A stretch of DNA of 64,000 bases from assembly GCA_019633425.1 (NCBI GenBank), contig WSUB01000111.1, forward strand, positions 1-64,000, given 5' to 3'. Under the pieces are notes generated by a model, which had not been told where the DNA came from, searched no databases, and saw only the letters and a program-made list of their open reading frames with translations. Numbering within the stretch: position 1 is the stretch's first letter; every line of letters begins with the position of its first letter. Below are positions 1-64,000 of this stretch, one piece after another. This stretch comes from Tulasnella sp. 424. Taxonomy: Eukaryota > Basidiomycota > Agaricomycetes > Cantharellales > Tulasnellaceae. Made by a program: the position numbers and the translations under genes.

Positions 1-664
1 CAGGACTGATGCTTGCGGACTGGTCATTTACATACAGCTGAATGCGGACACCAGCTCCATGCAAGTCGGCTTTCAGTGCATGCTGTTAGTGTGTGCGGCC
101 GATATTAGATTTAGCCCTATCCCAGTACTTTAGATCTCATGGTACCTCTCTAGCCACACTCTGTAGAAGTCCCTGTACTATAGTTATATTGAATAGATAA
201 CATTTTTGCTCTTGATATGCCACGTCCCAAGCTGAGCATCACGTTGCATCACATCCCCTACATATATTGGCAGTTTCTAAGTACAGAATTAGCGCTTTCA
301 TAGCCCTTACATTGAACTATAGAATAGCTATTCAAGCGACCTCATAAACTATCTTTGCTATAAAGCATGGCTGGGAACTATTTTTGCTTCAAATCAGGGG
401 GGGTTGCTATGGACCTATCCCTGCTATATTGCTGTCATAGCGCTATATAGCAACGTTGGATTTTCCTGATGTACTGTTAGCATTAGCATGTAATACAACC
501 GAATTTTCTAATGAGCTTCAAATTCCATGAAAGAAAATAAATAAAATAAGAGAAAGAAAATGACCGGACGACCCAAATAAGGGACGGAAGCACCGTAGAG
601 CGTGTACAACTCGTGTACAGTGCGTAGAGATGTGTAGAACTCCCGCATCTACGGGCCTCTACAG
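1..664. other. AT-rich stretch without a recognised gene
   Basis: No reading frame or RNA gene is supported here. The stretch is AT-rich. Around 300-470 it has scattered short GCTAT/ATAGC words that could belong to an old inverted-repeat element, but no clear termini can be set. Confidence 0.4.
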
Positions 665-724
665 GGTCTACAGGCGGCTATCGGTAGACGGACATTCTGG
701 TGATGGTACGGCCGCCTGTAGACC
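665..724. repeat. 14-bp inverted repeat (hairpin)
   Basis: Arms GGTCTACAGGCGGC (665-678) and GCCGCCTGTAGACC (711-724) are perfect reverse complements around a 32-nt loop. The surrounding sequence is rich in short CTACA/TGTAG words. This could be the core of a small non-autonomous element, but no target-site duplication is visible. Confidence 0.6.
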
Positions 725-754
725 GATGTAGATCTACATAGCATCGCCCCAGTT

Positions 755-1520
755 TTCCTGATGGTAGTCGGTTCACATTCAAATCGTCCTTCGGACGCAT
801 CCTCCCTCTGGGTACTGCACGGCGGTGAAAGTTGGTAAGCCAGATCATAACATGAGGGAGTTTGAGATACCCACCGGCTATGCTTTCACTTATGACAGTC
901 TGGTAAAGAAAATCTACTAGCGAAGAGGAGAGACAGTAGAGAAGCAGAGGCCACAGTCCCTGTTCGCTTGCCCGAGTTTGCCACAATGTCAATCAATGTC
1001 CGACTCGTACTCAATCGCTCGGTGGACGCAAAGTACGACCAGGTGAAAGTGAGCGTTGAATAGAAGAGAAGGTCGGTTTTGACTTCGGGCCGTTGTAAGC
1101 GAAACCAGGATGAAGGAAGTGTGGCGGCGTCGCGGCGAAGGGGTTGATAAGTACAAGGGGGAGGGGGGCAGGAGAGTGACAGATGCAAAGCCCCCACAGT
1201 GAGGAAGGGTGTCGGTCGGGAGCGTGCTTTCAGCGGTCGAGATTGAATGCGTCAACGCAGTCCATTCTACCGAAGGCATAACTGGTCGTTGTTGTGCGGG
1301 CTGAAAACGCTGATGATGCAGCCAATTGGACTATGGCAATGATTGGAGAGCGTTCCTTCGTTGGTTTAGATTCAAATGCATCTGTCTGGGGAGTGCTGTA
1401 CGGAACTGCTTGTCAGCAAGAGAATGGCAACACAAGGGGATTAGAAACTCACTGTCTCTGGCGCGACTTGTGACAGCTTGGACTTGAAGGGGAGGAATGG
1501 AAGCGATGCGGGGGAAAGGT
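755..1520. repeat. Degenerate interspersed repeat, copy 1
   Basis: This stretch shares recognisable blocks with 12090-12320, 14340-14800, 23700-24170 and 30370-30850. Examples are the GGTTCA-ATTCAAAT word, the GAGCGTGCTTT..GAGATTGAA block near 1220-1255 and the GGAAAGGTTCCTTTG word near 1515. Frames on both strands are short and do not stay aligned between copies, so I read it as decayed DNA rather than a gene. It lies directly 3' of NLR1, as the matching copies do for NLR2 and NLR3. Confidence 0.6.
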
Positions 1521-2026
1521 TCCTTTGTACTTCTTTTATATGTTACATTTTCTGATACAAAATAGGCGAAGATCCGGAAACGGTGTGAATCATACTCGGG
1601 TGGTCCGTCTTGAGGATGGTACGATCAGATGTAGGTAGCCTAGCAGTGGCTTATTGTGCATGCTCGTCAGTGTTTTGAACTTACGAGGGGAAGCGGGGGA
1701 ATGCATTGCAAGTGCATATTAACGATGCTGGTCCCTCGCGGGCGGAGGACTTGATCTCATTTGCAAAACCGCGCAACGACACGAATCACGGCATTGCTTC
1801 TCCCAAACCATCACTCGTTCATTTCTTTGTAATTGGGATATCAAGAGTTGAATTCGGATAGCATGAATCCCTAAAGACAATGTTGTGGCACAAGGAGCCC
1901 ATTCGAACAAGCACGATACCACCTAAGTCTCGACAACAGATCTTCTTGCAAGCAATGAACGGAGTTAGTATCAATTCATCGAGGATAGTAATCAAAAAAA
2001 GAAGATCACATAATTGGAAAAATTAA
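1521..2026 (-). other. 3' flank of NLR1, conserved between duplicated NLR genes
   Basis: It is almost identical to 31672-32168 (downstream of NLR3) and more distantly similar to about 15345-15881 (downstream of NLR2). No gene is supported; short minus-strand frames exist but shift between copies. It probably holds the 3' UTR and terminator of the NLR transcript. Confidence 0.55.
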
Positions 2027-5000
2027 TTAGAGCTCGAGTGCCTGAGAAACGTCGAAAAGAGAAAGATTACGGTTGCGAAGAACGGCGAGTGTGCTACCGG
2101 AGAGGAGGACAATGTCAGAAGCGGGATCCCTCTCCCAGTATTGTGGAGGAAGCCAAATGAATCGGGATGAGGAAAATACTACCCAATGATCTTGGACGGC
2201 CGGATTCCAATGGAGTGGAAGACTGCGCAGAGTGTCACAGCGTTGGCGCGTCACAGCATCCCATGTGGCACAATCGCCATTCCAATAACGTCCGCCGAGA
2301 AGAGATCCATCTGAGGAGAAACAGACGGAGTAAACCCAGGAGTTATGACCGGTGAGTGGTTCCCCAATCGCCGTTCCAGTCTGAGGGTCCCAAAGTTGAA
2401 TTGTCGTGTCATCGGATCCAGATGCCAGAACCTTGCCATCGGGGGAGAAGCAGACGGAGCGAACGTAGTCACGATGACCTGTGAGTGGTTCACCGATCAC
2501 TGTTCCAGTCTCAGTATCCCAGAGTCGAACTGTCTCATCAGCGGATCCGGATGCCAGAACCTTGCCATCGGGCGAGAAGCAGACGGAGCAAACCGGGGCA
2601 CTGTGACCTGTGAGTGGTTTACCAATTGCCGTTCCGGTCTGAGTATCCCAGAGTCGGATTGTGCCGTCCCCGAATCCGGATGCCAAAACATTGCCATCGG
2701 GCGAGAGGCAGACGGACGTAACGCTCCTACTGTGTCCCTTGACTGGTTCACCAATCGTCGTTCCGGTCTGAGTATCCCAGAATTGAATTGTCTGTTCATC
2801 GGATACAGAAGCTAGGACCTTGCCATCGAGCGAGAGGCAGACGGAGGAAATGGAGCTCCTGCCAGTGTGACCTGCCATTGGTTTGCCAATCCCTGTTCCG
2901 CTCTGAGTATCCCAGAGTCGAATTGTGTTGTCTCCGGATCCGGATGCCAGAACCTTGCCATCGGGCGAGAAGCAGACGGTGTAAACATCGCCGCTGTGAC
3001 CCGTGAGCTGTTCACCGATTACCGTTCTGGTCTGAATATCCCAGATTCGAATTGTCTGGTCATCGGATCCGGATGCGAGAACCTTGCCATCGGGCGAGAA
3101 GCCGACGGAGCGAATATAGTTGCTGTGACCCGTGAGCGGTTCACCGATTGCCGTTCCGGTCTGAGTATCCCAAATTCGAATAGTCTGGTCATCGGATCCG
3201 GATGCCAGAATCTCGCCATCGGGTGAGAAGCAGACGGAGTTAATTTCCCCGCTGTGAGCTGCGAGTGGTTCACAGATCAACGTTCCAGTCTGAGTATCCC
3301 AGAGTCGGATTGTCTCGTCTTTGGATCCGGATGCCAGAATCTTGCCGTTGGGCGAGAAGCAGACTGACCAAATCCAGTCACCGTGACCTGTGAGTGGTTC
3401 ACCGATCCCCATTCCAGTCTGAGGATCCCAGAGTCGAGTTGTGTTGTCTCCGGATCCGGATGCCAGAGCCTTGCCATCCGGCGAGAAGCAGACGGACAGA
3501 ACGGAGTTGCTGTGACCTGCGAGTGGTTCCCCGATCACCGTTCCGGCCTGAGTGTCCCAGAGTCGAATTGTATTGTCAGAGGATCCGGATGCCAGAACCT
3601 TGCCATTCGGCGAGAAGCAGACGGACCGAACGGAGTCGCTGTGACCTGTGAGTGGTTCGCCGATCACCGTTCCGGTCTGAGCATCCCAGAGTCTAACTGT
3701 GCAGTCACCGGATCCGGATGCTAGAATCTTCCCATTTGGCGAGAATGCAACTGTTCCCACCCATTGACCGATGGAACGAACCCAGATATTTGATGACCAC
3801 GTCGAACCCGTGAGACCCTTTATAGTTTGGACTTTTGCAAGTTTACGGTACAGCTTCCATAATTCCGTCTCCACTGGACAATGAGCAAGCGCTGATACGT
3901 AAATATGGAGCGGTCCGAATTGAATCGGCTCCGAAAACGCGGCGATGAACCGTTGCGCATCGTTCCATAGCGTGTCAAATGAATCGGATTCAAGTACGCC
4001 ATTGGGGCAGTGCTATAAGCGTCCACTCAGTTCATTTGGTTATCGGAGTGTTTGAATCTCAGTCCGCGACTTACCCGGAGCCACTCGCACACATTCTTTG
4101 CCACGATAATTGCGTCCTTAATCACTCCAGCCAAGCTCATGACTTCAAGCCAGAACATGAGTTTCTCCTTGCTAAACACTTCGAAAGCGGCAAGTCGCAC
4201 ACAGAAAGCATCTGTGCCCTGGATTGGCCAATGGACTCCTTCCGTGAGATGAATGGACCAGGATCGGCAGCAATACAGAAGGGCCGTGGGCACCTTGTGC
4301 TCTGCAGTATTCTGAATCTTCGATGCCGATTTCGAAAGGTCGGACAGGCCACAAATGTTCTCCCTCAGGTCCCGGATCATGGTGTCGAAGCACGTGCTAG
4401 CTAGCTGCTGATGGTGCTGAATGACGTCGATGTAATAAGATGCCTGCTTGCACCGACGTTCGCTGACAAGAAGATCGTGAATAGACGTGTGCATGAGGCG
4501 TATGGGTTCTGCCGAGGACGTGGGGATGAGCAGGAGGGAATTGAGGTCGGCGAGAATGTCATTGCGGAGGAATTGGACGATGTCCGCCTCATCTGTCCCA
4601 TCAAAGATCTCATTATCGCGGTAGAGGCCCGCAACAACTTCGAGGGAAATCGGATACGGCGCCACCGTTAGGACTCCTAACACTCGGCGCAAAAGATCCT
4701 CTCGCTCCGGATCTAGCCTTAGCGTATCAAACGCCTTTGAGAGGATTTGGTCGTATAGGTCATCAAGTCCGCTCCACATCGATGGTTTCCTCAATAGTCC
4801 CCGCAATCGATCCATGGGTGACCCACTGCGTATATACGTAATCACAGTGCGAGCCCACTGAAATAGACCTTGAGACATCTCCACAAGCCGGCTGACATCT
4901 TCGGATGAAGGCCAGTTTTCCGGAACGTTGGAGTTGGTGCGCCGAATTTGTTGGCATGCCTGTTGGATGAATCGCTCCAGATCATTTGACACATCAGGAG

Positions 5001-7248
5001 CGGTGTCCAGGTCTTCCGCGCGCCACTTCTTCGGCTCAGGAGCCTGAAGTAGATGAGTCTCTGGACGAGATGTGAGGAGGAATTTGACGTTCGGGGGAAA
5101 CGATGTAGAATGGTCATGAATGAGACGGATGAAGTCAACAGCGTCATTTGGATTATCGCACTCGTCGAGAGCATCAACAACGATGAGGATGGGGTGGGGT
5201 TGATTATGGAGCTTCGCGAGTGATGCCACAAAGAGCGTCTTGAACTGCTCTTCAAGTCGTTCATCCGCGATGTCCTCCTTTTCTCGTACACCGTCGAGCA
5301 CCGCATTTCTGACTTCCGGAACCAAACTGCTTGCCAGTTGCCTCGCGAGAGCGCAGACAACACGCGCGTTCAATGCGTTCTGTCCGCGGCGGAAGTGAAA
5401 GATTGCGCACGACCCTCGGCGTTTCCATTTCTCGACCACCGTTGAAGCAATTGTTGACTTCCCTCGTCCAGCCATCCCCCGGAGCCATAGCACCCGGTCG
5501 GGAGCAGACGAATTCTTAATCCAATTGTCGATCCGCTTCAATATCTCCACTCTAGTTCCTGGAAAGCAAGTGACGTCCTGGATCGAGTTTCCCTGTGCTC
5601 CGTATTTTCCATCGCCAAGGCATTTAAGCAGGCGACGTTGCTTCTCTTGAACTTCATTGTTTTCTGAGGCAGAACGTCAGGAAAGTACGGCAACGTGTGA
5701 TACAGAAGGAACTGACTGAGTTCGATTACGATGCTGCGAGTGTCGAGACCCACGAGGAGCTGGTGCAAGGAAATTTAGTCGACCGCCACGCGAAGATAGT
5801 ATGGTGCTGTACTGACTTGAATTTCCTCCATCGCAGTTTGGATCGTACCCTGGTGACCCTTCAATGATTCTCCATGGTCCCGAGCGTGGAACGCCTTGTT
5901 GAAGCGACCCCGGGACTTCCATTCTTCTACTTTGGTGTGTATGCGCTGAAGTTCCCTGCCCGAGGTCTCAGTAGGGATACTACTGCGAGGAAACGAATGT
6001 CCACCTACTTCTGTAAGCCATCAACATGGCTCGCTGTCTCCTGTCCTTGGTCGGCGCCCGGTGCTTTGGTGAAGTTTGCAAGACAGTTGGAGAGTTTGTC
6101 TGTCTGGGATGCCAGGCCCTTGGCGAGATCATCGTTCTTGTCCATAGTCTGAGGTCGTCTCGTCAGAATTCGAAGGAACAAAAAGTCTGAAGACTCGACC
6201 TGCCTGAATCGTTTCCACAAACGCCAATCCGACTTTGGCAGCGGCAGCGACGAAATTCCCCGCGACAGGAATGGATCCAGACGCGATCTCTGCGGCTTTA
6301 AATATCTTTCTGGCTATGGTGAGAGCTTCTTGGCGAACCGGACCGCGAGATGTCTCATCCTCCGGACCAGCTAAGAGTGGGTTTTGGGTGGGGGGTGCGC
6401 CCGAAGTCGAATCATTGGACGCGATGCTTTGTTCGGAGGGCTTAGTCTGAGTGGCAGAGAGCGGCGTAGGCGCTCGTCCAGCGCCGGGGACAGTCAGTCC
6501 AGCCTGGGTTTCCGGAGAAATCCCAGACGCCGCGAGATCCCCCTCTGAGTAAACAAGCAATCAATTTCCCGCAGGCTCGCGAATGGCAAGGGGCACCTAC
6601 CCCTTTTCCGCTCGTTATCCAAGAACTCCTTCAAATAGCTCTATGAGAAAAAGCTAATCCGGAAGTGAACACTGTTTCACGTACATTGATAGCAATCACG
6701 ACTTTCGACACATCGTCTTGACAGGTTTGGAAGAGTAAAGTGCATTTGCTTGGGCGGTTGGAGGCTATCGACTTGATTCCCTCAAGGAGTTTCCATCTTT
6801 TCATCCCCGCCTTCGATTTCGCGTCCTTTAATTGTGCTTCGACGTCTTCGAGGATTCTGGGAAGGAGCAAGCTACAGCAAGCTGAAGCCTCTGCAGAGCG
6901 CCGAACGTACTGGATATATTTTTTGATGAGATCTTGGGAGTCGTTGGCGGCGTTGCTGGGAATATTCGGGGAGGACTTGACTGTGTTCAGCAACTGGTTT
7001 GCGGCGTCCTTCGACTCCGATGGCCATTTAGTGTCCTAGAACGGGGTCATTTACGGCGCGGTGTGCCTATCTAGAAGCAAACTTACTTTGAGGATTGATT
7101 CTACGGCTTGTTTTAAGGACTTCGCTCTCTCGCCAAGGGTTGGATCTAGTGCCCCGGGCAGGGGAGTTGGAAGTAATCGACCAGACGTCGCTGGTGGTTT
7201 CCCGGGCGACTGTTTATCGGTCGTTGTTGATCCATCGTTCGTAGCCAT
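2027..7248 (-). CDS. NLR1: NACHT-WD40 STAND protein with N-terminal helical (MLKL-NTD/HeLo-like) domain, intact
   Basis: Nine exons can be joined in phase: 7087-7248, 6685-7035, 6601-6640, 6204-6544, 6009-6148, 5817-5982, 5717-5759, 4075-5663 and 2027-4012, giving about 1605 residues. Residues 1-400 are helical. The part from about 215 to 400, with a small-residue IPVAGNFVAAAAK helix and a later KVEEW..GRF segment, resembles MLKL-NTD/HeLo-like membrane-acting domains (inference). NACHT: Walker A GMAGRGKST near 477, Walker B ILIVVDALDE near 573. The last exon carries 11 canonical and one degenerate WD40 repeats, nearly identical to each other, with variation in the triplet after GH and in the GSxDxT segment. 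By family knowledge, STAND proteins sense a ligand through the propeller, oligomerise by NACHT and trigger the N-terminal effector. The fourth intron is GC-AG. It lies in tandem, on the same strand, with three paralogues. Confidence 0.9.
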
Positions 7249-7790
7249 ATCTGAAGTTCGGTAATATCGTCAGAGTGCGGTGCTGCGAGTGGGAGAGGTT
7301 CGGCGAAGGTTGATGGATGCGTTGGCGGGTCAGTCACAGCACAGCCTCAGCCTTACGAGATCCGCATGGCTTCGGGCCGGTCGGCAGGTACGTGCCTCAG
7401 TCCCGCTTCTCCGACTACTCTGTTACAATTGATGTCACAGTAATGTTACTTGAAGAAACCCAACGTCGCATCTCTCGTGGATCCGTTTGCCACGGCTCAT
7501 GACTGAGTGTAAAAATCGCTGCGCTCGGCGAGGCTTGTTGAAGGGCAGAATCGATCCACAACGGTGGTGGGTTGAGACGACAAATGACGAAGATATACAA
7601 TTGAATCGAGACAGGTGCTTCGCGGCAAACTGACGAAGTTGCATGGCAGCTGCGCTTCTTGGAATGCGATCAGAATCCGTTTCAACAAGAACTGTTGGTA
7701 ACTAATTGGTATCACACAACGACAATATTTGATTTGGATTTATTGAACGAAGTAATTGGAAGGGAAAATCACATAATTGCAACATACCAA
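7249..7790 (-). promoter_or_regulatory. 5' region of NLR1, conserved with NLR3
   Basis: The stretch between the NLR1 start codon and the WD40 remnant matches 37346-37881, between NLR3 and NLR4, nearly base for base. Weaker matches occur upstream of NLR2 (21092-21430) and in 43510-43760 upstream of NLR4. It therefore holds the ancestral NLR promoter. I cannot point to one transcription-factor site with confidence. Confidence 0.5.
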
Positions 7791-8145
7791 TCAGAGCTCG
7801 AGTGTCTGAGAAACATCAAAAAGAGAAACATTACCCTTGTGAAGGACAGCGAGCGTGTTACCAGATAAGGAAATGTCGGGAGAGGGATGGCCCCAGTATT
7901 GTGGAGGAAGCCAAAGGGGGATGAGGCAAGCTCTATCCAATGATTTTGAAAGGTCGGCTTCCGGCGGCATGGAGGGGTGCGCGGAGTTTCACATCGGTGA
8001 GGTACGGCATCCCACGTGAGACGATAACCATACAAATCACGTGCGGTGAGACGGACGGACGTAAACGGCCAATCGTGAGCTGTGAGTGGTTCTCCGATCA
8101 CCGTTCCGGTCTTAGGATCCCAGCGTCGAATTGTGTTGTCTCCGG
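7791..8145 (-). pseudogene. Remnant of the 3' end of an NLR4-type WD40 exon
   Basis: Read on the minus strand, this matches the last ~110 codons of NLR4 (37882-38230): a final repeat with IRRWDPKTGTVIGEPLTAHD, the RLTWDAVP block and the tail ending at a TGA (7791-7793). Relative to NLR4 it lacks four bases near 7914, which breaks the frame. The match stops abruptly near 8145, where Rieske promoter sequence begins. It is the tail of a neighbouring NLR carried along when the NLR3-type block was duplicated. Confidence 0.85.
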
Positions 8146-9178
8146 ATCCGAGAACGGGAAGGGGTGCACAGCCACGGGAACTCTCCAATGAGAGCGTCGC
8201 GTTTTCGCAACCGACCCATAGACTTCCCTCGCCCATCCTCTCCCTCCCCTCCCCTCCCTCTCCCAGCCTAGCCATATGCCGACGCTAGCTCGCTCAGTGA
8301 CGAGGGTGAACCTCGCACCGACTGTCTCTTAATTTTCTGCGGGAGTTCCAAAAGCACCCGTTTTCGTCAACTTTGCCGCAAAAGCTCTTCACGATGCTCA
8401 CCCCCCAGCGTCAACCACGGTCCAGCATCCGCTCCGAGCGACGTTGCTCTTACGTAGATCACTGAAGTCAACATGAGGAATGGATTCGACGGTCTTGTGT
8501 CCAAGACTCGAGGGTTTACTGGTTCGTGCCTTCCTTTCGTGCTGTCGGGTCGTTTCAGTTGAGACTGACATGAGAAACCTGGATGCGACCCACAGCTCCT
8601 CCAACTGTGCCAGCCTCGTTCCGCCACCTCCACAACTCCCGGGCTGCTCAACAGGCCCTTGAAGTTCCAGACTTCTCCGCTTACAAGGTGTCGTCCGGGT
8701 CCAACAACCGGGCACTCAGCTACTTCTTCGTTGGCTCGATGGGTGTAGCTTCCGCCTCTCTTGCCAAGTCAACTGTCACTGGCTCCTTGTCGTCCATGGC
8801 TGCCTCCGCGGACGTCTTGGCTCTGGCTAAAGCCGAAGTCGATACGGCCAACATTCACGAAGATGCGTACGGGCATGCTCACGCGGCGTTGGATCTGTGT
8901 CACTTGCAATACACTTCCCCCTTCCTCTTTGAAATTCGGCCAAATAGGCGAGAACGTTACTATTAAATGGTGGGGCAAGCCAATCTTCATTCGCCTCCGG
9001 ACCCCGGAGGGGATCCAAGAGGCCAACAGTGTTGACGTTAAGTCTCTTCGCGGTTCTCAAACCGACAAAGCACGGAGCTAGCGGCCCGAGTGGCTCGTCA
9101 TGCTCAGCGTTTGCGTTCACTTGGGTTGTGTCCTCATCGGCGAAAGTGGTGACTTCGGAGGATGGTTCTGCCCATGAA
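8146..9178 (+). pseudogene. Rieske iron-sulfur protein pseudogene, copy 1
   Basis: This aligns with the promoter and first three exons of the intact gene at 44549-45693. The start codon is at 8276. Lesions are a nonsense TAA about 18 codons in (CAA in the parent), frame disturbance near 8398-8410, loss of the second splice donor (GTGCGT changed to ATGCGT near 8871), a TAG in the third-exon region (9078), and His replacing Thr-His context in the first cluster box (CVHLGC). Similarity ends just before the second cluster-binding box, where TGCCCATGA replaces TGCCCCTGC. It cannot make a functional complex III subunit. Confidence 0.9.
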
Positions 9179-9674
9179 TGTTCCAACGTTTGATATGCAT
9201 GCATCACCACATTGGGGTCCTTCAGCGGTTTGCGGTTGCGCTCTCCACCAACTGTTACGTTGGGCCGGGAGAAGATTACTTAACTCCGATCGGGGAGGAC
9301 AAGGGAGGGGGGAGAGGCGTCAAATGGGGGTCTAGAAGTACTTCCGGATTCCTCTTTGTGTTATGGTAGCATATGATTGCGTGCCAATTCCAATGACCGT
9401 TTCTGCTTATAACTGTTAAACGAGGTCGGAGCTGGTACTTGCACTGCCGGATTTTCGACGATGTTCATGGTGTCAAGCTGACCCGACGTGAGCTCCTCGA
9501 CCTGCCATTAGTCTCGGTCATTAACGGCAGGATAACGAAACTGTATCACTCTCGTTTATGGTTTCCTCGTAAGGCGGATAATTAGCAAAAGTAAAGTAGG
9601 ACGAACAGGATGAGATGCAGAACAAGAATAGAAGATCTGCATTCCGGTACCATCCTTTAATATACAGTAGGAAG
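9179..9674. other. Intergenic, no gene recognised
   Basis: I see no supported gene or RNA here. The stretch separates two Rieske remnants. It is not obviously related to the introns or 3' part of the intact Rieske gene. Confidence 0.4.
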
Positions 9675-10110
9675 TACTCTCGCCCATCCTCTCGCTTTCC
9701 CTTCTTTCTCCCAGTCTAATTCGAGTCATATGTCGACACTCGGTCGCTCTATGACGCCGGTGAACCTCGCACCCATGGTCTCTCAACTGCCGCAAACGCT
9801 CCTCATGATGCTCACTCCCACCACGATCCAGCACCCGTTTGGAGTAACGTTGCTCTTCCACGAGCCACTGAAGATATGCTGATAATTGGATTTCACGGTC
9901 TTGTGCTCAAGACTCGGTTTACTGGTTCGTGCCACTTCCTGTCGCGTCTTGGATCGTTCTGCTTGCCTATAGCCCTTTCCGACATGCGCGAGGTTTGTTC
10001 CGCCATGCCCATACCACCCGGACCCCCCGAGAGATCCAGGAGGTTCCAGACATCTCCGACTCCCGTATGGTTGAGCAGTGGGACGTATATTCATGCGTCG
10101 ACGATCGAGA
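9675..10110 (+). pseudogene. Rieske iron-sulfur protein pseudogene fragment, copy 2
   Basis: A CCCATCCTCTC promoter block is followed by an ATG (9729) and a recognisable first exon (MSTLGRSM..VNLAP). The frame is lost after about 20 codons. A degraded second-exon start (TTGTTCCGCCATGCCCATACC..GTTCCAGACATCTCC) follows near 9995-10060. It shares a derived TGGTTGAGCAGTGGG word with copy 4 (22350-22366) that the intact gene lacks, so copies 2 and 4 come from one already broken ancestor. Confidence 0.75.
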
Positions 10111-12320
10111 CGAAACTGGGGGTAAAAGGTCGCGCATATCTGACCTTGCGTAGGTCACGAGACACTATTCTGACGGCTTGGGGTCGAAGGTGAAATTGTT
10201 GTGAGGGTGTTTGCCGAGTCGGGCTCCCTGGTGAGCGTAACCGGGTACATTATTTCCTACTGCCTTGCTGCAGGTGCGTCAATCGAGCGGAGGACCTTGT
10301 CGATTCTTGACAGAGAGCACCGACCCGCTCGCTCGAAACGCTCATCGCCCGTTGTCCAAAGATGCCGCCACTAGCGCTTAGCAAGGTGACTGATACCTCC
10401 CACTCCTTCTCCGTTCCATCGTAGTTTTGGCCAATCCGAGCAATCCCCTCCGCTGGCGGAGCGGGTCGATTTGCTTCCCTGCCAAACCTGGTATCTGAAA
10501 CCACGCATTGAATCGCATGCGCCAAAAGCTCCAGGTGCTAGTTGAACGTGATTCATGGTAGCTTTACGAAGTTGGCTTCTTGGCCAGCCGTGACAGGGAG
10601 GGCAACGTCGCTCGAACGTTGGCGCCGGTGGGACTCGAGGGTGAGGTGACGATGTTATAGAGAAAACAAAGGTTTTGTTGGGTTATTGATATTCAATGGT
10701 TTTGATTTCGAATTATCGGCGATTATAGGCGGGCGTTGATAAAGTCCATGAAGCCGCAAAGATGAGGTGACGGGGGGGGGCAGTTTCTGGCGATTCCGGG
10801 CTGGTGAGAGTCCGTCGTAAGCACCACCACTCGAGAATCCGCAAAAAAGGTAAAAGTTGGAACGTACGGCAGTCGGAAACCTACTATCCAAAGTTCTCCG
10901 CAGGCGGATCGAGGTAGTCTGGCACTACGTGTGTCCCACCCAGCGAAGCGTCGTCGACCCCCTCTCCGTCGGTATGTTGGCATATCGCCTGTTCCCCTTA
11001 TTCCGACATATTCGGAAATCCTCGCACTAAAGACCTCTAGGATTGAGCTGTGGGCTGTTGCCGGGGAGAGAAGGTATTGGTTTAGGGAGGAGCTGTGGGT
11101 TATGGGCGCGAGTTGGTCCTGAACCCCGGAAGGTGTTTGGCGTTACGACAGCCCACAGCAGCAAAGTCCAAGGTGATCTGAGTGAAAAGGTAGTTCAACA
11201 ATTTGAGTGTCGAGCCTACGGATACCCGATGAGCTCTATTACGCGAGATGTACACGTCCGTTGTTAAGTCACTTAAGTGAGCTGAAGGAGCGCGAGCATG
11301 TAACCCATGTGGCGAGGATGCCACTTCACCCAGGTGGAGGTGGGAATCAGCTGTTCCGCTATCCCAACGTGTCGATGATCACGGAGTTCCGAGACACTGG
11401 GAACGGGAGGGAGGTGGTTGCTTGACAGAGGCGAGGTCTATTCGAACTGGTTGTGACTGCGCAAGGGTTCGGGAGAGATCTTGCTCCGACTGGTCGAGAT
11501 TGAATGGACCGACACACTCCTTCCTCCCGAGAGAGCGTAGCCATCCGTTATTAAGCGAAGTGAAGATGCCTGGGATGGAGCGAGGGACGATCGTACTAGC
11601 GCCGGTGGTGGACCCATCAAAGTGGTTGCGGAGGTGGGTCGTGTTCCAAAGGAATGCTGCCAGGTAAGTGGAAGCATGAGTTTGAATGCTTTCGATTCGC
11701 AAAAAAGGAGTTGAAACGTACATCTACCAGTTGAAGGGTCGCCATAGAAGCTCTGGAGTCCGGGACTACAAGGCTGCTTTGCCGCTGCATGTGTACCTGG
11801 GAGCGAGCTGCACTCGCTGCCTCCTGATTGCTACCCTTTGGCCTCCCTTGATTCCCCAAGCCTATTGTCAAACCTCGGCACCCAGCTCCTTCGAAGGAAA
11901 CGTTGCGAGAGGGGATTGCTTGAGGAAGCGGCGGGGTGTTGAACTGGACACTAATCACGGAAAAGGAGCTTGAATGGCCGCGGGTGGGAGGCGAAGATGA
12001 AGGAGTTCAAAGGAAATTAGTGGTTTTCATGCGTGAGGGTCGAGAATGCGACCGGTGGTGGCAAGCGAGATCATGGAGCTTGTCGGAAGGAAATCGTTTT
12101 GGTCGTCGGTTCATATTCAAATGCTTCTACAGCCACATCCTCCCTCCGAGTGCTTTGCGACGGTGGATGCTTATAAGACGGATGATAACGTGAGGGAGCT
12201 AGAGATACTCACCAGCTTTGTCCTCACGACGGCCTGGTGGAGAAATGCCCATTGAGGGGAGAGACCGTGCAAGGTCCCTGTCTGCTTGCCCGAGTTTGCC
12301 GCATGTCAATTCACCCCAAC
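10111..12320. repeat. Degenerate interspersed repeat, copy 2
   Basis: Blocks recur in the same order in other copies: the TTCTTGACAGAGAGCACCGA stretch near 10300 (compare 22640 and 29462), the GGAACGTACGGCAG..CACTACGTG stretch near 10860-10930 (compare 13710 and 23078), the GAAACGTACATCTACCAGTTGAA stretch near 11720 (compare 29985), and the GGTTCATATTCAAATG stretch near 12110. Frames on both strands are interrupted. I take it for a decayed low-coding block that belongs to the duplicated NLR-Rieske unit. Confidence 0.6.
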
Positions 12321-12889
12321 TCGTGCTCGCGAATCGCCCGCCGGATGCACTCAGACATGTCTCTTCCAAATCCATAATCCCTTTTACTTGATGCACCTGA
12401 GAGACAACAATCCACGCAAACAGACCTTCGCGCCTCCGACGTTTGTGCATGCTTCGATCCCCGTGATTGGACAACGGAGCTTGCCCCTGGTAGTGAATAT
12501 GGATTCTCCGCGCTGTTCATAATTGGGTGCGGTAAGTAGCAGCTCTGAATCTGGCGCTAAAAATCTCGTCGTTACTATAAACCGTCTTGAATTTCTGTCT
12601 TGTTATTCCCCGGCACACGTGCCCACCCCAACAGCACTGACTTTTCCCTTTCAACCCGGAATAACCTTGACTTGCTACTGTCACCCTCCATCGACGTGCT
12701 CTTATGCCAACTGGGTACCGACGCTCATGAATAAACCTCAGGCTTTTCTCAGCGTGCTCGGATCCACGGAAATGCATTCAATATGTAGAATGCCCTTTTA
12801 ACAACCGACGACGTCATGCACAACAAACCAAAGGACATTGCCAATAACTCACGAGTTATTGGCTCTTAGTACCAATGTGACTGTTTGAT
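12321..12889. other. Intergenic, no gene recognised
   Basis: Nothing is supported except weak similarity to the upstream part of the Rieske promoter near 12820-12889 (AACAAACCAAA..GACATTGCCAATAA, compare 21738-21770 and 44276-44310). Confidence 0.35.
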
Positions 12890-13420
12890 TATTTGCATTT
12901 ATGGTGAGTGTCTCCGAGTCGTTACTGGGGTGAATGGTGTCGCTGTTCATCGAGCGGGAACTTCGGAGGTTTTGCATCCCGCGATGCGGCGATACCCGTA
13001 GCTTCCACCGGAAATGTCCATTCTCGGTCCAAAGGCTGTTTCGAACTAGGGCAACATCAAGTGCAATGGTGTTATCGAATATTTGCTCTATTGTTAACGT
13101 TGCGAATGTCCTAAGTCCTGGGCATCCACATTCTCGTAATTCGCCAACGACCCGACCCATACGGTAATCTCCCTGAACTATTATCGCTCCTTCCCATCTC
13201 CCCCACGGTCTAATCATACATCAACGCTAGCCCGCCCGATGACGAGAGCGACTTCGCACCCACCGACCATCCCTCAACCGCCGAAAAGTTAAAACTACTC
13301 CTCATGATGCTCACGTCCACCACAGTCCAGCATCCCTCGGGGCGCCGTTGCTACTCCATGAGCAACTGAAGTCAAGTCGATGAATGAATTTAACGATATC
13401 TACAAATGCGCATTGACGCA
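12890..13420 (+). pseudogene. Rieske iron-sulfur protein pseudogene fragment, copy 3
   Basis: The promoter block with TTTATGGTGAGTGTCTC near 12899 matches 21812 and 44361. The first-exon block (CAACGCTAGCCCGCCCGATGACGAGAG) starts near 13221, with the start codon changed from ATG to ATC. The exon is frameshifted soon after and fades by about 13420. There is no cluster-binding region. This is the most degraded copy. Confidence 0.7.
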
Positions 13421-13559
13421 TGCACTCGGCTCCAAATGCGGACCAACACAGTCCCGTGTTACGAGATTGGGTTGCGTCTCTACTTGGCAAGCCGTTACAG
13501 GGAGAACAACGTAAGCGTCGGTAGACGAGTCGGAGATGGGTGGCAATGTTGTCGAGAAA

Positions 13560-15010
13560 GGATGCTGAGATGTCGCTATTTTGCCGGTGATGGTTTTTGG
13601 AATATCGGCGCTGTTGAGAAGACCATGGCACCGCAAGGCTGAGGTGACGGGCAGAAGTGGTGAGAGTCTGGTTGAAGCACGAACACTCCGGAAACCGCAA
13701 AAGTCGAAGATGGAACGTACAGGAAACTTCCCGTACAGACTCCTGCACCCGGTGGATCGGGGCGGTCTGCCACTACGTGCGTTCCACCAAGGGGCGTCTT
13801 CGAGCCCCTCTCTGCACAAGGTCTCTTGAAGACCGCCTCTTCCGGTCATCCGACATGTCGACAATCCTCGCGCCGAGGTACTTCACGATTGAGCTCCAGA
13901 GTGTGACCAGCGAGAGGGGCTAACTGCTTGAGGAGAGTTGTCGGGTACGCGAGCCGATCCTGCAGACGACGGCGCCTGACAGACAGCCCACAAGCAGGAG
14001 GGTTGAGGTAATGAAAGCGAAAAGGTGCTTTGGACCATTCGAATGTTGAAGGTACTGACGCCGGTATGCTCTATTGTACGAGATGTAGACAGCCGTTGTC
14101 GAGTGAGCCGGGGACGTAACCTATGTAGGTAGACGCCCCTTCGCCCGTGGTGAAAGTCCCTGTCAGCCGTTCTGGTTATCCCGGCTTGTTAACGATCCCA
14201 GGTGAAATAGCTGATGATCGAGTGCGGAGATATTGCGAGTGTTAGGGAGGGAGTTGCTTGGTGGAGGCGTGGTGCGTTCGAGCTGGTCATGAGTCGTGAA
14301 CTAAGGAAGGGGTTGAACGGCTGCGGGTGAGGAATGGTGTCGGTAGTGGGGAGCGTGCTTTGAGATTGAACGCATCAGCACACTCCATTCTACCGAGGGC
14401 ATAACTGGTCGTTGCTGAACGGGCTGAAATTACCGATAATGCAGCTAATTGGACTACAGCAACGATCGTATAGTGTTCCTTATCAGTTCAGATTCAAATG
14501 CATCCATCTGGGAGTGCTGTACGGAATTGCTTGTGGGCAAGTGGCCGATAACGCAAGGCAATGAGAGGCTAACTGTCTTTGGGTCGACTTGTGACGGCAT
14601 GGCCTTGGGGATGAGGGACGAGGGGGGACTGGGGAAAAGTTCCTCCGGCTTTGGCGGAGTTTGTAGTGTGTCGAGCGTCGATAGCCCCAGATCGTCGCAC
14701 TACACCCGAGGATATCACCCGCACTTGCTACAGATACAGAGACTGTCTCTTACAATCCACGTAATAAACGTTGCGATTGATTTAATTCCCTCCGAACCTT
14801 AATGCGTCTCTTGACAAGGCTCAAATAGGAAGACCTCGATGCACGTCGCCGTTTTGCTTGAGCGAGTCAACTCAACACCGACGGCCCACAATCAATACGA
14901 AACACAAGGAGCACAGCAGCGAGTTTCCCCGAGTGTCCATTGGAAGTGTCCGGCACCGGGCTCTCCAGACAGGGCCTGACTTACTCTCCCTTTCCCCATA
15001 CTCTCTTCTC
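13560..15010. repeat. Degenerate interspersed repeat, copy 3
   Basis: It contains the GGAACGTACAGGAAACT..CACTACGTG block (13710-13785), the GAGCGTGCTTTGAGATTGAA block (14358), and the CTGTCTTTGGGTCGACTTGTGACGG and GGCTTTGGCGGAG blocks (14570-14665). The order is the same as at 22.9-24.2 kb. No continuous reading frame is conserved between copies. Confidence 0.6.
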
Positions 15011-15881
15011 TCATCGACACTTACTCCTTGGCTTCATGAAATCTCTCTCTTTTACTCGTAATTGTTACTCGTATTCCTTCGGCTCACCCATCTCACCACT
15101 TTTCACTACCAAAGTTAAAGGTCATCGACTTACGGCAGGCGCAACATTCGGCGCCACAGTATAACCGCATCACTGCTCTTCCTTCCCGGCGAATTACGGA
15201 TGTGTTCCAATACAACCGAACAGTGAGAGTTTAAACGTGTTTATTAGCATTTTCTATGTCACATCATCTGCCGCAAAAGGTCCAGACATCTATGATCCGT
15301 TTAAGAACCAACGGAGAAGGGAGCAGGGAGCAGCGCTCAGGTGAGTTGGGGAACGGGGTGGTCCGTCTCGAGGATCATACGATTCAAGTTTAGGTAGTTG
15401 CGCAGTGGCTGATGCATGCTCACGAACGTTTTGGCTATGCAAAAACAAGATGGGAAGATGCATTGCACTTGCATATTAGCGATGCAGGTTCTTCGAGAAT
15501 GGATTTCATGCAATTGGCAGAAGCGCAACGACAGCAATCACGGGGCCCGTTCCCCCGACCTATCACCCATCCGGTCATTGTAATTAGACTTTAAATTTAG
15601 ACCCGAATAGTATGAGCTCCAAATATCCCGTGGCGCGATGAACCGATTCGTATTTGCCACTTCTCCCAAGCCATCGGTCATTCCATTCCGTGTAATTTGT
15701 ATTTTCAAACTCGAATCCGGATAGCATGGATCCTAAAGACAACTTTATGGGACGATGAGCCCACTTGTATTAGCACAACACCTCGACAACAGGACTTCTC
15801 CCAAGCAGTGAACGGAGCTAAATTCGATCATCAAGGATAGGAATTGAACAGAAAGATCACATAATTGAAAAAGCAACCTAA
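15011..15881 (-). other. 3' flank of NLR2, no gene recognised
   Basis: The part from about 15345 is a diverged relative of the 3' flanks of NLR1 and NLR3 (GGTGGTCCGTCTCGAGGAT.., TTGCACTTGCATATTAGCGATG..). It likely carries the 3' UTR region of NLR2. No separate gene is supported. Confidence 0.45.
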
Positions 15882-18800
15882 TCAGAGCTCGAGTGCCTGA
15901 GAAACATTGAAAAGAGAAAGGGTATGATCACGAAGAACAGCGAGTGTGCTGCCAGAAAGGAGAATGTCAGAATATGGATCATCCCTCCAGTATTGGGGAG
16001 GAAGCCAAATGAATCGGGATGAGGAAAATACTACCCAATGATCTTGGAAGGCCGGACTCCAATGGAGTTGAAGACTGCACGGTGTGTCACAGGGTTGGCG
16101 TGTCACAGCATCCCATGTGGTACAATGGCCATTCCGATAACGTCCGCCAAGAAGAAATCCATCCGGGGAGAAACATACGGAGTAAACATAGTCTTTGCGA
16201 TCGGTGAGTGGTTTGCCAATCGCTGTTCCGGTCTGAGGGTCCCAGAGTTGGATTGTCGCATCGTTGGATCCGGACGCCAGAACCTTGCCATCGGGCGAGA
16301 AGCAGACGGAGTAAACATAGCTGCTGTGACCCGTGAGTGGTTCACCGATCAGGGTTCCAGTCTCAGTATCCCAGAGTCGAATCGTCTTGTCATCGGAACC
16401 GGATGCCAGGACCTTCCCATCGGGCGAGAAGCAGACGGAGCGAACCCAGTCACTGTGACCTGTGAGTGGTTCACCGATTGCCGTTCTGATCTGAGTATCC
16501 CACAGTCGGATTGTGCCGTCCCCAGATCCGGATGCCAAAACATTGCCATCGGGCGAGAGGCAGACGGACAGAACGCTGCTACTGTGTCCTGTGACTGGCT
16601 CACCAATTGCCGTTCCGGTCTGAGTATCCCAGAATTGAATTGTCCGGTCATCGGATCCAGAAGCCAGAAACTTGCCATCGGGCGAGAGACAGACGGAGTA
16701 AATGTGGTTCCTGGGACCCGCCATTGGTTTCCCAATCCCTGTTCCACTCCGAGTATCCCAGAGTTGAATCGTTCGGTCACCGGATCCGGATGCCAGAACC
16801 TTCCCACTGGGCGAGAAGCAGGCGGAGTTAATCTCCCCACTGTGACCTGTGAGTGGTTCACCGATCACCATTCTAGTATGAGTATCCCAGAGTCGAATTG
16901 TTTTGTCTCTGGATCCGGATGCCAGAACCTTGCCATCGGGCGAGAAGCAGACAGAGTAAACATAGCCGCTGTGACCCGTGAGTGGTTCACCAATCACAGT
17001 TCCAGTCCGAGTATCCCAGAGCCGAATTGTCTGGTCGTTGGATCCGGACGCCAGAACCTTGCCATTGGGCGAGAAGCAGACGGAGTAAACATAGCCACTG
17101 TGACCCGTGAGTGGTTCACGGATTGCCGTTCCAGTCTGAGTATCCCAAAGTCGAACTGTCCAGTCATCGGATACGGATGCTAGAACCTTTCCATTGGGCG
17201 AGAAGCAGACGGACCGAATCCAGTCGCTGTGACCTGTGAGTGGTTCACCAATCACCGTGCTGGTTGGAGTATCCCAGAATCGAATTGTTTTGTCTCTGGA
17301 TCCGGATGCCAGAACCTTGCCATCCGGCGAGAAGCAGACGGAGTAAACATAGTCGCTGTGACCCGTGATTGGTTCACCGATAACACTTCCGGTCTGAGGA
17401 TCCCAGAGTCGGATTGTCTTATCATCGGACCCGGATGCCAGAACCTTGCCATCCGGCGAGAAGCATACTGAGCAAACCCAGTCACTGTGACCTGTGAGTG
17501 GTTCACCGATCGACGTTCCAGTTTGAGTATCCCAGAGTCGAATTGTGCGGTCACCGGATCCGGACGCGAGCATCTTCCCATCCGGCGAGAATGCAATTGC
17601 TGTCACCGATCCACCCATGGAACGAACCCAGATATTTGATGACCACGTTGATGTCGTGAGACCCTTTATGGTTTGAACTTTTGCAAGTTTACGGTACAGC
17701 TTCCCTAATTCCGTCTCCACTGGAGAATGAGGAAGCGCCGACGCGTAAATATGCAGCGGTCCGAATTGAATCGGCTCTGAAAACGCCGTGATGAACCGTT
17801 GAACGTCGTTCCATAGCATGGCAAGTGAATCGGATTCAAGTACATCGTTGGGGCAGGCCTAGAAGCGTTGATTTAGTTCTTTCGGCCATTGTCGGAGCTT
17901 GAATCTCAGCCTTCAACTTACCCGCAACCACTGAGACACATTCTTTGCCACGATAATTGCGTCCTTAGTCACTCCAGCTAAGCTCATGACTTCAAGCCAA
18001 AACATGAGTTTCTCCTTGCTGAACAGTTCGAAAACAGCAAGTTGCACAGAGAAAGCATTTCTGCCTTGGATTGGCCACCGGATTCCTTCCGTGAGATGAA
18101 TGGACCAGGATCGGCAGCAATACAGAAGGGCCGTGGGCACCCTGTGCTCTGCGGAATCTTGAATCTCCGATACCGCTTTCGAAAGGTCGGACAAGTCGCA
18201 AATGTTCTCCTTTAGATCCCGGATCATGTTGTCAAGGCACATGCTTGCCAGCTGCTGATGGTGTTGAACGACGTTGATGTAATAGGATGCTTGCTTACAC
18301 CGACGCTCGCTGACAAGAAGATCATGAATGGAAGAGTGCATGAGGCGTATGGGTCCTGCCGAGGACGTGGGAATGAGCAGGAGGGAATTGAGGTCGGCGA
18401 GAATGTCATTGCGGAGGAATTGGACGATGTCCGCCGGATCTGTTCCATCAAAGATCTCATTATCGCGGTAGAGGCCCGCAACAACTTCGAGGGAAATCGG
18501 ATACGGCGCCACCGTTAGGGCTCCTAGCACTCGGCGCAGAAGATCCTCCCGCTCCGGGTCTAGCCTTAGGGTATCAAACGCCTTTGAGAGGATTTGGTCG
18601 TATAGGTCATCAAGTCCGCTCCACATCGATGGTTTCCTCAATAGTCCCCGCAATCGATCCATGGGTGACCCACTGCGGATATACGTGATCACAGTGCGGG
18701 CCCACTGAAATAGACCTTGGGACATCTCCACAAGTCGGCTGACATCTTCGGATGAAGGCCAGCTTTCCGGAACGTTGGAGTTGGTGCGCCGAATCTGTTG

Positions 18801-21091
18801 ACAGGTCTGTTGGATGAATCGCTCCAGATCATTTGAGACATCAGGAGCGGTGTCCAGGTCTTCCGCGTGCCACTTCTTCGGCTCAGGAACCTGAAGTAGA
18901 TGAGTCTCTGGACGAGATGTGAGGAGGAATTTGACGTTCGAGGGAAACGATGTAGAATGGTCATGAATGAGACGGATGAAGTCAACAGCGTCATTTGGGT
19001 TATCGCACTCGTCGAGGGCATCAACAACGATGAGGATGGGGTGGGGTTGATTATGGAGCTTCGCTAGTGAAGCGACAAAGAGCGTCTTGAACTGCTCTTC
19101 AAGTCGTTCATCCGCGATGTCCTCCTTCTCTCGTACACTGTCGAGCACCGCATTTCTGACTTCCGGAACCAAACTGCCCGCTAGTTGCCTCGCGAGAGCG
19201 CAGACAACACGCGTGTTCAGAGTCTTCTGTCCTCGGCGGAAGTGGAAGATTGCACACGAGGCTCGGCGTTTCCAGTTCTCGACCACCGTTGAAGCAATTG
19301 TCGACTTTCCTCGTCCAGCCATCCCCCGGAGCCATAGTACTCGGTCGGGAGCAGACGAATCCCTAATCCAACCGTCGATCCGCTCCAATATCTGCACTCT
19401 AGTTCCTGGAAAACAAGTGACGTCCTGTATCGAGTTTCCCTGTGCTCCGTATTTTCCATCGCCAAGGCATTTAAGCAGCCGACGTTGCTTCTCTCGAACT
19501 TCATTGTTTTCTGAGGGAGAACGTCAGGAGAGTACGGCAACGTGCGATCGAAGGAACTGACTGAGTTCGATTACGACGCTGCGAGTGTCCAGACCCACGA
19601 GGAGCTGGTGCAAGGAACTTAGTTGACCGCCACATGGAGATAGTACGGTGCTGTACTGACTTGTATTTCCTCTATCGCAGTTTGGATTGTACCCTGGTGA
19701 CCCTTCAATGCTTCTCCATGGTCCCAAGCGTGGAACGCCTTGTTGAAGCGACCCAAGGACTTCCATCCTTCTACTTCGGCGTGCACACGCTGAAGTTCCC
19801 TGATCAAGGTCTTAGTAAGGAGTACTACGGCGAGGAAACGAATGTCTGCCTACTTCTGTAAGTCGCCGACATAGTTCGCTATCTCCTGTCCTTGATCAGC
19901 ACCCGGTGTTCTGGTGAAGTTTGCAAGACACTTGGACAATTTGTCCGTCTGGAATGCCAAGTCCCTGGCGAGATCGTCATTCTGGTCCATAGTCTGAAGT
20001 CGTCTTGTCAGGATTTGACGAAACGGAAGTCGGACAACTCGACCTGCCTGAATCGTTTCGACGAATGCCAATCCAACTTTAGCAGCCGCTGCGACGAAGT
20101 TCCCGGCAACAGGAATGGATCCAGACGCGATGTCTGCGGCTTTGCAAGTCTTCCTGAGTATGTTAAGAGCTTCTTGGCGAACCGGACCGCGAGGTCTCTC
20201 GTCCTCCAGACCACGCAAGGGAGGGATTTGGGTGGGGGGTGCGCCCGAGATCGAATCATTTGACGCGATGCCTTGCTCGGAGGGTTTATTCTGTGCGGTG
20301 GAGGGCGGTGTAGGCGCTCGTCCAGCGCCTGGGACAGTCAGTCGGGCCTGAGCTTCTGGGCAAATACCAGACGTCATGAGATCCTCTGAGTCAACGGCAA
20401 TCAATTCCCTGCGGGTTCACGAATTACTAGAGGCACTTACCCGTTTCTCGCTCCTTATCCAAGAACTCCTTCAAACAGCTCTATGAGAAAAAGCAAATCC
20501 GGAGATGACCCTGTTTCACCTACATTGATGGAGATCACGACTTTCGACACATCGTCTTGACAGGTTTGGAAGAGTAAAGTGCATTTGCTTTGACGATTGG
20601 GGGCTATAGATGTGATTCCCTGGAGGAGTTTCCGTCTTTTCATCCCCGCCTTCAATTTCGCGTCCTTTAACCGTGCTTCGACGTCCTCGAGGATTCTGGG
20701 GAGGAACAAGCTACAGTAAACTGACGCCTCTGCAAGAGCGCCGAACGTACTGGATATATCTCTGGATGAGATCTTGCGAATAGGTGGTCGCGTTGCTGGG
20801 AATATTCGGGGAGGACCTGACGGTGTCGAGCAACTCGTTTGCCGCTTTCTTCGATTCTGATGGCCACTCGGTGTTCTTGAACGAGCTCAGTCACTGCACA
20901 GCTTGTCCATACGAAGAAAACCTACTTTGAGGATCGATTCTATTGCTTTTTTCAAGGACGGTATTCTCTCGCCAAATCCTGGATCTAGTGCCTCGTACGT
21001 GTGTTGGAGTTCGACGGGATCGACTAGAAATCACTGGTAGCTTACCGGACGACTGCTTGACGGTCGACGTCGATTCGTCGTTCGTGGCCAT
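15882..21091 (-). pseudogene. NLR2: NACHT-WD40 gene with frameshifted N-terminal exons
   Basis: The exon layout follows NLR1, with open NACHT (17922-19510) and WD40 (15882-17858) exons. Walker A GMAGRGKST, the VVDALDECD box and 12 WD40 repeats are present, the last one degenerate. The start codon (21091) is kept. Exon 1 has four extra bases relative to NLR1, NLR3 and NLR4, between about 20990 and 21025, which shifts the frame. Exon 2 has one extra base near 20740, which leads to a TAG. Exons 3-6 still read in the ancestral frame. The GC-AG intron (19994-20047) is 54 nt without a stop, so the frame also reads through it. Either it is a pseudogene, or it makes an NLR lacking the normal first ~170 residues from a downstream start. 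The open 3' exons suggest recent loss. Confidence 0.75.
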
Positions 21092-21450
21092 ATTTGAAGT
21101 TCGGCGATATTGTTAGAGTGTGGCACCGCGAGAGGGAGGTTAGGTGAAGGTCGATGGGATGAGTTGCACCAGGCTGGACAAGTTAACTACTGCACAGCTT
21201 CTGCTTCATAAGACACACGTGGCTTCCGTTGGAAGTTCCATTCTCGGCGACAACTCTCTTGCAATCGATATCATCGCACCGTCGCTTGAAGTAACCGAGC
21301 GTAGCATTTCTTGTAAATCGCAAATCTGGGGCGTGGTGGTTTGTGGTCGTGACTTGGTGTAATGAGCGCTGCGTTCTGCGAGGGAATACTGTTGAAGAGC
21401 AGGATCGAACCACAACGGTGGTGGGTTGATATGATGAAAGATTAATATAT
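21092..21450 (-). promoter_or_regulatory. 5' region of NLR2
   Basis: It is similar to the NLR1 and NLR3 upstream regions, for example ACTGCACAGC..ACGTGGCTTCCG near 21190-21232 and the AACCACAACGGTGGTGGGTTGA block near 21405-21427. It is inferred to be the ancestral promoter. Confidence 0.45.
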
Positions 21451-21739
21451 ATTCATCGATTCAAGGCCAGCTGGAGCGAAGAAATGGATGTAACGAGAGC
21501 GCGCTTCTAAGTAAAGCGGCCATGGCTTTATGTCTGGCCCCATAGCCTCCGACTCCTATATATACACTTGGCCACCGGCGAATCCGTCAAGCAAGACGTC
21601 TTTTCCTTGTCATTTAAAAGTTCGCTCTGGCCTCTTGTCTCGTTCAGTAGCTTCCCCCCTAACGTGAATTTGTTAAGCTCTGTCCTTCGAGCGATCGGCG
21701 TTCTCCGACTCCCGCGCTAGCTAGGTCAGCAAGATCGAC

Positions 21740-22400
21740 AACAACAAACCGAACGACGCTGCTAGCAATGTTCCCGCGGCTTATTTTGATGAGAATGCTT
21801 GAATATCTGCATTTATGGTGAGTTCCTTTCATTGGGGTAAATGCCGTTCCCGTGAACCGGGCGAGAACGGGAAGGGAACATTACAAAGTAACTAATCTTC
21901 TGAGAGCGTCGATTTTTTCGCAATTCGCCAACCACTCCAACCATAGTCTCCCTTGCCCATCCTGCCTCATTCCCTACCCTCTCCCCCTTCTAGTCGTATG
22001 TCGACGCTAGCTCGCTCAGTCCCGGGGTGAACTTCACGCCCACCATCTCTAATCAATGGCCGCAAACGTTCCTCATGATGCTCACGCCCACCACGGTCCC
22101 GGATCCGCTTGGAGCAAAGACGCTCCCTCATCGAGCCACTCGAGTCAAGCTGATAAGTGAATTTTAACGATCTCATGTTCAAGACTCGGCGTACTGATTC
22201 GTGCCGTTTCCTTTTCGCTGTGAGAAATGAAATGGAATGCTGCAGTGTGCACTTGGCCCCTTCCGACCCGCGCTAGGTTCGCTCGACCATATCCATTACT
22301 CTCGGACTATCTACGAGGCCCATGAAGTCCAGATATCTCCGGCTCCGGGATGGTTGAGCAGTGGGTCGCATATTCCATGCGTCAGCGGTAGATCGGACGA
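21740..22400 (+). pseudogene. Rieske iron-sulfur protein pseudogene fragment, copy 4
   Basis: The promoter (TATCTGCATTTATGGTGAG near 21805, GAACGGGAAGGG near 21870) is followed by an ATG at 21998 and the first-exon block MSTLARSV. Small indels destroy the frame within 15 codons. A degraded second-exon start is visible near 22270-22345. Cluster-binding exons are absent. It faces away from NLR2, exactly as the intact gene faces away from NLR4. Confidence 0.8.
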
Positions 22401-24213
22401 AGCCGGGATAAGAAGGTCGGAGGTCCTGCCTATGCGTTCGCTACTTTACGGAGGTCCAAGGCCGGCGAACGCGACGCGCTATTCGGACAGCTTGGCATCG
22501 AAGTCGTGGGAGTGGTCGTCGAATTGGGACCCCTACTGAGCGAGAAAGCTATCCTGGCGAGCGGAAACAGATCATTGAGTCAGATCATTTCTCTAAATGC
22601 CTTGGCACGGGCACGTCGCGTAGAGGTACCTTTCGATTCTTGACGGAGAACATCGAGTGACGAGTCATTTCGCTCCAAACGCTCGTCTCCCGTTGACCAA
22701 GGACGCGTAAACTGACCAATCCCTTCCCACTTGTCCACCTTTGCACCGCGGTTCTAGCCAAGCTTGGATCTCCGTAGTCTGAACGATCGGTTGTTGCTGG
22801 CATAGTGTGTTGATTTGCTTCCTGCCAACCTGGAAGATTTCGATGACGTGCGTAGGTTGAGGGATCGGAGGTGAGGTGCAGAGGTTATCGAGAAAGCCGA
22901 GGGCGTTTAGGCACCGCCATTTCGGCAGCGATATAGCTTTGAAATTTCCATGGTATTGACGAGGTTCATAGCGCTGAGAAGCTAACATGACGGCCAGTCT
23001 CTGGCGGTTCCGAGTCTGGGGTGGCTAGAGCGCGGCGTAAGCACAACCGCCGAAGAATCCGCCAAAGTATAGGTTGGAACGTACGACAATTGGAAACCTC
23101 CCAGAAAGATTGCTGCACCTGGTGGATCGAGGCAGTCTGCCACTACGTGCGTCCGACCAAGCGAGGCCACTTTGACCCCCTCCGCCTCGTGTGTGTGTTG
23201 CATATCGCCTGCTCCGATCATCCCGACAGGTCAACGGTCCTCCTACCAAGGTCCTTCTTGTTTGAGCTCTAGGAGGTTGCCGGTGCGAAAAGGTAAAGTG
23301 TTTGAGGGGAGCTGTGTGAGACGCGAGTTGATCCTTGAACCACGAGAGCATTGCAACGGCTCGAAGCTCGCAGTTTGGGTGATTAGAGTGTTGAATGTCG
23401 AAGGTACTGATGCCGATAACCTCCTTCATACAAGAAGGTAGACGCGCATTGCTTGAATGAGGTGAAGGGGGCGAGGATGTAATCTAAGCGGCCAAGACGC
23501 CTTTTGTCCATGGTGGAAGGTGGTATTAGTTATTCTTGCTATTGCAGCATGTTGAAGATCTCGAGCAAGATTGACTCAAGACCGAGTTCCGAGACGTAGC
23601 GAGTAGCAGAGAAGTAGTTGCTTGACGGGGGCGTGATGTGTTCGAACTGGTTGTGAACTACGGAAAGAGCTGAACGGCGGCGGGGTGGGGAAGGGGTGTC
23701 GGTAAAGAGAGCGTGCTTTGAGTGGGTGAGATTAAACGCGCCAATGCACTCCGTTCTACCGAGGGTGTAACTAGCCGTAGCAAGGCGAGTTGAAGATACT
23801 GAAGCTATGCAGTGAACTGGACTATGCGTCTGGGACGGAGCGCACAGGATTCCTTGTCAGTTCATATTCAAATTGCCGCACACATTCGTCTGCAGGTGCA
23901 GCACGGAACTGCGTGAATGGTTAACAGACCATAAACACGGGTGGCTTAAATACTCACTGTCTTTGGGTCGATCTGTGACGGCATGCTCTTGGAGAGGAGA
24001 GCAGAGAGAGAGACGGAGGAAAGTTTCCTTCGGCTTTGGCGGAGATTGGAGCGCGTCGATCACCCCGAAGACCGTCGCATTGCACTCGTCATCCAGACGC
24101 TTGTCTCTTATAATACAATACACGCAATATACGTTGCGATTAATTCCATCTCTCTTAACCTCTGCGTCGCCGGCTGGGAAGGCGGTCGTCCATTGCCCTC
24201 GAGGCAATGTACG
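22401..24213. repeat. Degenerate interspersed repeat, copy 4
   Basis: Blocks appear in the order seen in copies 2 and 3: TTCTTGACGGAGAACATCGA (22637), GGAACGTACGACAATTGGAAACC (23076), CACTACGTGCGTCCGACCAAGCG (23142), GAGCGTGCTTTGAG (23708), CTGTCTTTGGGTCGATCTGTGACGG (23959) and GGCTTTGGCGGAG (24033). It is cut at 24213 by the transposon that follows. Frames are broken on both strands. Confidence 0.6.
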
Positions 24214-24219
24214 CATTCC

Positions 24220-24270
24220 TATGGAAAGCTTTAGTGTTACAGCTTCCAAATAGCCGTGTAGGAAGGTCAC
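24220..24270 (+). repeat. Left terminal inverted repeat of hAT element
   Basis: Reverse complement of 26426-26475 except for one extra T in the GTGTTACAG stretch. It begins TATGGAAAGC and ends GGAAGGTCAC. Confidence 0.85.
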
Positions 24271-24778
24271 AGCCGTGACATATGGCACGTGCCGAAGCTT
24301 CAGACACCGGACAGCATCTCCGAAGGACCCTGACGTGGGTGAACGCCACTTTACCGTGGCGTCTTTAGGGAGGAGATGGTGATCTATGGGCTTTCAGGTG
24401 CAGCGCGGTTCGGAGAGAGCACGGCAAGCGACTTGGGGAATCCACCTAGTTAACTGAACGCGAACTGGGAATCTGCATCACTGGGATTGGAGCCCATCGT
24501 AGCCGTTTACGTGTTCTCATCACCCAAGTCATTATTCAAAACGCAGTAGGGCCCGGATGTGCTACCGGCGAAACGATTTGAGAGCTTCAGAGCATACCGG
24601 TGATTCAAGGAAATGATCGAAGATCCGTCAAAGCAGGTCGATCTCACGACGTTCTTTCTTCATCCCTGGAAGTCGTCCTTGCCTCTCCAAAGCGTGGTTA
24701 ATTTACACAGAGTATTGACTCCGGATCTCCCTAGCGTATTTTCGCTCCAGTATTTTAACTCGAACCAACCGGAATCCG

Positions 24779-25949
24779 TTGTCTGAGAAGACGATTATTG
24801 TGCGGTCCACGCCAAATGAACGGTCCAACGGACACGCCCACGCCGACCTTCGACGTGATTTTCCAGCATATGTGAAATGCGGAAAGTTCCTGCTCTCGAC
24901 CCTTCGGCATGAGATCAACGGCAACACTGCACCAGGTCTTTTCGGAGGCTACCTAACAGCAGACGCAATTGTCACTGCTTTCCGCTCGCAGTTTGCCGCA
25001 TACGCCCGCGGAAACCCCCCTTTCGTGGCTCATCACGGACTCAGCTCACCGATGGAGTATTGGGAATCCTTAAAGAGGAATCCTGATGCTGAAATTGTCG
25101 CGGTGCGTTGTCGCTGATTCTTGCAGAGTTCAATAGCTTCTGGGCTGACCGAGTCCTTTAGCATCTTGCCATCAAGCTTTTCTCTATCGTTCCAAACTCG
25201 ATGGCGGAGGAGCGAACTGTCGCAAATTTTACTCAGCTCAACTCTCCCGACCGTGCCGATCAGAAAGTCTCAACCCGCGTCCACGAGACCCAGATCCGCC
25301 AGCACTATCGCCAGCAAGATGGAATAACAACGGTAAACTCGTGGCCCCCATTAGTCAAAAGAATGTGAAATAAACTCAGTAGTATTTAATCATTCGTGTA
25401 GGCCTCGATACCTCCAAAACTCATCACACCGAAGTGGCGAGAACTGTCAGAATTTACGAAGCAAGCGAGTCTCGACACGAATTCTGTCGACTCCTCGACC
25501 GAGACCGTCAAGGATAAGCCAGCCGCTTCTTCAGTCGCTGAAGGTATAGTGGAACGTCCGATTGAATTACCTGATGGCCCACCGGCTTCCGCTGAGGAGG
25601 GACCCGACCTACCAGATGCGGAAGAGACCACATCAAGCGGTCCAATCACCGATCTCAATGAGATTGCTGAGCAGCTGGCTTGGGCGGAGCACGAGCAGCA
25701 CGTGGTCTGTTGTCCGAAAGGGCAAACAGTGCGTCACTGCGAGAGGACGAATTTGACTTCATTGATGACGGAGTTAACCTATCCTCGCCGGCCTTGCGAA
25801 ACCTCTTGAGTGATGCGCCCGTTGCAGGAGCCGAGGAATTAACAGCCAGCGAGGCTACAAAGCGAAAGGGCGCAGAATTGCGAAAAGAAGCAGGGAAGAA
25901 ACTGAAGATGATTGAGGGGGATCTCGAATTCAGGTTGTTCTCGCTGTAA
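24779..25949 (+). pseudogene. hAT transposase, C-terminal remnant
   Basis: Exons 24779-25102 and from 25162 join in phase across a 59-nt intron. The product contains FAAYARGNPPF and EYWESL, then LAIKLFSIVPNSM, AEERT, NFTQLNS and QIRQHY, which match the hAT dimerisation (C-terminal) domain. A second intron with donor GTAAAC near 25333 and acceptor GTGTAG near 25406 leads to an acidic tail (PKLITPKWRELSEF.., later EDEFDFIDDG). That tail needs a frameshift near 25690 before it ends at 25949. The N-terminal zinc finger and the catalytic DDE region before 24779 are missing. It is inactive as it stands. Confidence 0.75.
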
Positions 25950-26140
25950 TCGTATGGCTTAGTAATCCATTCTAGTGTTGCCGCGAAGTAGCTTCGATTG
26001 CGTTTTTTTGTCCCTGAGAACAATCTTCCACGCCCTACTGGCCAATTAGGCTGTCCAAAACATCGAAGTGTTCGAAGGAGATCGAAATCTCCTTCGCTTC
26101 GTTTGCCATCCGCGGCAACACTCATCCATTCTGTGAGCGA

Positions 26141-26221
26141 GTTTCAAACCGGCGTTTTAAAACTGGAGTTTGAAACACCGGCGTTTCAAACCCGGTAAGA
26201 AAGTGCAAGTGACTTTCTTAC
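26141..26221. repeat. Cluster of short palindromes in the hAT subterminal region
   Basis: GTTTGAAAC (26168-26176) and GTTTCAAAC (26183-26191) form a hairpin. The same GTTTCAAACCGGCG word occurs at 26141. GTAAGAAAGT and ACTTTCTTAC (26195-26221) form a second perfect 10-bp hairpin with a 7-nt loop. Such subterminal motifs commonly serve as transposase-binding sites. Confidence 0.5.
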
Positions 26222-26318
26222 AGTACCCTAGTGCCGCGAGACATTTTAAGGTCGTGTTCAAGTCGGCGGTTGGTCCAGCAACTCAGGTCGCTAGCGCGAC
26301 TTTGTTTGCCTTCCCGGA

Positions 26319-26400
26319 CCGTCAACAGCCGGACCTGTCTCTCGAGACCCTTTTAAGCACGGTCAACAGCCGAACCGATCTTTCGGGACCCTTTTAAGCT
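26319..26400. repeat. Two tandem ~41-bp repeats near the right end of the hAT element
   Basis: Unit 1 (26319-26359) and unit 2 (26360-26400) share CGGTCAACAGCCG, ACC and GGGACCCTTTTAAGC cores with scattered differences. They lie 26 bp inside the right inverted repeat and are plausible subterminal transposase-binding repeats. Confidence 0.6.
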
Positions 26401-26425
26401 ATCGGAAGGTAAGAATATCACGATC

Positions 26426-26475
26426 GTGACCTTCCTACACGGCTATTTGGAAGCTGTACACTAAAGCTTTCCATA
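26426..26475 (-). repeat. Right terminal inverted repeat of hAT element
   Basis: Partner of 24220-24270. It is directly followed by CATTCC, which also precedes the left repeat. Confidence 0.85.
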
Positions 26476-26897
26476 CATTCCACAGCGAGTTGAGTGCTCT
26501 CTAATGATCAACGAATGCACGCGGCCAGTGGTGTGAGGCAGTGTACCCGCTGACGTCACATGCACCTCGTCCGTCCTTCCCAAGCGGATGGGCTTAGCAC
26601 TGCACATTTTAGGATTGAGACACCCCTTAACGAGTGGAAAGAACAGAACAACAAGAACTAATACAATGGAAAGGTTGGCGGCCATCTCTTCCACCCTGAA
26701 GCCTCCCAAGGACTCATCCATTTATTCCCTTTACCGCCTCAAGCAACTTCGCCAGCTAACTCCTCGTTCCTCCGGGCATCTCCATTAACCTCCGCGCGAC
26801 CCTCACTCAGGCGACGCGCACCACCCGAACCCCCCGGTCCGCTCTGGCCAGCCGCCAACCCAGCCTTCCTTCCAAACCTCTCCCGATGACCCACTTT

Positions 26898-28600
26898 CTA
26901 CTTCTCGTCCCAGGAATAAACCACCCCTCTCAGCCTCCCACTAACATCCGACCAAACCTCCTCATCCCGAACCGCGGCTGGTCCCACCAAGCGCAGGACG
27001 TGGCCCCAGACCTCTCTTCGCCGCTCCGAATTGATCTGCCTCTCAAGCGGCGTCCGTCCCTCGTCGAATCGGCGTCGTTCCTCGGGGTTCACGAAGCGTT
27101 GAGCGTCGAGAAAGGAGCGTAGTAGGAATGTTCGAATTCCGCGATTCTGGTGGGTCCTGAATCGGACGGCATAGGCTTTGCGTTGGGCAAAGGTGCTTCC
27201 GAGTTGGAGAATCGTTCCTCCGACGGGTGTTAAGTTGGTCGTTGTGCTGCTTGGGGTGGGTGTGGCGAGGGTGGATGAGGGGGAGTGGGGTTTCCATTGA
27301 GAAAAGAGGTTCGGGGTTGGGTACGGAGAGGGCTTGAGGTCGAGGCCGAGCTGCTCTGAGGGTGTTGGCTTGGTGTGGGGCTTGCAGCGAGGTCTAGTCG
27401 CACGTTTTGAACGGGTTTTAGGGGTTGTTCGGGAAGTCGACGGTGGAGAGGACGATGCCAGGGTGGTCGGTGGTGTCGTCGCATCGCACCGGACAGAGTG
27501 CTCCCCCTCCGAGTCACTGGTGAGGACGATCGGTTGGCAAATAGTCAAAGGAGCTAGACACAGTAGTCTTAAATGATGCTCAGTGACCGATCTTCACAAG
27601 AAGCTGGTTAATAAAATGTATACATACTATCGCTGCCCACGGAAGATGGCTCCGCGTGAACCACTTGCCCCGATACCAGGTTGTTTAAGTCTTGAGTTGC
27701 GCTTCTCGAAGCTGCAGGTTCCTCTCCGCGAACCTGACTACTTCCCGAGGAAACTAAAAGCAAAAGCGCGGATCAGGAAAGTTTAGGACGGCTTTGTCGA
27801 CAGAGATAAAATATAAGAGAACTCACAAAGGCGCTCAACGATCTCCAAGGACTTCGTCAAATACGCTGCTACCTCCTCATCCTCAGACACCTCTTCCCAA
27901 GTGTCGATGCCGAACCTTTGCAAATCGAAAAAGTCGGCCAAGGCTGCCCAAACCCTGTCCGAGTTGACTTGGTCGAGGGCCTCCGATCCCAGTGAACCGA
28001 GGATCTTTGGCACGAGGTTTCCAATGTATTTGGGGAGCTTCGCCCGCTTTCCAGACGATCCGACAGCGTGTCTCAAGCCTCCATAACCCGCTGTACCGCT
28101 CATCCCCCGCGCCCAAATGTCCTCTTCGATACCTTCATCGCGAAACAGGGCAATCGCCAGATCCGGCTCGTACGTCGTGTCAATTAAAGTCTGAACGACG
28201 TGGCGATATCGGTCAACTTCTGTTGGAGTGGCATCTTTACGCTGGATGACGTATTTTCGAATAAGGATCGTGAGGGCGGCTTCCCAATTGGGGAGGTGTT
28301 GTTTGACGCGTCGCAGTCTAAGATGAGCTGAGCGAGCTCGACGAGGTAGCGGGAAGGGGCGTAGCGGAGACGCTGTCCTTTGAAAGGGTAGAGTTTCGTG
28401 AACTGGCGGAACATCGACTTGACGCTGCCCAACAGCGCCTGAAAATACAAACCAGGGTGCATTCGACCATATTGCTTGACGGGTTGAGCGGCGCCAGAAA
28501 GAGCAAGATTCTTGATGGAGTCAACGTGAGCGTTGAATGGACGGGAAGATGGCTTGCATGTCAGGTTGTCATATGCAGGGGGAGGGGCGGCGGCTCAGGA
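26898..28600 (-). CDS. Unidentified multi-exon protein gene (5' end unresolved)
   Basis: The last exons join in phase: 27827-28317, 27628-27753 and 26898-27553, with GTGAGT and GTATGT donors and TTTTAG and TCTAG acceptors. Upstream, codons near 28318-28580 (SIKNLALSGAAQPVKQYGR.. to APSRYLVELAQ) also look coding, but a short intron or a -1 frameshift near 28318 must join them. The start codon is not found. The protein is helical in its first half (EAALTILIRKYV, VVQTLIDTTYEPDLAIALF). It then has an acidic EEVSEDEE stretch and a Ser/Thr/Pro-rich linker, and ends in a basic, Arg-rich segment (RRRFDEGRTPLERQINSERR). I do not recognise the family. It lies between the hAT relic and a repeat copy, so it may be a lone survivor in the array. 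Confidence 0.55.
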
Positions 28601-28776
28601 AGTGGTGGGAGGACTAGGGGACTAGCCAGAAGCAAGGTAGTGTGTATCGTAACCGAAAGCATTGGTTTGGAGACCAACGCTCGAACCTCCTCCGTCCCCT
28701 CATTCCCTATCGCTTCTTGTTCCAATCCGGTCCTCCCTCAAACAGCCCAGCTCCCGAAAGCACTCTCTGACGGCTT

Positions 28777-29648
28777 TTAGGGAGACCGCACAAGGGATGG
28801 GAGGTTATTTGATCTAGCGGGAGAAATGGTGGAGAGCCCTGGCAGTTGGAATGCTAAGGTTCGTGCACCACCAACACGGACGGTTGATAGCATGTTTGTC
28901 GTCATGTGTCCGTCGGAGCTCGACATGTCGTTGGCCGACCCCAACCGTTCAGCGACTCCTGCTTGCACGTCAGGTGACCCAATGAAGTTGTGGAGGGTGC
29001 TGTGCCTGGGTCGCTTGTTTCGAGGTAATTGGGAACCGACGACACCGGGACCTCCGACGCCGCCAATTGCGCTTGACGAGGTTTCCGGGGATTTGAGCGG
29101 ATGGGAAGCGTTTCGGTTCATCTGGTCCACCCCAAAGATAAGCTCTCGTGGCTTAAGTTCCCAGCTTCGACTTGTACGCTGTGCGCGCCACTGCTGAGGC
29201 ATGCGGAGTATCCGGAGTTGGTATCGAAGTGGTGGTGAATATCGACCTGGGAACCCGCAACGAGGGCGCACGTTTTAAATGGGCTTGCGTTCCAGAGCGG
29301 TGTGTCGGTGAAAGAGACGGCTGAATCGAAACCTTGCTGAAACGGGGGTGGAGGGTAGTCCTCGCCGGCGCGATTGTAGGTGTCCCAAAGGATCCCTTGA
29401 GCGAGACCATCCTCCAAAGACCCAGTTGCGCATCCTTCCCGGGAAGTGCCTCTCCGGTCCTCGACAGAAAGCACCGGACCGGTCGCTTCGAAATCCTCTT
29501 TTCCCGAGTATCGCAGTTGCCCGGTCCCTCCCATTCGCCGTACTCCCAAATGCAGTTTGGCCGAGTTCGAACTTCCGTGGGTCCTCCTAATCTCCTCCGT
29601 TAGCATCACGAGTCGTCCGCTTTTCACCTGGTTTCCCAGAATGCGCAT
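28777..29648 (-). other. Possible decayed coding segment on the minus strand
   Basis: Two overlapping minus-strand frames (29118-29648 and 28777-29271) are longer than expected for noncoding DNA and can be joined only by a frame change near 29150. The stretch near 29460-29510 matches repeat copies 2 and 4 (TCGACAGAAAGCACCGG..). This may therefore be the best-preserved copy of whatever the interspersed repeat once encoded. No known domain is recognised, and a real gene is not established. Confidence 0.3.
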
Positions 29649-31135
29649 TGTGTCGTATAAACTGAGTTCCCAAGAGGAAGCCGAACGTGTTTCCTAATCG
29701 GTGGAATGAGGTGACAGTGTTTCCGTGGCCGGTTGACGCGTAGAGGCAAGTCTATCAGTGTCGACGCAGCCGAAGGTGACCGGCATTGGAAGGTGTGGAG
29801 TGGTTGGCGAGAAAGCGAGTTGTAAGCATTGCTATTTCGATGACGGTATTCGAATGTGAGTGGAAGCCGTTGTAAGAGTCGGGGGGAGCTTCGAAGGGAA
29901 AGCTATCTGGTTTGTCTGACGGGTGTTGGAGGTAGTAGCACGTCATAGGTCACGGCGCTCTTAACCTCAAAAAGGAAACGTTGGGACGTACATTCACCGG
30001 TTGAAAGACCAAGGCTAAAGGCCTTGCTTCCAGGAGTCAAAAGCTATTTGCCCCGTGTACACGCCTCGGAGCGGGATGCCTTCCTGTTCATGGCCACTTC
30101 TACATCGCCTGCTCATGTTCTCCTACGCTATCGACAGCGACTCCAGGACTTAAATTCTCGAGTGCTTGTGCTCCCCAGATGTTGCGAGTAAAAGGAGGTG
30201 GTTGCTTGAAGAAGTCGCAGCGTGTTGGACCGACTGGTCATTAATCACAGAACAGGTTTGACTGTTTGAGTAGTCGCAGGTGGGAATGAGAGAACTTGAA
30301 TGTCAAGGGCGTGACAAATGGTGGTGAATTTGGTAATGGGACCGGTGCTAGGCGTATCATTCCGCTCGTCGGTTCAGATTCAAATCGTGCATCAGATGTA
30401 TTCTCCTCCTGCGGGTACTGCACGACACTGGATGTCAGTGAGTCAAAGCATAGCGCGATGGTCTTGGGAACTCACCGGCTTTGCTGACAGTTACGACTGC
30501 TTGTACAAGGGGGAGGGGGGGCAGGCAAGTGACAGAGGCAAAGCCCCGCGGTCAGGAAGCGTGTTAGTAGGGAGCGTGCTTTCAGCGGTCGAGATTGAAC
30601 ACGTCAACGCAGCTGTCCATTCTACCAAGGACATAACTGTGTGGGCTGAAAATACCAATGATGCACTCACTGTCTCTGCCTTGACTTGTGACAGTTTGGA
30701 CTTGAAGCGGAGGAATGAGAGAGACGCGGGGGAAAGGTTCCTTTGTTTGGACCGCGCCAATCACCCCGGGACAAGTCTGGACAACATCATCACACTGCAC
30801 TCGAGGATATCACTTGCACTTGTCCTCCAGAGACTTGTCCCTTACAGTCCATGCGATACACGTTGCTATTGATTCCATCCCTCTAACCCCAACGTGTTGG
30901 CTAACGACAGGTCACTTAGACAGCCCTCAATGTAGGGTCCATCTCCTTGCGCGAATGAACTCGACAGCAACGGTCCACAGTCAAGATGAATGATCTGCCA
31001 GAAGAACCGCAGTGAGTCCTCTAGACTGTCTATTGCAAGTGTCCGATGCTCTGCCTTCTCATGCCCCCCCCCCCCCCAAACACCGCCCGATTTGCTTTTC
31101 AGCTTCCCTTCCTCCCCTCCTGTACATACCAGTTA
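29649..31135. repeat. Degenerate interspersed repeat, copy 5
   Basis: It matches copy 2 at 29985-30120 (GACGTACATTCACCGGTTGAA..) and copy 1 at 30365-30760 (GGTTCAGATTCAAATCGT.., GGGAGCGTGCTTTCAGCGGTC.., GGAAAGGTTCCTTTG). It is the copy directly 3' of NLR3. A 12-base C run lies near 31066-31077. Relative to this copy, the copy beside NLR1 lacks about 0.9 kb (30755-31672). Confidence 0.55.
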
Positions 31136-31581
31136 AGGCTCCAACCATTTAGTTTACATTTACACTCATGGGTGTAAATAAATAGTAAACAGTAAATATA
31201 TAGTAAATACTATATAATAAACAGTTTACATATAGCATCCAGTCCTGACCCAATTTCGTGGTACAACAGCCTGTGGGACCACTCAGGGTTGACCTGCTTA
31301 TCACTCCAATGCCCAAACCCAGACCCAAGCAGGAGTTAAAACCCCTGTTCAGTATCTCTAGCATGCCCAAGGAGGTATGAGGGCAGGTACCTTAGCTCAG
31401 GGGAGGCCCTTCAAGGCCGTTCACTTACATTCTTGGCAAGACATGAGCTGGCCTAGTACAAACTGTGTATAAACAGTTTATAAACATTTACACCAAGTTT
31501 ACACAGGCAAGTAAAGTAAATAGTAAATTTAAACGTAAATATGTGGTTATAAACAGTAAATAAACTAAATGGTTGGAGCCT
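31136..31581. mobile_element. 446-bp MITE with 21-bp terminal inverted repeats
   Basis: The left end AGGCTCCAACCATTTAGTTTA and the right end TAAACTAAATGGTTGGAGCCT are perfect inverted repeats. TA flanks both sides (31134-31135 and 31582-31583), which fits Tc1/mariner insertion. A TTA target site, as in PIF/Harbinger, cannot be excluded because of the neighbouring T. The inside has no coding frame, and GTAAA/TTTAC words are dense at both ends, so the termini can fold back over more than the 21 bp. The corresponding place near NLR1 has no copy. Confidence 0.85.
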
Positions 31582-32168
31582 TAGTACCAGTGCTTCCTTC
31601 CTCCTTCCCTACAACATAGATGTCTGTTCCAATCCAAACAGAGAACAAGAGTGTTTATGTATTGATCGATTAAGCTTCTTTTATATGTTACATTTTCTGT
31701 CACAAAATAGGCGAAAATCCGGAAACGGCGTGAATCATAGTTGGGTGGTCCGTCTTGAGGATGGTACGATCAGATGTAGGTAGCCTAGCAGTAGCTTATT
31801 GTGCATGCTTGTCAGTGTTTTGAACTTATGAGGGGAAGCGGGGAATGCATTGCAAGTGCATATTAACGATGCTGGTCCCTCGCGGGCGGAGGACTTGATC
31901 TCATTTGCAAAACCGCACAACGACACGAATCACGGTGTTGCTTCTCCCAAACCAGCACCCGTTCATTTCTTTGTAATTGGGATATCAAGAGTTGAATTCG
32001 GATAGCATGAATCCCTAAAGACAATGTTGTGGCACAAGGAGCCCATTCGAACGAGCACGATACCACCTAAGCCTTGACAACAGATCTTCTTGCAAGCAAT
32101 GAACGGAGTTATTATTAATTCATCGAGGATATTAATCGAAAAAAAAATCGCATAATTGGAAAAACTAA
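31582..32168 (-). other. 3' flank of NLR3
   Basis: From 31672 on it is nearly identical to 1525-2026 downstream of NLR1. No gene is supported. Confidence 0.5.
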
Positions 32169-35100
32169 TTAGAGCTCGAGTGCCTGAGAAACGTCGAAAA
32201 GAGAAAGATTACAGTCGCGAAGAACGGCGAGTGTGCTACCGGAGAGGAGGACAATTTCAGAATAGGGATCACTCTCCCAGTATTGTGGAGGAAGCCAAAT
32301 GAATCGAGATGAGGAAAATACTACCCAATGATCTTGGAAGCCCGGATTCCAATGGAGTGGAAGACTTCGCGGAGTGTCACAGCGTTGGCGCGTCACAGCA
32401 TCCCACGTGGCACAATCGCCATACCGATAACGTCCGCCGAGAAGAGATCCATCTGGGGAGAAACAGACGGAGTAAACCCAGTCTTCGTGACCGGTGAGTG
32501 TTTCGCCAATCGCCGTTCCAGTCTGAGGGTCCCAAAGTCGAATTGTCTTATCATCGGATCCTGATGCCAGAATGTTGCCATCCGGGGAGAAGCAGACAGA
32601 GCGAACCCAGTCATGATGACCTGTGAGTGGTTCGCCGATCACCGTTCCAGTCTCAGTATCCCAGAGTCGAATTGTCGCGTCATCGGATCCGGATGCCAGC
32701 AGCTTTCCATCGGGCGAGAAGCAGACGGAGCTAACCGAGTTTCTGTGACCTGTGAGTGGTTTACCGATTGCAGTTCTGGTCTGAGCATCCCAGAGTCGGA
32801 TTCTGCCGTCCCCGGATCCGGATGCCAAAACATTGCCATCGGGCGAGAGGCAGACGGACGTAACACCGCTACTGTGTCCCGTGACTGGTTCACCAATTGC
32901 CGTTCCAGTCTGAGTATCCCAGATTTGAATTGTCTGGTCATCGGATACGGAAGCTAGGAACTTGCCATCGGGCGAGAGGCAGACGGAGGAAATGGAGCTC
33001 CTGTGACCTGCCATTGGTTTGCCAATCCCTGTTCCGGTCTGAGTAGTATCCCAGAGTCGAATTGTGTTGTCTGCGGATCCGGATGCCAGAACATTGCCAC
33101 TAGGGGAGAAGGAGACGGACATAACAGAGTTGCTGTGACCTGTGAGTGGTTCACCGATCACCGTCCCGGTCTGAGTATCCCAGAGTCGAATTGTCTGGTC
33201 ATCGGATCCGGATGCCAGAACGTCACCATCGGGTGAGAAGCAGACAGAGTTAATCTCACCGCTGTGACCCGTGACTGGTCCATGAATCACCGTTCCGGTC
33301 CGGGTATCCCAGAGGCGAATTGTCGTGTCTTTGGATCCGGATGCCAGAACCTTGCCATCCGGCGAGAAGGAGAGAGAGAGAACCCAGTCACTGTGATCGG
33401 TGAGTGGTTCACCAATCGCCGTTCCGGTCCGAGTATCCCAGAGTCGAATTGTGTTGTCTCTTGATCCGGATGCCACAACCTGGCCATCCGGCGAGAAGCA
33501 GACGGAGTAAACATCCCCGCTGTGACCTGTGAGTGATTCACCGATCACCCGGGCCGTTCCAGTCTGAGTATCCCAGAGTCTAACTGTGTTGTCTTTGGAT
33601 CCGGACGCTAGAACCTCGCCGTCGCGCGAGAAGCAGACGGACCAAACCCAGTCCCTGTGACCCGCGAGTGGTTCACGTATCACCGTTCCGGTCTGGGTAT
33701 CCCAGAGTCGAATCTTCTGGTCATCGGATCCGGATGCCAGAACCTTGCCAGTGGGTGAAAAGCAGACGGAATTGATTTCCCCGCTGTGGGTTGTGAGTGG
33801 TTCACCGATCGCCGTTCCAGTCTGAGTATCCCAGAGTCGGATTGTGGAGTCCGCGGATCCGGATGCGATAATCTTCCCATCAGGCGAGAATGCAACTGTT
33901 CTCACCGTTCCACCCATGGAACGAACCCAGATATTCGATGACCACGTTGAGGTCGGGAGACCCTTTATAGTTTGAACTTTTGCAAGTTTACGGTACAGCT
34001 TCCATAATTCCGTCTCCACTGGACAATGAGGAAGCGCTGACACGTAAATATGGAGCGGTCCGAATTGAATGGGCTCCGAAAACGCGGTGATGAACCGTTG
34101 GACGTCGTTCCACAGCGTAGCGAGGGAGTTGGATTCGACTGAATCATTGGGGCAGTCCTACGAACGTTCAGTCAGCCATCTCGGAATTTGAACCTCAGTC
34201 TCCAACTTACCCCCAGCCACTCACACACCCGCTTTGCCATCATAATCGCGTCCTTAGTAGCTCCGGCCAAGCTCATAACTTCAAGCCAACACATGAGTTT
34301 CTCCTTACTGAACGTTTCAAAATCGGCAAGTTTTACGGAGAGAGCGTTCCTGCCTTGGCTTGACCGCTGGACTCCTTCCGTCAGATGTATTGACCAGGAT
34401 CTGCAGCAATATAGAAGGGCTCGGGTTACATTTTTCTCTGCAACGTCCCGGATCTCCGAGGCCGGTTTCGAAAGGTCGGACAGGTTGCAAATGTTCTCCC
34501 TCAGGTCCCGTATCATAGAGTCAAGGCACAGGCCTGCCAATTGCCCATGGTGGTGAATGACGTTAACGTAGTAAGTCGGTTGCTTGCACCGATGCTCGCT
34601 AACCAGGAGATCACGAACGGAAGTGTGCATGAGGCGTATTGGTTCATCCGATGATGTGGGGATGAACAGAAGGGAATTAAGGTCGGCGAGAATGTCATCG
34701 CGGAGGAACACAATGACCTTGGCCTGATTTATGCTATCAAAGATCTCGTTATCGCCGTACAGGCTGGCCATGACCTCGAGGGAGATTGGATACGGCGCCA
34801 CTGCAAGCGCTCCCAGCACTCGGCGTAAAAGATCCCCTCTTTCCGGATCCAACCTGAAGGAATCAAACGCCTTCGAGAGGATTTGGTGGTACAAGTCATC
34901 AAGCCCGCTCCACGTTGAGGGCCGCTTCAGCAGTCCCCGCAGTCGGTCCACGGGTGACCCACTGCTCATGTACGTGATCACAGTGCGCGCCCACTGGAAT
35001 AGACCTTGGGACATCGCCACAAGCCGATTGACATCGTCGGATAAAGGCCAGTCTTCCGGAACTTTGGGGTTGGCGCCGCGGATTTTCAGGCAGGCTTGTT

Positions 35101-37345
35101 GGATGAATTGCCTCAGGTCGTTTGACACATCGGGAGCCTTTTCCAGGTCTTCCGAGCGCCATTTGCCTCGTCCAAAAGCCTGAAGGAGTTGGGCCTCTGG
35201 GCGAGATGTGAGGAGGAATTTGACGTTGGCGGGGAACGATGCGGAATGTGAATCAATAAGACGGATGAAGTCATCGGCGTCCTTTGGGTTATCGCATTCA
35301 TCGAGGGCATCAACGACGATGAGAATGGGGTGGGGCTGATTATGGAGCTTGGCTAGTGAAGCGACGAAGAGCTTCCTGAATTGCTCCTCAAGTCGTTCGT
35401 CCGCGATGTCCTCGTTCTCTCGTACACTGTCAAGCACCGCGTTTCTGACTTCAGGAACCAAACTGCCCGCCAGTTGCCTCGCAAGAGCGCAGACAACACG
35501 CTTGTTCAGCGTATCCTGTCCTCGGCGGAAGTGGAAGATTGCGCACGAGGCTCGGCGTTTCCAGTTCTCGACCACCGTTGAAGCAATTGTTGACTTCCCT
35601 CGTCCAGCCATCCCCCGGAGCCATAGCACTCGGCCAGGCGAATCCCTAATCCAACTATCGACCCGCCGCAATATTTCCACCCTGGTTCCCGGACAACAAG
35701 TGACATCCTGGATCGAGTTTCCCTGCGCTCCATATTTTCCATCTCCCAGACGGTCAAGTAGACGACGCCTCTTTTCCTTCACTTCGCTGTCTCCTGAGAG
35801 AAAGGGTCAAAAAAGCACGGCGTCGTAGGATGGCAGAAACTGACTGAGTTCGATTACGATGCTGCGAGTGTCGACGCCCACGAGGAGCTGGTCAGAAGCA
35901 AGCTTAACCGGTCGTCAAATAAAGATAGTACGTTGCTGTACTGACCTGCATTTCTTCCATCGCAGTTTGGATCGTTCCCTGGTGACCCTTCAATGCTTCC
36001 CCGTGGTCGCGAGCGTGGAAGCCCTTGTTGAACCGACCGAGGGATCTCCATCCTTCTACCTTGTCATGCACGCACTGAAGTTCCCTACAGAAGGTCTCAG
36101 TATGGGTACTACCGTGCGAGGAAACGACTGTCTATCTACTTCTGTAAGCCATCGACATGGTTCGCTATCTCCTGTCCTTGATCGGCACCCGGTGCTTTAG
36201 TGAAGTTTGCAAGACACTTGGAGAGTTTGTCTGTCTGGGATGCCAAGTCCTTGGCGAGATCGTCGTTATTGTCCATACTCTGAGGTCGACTCGTCAGGAT
36301 TAGACGGAACGAAAGTCAGCCCACTCGACCTGCCTTAATCGTTTCGACGAATGCCAATCCGACTTTGGCAGCGGCTGCGACGAAATTCCCCGCGACAGGA
36401 ATGGATCCGGACGCGATCTCTGCGGCCTTGAATGTCTTCCTAAGTATGGTGATAGCTTCTTGGCGAACCGGACCACGTAAGAGTGGGTTTTGGTTGGGGG
36501 ATGCGCCCAAAGTCGAACCATTGGACGCGATACTTTGTTCGGAGGACTTAGTTTGAATGGTGGAGAGTAGCGCGGGCGCTCGTCCAGCGCCCGGGACAGT
36601 CAGTCCTTCCGGAGAAATCCCAGACTCCACGAGGTCCTCCTCTGAGTAAACAAGCAATCAATTTCTTGCAGACTCGCGAATGGCAAGGGGCACCTACCCC
36701 TTTTCCGCTCGTTATCCAAGAACTCCTTCAAATAGCTCTATGAGAAAAAGCTAATCCGGAAGTGAACACTGTTTCACGTACATTGATAGCAATCACGACT
36801 TTCGACACATCGTCTTGACAGGTTTGGAAGAGTAAAGTGCACTTGCTTGGGCGGTTGGATGCTATCGACTTGATTCCCTCAAGGAGTTTCCATCTTTTCA
36901 TCCCCGCCTTCGATTTCGCGTCCTTTAATTGTGCTTCGACGTCCTCGAGAATTCTGTGGAGGACCGAGCTACAGCAAACTGACGCCTTTACAGAGCGCCG
37001 AACGTACAGGATATATTTTTTGATGAGATCTTGCGAATCGTTGGTCGTGTTGCTCGGAATATTCGGGGAGGACTTGACTGTGTTGAGCAACTGGTTTGCG
37101 GCATCCTTCGACTCCGATGGCCATTTAGTGTCCTGGAATGGGGTCATTTACGGCGCGGTGTGTCTATCGAGAAGCAAACTTACTTTGAGGATTGATTCTA
37201 CTGCTTGTTTTAACGACTTCATTCTCTCGCCAAGGGTTGGATCTAGTGCCCCGGGCAGGGGAGTTCGAAGTAATCGACCAGACGTCGTTGGTGGTTTCCC
37301 GGGCGACTGTTTATCGGTCGATGTTGATTCGTCGTTCGTAGCCAT
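32169..37345 (-). CDS. NLR3: NACHT-WD40 STAND protein with N-terminal helical (MLKL-NTD/HeLo-like) domain, intact
   Basis: Nine exons join in phase: 37184-37345, 36782-37132, 36698-36737, 36334-36641, 36140-36279, 35946-36108, 35845-35887, 34211-35793 and 32169-34157, giving about 1592 residues. A GC-AG intron (36280-36333) must be removed, because it holds an in-frame TGA. The N-terminal half is nearly identical to NLR1. The NACHT exon (Walker A GMAGRGKST, VVDALDECD) and the 12 WD40 repeats are more diverged, so different parts have different histories. Repeat 3 has two extra residues (GTARVIGESL). The start codon opens MATNDES, as in NLR2. Only 536 bp separate it from the end of NLR4. Confidence 0.9.
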
Positions 37346-37881
37346 TCTGAAGTTCAATAGTATCGTCAGAGTGCGGTGTTCGGCGAAGGTTGATGGATGA
37401 GTTGGCGGGTCAGTCACAGCACAGCCTCAGCCTTACGAGATATCTAGATCCGCATGGCTTCGGGCCGGTCGGCAGGTGCCTCAGTCCCGCTTCTTCCCCT
37501 ACTCTGTTACAATCGATGTCACAGTAATGTTACTTAGAGAAACCCAGCGTCACATCTCTCGTGGATCCATTTGCCGCGCGGTGGTTTGGGCTCATGACTG
37601 GGTGTAAAGATCGCTGCGCTCGGCGAGGCTTGTTGAAGGGCAGGATCGATCCACAACGGTAGTGGGTCGAGACGACAAATGGCGAATATATAAAATTGAA
37701 TCGAGACAGGTACTTTGCGGCAAACTGACGCAGTTGCATGGCAGCTGCGCTTCTTGGAATGCGATCAGAATCCTTTTCAACAAGAACTGTTGGTAATTGG
37801 TATCACACAACGACAATATTTGATTTGGATTTATCGAACGAAGTAATTGGAGTGGAAAATCACATAATTGCAATATACCGA
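37346..37881 (-). promoter_or_regulatory. NLR3 upstream region / NLR4 3' region
   Basis: This short spacer holds both the NLR3 promoter and the NLR4 3' UTR. It is the parent-like counterpart of 7249-7790. Conserved words include CACATCTCTCGTGGATCC and CGCTGCGCTCGGCGAGGCTTG, which also occur upstream of NLR1. Confidence 0.5.
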
Positions 37882-40800
37882 TCAGAGCTCGAGCGCCTGA
37901 GAAACATCAAAAAGAGAAACATTACCCTTGTGAAGGACAGCGAGTGTGTTACCAGATAGGGAAATGTCGGGAGGGGGATGGCCCCAGTATTGTGGAGGCA
38001 GCCAAAGGAACCGGGATGAGGCAAGCTCTATCCAATGATTTTGAAAGGTCGGCTTCCGGCGGCATGGAGGGGTGCGCGGAGTTTCACACCGCTGAGGTAC
38101 GGCATCCCACGTGAGACGATAACCATACAGATCACGTGCGGTGAGACGGACGGACGTAAACGGCCCATCGTGAGCTGTGAGGGGTTCCCCGATCACCGTT
38201 CCGGTCTTAGGATCCCAGCGTCGAATTGTGTTGACATCGGATCCGACTGCCGGAACCTTGGAATCGGGCGAGAAGCAGATGGAGTTAACGTCGTTGCTGC
38301 GACCCGTGAATGGTTCACTGATCACCGTGCCGGTCCGAGGATCCCAGAGCCGAACTGTCTTGTCATCCGATCCGGATGCCAGAACCTTGCCATCCGGCGA
38401 GAAGGAGAGAGAGCGAACCCAGTCACTGTGATCGGTGAGTGGTTCACCAATCGCCGTTCTGGTCCGAGTATCCCAGAGTCGAATTGTGTTGTCTCCGGAT
38501 CCGGACGCCACAACCTTGCCATCTGGCGAGAAGCGGACAGTCCAAACCCAGTTGCTGTGACCGGTGGATGGTTCGCCGAGTACCGTTCCGGTCTGAATGT
38601 CCCATAGTTGAACTGTGTTGTCGCCGGATCCGGATGCGAGGAACTTGCTATCCGCCGAGAAGGAGACGCAGATAACATAGCCGCTGTGACCCGTGAGTGG
38701 TTTCCCGATCACCGCTCCGGTCTGCGTATCCCAGAGTCGAATTGTGTAGTCATCGGATCCGGATGCCAGAATCTTGCCATCCGGCGAGAAGGAGACCGAG
38801 CGAACCCAGTCGCTGTGACCTGTGAGTGGTTCACCGATCACCGTTCTGGTCTGAGTATCCCAGAGTCGAATTGTGCTGTCGCAGGATCCGGATGCCAGAA
38901 CTTTGCCGTCGGGTGAGAAGCAGACGGAGTTAACGCGGTCATCGTGATCCGTGAGTGGTTCACCGATCGGTGTTCCGGTCTGAGCATCCCAAAGTCGAAT
39001 TGTTCCGTCATTGGATCCGGATGCCAGAACCATTCCATCCGGTGAGAAGGAGACCGAACGAACCCAGTCGCTGTGACCTTTGAGCGGTTCACCGAGCACC
39101 CTTCCGGTCTTAGCATCCCAGAGCCGAATGGAATTGTCATCAGACCCGGATGCTATAACCTTCCCGTTTGGCGAAAACGCGACTGTTTTTATCGATCCGT
39201 TTATGGAGCCAACCCCTGTACTTGATGAACGAGTTGAACCGTGAAGAGTATGATGTAGAGTTTGAACTTTCGCAAGTTTACGGTACAGCTTCCCTAAATC
39301 CGTCTCCAGCGGACAATGATGAAGCGCTGACACGTAAATTTGGAGCGGTCCGAATTGAATTGGCTCCGAGCACGTCGTGACGAATCGCTGTACATCATGC
39401 CACAACGTGGCAAGTGAATTGGATTCGAGTAGATCTCCGGGACAGTGCTAAAAGCTTCGACTCAGTTCACTCTGTCGTTGTCCGAGTTTGGATCTCTTTT
39501 TCCGACTCACCAAGAGCCACTGGCATACATGCTTTGCCATCATAATCGCATCCTTCGTAGCTCCGGACAAACTCATAACTTCAAGCCAGAACACGAGTTT
39601 CTCCCTACTGAACACTTCAAAGTCGGCAAGTTTTACGGTGGCGGTAAGCACGCCCTGGTTTGGCCACTTTACTCCTTCGGTAAGGTGAGTGGACCAAGAT
39701 CGGCAGCAATACGAAAGGGCTTTGGAGATCTTTTGCTCTGCGATATCCTGAACCTCCGATGCTGGTTTCGAAAGGTCGGACAAGTTGCAAATGTTCTCTT
39801 TCAGCTCCCGTAGCATAATGTCGAGGCACAGGCTTGCCACTTGCCCGTGGTGATGGACAACATCAACGTAGTAAGACGGTTGCTTGCACCGAAGCTCGCT
39901 GACGAGGAGATCGCGAACGGAAGTGTGCATGAGGCGTATCGGCTCAGTGGATGATGTGGGGATGAATAGGAGGGAATTGAGGTCGGCGAGAATGTCGTCG
40001 TGGAGAAACAGGATGATGTCCGCGCGGTCCATCTCGTCGAAGATCTTGTGATCGCCGTAGAGGCCGGCAATAACGTCGAGGGAGATTGGGTTCGGAGCTA
40101 CTGCGATGGTTCCTAGCACTCGGCGTAGAAGATCTTCTCTCTCCGCGTCTAACCTGAGGGAATCAAACGCCTTTGAGAGAATTTGGTGGTACAAGTCGTC
40201 AAGTCCACTCCACGTCGAAGGGTGCTTCAATAACCCCTGCAACCGACCCACGGGTGACCCGTTGCTGACATATGTGATCGCAGTGCGGGCCCACTGAAAT
40301 AGACCTTGGGACATCTCCACGAGGCTGTCTATATTGTCGGATGAAGGCCAGTTGTCTGGAACTTTGCAGTTGGTGTCCCGGATCTGCCGACAGGCCTGTT
40401 GGATGAATTGCCTTAGGTCGTGTGAGACATCCGGAGCGGTGTCCAGGTCAACTGCAGTCGATTTCCTTTGCTCGAAGGCGTGAAGGAGTGGGACCTCGGG
40501 ACGAGATGTGAGCAGGAATTTGACGTTCACGGGGAACGATGGGGAATGCCGATCAATGAGACGGATAAGGTCAACAGCGTCTTTTGCCTTATCACATTCG
40601 TCGAGGGCGTCCACGATGATGAGGATGGGGTAGGGCTGGTTATGGAGCTTCCTCAGTGAAGCGGCGAAGAGCGTCTTGAACTGCTCTTCAAGCCGTTCGT
40701 CCGCGATGTCCTCCTTCTCTCGTACGCTGTCGAGCACCGCACTTCTGACTTCAGGAACCAAGCTGCCGGCCAGCTGTCTGGCGAGAGCGCAGACAACACG

Positions 40801-42625
40801 CGTGTTCAACGCGTTCTGTCCGCGGCGAAAGTGGAAGATCGCGCAAGAGGCTCGGCATTTCCACCTCTCGACCACCGTTGAGGCAATTGTCGACTTCCCT
40901 CGTCCAGCCATCCCCCGGAGCCAAAGGACCCGGTCAGGCGTCGACGAGTCCCTAATCCAATTGTCGATCCGTCGCAATATTTCCACCCTCGTCCCTGGAG
41001 AACACGTGACGTCCTGGATCGCGTTTCCTTGCGCTCCGTATTTTCCATCTCCAAGGCATCGAAGCAGACGACGTCGCTCCTTTTGGTCTTCACTGCTTTC
41101 TGGAACGGGACGTGAGAAATGAACGCCACCGGGGGATCAAAGGAACGTACTGAGCTCCGTTACGATATTGCGAGTGTCGAGGCCCACCAGGAGCTAGTCA
41201 GAAGCAACTTTAGCCACCCGCCGTATGAAGATAGTACTTGCCGTACTGACCTGTATTTCCTCCATAGCAGCTTGGATCGTTCCTTGGTGACACTTGAATG
41301 ACTCCCCATGGTCACGAGCGTAAAAGCCCTTGTCGAAGCGGCCCCGCGATCTCCATTCTGTTACTTTGTCGTGCAGGCGACGAAGCTCCCTGGCCAAGAT
41401 CTCAGCATGTCTTCCCGCTCGATGGAATCAAATCACGACCTACATCTGTACGTCTACGATATGGTCCGCTATCAGTTGTCCTTGATCCGCATTTGAGGGG
41501 TGGGTAATGTTCTCGAGAAGCTTGGACAGTCTGTCCGTCTGGGACGCCAAGTCCTTGGCAAGAACGTCGTTCCTGTCCATAGTCTGAGGTACTCTCGTCA
41601 AGATCAGACGGAAAGAAAGTCAGACAACTCGACTTGCCTCGATCGTTTCGATGACTGCCGTTCCGACTTTAGCGGCGGCTGCCACGAATCCCCCCACGAC
41701 AGGAACGGTTCCAGAAACGTATTCTGCGGTCTTAAAAGTCTTCCTGAGTATGGTGAGAGCTTCTTGGCTAAACGGAGCGCGAGATCCCTCGTCCTCTGGC
41801 CAGCCCCAGAGTGAGTTTTGAGCGGGGGATGTGCCCGGAGACCAATCGTTTGACGCAATCCCTCCTTCGGAGGACCTCGTTTGAACGAGGGAGAGAGGCG
41901 TAGGCCCTAGTCCAGCGCCTAGGATGGCCAGTCCAGTCCAGGCTTCCAACGTTATTCCCGACGCAGCAAGAGCCTCGTCTGAGTAAACGGGACAATTCCT
42001 TGCAGATCTGCGAAGGACTAGGGATACTCACCCTTTCGTCGTTCTTTATCCAAGCACTCCTTCAAAATATCTCCGTGAGTAAAAGGAGCTAGGTCCTGAA
42101 ATGACGCTGTCTCACGTACATTGATAGAAGTCACGACTTTCGTGACGTCGTGTAGACAGGTTTGAAACACTAGAGTGCATTTGGTTGTGCGGTTGGATCC
42201 GATTCGCTGGAGGCGTTGCCATAGCTTCATCCTCGGCTTGGATGCCGCGTCTTTCAATCGTGAATGGACGTCCTCGAGGACACTGGTAGGGAAAAGCTGA
42301 GCGAACCGACTGCTTTGCAGAGAATCCGAACGTACTGGATATACTGCTCGACGATATCTTGGAGCTCGTCAGAAATGCTGGTCGCGTTGTCGGGAATATC
42401 TGGAGAGTATTTGACGCTATTTAGCAAATCGTTTACGGCGCTCTTCGATTTCGACGGCCATTTGGTGTCCTAGAACGAGGTCAGTTACTGCAAGTCGTCT
42501 ACGTACGAAGCAAAACCTACTTTGAGGGTTGATTCTGCTGCGCTTTTCAAGGACTCTATTCTTGCGCCGAGACTTGAATCTCGTGCCTCGGGTGTAAGAG
42601 TTCGGAGTAATTGATCAGACATCAT
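37882..42625 (-). pseudogene. NLR4: NACHT-WD40 gene with damaged N-terminal exons
   Basis: The NACHT exon (39511-41099) and WD40 exon (37882-39447) are open. They hold Walker A GMAGRGKST, a VDALDECD box, and eight full plus one degenerate WD40 repeats, against 12 in the paralogues. The usual ATG is replaced (IIKSTATDKQ in place of MATNDESTSTDKQ). The next in-frame ATG pair is at 42620-42625. Exon 2 (42120-42469) is one base shorter than in NLR1 or NLR3, with a shift near 42290-42320 that leads to a TGA. The GC-AG intron (41584-41637) has the best consensus donor, GCAAGT. I take the gene as decayed at the N-terminus, or expressed from a downstream start. Its WD40 repeats are less alike than those of the paralogues. 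Confidence 0.75.
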
Positions 42626-42739
42626 GAGTGGTTTCCCTAGCGACTGCTTATCGGTCGCCGTTGATTTAATAATGCCAGAGTCTGGTGTTACGAGAGGGGG
42701 AGGGAGAGGTTGGGTGAAGGTCGATGGACGAGTTGTACA

Positions 42740-43505
42740 AGTGGAGCGAGGGCCGTGTTCAAAATCCGGACACGTACACATCCGGAATATATGTGGAGCG
42801 ACGCACTTTATCCAAAACGTGCCTAGATATGGAGCAACGCACTCGATCCAAAACGTGCCTAGATAAGGGAAACGCTTAATCAATGACCACGCGCGGCTTG
42901 ACTTCCGCACAGAAGATGGTACGTCTTGCGCACATACTTGAAGCGTATCAGTTCTCTCCTCTCGAAACTCATTCTCTAAGCATTGTATAAGCAGGTCCGG
43001 GGTAGAGACGGTATCCCGTGCAGGTCTTGAGAGCTGCGGATGGCGGACGAATGCGTTGATTGGCCAACTCGGCCTTAGCACGAACGCTGTTCACTAGCAC
43101 CAAAAAAGAAGCATGGTTCGTTCGTTTTCTGGGAGTTCGTCTTATCCGAACAATCTCCAAATTTGGAGAGTGGAGTGTTGGGGACTGGGAAATACCTCGT
43201 TTCGCGGGAGGACTAGATTCCCTTGCACATTTTCTTATCTTGAACACCGCCACAACGTGATCTCAATTCCAGAGCGAGTTCGAGTACCTATTAGCCACTC
43301 TGGGAAAATGATATAATCACAGAACGATTATTTTTTCACAACCGAACACTGCTCATGATTAGGCCGAGTTTGGTCTAGTGAAATATCTCAATACTTATCT
43401 GGACATGCGCGGTACACCGCACATATCAGGGGATTGTTTCGACAAAGCGTAGGGCGTGATCAATATGGGTGCTTTTGCTCGTGACTGGAACATGACATCA
43501 TACTC
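42740..43505. other. Extra segment in the NLR4 upstream region
   Basis: Similarity to the other NLR 5' regions stops near 42740 and resumes near 43510. About 0.77 kb lies between, with no supported gene. It contains the 36-bp tandem repeat and a perfect 16-bp palindrome TCTCCAAATTTGGAGA (43154-43169). No clear terminal repeats were found, so its origin is unknown. Confidence 0.5.
42795..42866. repeat. Two tandem 36-bp repeats
   Basis: Units at 42795-42830 and 42831-42866 share GGAGCRACGCACT and ATCCAAAACGTGCCTAGATA, differing at a few positions. They lie about 200 bp upstream of the NLR4 coding region. Confidence 0.75.
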
Positions 43506-43509
43506 CTTG

Positions 43510-43760
43510 TGCAATTGGGCCTTTGGCGTAGCCCCTGGTGAACCAAGTCACATCGGCCTCGCGAGGTCCGCGTTGCTTCCGTTGGAAAGTTCGATTCTGG
43601 GTCAAGTACGTGCATCGCAGTCCGCTTCTTTGATAACACTGTCACATGAGCATCGCCGCTTGAGGCAAGCCAGCGTCGCGGAATCGTAGGCCTGGCCATG
43701 AGCGGGCATAACGAACGCTGCCGTTGTTCATGAAAGGAAGGATAGTAATGTAATGTTAAC
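43510..43760 (-). promoter_or_regulatory. Displaced ancestral NLR4 promoter region
   Basis: Blocks such as CATCGGCCTCGCGAGGTCCGCGTTGCTTCCG and GATAACACTGTCACATGAG correspond to the upstream regions of NLR1-NLR3. The 0.77-kb extra segment now separates this region from the gene. Confidence 0.4.
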
Positions 43761-44548
43761 GGTGACGGGCTGAGAGAATGGAGGATTAAGTTAAGACTAA
43801 GGAATGGACAGAACACTTACTACGTACCCCCTCGAAATCGTCGCGTTGGCCCCACTGGCAAGAAACTCACGTCCAGGCCCGTCGCTCTCCGCTCTAAAGC
43901 CGAGGCCAAGGTATTCCAGCGTCCCGTGCCACTTTGCACACTTTTCCAAGTTTCTCATTGGCTCGGCCATGTTCTTGCAGAACGTTTGGTTGGGTGGGGC
44001 CTCTTAGTAGGGGTGGCACAGACTTATGCAAGTCATTGTAAACGTGCTTCTAGGTGTTCTGACCGTAACGCCGGTCCCAATTCCCTAAATATATATACAC
44101 TCTGTCTATGGGTGTCCAGGAAGAGATCCTCTCCCTTTCACCGGAAGCCATATCGTCCTCTAACCCACATTTTTTTCATTGCAATACTAGCTAGTAGCAT
44201 CCCTCCTCTATAGTGCTCCCCTCGTGCTCAACGTCATCGACCGCGCTTCGTTCTCCCGCGCCCACAGTATGATCGAGACAAACAAAGCCGAACGTTGTTG
44301 CTAGCAATAAAGCACGGCTTATTTCGGGTTTACTTTAGGCGAATGCTTAATATCTGCACTTATGGTGAGTTTCTCGACATTGGGGGGACGGCGTCGCCGT
44401 TGATCGGGCGGGAACGGGAAGGGGTGCAGAGCCGCGGGAACTATCCAATGAGAGCGTCGACGTTTTCGCAATTCGCCAACAACCCGACCCATAGACTTCC
44501 CTCGCCTCATCCTCTCTCCCTCCCTTTCCTCTCTCCCAACCTAGCTAT
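43761..44548 (+). promoter_or_regulatory. Upstream region of the intact Rieske gene
   Basis: Parts recur before the Rieske pseudogenes: AATATCTGCACTTATGGTGAG (44350), GAACGGGAAGGGGTGCAGAGCC (44412), CCAATGAGAGCGTCGACG (44446) and a CT-rich stretch just before the ATG. A TATATATACAC box lies near 44090. The CCAATGAGAG word fits a CCAAT-type site, common for respiratory genes, but this is inference. Confidence 0.5.
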
Positions 44549-45693
44549 ATGTCGACGCTAGCTCGCTCAGTGACGAGGGTGAACCTCGCACCCACCGTCT
44601 CTCAATTTTCCACGGGAGTTCCAAAAGCACCCGTCTTCGTCAACTTTGTCGCAAAAGCTCCTCACGATGCTCACTCCCACCACGGTCCAGCATCCGCTCG
44701 GAGCGACATTGCTCCTTCGTGGGCTACTGAAGTCAAGCTGAGGAACGGATTCAACGGCCTTGTTTCCAAGACTCATGTTACCGGTTCGTTGCCATTCCTC
44801 ACGTCGCATTTTCGGATTGTTTCGGTTGAGACTGACATGCGAAACGGGAATGCGACCCATTAGCTCCTCCAACCGTGCCAGGCTCGTTCCGCCACATCCA
44901 CACCTCCCGAGCTGTCCAAGAGGCTCCTGAAGTTCCAGACTTTGGTGCCTACAAGACGTCGTCCGGGTCCAACAACCGGGCACTCAGCTACTTCCTCGTT
45001 GGCTCGATGGGTGTAGTCTCAGCCTCTCTTGCCAAGTCCACCGTCACTGGTTTCTTGTCGTCCATGGCTGCCTCCGCCGACGTCTTGGCTTTGGCTAAAG
45101 TCGAAGTCGAGATGGCCAACATTCCCGAAGGTGCGTTTGGGCATATTCGCGCGGCATTGGGCCCGGGTCACTTACAATAACTTCCCCGCCTCTCCCCTTG
45201 AACTTCGGTCAAATAGGCAAGAACGTCATCATCAAATGGCGTGGCAAGCCAGTCTTCATTCGCCACCGTACCCCGGAGGAGATTGAGGAGGCCAACAGCG
45301 TTGACGTCAAGTCTCTTCGCGATCCTGAAACCGACAAAGCACGTACCAAGCAGCCCGAGTGGCTCGTCATGCTTGGTGTCTGCACTCACTTGGGTTGCGT
45401 CCCCATCGGTGAGAGCGGTGACTACGGAGGATGGTTCTGCCCCTGCCATGGTAGCCATTACGATATCTGTATGTCTTTAGCCAACGGTCCCATCCGCCTT
45501 CCTCGCGTCGCTCACATACCAATCCTGATTCACAGCTGGCCGTATCCGTGCCGGACCTGCACCCGTAAGTCCCAAGCATCTTGTATGGTGCACTTATTGG
45601 ATCGTATTGACCCTATTGTCGTTTGCATAGACCAACCTGGAGATCCCCGAATACACCATCGACGAGGGTTCTGGCAAGATCGTCGTTGGATAG
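44549..45693 (+). CDS. RIP1: Rieske iron-sulfur subunit of mitochondrial cytochrome bc1 complex (complex III), intact
   Basis: Five exons (44549-44783, 44864-45130, 45217-45468, 45536-45564 and 45631-45693) join in phase to 281 residues, usual for fungal Rieske proteins. The N-terminus is basic and Ser/Ala-rich, as for a mitochondrial presequence. One transmembrane helix lies in [20 protein letters not shown]. The 2Fe-2S boxes CTHLGC and CPCHGSH, with Cys/His ligands and the disulfide Cys, are complete, followed by [10 protein letters not shown] and the C-terminal ..GSGKIVVG. It carries electrons from ubiquinol to cytochrome c1 in the inner membrane. All splice sites are GT-AG. Exon 4 is only 29 nt. 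It is the only functional copy in the window, facing away from the NLR array. Confidence 0.95.
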
Positions 45694-47237
45694 AAGTACC
45701 TCTACCCCTCCTGTCACTAATATATTGTCCCTCCATGTCCTGTCCTGGGCATCACAATATACACCTCCAGTTCTTCGTTGGGAAGGTTCCATGCGTCAGC
45801 TGGAAATTCGTCAAGGTTTTCGGATTCTGCACTTGAGAGCGGTTTCGCTCTGAGTTTGCTGCGCATTATCCATTTGTTCGGCGAAAGTGGTGCTCGTTGT
45901 GAACCCAACGGGCGGCCGAATGGCTACCCGACGTATTTTGGAACCGAAGATGCGGAGAGTCTTCATGCTAGACTGCAATCAATGCAACCGCTAAAGGCTT
46001 CCCCGCCTCAGCAATATCCCAAAAGCCTTCATCAACCTTACGCCTGTGCCGACGCTTCCCGCCTCACCACCACTTCTTCGCTAGTCCAACGGTAGAACAG
46101 AGCGCATTGCTTCTGTTCCACAAGTGCAACCGACACACCCTGCTTGTCGAGCATCCCAACCGCAAATGTACTATTCGTGAGTGATCGATGAATACGTCCA
46201 CTCCGATCCTCAATGCCTGGAGAATGCTGCGCTATCGGTAAGGCGACTGAGAGCGGTGGGCTTGACGTTGTTACTGTCGCTTCCCAAGGTGTCTTACCGC
46301 TGTCTTGCAGGGGACATCAATGAATGTATATATGGTGTGCTTTACAGCATGCGTTTGCTTATAGGTCGACGCAATATCGAATGAGTAGGTTCCAACCGAG
46401 CCCCTCGATCATCTAAACGCTACACCGTAATCAGCTTGACGTCGACTAGCCCGGTAAGCCAGGTAGAGAAATCTCCGAACACTATCATCTCGGAAGGCAG
46501 GCCCCAAGGTCGCTTCGCAGCGCGCCAGGCAATCTTCGCTCGAATCATTCCCAATTCTTGGACGAGAGTTGAATAAAATAGGTCAAGTCAAATTCATAGG
46601 GCGGATAATAATAGAAAAACTTGTCCTAAATAATATTTGCTCCCTTAAGGCGGGTGCACTGGTGGCAGGAGAGGGTCAGTGCCAGAAGCTTTTACCCACG
46701 GTTCAAAGGTTGATCAGACAGAGCAAAGCTTGTCCGCGCCCAGGTGTCCTCCGTTCTCGCCTCTGTATAGACTTCCGTCAAGATGCGAAGGGTACCTGGC
46801 TTGTGTGTACTCGATAATGCAAGTACTAGCTCGCTGTACGGCGGTGGCCTTCTGCTAACGCTCTTGGTAGAGCTCGAACTTCGTGCTTTGTTGAAACTGG
46901 AAGGGCACCGATGACGCCTAATACCTGGAGACCGAATCCATTGGCCTGCCCTTCACTGGTAAGGATTTCTTGTAGGTGCAACTTAAATTTAAAGCACGCT
47001 AACGGTGTCTTCGATGCACCGTTATGATCTCCGTCTCACTAGCTTCCGTTCTTAGGGTCCGCTTGAAATATGACATGACAGGCCCTACAGTACCGCAAGA
47101 ACAACGTTTAAAACCAGAAGAGAAGCTCCACGGCGCGCGCACCGTGGCAGTGGACCGCCTTCCCAGTCCAAATTCACAGTTGCTTCTCGCTCCCCGTCTC
47201 ACAGAAACCGGCTTTCGCTCCCTGCTCCACTTCACCT
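45694..47237. other. Intergenic, no gene recognised
   Basis: No coding frame of convincing length or composition and no clear RNA gene. A tRNA-like stretch near 46073-46150 was considered and rejected. Confidence 0.45.
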
Positions 47238-48253
47238 ATGCGAATAGCACTATTTATACTGGCAATAGTCTCTGGGCTGGTATCTGGGTCGACCGCGACT
47301 TCCAAGCACCGAAAACGATCCTACACGTACCAATGCGCCAACCTGTCCGGAACCGATCTTTACGTGACCTTACCGAGTGGAGAGAAGTACTATGCTGGAA
47401 AGATAGGACACTGTGGCTGCGCCAGTGCGGCGTGGGTGGAGAACGCTGTGTCGAACAGCGTTGACGACGCGATTGACAGTGCCGCTGACAACGCGGGGTT
47501 GGACGAGACCACGCAAGAGGTCGAAAACTTGGTTAGCAGGCAATGGGCTCGCTCGTACTCTATCACTCAGACTGATTTTGACATCCTTCGTAACCTCAGG
47601 TCACTAGCGCATCGGACGTACAGACCTGCGAGTACCCCGACCATGCGACGGACGCCTGCACCTCCGGCAACGTCTGCAATTTTGTTTGTGGTGACGGCTA
47701 TAGCAAGTCAGACGGACAATGCGTATGCAACTCGCCAAAAGTAGAGTGTAATGGCAAATGCCAGTCTCAAGCTTGCAGCACCTCGGGAATGAAGAGGCGC
47801 CAGGCGAAGCCAATCGGAACTTGTCCGGAAGGCTTGACCGCGTGTGGTGTTCGGGGGTCGAGAATCGCCCGCGACTCGTTAGAATGCGTTGATACCCTGT
47901 TTGATGTCGAGAGCTGTAAGTTAACCATTTATCTCACTGTCGGGAATGACAGAGAGCGAGGCTGAACCTGTCGTTTGCCTTTGCTAGGTGGTGGCTGCCG
48001 CGTCCCTATGCCAAGAACGTTCAGAACACCGAGAGATATGGGGCCAGCTCGTGGTCGCGATTGCTCAACGATCGAGGGGTCGAAGAGGATTACTTGTAAC
48101 TACGGCAAGTGCGAAGTCCTCAAGTGTCTGCCGGGTTGGAGAAAGGAGGGGAAGGATGCCTGTGTTAAAATCCGCCAGTCGTCACCGAACAACCGCCTTA
48201 GTGGCTTGTCTTCGCCACAGGCTTTCATCGGGCCATGGTTTCCAGCATTATAG
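47238..48253 (+). CDS. Secreted cysteine-rich protein with CPL1-like domain
   Basis: Three exons (47238-47531, 47600-47915 and 47988-48253) join in phase to 291 residues. The first ~18 residues (MRIALFILAIVSGLVSGS) form a typical signal peptide. A region with a small Cys cluster (HCGCAS) follows, then a Cys-rich EGF-like stretch (TCEYPD..CNFVCGDGYS..QCVCNS..KCQSQAC). The end matches the CPL1-like domain: CPEGLTACG, ECVDTLFDVESCGGC, GRDCSTIEGS and KCLPGWRKEG. By family knowledge such proteins are secreted or wall-associated in basidiomycetes, with poorly known roles; Cryptococcus Cpl1 is the name-giver. A KRRQ site between the two Cys-rich parts could be a Kex2-type cleavage site (inference). 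Confidence 0.8.
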
Positions 48254-48850
48254 ACCTTTCCTTTGCTTTATACGCTTGCTTTTCTCTTTCGTCGATTTTA
48301 ATGGACTTTTAGAGTAACCGCTATGGGATACATTTCCCCTATACTCGATACCAAGGGGACCATTGTTTTCGCTCCAGTACTGTGTACGACGATTTCGCGA
48401 GTTTGAATCAAAATGGGACGATCAAAACGACATTGCCCAGAGGGGGGCGACAGCTGTAGCACGGCCACCCGGATGCGACGCAGCCTATGACGATGAAAGC
48501 TGGTCATCCCGGGGAATATGGATACCTCTTTGTAACCCATGGTACCTACTGAGATAGTGGGAGGTGGATTATCAAGTTAATATCAACATGTTTCGCTCGT
48601 CTACGTGCTTTCTCAACGGACACGCCCGGCCTCCATCCTCTTTTCCGAATCCACGGCGTCCGCCTGGCGCGAAAGAGACACAAAACAATTTACTACCTCT
48701 TATGGACATGTTCACGATATCAATATCGTAAACAACTGACGCTGTGAATACGGAGGCCAGGCCAACGTCTTCCCATACAAGGATCACATTTGTTTCATTG
48801 GCGTTCTACATATGCTCACACATCCGTATGGAGAAGAGTTTCAGAAAACT
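48254..48850. other. Convergent intergenic region
   Basis: It lies between the 3' ends of the CPL1-like gene (plus) and the aldehyde dehydrogenase gene (minus). No gene is supported; it should hold both 3' UTRs. Confidence 0.45.
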
Positions 48851-51145
48851 TTAGGATGTCTTTATCTTCATGTGAACGGACTTGGGCCGCGTGAGCTGGT
48901 CATAGCCTATTTCCCATTCTGTCAACTACCACGGAAATAACAATGAGGTCGGATGCGGTAATGACTTACCAAATTTACTCAAGCTGACACCCCTTCCACT
49001 ATCCTTTGAGCCGGTCCATGCTAGGGCTGGGTCCAGGTAGTCGCATCGGTTCAGAAAGACTGTTCCTACGTCGAGGCCATCGCTTAACTTGAGGAAGGCT
49101 TCTTCCGACTTCGAATCGCTGTCTGCGTTGGTCCAAACCGATGCAGTAAGCCCGTATTTGGAGTCGTTCATGAGGTGCAATGCCTCCTTGTCATCTGAAA
49201 CCTATCGCGTAATAGTAGAGCCAAGATTAGACGACGGTCGACGCCACCACTCTTTTGCAAGCATACATACCTTCATGATGCCGACAATTGGACCAAATGT
49301 CTCTTCCTATAGTTATGCTGAACGTGAAAAACTTTACCAGCCTGACAAACTGAAATCTCCTACGGTCATAACATCCATGTCTATACTGACGTAATCAGAA
49401 AGGACAGTGGCGCATACAAGAAAAAACCCTTACTGTGATCAACGTCCACCAGGACCTGAGGTGCCACGAACGCTGTTCCTCTACGTCGCGTAGGAGTTAG
49501 CATCGGAAATTAACTGCTTCAAAGCCCAATTTGTGTGGAAGGAGATGAAGCTTACTCTTTCGCCGCAGGGAAGAGATCTTCTGGTAATAAGGTCTTGGCC
49601 CCTGCCTTCACTTTCGGCGGCAACCAAACACCGTTTCAGTGAGTGGCATCGTGGGGGAGTCGAAATGGTGGAACTAACCTGCGTCTTGGACCTGTTTCCG
49701 GATCTTATCCGCGCTTCCAACCGTGACGACAGGGCCTAGATTGACGTCCTCTTTCGTAGGGTCACCGAGCTTGTAAGTCTGCGAAGAAAGACCGTTGTTT
49801 ACTTCCAGTGAAACGATGAACATCCTATCTGCCACACCTTGGCGATCTCGACGAACTTCTTGACGAAGTCGTCATACTTTGACTGGTGAACGTAGATGCG
49901 CTGTGATTGAGGAGTGTGAATAAAGATGGATTCAAACGGGATAGAAGGGAAACTCACTTCGATGGCACAGCAACTTTGACCAGAATTGAAGAAGGCACCT
50001 AAAGGGAGGAACGATTGAACACAACGCCAAGGGTAATTGGTTGGGGTAATCGAGACTGACCGTCTACCAGTTCCGCAGCAGTGTAATCCAAATCGGCATC
50101 TTCTCTGACGTACGCAGCATCTTTCCCACCAAGCTAAAACCGTAATTGAGATCAGGAACTGGGCGCACGTTTTGACACGGGTTGGAATACCTCGAGAGCA
50201 ACGCCTTTGAACCCGCTCGACAGCGTAGCCTCCTTGGCGACCAAATGCCCAGTGGCAACACTCCCGGTGAAACTGACGAACTTGATCAATGGATTTTTGA
50301 TAATGGCTTCCGCGAGCTCAGGAGATAGATGAACAACTTGAAGAAGATCCTCTGGGAGCCCAGCAGCGATAAACGCCTTTCGAAGCAGCTCGCCTGTCAA
50401 CTATCATACCACTCAGGTTCGCGGTCATATTCATGCTAATTCTGTTTGGGAGCTTACCGGAGTCTGCGGTGAAGGTTTCAGAATCACCGAATTGCCTGCA
50501 AGGATCGCCGGAAGGACGGAGTTGATGGAAGTAAGGTACGGGTAGCTGTGAATGTGAATAGGGGTTAGCAGTCTGTGGTGACTCGATCAGGTGGCAACGA
50601 AAAAAGAGAATAACTAACTTCCAAGGGGCAATAACAAGAACAACTCCAAGAGGAACCCGTTTTATAAATCGTCGAAAGCCGGGCTTATCCGTATCTTTGA
50701 GCTCCACATCCGCTAGACTCGACCTGGCGATGCTGATCATATACTTTGCCCGCTCAACGGTTCCTCGGACCTCTCCAGGGCTCTGTTTGATGGGCCTGGA
50801 AAGTTTTCTAGGTTAGTCAGAGGGTCTAACAAAAGGGGTGTCCAGGAGGAGCTCGATGACGTACCTGCCCATTTGGGCCGTCAAGGTGGTTGCAACTTCA
50901 TCGCTCAGCTTCTGGAACTCTTCCTTGAGGAATGTACATTTTAATAGGTCTTCCAGCTGCTTTCTACGTTGTCGACCTACCACGAACTTCTCCGCGATCA
51001 CGATTCGGTCATCCAATGACACCTCAGCCCAAAGAGTTTGAGCCGAATGGGCTCGTTCGACGATGACCTCCAACTCTTGCACAGATGGGTAGTTACGAGT
51101 TACGTAGTTGGCCAGAGTATGAGGACTGATGGTAATCTGCGACAT
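48851..51145 (-). CDS. NAD(P)-dependent aldehyde dehydrogenase
   Basis: The coding order is reconstructed over roughly a dozen exons from MSQITISPHTL (51145) to ..HMKIKTS and TAA (48851-48853). Family landmarks appear in order: an AQMGR region, PLGVVLVIAPWNYPY, NSVILKPSPQTP, FTGSVATG, the general-base Glu in ALELGGKD (split by an intron), the catalytic Cys in GQSCCAIE, EETFGPIVG, a late TASVWT segment and SGRGVSLSKFG. It oxidises an aldehyde to the acid with NAD(P)+. The closest class is probably the betaine/succinate-semialdehyde-like group, but the substrate cannot be told. A 17-nt exon (49364-49380) encodes the MDVMT part. All splice sites inspected are GT-AG and no break was found. It is divergent from the F-box array. 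Confidence 0.88.
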
Positions 51146-51232
51146 AGCGATCAAATGGGAACGGGATGTTGGAGACGAGAGGAAGGAATAAGACCCCGTG
51201 GTGGAGGTGCGGAGACCTTGCAGCTGTCACCT

Positions 51233-51240
51233 TATATAAT
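51233..51240 (-). promoter_or_regulatory. Probable TATA box of the ALDH gene
   Basis: On the minus strand it reads TTATATAAGG, about 88 bp before the ALDH start codon, a usual distance for a TATA element with a short 5' UTR. Confidence 0.5.
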
Positions 51241-51848
51241 CATCCCCTTTGCTATTCTCCCGAATCACCTGTATTGCTTGAAGACGGGAGCGAAAAGAAA
51301 CTCGGCGTCATAGACGAGCTAATTAGAAATTTTAATCGAGCCATAGAGTCGCGGGAATTCGCCTGCTTCTAGCCCGCATCCCAACGGTGACAGGTTCGCC
51401 TCATTGCAGTAGTGGTTTCATCGAGCCCCCTTATGCTCTCCCGCCAACGCGACGACCTCAGACCTCAGGGCGTGCGCTTTCAATTGTCCAATCGCTCTTG
51501 TCGATTGCTAGGAATCACGGAATTGGGGTTCGCTATCCGGGTGAGAGGCTACACGATGCTAACGAGCAGACCACAACACTACCGAAGGCTGTCTTTGCGA
51601 GTGGCTAGTCTCATTCCAATACCTCTGCTTTTCCGAAGCAGTTCTGTTGGCTGAGCATCATAAAATGGTTCAAACTCCAAGGAGCCGTCCACAATTATGT
51701 AATTCGACTAGTTTGGTGGAGCGGATGGCGATTCACGTTAAATGCCCATGAGATGGGTGTCGGAAACGATAACATCAGACCTACGGGCCCTGAGGTTATT
51801 TGGTGTGTGCTCATGAGGATAAGTAATCAGAATCAGCGGATGAGGATC

Positions 51849-51866
51849 ACCGCTGCCTGGGAAACA
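51849..51866 (+). promoter_or_regulatory. F-box family leader motif
   Basis: ACCGCTGCCTGGGAAAC lies 72 bp before the start codon. Close variants occur upstream of all other F-box genes: about 54017, 56388, 58721, 61394 and 63617. In the others the last bases before the ATG are also conserved (GACCACCTTCG). It may be part of a shared 5' UTR or promoter. Confidence 0.5.
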
Positions 51867-51920
51867 TCTGCCAAACAAACAGTGAATCCCAATCCTAACT
51901 ACATTCACCCCGGCACACAT

Positions 51921-53650
51921 ATGGATCAAATCATTCCGCTTGCTCATGAGTTTCAAGTCTCTGACGTAAACCAGTAAGCTAGATACTTTACTTGCGGCTA
52001 ACGCACGGGGCTTACAACACCATCCTCCGCAGGATTGTTGAGGACGGGGGAGCAGATGCTGCTCATGAACTCGGATCCCAGATTGGATTACAGCACTCGC
52101 TACAGGGGGCCAACACAGCGAGCGAGACACTCCTACGTTTCAAACCAAATGAAGCCCTTCCCATCCACTCCTTACCAACAGAAATCTTTCTTCAAGTCAT
52201 CCACCACCACACGCTTCCCTACCTCAGGAACAACTATTACCGACGCATCATTACCCTTTCAATGGTTTGTTCGCGCTGGTACAACGTTATCCGAGACTCC
52301 CCACCGTTGTGGTCTCGAATATACGCTTCAGATTCACTCGAGGTGGTTGGCATGGCACTGCAGAGATCGTCGAGCCATTACTTAGACATTGTCCTCGAGT
52401 CATTCGAGCTTGGGTCACAGGCTCGGGACGACATACGGACATTCTTCGCCACACTACGTCCGCATAACGATCGATGGAGAAACGTGGAAGCCTCGGCCCG
52501 GTTCCCATGGATGCATGTTGTCACCGATGCATTCAAAGGGTCAGCTCCTAATCTGGAGAGGCTGTCTGTGACCGACCAAGATACTGTGTCCAGCAGTGTG
52601 GAGGTCGATTTGTTTGGCGGAGCGGTACCTCAATTAAAACACTTGACTCTCAACGGGGTCTCGGTTCGCTGGTCTAGTGAAGTCGTTCGTGGCTTGAAGG
52701 TCATTGATCTCTCCTGGATCTGTTTCCCTTCGGCAAACACCATCCTCGACATCCTCTCCCACTCTCTGCAGCTTCAACGAGCGGTCATTCGAAGATGTAC
52801 CACCGGGACTGTAGCCATGGACTCTTCGCCTTCCGTCCAGCTCCCGAACCTTTCATTCCTCCAACTTGACCTTGGTCGTCTTGAAAAGGTTGACTGGGCC
52901 CTCGATCGCATCGAAGTCCCCAAACCGTGCTCTTTTGCCACCTCTTTCCGGGCTGGTGAAGATATAGAGGACTTCCTGAGTCACAAAGTGCTAAAGTGGA
53001 TATCAAAGTGGAAACCTCCGGCACAACTCCCGCTTGATGGATTCTTGCTAGACATCGATCATGCCGAAATGATAGTAGAAATGTCAATGCCGGATCATCC
53101 AGAGCCACTCTCCTTCGCCATCGAGGCCTCTGGGCCTGGCTGGGCCGATCAGTTTCAACTGACGTTACGTCGTCTCATCTCCGAGTTTGTTTCGTGGACC
53201 AAGACGTGCACAACGTTTCGTCTCAAGCTTGGTTATGCACCTCCACAGTCCAAAGATTGCTCCACAGCTCAGTTTATCATCCAAGAACTCACCAGGTTAC
53301 CTCCGGTCACATCCTTGGAGATTTCCACTATCGGCGAGGACTCTCTTCTGGATACCCTCATTCGCGAAGGAAATGCTTCAGTATTCCAGAGTGTTCGCAC
53401 TCTATCATTTTCAATGATGGGTGCTATCGACTCCACCAGGACGTTAGAGTGGATATCGAGCACAGTACGGACCATTAATGACTCCGCTGCGATGTCTTCG
53501 AATGAACTAAATCACAGGCAACTGCAAAGAATAGAAGTATGGGTCCCGTTTGATGTAGATCTTAGTGAAACTGGAGTGGTGAAAGCGACCGTGAAGGATT
53601 TGGAGGCGATCGTAGGTTACGGCAAGGTTTTTATTGTGGATGATATTTAG
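51921..53650 (+). CDS. F-box protein 1
   Basis: Two exons, 51921-51973 and 52033-53650, give about 556 residues. The short first exon (MDQIIPLAHEF..) sets the start; all family members have such an exon. The F-box begins at PNEALPIHSLPTEIFLQVI and runs to VCSRWYNVIRDSPPLWSRI. The remaining ~430 residues contain repeated L-rich stretches (LKHLTLNGVSVRW, LSFLQLDLG, VTSLEIS) resembling an irregular leucine-rich repeat. F-box proteins recruit targets to SCF ubiquitin ligases through Skp1; the target is unknown. This is the most diverged member and lacks the downstream block seen after the others. Confidence 0.85.
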
Positions 53651-54081
53651 TGCAATGTGTTATGGTTCGACGAAGGGCACGATATCCTACTCGACCTCCC
53701 GTCCTGTATATGGTTTGGAGATGGACGGATTTACAATAGGGATTCGATTCGTTGTAAATTCCATAATTCTAAGCAAAATTCATTCGTCGTATTCCTAATC
53801 AAACAGGCATTCTTCACTATGGGGAGCCGTTATCCTTGCCGGTCCCTTGAGTGACAACCTCAGCCGGGCTCACTGCTACCATCACATCCCTGAAGAAAGC
53901 TCCCGGAAAAACTGGCCTACAATATAATACTTCAGGGAGTGCTCTCTAAGAGTACGTGCGGCATCTGGTGGTTGCTAAAGTAGCTCCTGAAGGATGTCCG
54001 TGGATAGGTAGAAGTTGCCGCTGCCTGGGAATCCTCTGTCAAGCTGGCCGCCGGGCTCTGATCCTAGTTTCGACCACCTTC
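53651..54081. other. Spacer between F-box genes 1 and 2
   Basis: No gene is supported. It ends in the conserved leader (GCCGCTGCCTGGGAATC near 54017 and CGACCACCTTC before the ATG). Confidence 0.45.
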
Positions 54082-55833
54082 ATGACCACACATGACCGAA
54101 TCGACACCCCCGGGCAGGATCCCCAGGCTCGTGCCTCTGGGCCGTGAGTGGTTTGTTGCTCATGTACTGATTTCAGCCGGCTCATTATCGCAATCATTCG
54201 CAGGACGGTTGAAAGCGGGGGAGGGGACAACAGTCAAGACCTCAGAAATCAGATTGGTGCTCAACTCCAGCCCCTGGAAGCCGACAAATCGAGGGAGCCA
54301 GACCGTCGTTTCAAGCAAAATGAAGCTCTTCCCATCCACTCCCTACCAACCGAGATTTTCCTCCAAGTCATTCACTACCACATGCGACCTTACTTCAAGG
54401 ACTTTGGGTCGGACTATTATCGGCATCTCATCCGCCTCACGGGAGTCTGTTCGCGCTGGTGCTACATTATTCGAGATTCACCATCGCTGTGGAATCGAAT
54501 ACACTGGTCAGATACTTCTGAGGTTGTTGGAACTGCGTTGCAGAGGTCATCGAGCCATCCCCTGGACGTTGTGTTGGACACGAGCGCGAACATGCTGCGA
54601 GGGCAAAATTACATGTCCTCTCTCATGACCACGCTAAATCCGCATAGGCATCGGTGGCGAAGCATGGATATCTCGGTCCCAGGTCCATGGATGGGAGAAG
54701 TCATTGCCGGCTTGAGAGAGCCAACTGGCAGTCTAGAGAAGCTATCGTTGACGGACGAATATAATACGTCCAGCACTGGGGAGAATGATTTATTTGGGGG
54801 AACAGCGCCTCGGTTAACCGAACTCACTCTGAACGGCGTATCGATTCGCTGGGATAGTGAGGTCCTGTACGACTTGACCGTCCTTGACCTCTCCTGGATC
54901 CGTTTCCCGTCCACCCGCACGATTCTCAACATTCTACTTCATTCCCCACAACTCCGGACCGCGGTCATCTATCGATGCACGACCGACTCAATGCACGAGC
55001 CTTCATCTTCTTCCATCCAGCTTCCGCATTTGGCGTCCCTCCAACTTGACCTGGGTGCTCTGGGTGCAATCGAGGAGGTGCTTGAGCATATAGCAGCACC
55101 AGGACGTTGCTCCCTCGCCACATCTCTGCAGGTGAATGAAAAGATCGAGGAATTCCTGCAGCGAAGATTGCTCAAGTGGATGTTAAAGTGGAAATTTCTG
55201 GCGCTCGATCCCCATGAAGGGTTGTTGCTAGAGATTAATGGAGGTGATTTGCGAGTGGAACTCTCTACCGCAAATCGTTCGGAGCCCCTCGCCCTCGCCA
55301 TTGAAAGTCCCGGAGCTTCCTGGATCGCCCAATTTCGCGTGGCATTGCCACAACTCGTCGACACACTCGCATCTTGGACCAAGGATGTTACGACACTTCG
55401 TCTCAGGCTCGGATATCCACCTTCGGGCTGTCACGACTTTACGTTCAAGCAGTCTGTCATCGAGCAAGTCTCGCGGTTACCGCCAGTCACATCCTTGGAA
55501 GTCTCGGGCGTTGGAATCGAATCCTTCCTCCATGATCTCATACTTGGAGACGTTTCTTCGCTCTTTCGGAACGTTTGCACGCTATCTTTCTTAAATATAG
55601 GTGCTTATGGGCTTGGTGATGAGTTGAGTTGGATGTGTGAGACGGTCCAACTCGTCAAAGACGCAGCGAAGAATCGTTCAGATGAATCAAACTACAGAGG
55701 GCAAGGTCTAAAACTAGAATTACATGTCCTAGACGGCGTCACTTCCAAGCACGCTGAACTGGTGCAGGCAGCCGTGGATGTTATGGAGGGGCTTGTGGGT
55801 CCCGGCAATCTCGTGGTTGTGGAGGATGGTTAG
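54082..55833 (+). CDS. F-box protein 2
   Basis: Exons 54082-54143 and 54204-55833 join in phase to 563 residues. I chose the ATG at 54082 rather than the one at 54092 because it keeps the first-exon frame shared with the other copies (..DPQARASGP). The F-box is near residues 58-115 (ALPIHSLPTEIFLQVIHYHMRPYF .. VCSRWCYIIRDSPSLWNRI). The C-terminal part has the same leucine-rich pattern, ending ..NLVVVEDG. It is highly similar to copies 3-6, which indicates recent tandem duplication. Confidence 0.88.
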
Positions 55834-55929
55834 AGGGCGGTTTCTAATCCCGACTATCTTGAAATCTAAAATGTACTTTTGTAGTAGGAATCCTATTAAT
55901 ACTCGCTTAGCATATTTACAGCACTGAGG

Positions 55930-56130
55930 ACTATTTTACCGTGTCATTAGCTCAGCTATGACCGTCGGTAAGAGGCTTTCGACGATGTAGGGCCGAGAGA
56001 ATGGCTCCGACGCGATATATACCTTGCAGGTTTGTCTATAGTAGGTCTCGGTTGAAAAAATAAGACAGGAGATGGTGCGTCTTGGTGCCCGAGTGAGGGC
56101 TTCTAGAAATTCAGGCTGATGCACTTAAGT
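55930..56130 (-). repeat. Conserved block downstream of F-box genes, copy after gene 2
   Basis: It is related to 58315-58500 and 60660-60850. Read on the minus strand it gives an open 62-codon frame containing SRPYIVESL, while the other copies give related but shortened or shifted frames. It may be a piece of a neighbouring minus-strand gene carried along in the tandem duplications, or part of the F-box 3' UTR. Confidence 0.45.
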
Positions 56131-56439
56131 ACCATGTAGGCATCTCAATCTGCGGTCAGGGAGTCGTGCACTCCGAGACGGGCGCCAATGCCGGGTCCAT
56201 CCGATCCGAGTTTCTCTCCCTTGGATATGGACAACACCGTCCCCAGCATTTGGCGCGCAATCTCGTCATAAAGAAGGAACGAGACTCGAGAGAGACAACA
56301 AAAAAGAGGTTTCCTCATCGACAGTCAACGCATTCGGATCATGGCACCTCTGGATGATGTCTCCGTGTGGCGCACGCTGAATTAAATCACCGCTTCCTGG
56401 GAATCGTCCTGGATCCCAATTCCGACCACCTTCGCGGAC
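56131..56439. promoter_or_regulatory. Upstream region of F-box gene 3
   Basis: It contains the family words TCTGGATGATGTCTCC (56349) and ACCGCTTCCTGGGAATCG (56389), then CGACCACCTTCG just before the start codon. No gene is supported. Confidence 0.45.
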
Positions 56440-58179
56440 ATGCCCGATCAAACCGACATTCCCAACCAGGATCTTCAGGGCTGTGCTATGGGCGCGTGAG
56501 TTCGAGGCTTCGTTGATCTTTATTGCAGCCGACTTATGCTCGCACTGCTTTGCAGGGTGGCTGAAAACAGGGGAGGGGACTATGGTCTCCACGGAGACAT
56601 TAGAAATCGGCCTGGTGTCCAACTCCAGCCACGGGAAACCGACAAATCAAGCGAGCCAGACCGTCATTTCAATCAAAACGAAGCGCTTCCCGTCCATTCC
56701 TTACCAACCGAGATTTTCCTTCAAATCATTCACCACCACATGCGACCCTACTTTGAAGACTATTATCAGCGTCTCATCAGCCTCACGGAGGTCTGTTCGC
56801 GCTGGTGCTACATCATTCGAGGTTCACCGTCGCTGTGGAGTCAAATACACTTGTCAGACTCGCCCAATGTCGTCGAAATTGCGTTACAGAGGTCATCGAG
56901 CCATCCCCTGGACGTCGTGCTGCACAGAACCGGGCAGGTGCAACGGGAGCAAAGACCGATCTCCTCTCTCACGGCCGCACTAAATCCGCATAAGGATCGG
57001 TGGCGAAGCATGGATGTTTCGGTCCCAAGTCCATGGATGGAAGATGTCATTGACGCCTTGGAAGAGCCAGCTCCCGGTCTGGAGAGGCTATCGTTGACCG
57101 ACGAATTTAACATGGCCAGCACGAGGGAAGTCGATTTCTTTGGAGGAACGGCGCCTCGTTTAACCGACCTTGCTCTGAACGGCGTATCGATTTGCTGGGA
57201 CAGTGAGGTCCTCCACGACTTGACTTTCCTTGATCTCTCGTGGATCAGCTTCCCTTCCACAACGACTATCCTCAACATTCTATCCCATTCCCCTCGGCTC
57301 CAGACCGTGACCATCCATCGATGCACCACCGGGTCAATGGCCAATCCCTCATCTCTTCCCATTCAGCTTATACACATGACATCACTCCAAGTTGACCTTG
57401 GTAGCCTGGATGCAATCGAGGACTTCCTTGGGCATATGGAGCCACCAGCACGATGCTCCCTCACCATGTCTCTCCCGTCAGATGAAAAGGTCGGGGACCC
57501 CCTCCAGCGAAAGCTACTCCAGTGGGTGTCAAAGTGGAAATATCCAGCACTGGTTCCCCTTGACGGGTTGCTGTTAGAGATTGATGAAGGTGATTTGCGG
57601 GTGGAACTCTCTACCACCGACCGTTCGGAGCCCCTTGCCCTCGCCATTGAAAGTTCCGGGGATTCTTGGGTCGATAAATTTCGCCTTTTGTTGCCCCAAC
57701 TCATTGATGCACTCGCATCGTGGACCAGAAACGTCACAACACTTCGTCTCAGGCTCGGATATCCACCCTCGGGCTGTCGCGACCTTTCGCTCAAGCAGTC
57801 TATCATCGAGCAGGTCTCGCGGTTGCCGCCGGTCACATCCTTGGAGCTCTCGGGCATTGAAAGTAGCTCCTTCCTACACGGTCTCAAGCTTGGAGATGTT
57901 TCCTCACTGTTTCGGAACATTCGCGCGCTATCGTTCTTAAAGATCGGCGATTACGAACTCCGTGAGTGCTTGGAATGGATGTGTGAGACGGTCCAACTCG
58001 TCAAAGACGTACCAAAGAGCTCTTTCAATGACCCGAATCACAGAGGGCCAGTTCTGAAAGTGGAATTACGTGTCGCAGACCTCGACACTTTTGACGACGC
58101 CAAGTTGCTGGAGGCTGCTGTGAAGACTGTGGAAGGGCTTGTGGGTTCTGGGAATACCTTGGTTGTACAAGGTGATTAG
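56440..58179 (+). CDS. F-box protein 3
   Basis: Exons 56440-56495 and 56556-58179 join in phase to 559 residues. The first exon encodes MPDQTDIPNQDLQ... The F-box runs from EALPVHSLPTEIFLQIIHHHMRPYF to VCSRWCYIIRGSPSLWSQI. The C-terminal leucine-rich pattern (TDLALNGVSICW, TSLQVDLGSLD, VTSLELSGI) is intact, and the stop follows VVQGD. No lesion was found. Confidence 0.88.
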
Positions 58180-58796
58180 GGTACTCTTTCCTCGGAGTTT
58201 GGGAGGTGCCTAATTCTGGTTATCTTGAAATTGAAGCTTTTGTGCCGCATTACTATTACTCCCCCCCCCCCCCCACACTTACACAATGTTTTAAAAATAA
58301 AAGAAAAAAATTACCGTGTCATTAGTCCAACTGTAACCGTGCCGCGAGGCTTTCGACGGCATAGGGCCGAGAGAACAGTTTTGATTGATGCGATATACAA
58401 CTTGCGGGTTTGTATTTTGGAGGTCCCTCAACCAAAATACAAGAGGAGCTGCATCTTGGCGTCCGGGTGAGGCGCTTCTGGACGATTCAGGCTGATGCGC
58501 GTGCAGTTTGGCTTCTCAATCTTAGATCGAGAATGGGGGAGCTGAGGAGTTGTCGTGTCGGAAGGCAAGGTCGGGCGGAGTTTGGTGGCACGAGAGCCAC
58601 GAGCGACACAAGAGACGATAAAAAAAGGTTTGTATGATAACGGTCAGGGCGTTCAGCTCAGTAGCATGATTGCTTCTGGATTATGTCTCCATGTGGGGAA
58701 CGGCTCTGAGCGTAGAATTCACCGCTGCCTGGCAATCGTCGTCCGTCGGGCGGGTCGCCGCGGAACTGGATCCTAATTCCGACCACCTTCGCAGCC
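58180..58796. other. Spacer between F-box genes 3 and 4
   Basis: It holds a 14-base C run (about 58261-58274), a copy of the conserved downstream block (about 58315-58500) and the gene 4 leader motif (ACCGCTGCCTGGCAATCG at 58721). No gene is supported. Confidence 0.5.
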
Positions 58797-60516
58797 ATGC
58801 ACAATCGAACCAATCCCCTTGAGCAGGATCCCCAGGCCTGTGCTACGGGCGCGTGAGTTTGAGACTTTGATTGCAGACGGCTCATATTCGCAACACGATT
58901 GAAAGCGGAGTAGGGGACGGCAGTCGAGTCAGAAATCGGACTAGTGTTCAACCCCAAGCACCTCAAGAACCCAACAAATTGAGGGTGCCAGATCTCCGTA
59001 TCCGGCAAAATGAAGCTCTTCCCATCCACTCCTTACCAACGGAACTTTTCCTTCAAGCCATTCACCGTCATATGCGACTCTACTTCAAAGACGCTGGGTT
59101 CGACTATTACCAGCGTCTCATCAGCCTCACGGGAGTCTGTTCGCGCTGGTGCAACGTCATTCAAGATTCACCGTCACTGTGGAACCGAATACACTGGTCA
59201 GACCCGTCCGAGGTTGTTGAAATTGCGTTGCAGAGGTCGTCGAACCATCCCCTCGACATCGTGTTGCATGCCGAGTACGGGGAACAGGAACCAAGATATA
59301 TGTCCTGGCTTATGAATGCACTTGGCAGGTATAGGGCTCGTTGGCGAAGCATGGATGTTTCGGTCCCAAGTCCAGGGATGGGAGACATCATTGACGCCTT
59401 GGGAGAGCCAGCTCCCAGTCTGGAGAGGCTATCGTTGACTGAAGAAGATACCACATCCAGCACCGAGGAATTTGAATTTTTAAAGGATCGGCGCCTCGGT
59501 TAACCGAGCTTGCTCTGAACGGCATATCGCTTTACTGGGACAGTGAGGTCGTTCACGACTTGGCCGTCCTTGATCTCGGGTGCATCAGATTCCGCTCCAC
59601 AAACACGATCCTCGACGTTCTCTCTCATTCCCCTCGACTCAGGACCGTAGCCATTTACCAATGCACGACCGAGTCGATAGCCAACCCTTCATCCCCTCCC
59701 ATCCAACTTCGTCACCTGACGTCACTCCAACTTGACCTTGGTGGCCTGGATGCAATCGAGGACCTGCTTGGGCATATAGAGGCACCGGAGCGATTATGCT
59801 CCCTCATCACTTCTCTCCAGCCGGGTGAAGAAATAGAGGGTTTCCTGCGGGTGTTACTCAAGTGGATGTCAAAGTGGAAAATTCAGGATTGGCTCCCTTT
59901 GAAGGGCTGATGTTCGAGGTTAATAGAGATGATTTGCGGGTGGAATTCTCGACCACGGACCGTTCGGAGCCCCTCGTCCTCGTCATTGAAGGTTCCGGGC
60001 CTTCCTGGGTCGATCAGCTTCGCGTAGCATTGCCACAATTCGTCGACGCACTCGGATCTTGGACCAAGGATGTCACGACACTTCGCCTCAGGCTCGGTTA
60101 TCCACCCTCGGGCTGTCGCACCCTCTCCTTCAAGCAGTTTATTATCGAGCAAGTCTCACGGTTACCGCCGGTCACGTCCTTAGAGGTCTCGGGCGTTCAA
60201 GTAAACTCTCTCCTACATGGTCTCGGACTCGAAGACGTTTCCTCGCTCTTTCGGGACGTCTGCACAGTGTCTTTCTTCACGGTACATCCATACGAGCTCC
60301 GTGAGTGTTTGAACTGGATATGTGAGACGGCACAAATCGTCAAAAATGCGGCCAAGGGTTCTTCAGATGAACCGAATGGCACTGTGCATGTCCTGAAGCT
60401 GGAGTTCCATGTCCCAGAGTGTCGCTTCTACCTACCCCGTCTTCGTGGAGGAGGCCGTGAAGGATTTGGAGAGGCTTGCGGGTTCTGGTAATGTATTTGT
60501 TGTAGAGGATGACTAG
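58797..60516 (+). pseudogene. F-box gene 4, frameshifted pseudogene
   Basis: It has the family layout, with a first exon at 58797-58852 (MHNRTNPLEQ..) and F-box text ALPIHSLPTELFLQAIHRHMRLYF..VCSRWCNVIQDSPSLWNRI. Compared with gene 5, one base is missing near 59477, one near 59884, and the frame shifts again near 60440. The splice acceptor before the second exon is also altered (CAACAC in place of GCAGGAC near 58887). The original stop is the TAG at 60514-60516. A truncated product with only the F-box half (to 59503) is conceivable, but the splice damage makes it unlikely. Confidence 0.85.
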
Positions 60517-61471
60517 AACATTCTTTCCGCGGGGTTTCGGCGGGGCCCACTTCTGACTTTCTCATACCTCGAAGATTTAGTTGTGTACTGCATTGCGATA
60601 GGAACGCCATTTCTGCTCGCCTAGCACATTTACAGGATGTTTTCGACACTAAGAAATTAGTTCACCGTGTCATCCGCCTTACAGTAAGCGTGTTGTGAGA
60701 CTTTCGACGACGTAGGGCTGAGAGAACGGATTCGACTGATGCGATGTGGATGCGGGTTTGTATTAGTAGATCCCTCAACCAAAAAAAGAAAGGGAGGAGC
60801 TGCGTCTTGGTGTTCGAGTGAGGTGCTTCTGGAGGATTCAGGTTGATGCACGTGCCGTTTCGGCGATCGGAGGTGAACCGCCGTCGCTTCGGGGGGGGGG
60901 GGCAAGGTCGAGTTTGGTGGCATTGCCAATCACAGCTCCTGGACCCTTACTCAACCATCCATCGAACATTTTGAATAGCATTGACTGTTCTATTTCCGTC
61001 ATTCTTCTTCCCTTTGTTTCTACCTTTAATTCTATCGTGGAACTCCGTCCCCGAAAGATAGCACATGCATACGTATACGTGTGTATTGGTATCGGTGGGA
61101 CCAATTAATGATGAGCCGACGTGTCGTGCAGTGCGAGGTCAAAACTTCAAAGAGTCAGTGGAGTTCGCATCGCTCAGACGATGAAGCATCAAAAAGTCCT
61201 GGCGCCAATGTCGGGGTGCATCGGGTCCGGCTGCTCTCTTGGATATGTAAAACGCCCTCCCAAGCATCGAGGGACACGAGAGGCGATAAATACAGAAAAG
61301 AGGTCCGTTCGATAACGGTCAGGGCATTCGGCTTAGTAGCCGGGTGAGTCCTTCTGGATCATGTCTCCATGCCATGTGGGGTACGCCTTCTGATCGCCGC
61401 AACCTGGGAACCGGCTGTCAGGCGGGTCGCCGCCGGTGCTCGATCCCAATCCCGACCACACCTTCGCAACC
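60517..61471. other. Spacer between F-box genes 4 and 5
   Basis: It holds the third copy of the conserved downstream block (about 60660-60850), a G run near 60890 and the gene 5 leader (CCGCAACCTGGGAACC near 61396; TCTGGATCATGTCTCC near 61352). No gene is supported. Confidence 0.45.
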
Positions 61472-63366
61472 ATGCACGATCGAACGGACACGCTTGAGCA
61501 GGATCTCCAAGCCTGTGCTATAGGCGCGTGAGTTCGAAGGCTTACTTGTTGTGTGTTGATTACAGTCGGGCTCATATTCGGCAACTTCACTTTTGCAGGA
61601 CAGTTGAAAGCGGAGGAGGGGACGGCAGTCGAGTCAGAAATCGGACCGGTGTTCAACCCCAACCACCTCGAGAAACCAACAAATCGAAGGAGCCAGACCT
61701 CCGTCTCCGGCCAAATGAAACCCTTCCCATTCACTCCTTACCAACGGAACTTTTCCTTCACGTCATTCACCATCATATGCGGTCGTACTTCCAAGACTTT
61801 GGGTTCGACTATTACCGGCGTCTCCTTAGCCTCACACGAGTCTGTTCGCGCTGGTGCAAAATCATTCGAAATACGCCATCATTGTGGAACCGAATACATT
61901 GGTCAGACTCGGCCAAGGTCGTTAAAATCGCGCTGCGGAGGTCGTCGAACTATCCCCTGGACATCCTGTTGCATACCGAGCACGTGGAACAGGAGCGAAG
62001 ATATATGCCCTGGCTCATAAACGCTCTTGGCCGGCATAGGGATCGGTGGCGAACCTTGGATATTTCGGTCCCAAGTCCATGGATGAAAGGCGTCATTCAC
62101 GCCTTGAAAGAGCCAGCTCCCAGTCTGGAGAGGCTATCGTTGGCCAAAGATACCACGTACAGCGTCGACGAAGATGACACGTACAGCGTCGAAGAAGATG
62201 ACACGTACGGCAGCGAAGAAGATGCCACTTCCAGCATCGGGGAATTAGATCTTTTTAGAGGATCGGCGCCTCGGTTAAGCGAGCTTACTTTGAACGGCAT
62301 GTCGCATTGCTGGGACAGTGAGGTCATTCACGGCTTGACCGTCCTTGATCTCAGGTGCATCAATTTCCTCTCCGCAAACACGATCCTCGACATTCTCTCT
62401 CATTCCCCTCGCCTCCGGACCTTGGCCATTTACCGGTGCATCACCAAGTCGAGAGCCAACCCTTCATCCCCTTCCATCCAACTTCGTCACTTGACATCGC
62501 TCCGACTTGACCTTGGTCGCCTGGATGCAACTGAGGATCTGCTTGGGCACATCGAGGCATCGGACGGATGCTCCCTCGCTACATATCTCCGGCCGAACGA
62601 AAATTTCGAGGAATTCCTGCAACGACGATTGCTCGAGTGGATGTCAAAGTGGAAACATTCAGCATCGGTTCCCTTCGAGGGGCTGCTGTTAGAGATCGAT
62701 GGAAATGATTTGCGGGTGGAATACTCTACTACAGACCGTTCGGAGCCCCTCGTCCTCGCCATTGAAGCTTCAAGTTGGGAGAATTCCTGGGTCGATCAAC
62801 TTCGCGTAGCGTTGCCGCAACTCATCGACGCACTCGCATCTTGGACCAAGGACGTCACTACACTTCATCTCAGGCTCGGTTATCCACCCTCGGGCTGTCA
62901 CACCCTCTCTTTCAAGCAGTTTATTATCGAGCAAGTCTCACGGCTACCGCCAGTCACGTCCTTGGAGGTCTCGGGCGTTCAACTCGGCAGTCTCCTTAAC
63001 GGTCTCAGACTCGAAGACGTTTCCTCGCTGTTTCGGAACGTCCGCACGCTGTCCTTCTTAAAGATAGGTGTTCAAGAGCTCTGGAGTTCGTTGAACTGGC
63101 TGTGTGAGATGGTGGAAATCGTCAGAGACGCGACCAAGAGCCCTATGGAGGAATTGAATCAAAGAGAGCAAGTTCTGAAACTGAAATTATGCGTCCTAAA
63201 CGGTGTCCCTTCCAACGAGGACTTGTTGTACGGGGCCGTGAAGCGTTTGGAGGGTCTTGTTGGTTCTGGGAATGTCTGGGTTGTAGAGGATGGTTACGGC
63301 ATTCCTTTCGCAGGGTTCGGAGGGACGACCCCAACTATCTTCCAATCGATGATCTCATTGAAATAG
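61472..63366 (+). CDS. F-box protein 5, with acidic repeat insert and C-terminal extension
   Basis: Exons 61472-61527 and 61599-63366 join in phase to 607 residues, 44-51 longer than copies 1-3. The F-box reads TLPIHSLPTELFLHVIHHHMRSYF..VCSRWCKIIRNTPSLWNRI. Two things are odd. An Asp/Glu-rich insert (62149-62240) is made of 24-bp units encoding DDTYSVEE. Also, the family stop after ..VVEDG has mutated from TAG to TAC, so the frame runs 18 residues further to 63366. The leucine-rich body is otherwise like copies 2 and 3. Confidence 0.88.
62149..62240 (+). repeat. 24-bp minisatellite in F-box gene 5
   Basis: Three full units (62149-62172, 62173-62196 and 62197-62220) and a diverged partial unit keep the frame and encode D-T/D-T-Y-S/G-V/S-D/E-E. 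The homologous place in copies 2-4 has a single acidic stretch, so the array expanded in this copy. Confidence 0.8.
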
Positions 63367-63685
63367 GAATGTTGTTGATGCTTTTCCGCACATTTTACGT
63401 GAATTTTTCTTAGTACTGATAACCAAATTTCCCTTGTCGTTCGCTCCATCATAACCATGTTGTGAGGGCTGGACACAAGCTTAAGAGGCGATTAAGAGAG
63501 AAAAAGAGGTTTGTTCGATAACGGTCAGGGCATTCCGCTCAGTAGCCGCATGAGTGCCTCTGGATCATGTCTCCGGGGAACGCCTCCAAGGAGTCTGCCT
63601 CCGAGCAGCAGAAATCACCGCTGCCTGGGAATCGTTTGTCGGGGTCGCCGCGGGCGCTGGATTCTAATTCCGACCACTTCGCACC
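63367..63685. promoter_or_regulatory. Upstream region of F-box gene 6
   Basis: It contains TCTGGATCATGTCTCC (63560), ACCGCTGCCTGGGAATCG (63617) and CCGACCACTTCGC just before the start codon. The downstream block present after genes 2-4 is not recognisable here. No gene is supported. Confidence 0.45.
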
Positions 63686-64000
63686 ATGGACGATCGAATC
63701 GTCACGCTTGAGCAGGATACCCAGGCTTGTGTTACAGACACGTAAGTATGAGGCTTATATTCCGAGGATTTCAGTTGGCTCATATTCGCAACGCTTTGCA
63801 GGATGTTTGAAAGCGGAGGAGAGGGCGGCGGTCCAGAGCTGAGAAATCGGACTGGCGTTCAACTCCAGACACGAAGAGAACCCCACAAAATGAGCGAGCT
63901 AGACCTCCGTTTCAAGCCGAATGAAGTCCTTTCCATCCACTCCTTACCAACGGAACTCTTTCTTCAAGTCATTCATCATCTCATGCGACCCTACTTCAAA
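63686..64000 (+). CDS. F-box protein 6, N-terminal part (cut by window edge)
   Basis: The first exon is 63686-63741 (MDDRIVTLEQDTQ..), the donor is GTAAGT, and the second exon starts at 63802 and is open to the window end. The visible part includes the beginning of the F-box (EVLSIHSLPTELFLQVIHHLMRPYFK). No lesion is seen in this fragment. The rest of the gene lies outside the window. Confidence 0.8.

Follow-up and report, generated by a model that had tools for sequence, protein, structure and literature searches.

The two systems described in fungi that come closest to the locus analysed here concern other NLR genes. For the NACHT-WD40 genes of the nwd/HNWD family of Podospora, published accounts describe exchange among family members (PMC1805685, PMC4986451), and for Sordariales NLR clusters of two to five NLRs each are reported, only 16 of 272 being made of paralogous copies, with unequal crossing-over as the proposed process (PMC12258605). 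The window, i.e. positions 1 to 64 000 of contig C15 in a 46.8-Mb genome, contains an array of immune-receptor-like genes beside a mitochondrial Rieske gene. The Podospora genes (PMC1805685, PMC4986451) and those of the window are alike in combining NACHT with WD40 repeats that resemble each other within a gene, and in the exchange between members; they differ in that exchange in the window also covers the NACHT core, in the tandem arrays with shared spacers, and in the N-terminal region of the window NLRs, which matched proteins of Tulasnella only (eight of eight matches). Like the NLRs of the Sordariales clusters (PMC12258605), those studied here are grouped in the genome, but more relatives are present per contig and a fragment of a housekeeping gene is carried along with them.

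Among the titles listed in literature searches, none dealt with a linkage between NLR and Rieske genes. Duplicated pseudogenes or truncated passengers arise when a neighbouring gene is cut at the breakpoint of a segmental or tandem duplication and copied with the unit. Compared with this general case, the passenger here derives from Rieske, a complex III gene that is single in this genome. The same junction recurs on C15 and C312, and a third contig, C195, has the spacer side of it.

The NLR array and the intact Rieske gene

The window carries a tandem array of four Tulasnella-type NACHT-WD40 genes on the minus strand and a divergent Rieske gene on the plus strand (Table 1); the first-pass annotation had likewise given four NLR loci and a divergent Rieske gene. 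All four NLR genes gave Pfam matches to NACHT and NPHP3_N above the cut-off and possess 7–12 C-terminal WD40 stretches each, the repeats showing high internal similarity with DNA self-matches spaced ∼129 bp apart. Of the N-terminal NLR ORFs, three were tested for a recognisable effector domain and none had a Pfam match; for a Tulasnella relative, the predicted structure was helical at the N-terminal side with low confidence (mean pLDDT 50.5). By sequence, the four genes belong to the NACHT-WD40 type, with a putative role in non-self recognition or cell death. At least 77 NACHT matches were scored in the whole genome, out of 169 candidates; the relatives among them number four on C15, six on C105, six on C116 and eight, more distant ones, on C268.

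A nine-exon model of NLR3 was made by hand and projected on the other three genes. Only NLR1 and NLR3 are open throughout, with 1597 and 1585 codons, respectively, including the stop. NLR2 has frame-breaking N-terminal insertions of 4 nt (+4) and 1 nt (+1) in exons 1 and 2, and in NLR4 exon 2 is off frame (net −1), the ATG is absent at the usual place with an in-frame ATG further in, and the WD40 array is shorter, its NACHT and WD40 exons being open. NLR4 stands head to head with the Rieske gene R5, at a distance of ∼1.9 kb between the inferred ATGs. This pair had been described as intact, which holds for R5 and not for NLR4.

Splicing of R5 by hand (exons 44549–44782, 44863–45130, 45217–45468, 45536–45564 and 45631–45693) yielded an open protein of 281 amino acids. 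PF00355 was found above the cut-off on the exon-3 ORF, and the protein carries CTHLGC and CPCHGSHYD, which we take to be the motifs of the Rieske 2Fe-2S cluster. Among the 120 matches listed, organism-named records aligned with 59–76% identity over 95–100% of the query, the closest named record being Tulasnella sp. 419 (76%), one other record reached 95%, and all 120 carried both PF02921 and PF00355. With the cluster motifs and full-length alignment both present, R5 is assigned to the mitochondrial Rieske protein of complex III. The closest named Rieske record and the Tulasnella-only matches of the NLR N-terminal region suggest a Tulasnella-like fungus as the source of the window. A protein-level search of the genome with a 122-residue reading (exon 3 and the preceding intron) recovered R5 in full and R1 as two pieces, and no complete Rieske gene other than R5 was found in the genome.

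Table 1. Features of the NLR-Rieske array and their positions in the window
Feature	Position	Strand	Description
E1	762–1528		Distal part of spacer, 3' side of NLR1
NLR1 (N1)	2027–7249	−	NACHT-WD40; all nine projected exons open; ends resemble NLR3, NACHT core resembles NLR2
n4 stump	7789–8149	−	3' end of an NLR4 copy, 361 nt, 95.6% identical to 37880–38246, directly joined to R1
R1	8149–9176	+	Rieske pseudogene, matches R5 44409–45445 (84%); match ends in exon 3
R2	9679–10058	+	Truncated Rieske fragment fused to spacer E2; R5 44501 to ∼44940, with some of intron 1
E2	10058–12349		Spacer fused to R2; elsewhere it separates NLRs, lying 3' of one of them
R3	12820–13400	+	Remnant of Rieske promoter and exon 1, its two parts separated by unmatched sequence
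E3	13480–14952		Second copy of the spacer, between R3 and the 3' end of NLR2
NLR2 (N2)	15882–21092 (5' end approximate)	−	NACHT and WD40 exons open
R4	21727–22333	+	Truncated Rieske fragment, R5 44265 to ∼44940, joined to spacer E4
E4	22341–24168		Spacer copy fused to R4, same junction as R2-E2
E5	29969–31045		Distal part of spacer, 3' side of NLR3
NLR3 (N3)	32169–37345	−	NACHT-WD40, full open nine-exon model, 1584 aa
NLR4 (N4)	37882–42625 (5' end inferred)	−	Nearest NLR to R5, head to head
R5	44549–45693	+	Intact mitochondrial Rieske iron-sulphur protein gene, hand-spliced, open

Rieske remnants in the window and elsewhere in the genome

Sensitive blastn detected Rieske sequence at all four places proposed earlier (near 8146, 9675, 12890 and 21740), and all four remnants lie in one orientation, as had also been stated. 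The E values were 0 for R1 (8149–9176, 84% identity), 6e-67 for R4 (21727–22333), 8e-34 for R2 (9679–9965), and 1e-28 and 2e-8 for the two parts of R3 (13122–13395 and 12822–12961). As a control, 300 dinucleotide-preserving shuffles of 44265–44945 gave a best E value of 2e-4 and two matches at or below 1e-3, against which the main match of each Rieske copy, including those on C195, C312 and C105, had an E value of 3e-19 or better. A genome-wide DNA search found Rieske-derived sequence only on C15 (R5, R1, R4 and R2) and, with one copy each, on C195 and C312. Sensitive blastn on contigs chosen for NLR, spacer or Rieske-like matches added R3 and, on C105, promoter sequence only; as the genome-wide search had missed both, other Rieske copies may exist. 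A motif match on C74 with two mismatches was rejected as a Rieske copy, the Rieske gene having no blastn match on that contig.

In R1 the first two exons and the greater part of exon 3 remain, with insertions of 8 and 3 nt in exon 1, and R1 is identical to R5 at 84–88.5% of exon, 74–76% of intron and 82% of promoter positions. Against its overall 84%, the other copies show 64–73% identity to R5, and apart from the pairs R1-R5 and C312-C195 the copies are 59–73% alike. The first-pass annotation had ascribed promoter, start region and part of exon 2 to each remnant. This is true of R4, in which promoter, exon 1, some of intron 1 and the beginning of exon 2 persist next to the 5' side of NLR2, but R2 gave no promoter match with sensitive blastn, its match beginning ∼48 nt ahead of the ATG, and in R3 the start codon is gone and neither exon 2 nor intron 1 is clear. 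The copies with promoter sequence are R1 (in part), R3, R4, C195 and C105.

As a group, the four remnants have the features of unprocessed (duplicated) pseudogenes, namely retained introns and flanking DNA together with coding damage. Processed, intronless copies, which the first-pass annotation had named as evidence that would speak against it, were not what was found: R1, R2 and R4 still contain intron-1 sequence, shortened in the latter two, and with the promoter sequence in R1, R3 and R4 this leaves practically no probability for an origin of the remnants as processed retrocopies.

A shared deletion and a shared junction with the NLR spacer

The same stretch of exon 1 is absent from all five truncated copies (R2, R3, R4, C312 and C195) and from neither of the two others (R1 and R5). 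The deletion measures ∼37 nt in R4, C312 and C195 and has other lengths in R2 and R3, and the missing stretch encodes G23, P25 and N32, which are invariant in 11 aligned proteins. Furthermore, R2, R4 and C312 all depart from Rieske exon 2 at ∼44940 and continue into the same spacer sequence (TGGTTGAGCA...), designated E; in C195 the spacer side of this junction is preserved and the Rieske side lost, and in R3 the junction is lost. R2-E2 and R4-E4 remain alignable for ∼430 nt beyond the end of the R5 match. One and the same cut in R2, R4 and C312 is not expected from independent losses of whole genes, and we infer that the Rieske fragment was already truncated before it spread. The single origin of the truncated copies is based on the shared deletion and junction and not on the Rieske tree. 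Thus, the earlier proposal that every extra whole Rieske gene was lost in its turn disagrees with the deletion common to five copies and with the junction common to three.

In C105 and, together with Rieske pieces, in C15, spacer E separates the 3' end of an NLR from the 5' side of the NLR that follows. Its proximal part occurs in 13 copies, three on C15, four on C105 and one each on C195, C312, C348, C447, C116 and C387 (3.5 kb examined on each of the last two). Six of these adjoin Rieske sequence (three on C15, those on C195 and C312, and that on C105 near 15 kb, with promoter only), and no Rieske sequence was detected by blastn at the other seven. Four ORFs in the E spacers had no Pfam match. 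On C195 and C312 the NACHT match ends ∼2.6 kb from the Rieske fragment, which shares the strand of the nearest NLR and lies 3' of it instead of standing head to head with it. The unit at 17 kb in C105 keeps parts of the NLR-Rieske intergenic region (43606–44461), with the order and the head-to-head layout seen at R5, and the C105 37-kb spacer is without this region, though its NLR is the sister of the 17-kb gene. The claim of a duplication unit made of a receptor and an essential complex III gene therefore stands in part, since Rieske 5' sequence did travel with NLRs (on C15, C195 and C312, and as promoter only on C105), and fails for the gene as a whole.

Discordant trees, a mosaic NLR1 and unequal divergence

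In order to compare the two families as the first-pass annotation had suggested, a NACHT tree of 16 genes from the window and selected contigs and a midpoint-rooted Rieske tree of seven copies were used. The NACHT tree united NLR1 with NLR2 (100/100), NLR4 with the C105 genes at 17 and 37 kb (100/99), these two C105 genes as sisters (100/100), and C195_26k with C312_113k (100/100). The Rieske tree united R1 with R5 (99/98) and C312 with C195 (100/100) and left the remaining copies without resolution; the grouping of R2, R3 and R4 is unsupported (67/66), and less than half of the columns are occupied in C312 and C195. The trees are thus discordant inside the window, with NLR1-NLR2 and NLR4-C105 against R1-R5, and concordant for C195 and C312. 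A Rieske tree unrelated to the order of the NLRs, which the first-pass annotation had named as a finding that would refute it, was therefore obtained in part.

NLR1 itself is composite. Its flanks are 94–95% identical to those of NLR3, and in 400-nt windows its NACHT core (∼4197–5797) is 89–96% identical to NLR2 and 76–88% to NLR3. The site pattern is strongly clustered, with 302 switches over 974 informative sites, whereas 2000 shuffles gave 487 on average and never fewer than 441, and it marks NLR1 as a mosaic formed via gene conversion or an equivalent exchange.

R1 adjoins a 361-nt 3' stump of an NLR4 copy (n4) and not the 5' end of an NLR, with few shared bases at the junction, so that NLR1 and R1 do not mirror the NLR4-R5 pair as had been proposed. 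The K80 distance is ∼0.05 both between the NLR1 flanks and NLR3 and between the stump and NLR4, ∼0.19 between R1 and R5 (0.185 over the 5' half of R1), and 0.35–0.62 for R2, R3, R4, C312 and C195 against R5 or each other, the exception being C312-C195 (0.16). With the stump and the NLR1 flanks ∼95% identical to their counterparts and R1 far more diverged, a young copy of NLR3-NLR4 appears to abut an older Rieske pseudogene. An origin of R1 in the same event as NLR1 was rejected on these grounds (95.6% for the stump and 94–95% for the NLR1 flanks, against 82% for the R1 promoter and 74–76% for its introns); alternatively, a later conversion that reset the NLR side only may account for the gap in divergence. 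Neighbouring pieces so unequal in divergence, together with the mosaic NLR1, do not furnish the built-in clock that had been claimed for the array.

Origin of the Rieske fragments

The reading that we consider probable, taken as a whole history, is that a dead, truncated 5' fragment of the Rieske gene was amplified as a passenger of an NLR-spacer unit. It builds on the fragments, the shared deletion and junction, the tree discordance, the mosaic and the unequal divergence as observed; the order of events, the founding breakpoint and the lack of function of the fragments are our reconstruction. An early copy of a head-to-head NLR-Rieske pair would have retained just the 5' part of the Rieske gene, cut in exon 2 and fused to E. 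The founding event was most likely a tandem duplication with one breakpoint inside the Rieske gene and one in the 3' flank of an NLR, followed by erosion; such a breakpoint would explain why the working gene is single and placed at the end of the array, and the intergenic remnant of the C105 17-kb unit, along with the grouping of NLR4 with C105, fits this sequence of events. Carried by the NLR-spacer unit, the dead Rieske piece would then have multiplied within C15, reached other contigs and decayed. The placement on C195 and C312, where the fragment is 3' of the NLR and on its strand, speaks against this reading in so far as it calls for an inversion. As later, separate events, R1 would represent a second Rieske copy, longer and younger, to which NLR1 and the n4 stump, copied much more recently from NLR3-NLR4, would have become joined, and the NLR2-like NACHT core would have been placed in NLR1 by conversion or a like exchange.

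The main rival, which we regard as unlikely, is a single insertion of the Rieske 5' fragment into an existing NLR spacer, e.g. linked to repair, with subsequent hitchhiking. It would account for C348 and three C105 spacers, which have the NLR upstream region and E but no Rieske sequence by blastn, and more widely for the seven of 13 E copies at which blastn detected none. However, the C105 17-kb unit keeps ordered intergenic parts up to 44461 and the absence of these from the sister unit at 37 kb looks like loss, and a short promoter-like footprint in C348 and two C105 units, suggestive only, points the same way. Repeated duplication of an NLR with a whole Rieske gene, each extra Rieske copy being lost independently, is a quite improbable alternative: it agrees with the repeated adjacency of NLR and Rieske 5' sequence, with the constant plus-strand orientation of the latter in C15 and with the greater length of R1, but the exon-1 deletion and the junction common to the truncated copies argue against it, the junction largely refuting it for R2, R4 and C312, and NLR1 and R1 are unlike in divergence and tree position.

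Selection might also have kept the promoter piece because it drives the neighbouring NLR as a shared two-way promoter. The head-to-head arrangement of NLR4 and R5 ∼1.9 kb apart and the promoter sequence retained in several copies are compatible with this; the low similarity of the copies outside the two close pairs (just 59–73%), the absence of the promoter from R2 and several NLR spacers, and the position of the C195 and C312 pieces on the 3' side of an NLR make it very improbable. Set against amplification of a truncated passenger, the link between NLR and Rieske sequences seen in the first-pass annotation was right in outline, and its history, pairings and clock were wrong.

A more far-reaching and decidedly speculative extension would make the head-to-head NLR-Rieske pair the birthplace of the NLR clade of this genome, with the cut promoter and exon as a heritable tag and the early NLR copies expressed from a captured two-way housekeeping promoter. 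If this were true, related Tulasnella genomes would carry the same tag, and the spread of the NLRs could be traced tag by tag.

NLR trees in such arrays can mislead, as illustrated by NLR1, which goes with NLR2 in the NACHT core and with NLR3 in the flanks. The unique fusion of a single-copy gene to an NLR spacer provides an internal marker of the growth of a fungal NLR family, by which array units can be recognized as sharing an ancestor despite reshuffling of the NLRs themselves. The Rieske passenger is real and traceable, ordinary in its mechanism and unusual in the gene concerned, and is a good marker of the spread of the NLRs rather than a clock.

Sequence organization of the NLR array and its flanks

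The exon models of the four NACHT-WD40 genes (NLR1 to NLR4) all contain a GC-AG intron at the end of exon 4, located at 36334 in NLR3 and at the equivalent site in NLR1, NLR2 and NLR4. The donor of this intron reads GCAGGT or GCAAGT, and the intron was adopted in the models because the open frame is kept that way.

Features within and beyond the NLR array
Feature	Position	Strand	Size	Remarks
Element with inverted ends	24220-26475			Within the NLR array
Dispersed short element	43828-44043		~200 bp	NLR4-Rieske intergenic region
Aldehyde dehydrogenase-like gene	49799-51226	-		Between Rieske gene and F-box array; Pfam
Tandem F-box-type gene array	51983-64000	+	At least 5 genes

The element with inverted ends (∼61 bp, 92% alike) looks like a DNA transposon, with a copy at 171699-174533 of contig C323 (94-95% over three pieces) and many further partial copies. 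Sequence matching the dispersed short element occurs on over 10 additional contigs. A stretch of ∼450 bp downstream of NLR3 (31133-31583) is 89% alike to positions 30804-31245 of contig C195, which lie within a truncated Rieske copy, and this common stretch is probably a mobile element. Copies of 26530-28400 were found on C232, C405 and C421 (77-83%), and a Pfam search with two ORFs of this region gave no match.

Beyond the intact Rieske gene, Pfam matches were obtained with two of the three pieces tested of the aldehyde dehydrogenase-like gene, one below the cut-off. The F-box-type genes are 64-80% alike to one another at the DNA level, all four ORFs tested gave F-box-like matches, and repeat matches extend as far as the window end.

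Sequence comparison of the interval between the Rieske remnants R1 and R2 revealed that 9478-9659 is 86% alike to C105:21227-21401, which adjoins a copy of spacer E, an inter-NLR sequence, and probably lies towards the 3' end of the C105 NLR at 17 kb. This resemblance beside spacer E suggests that R1, too, continues into NLR 3'-flank sequence.
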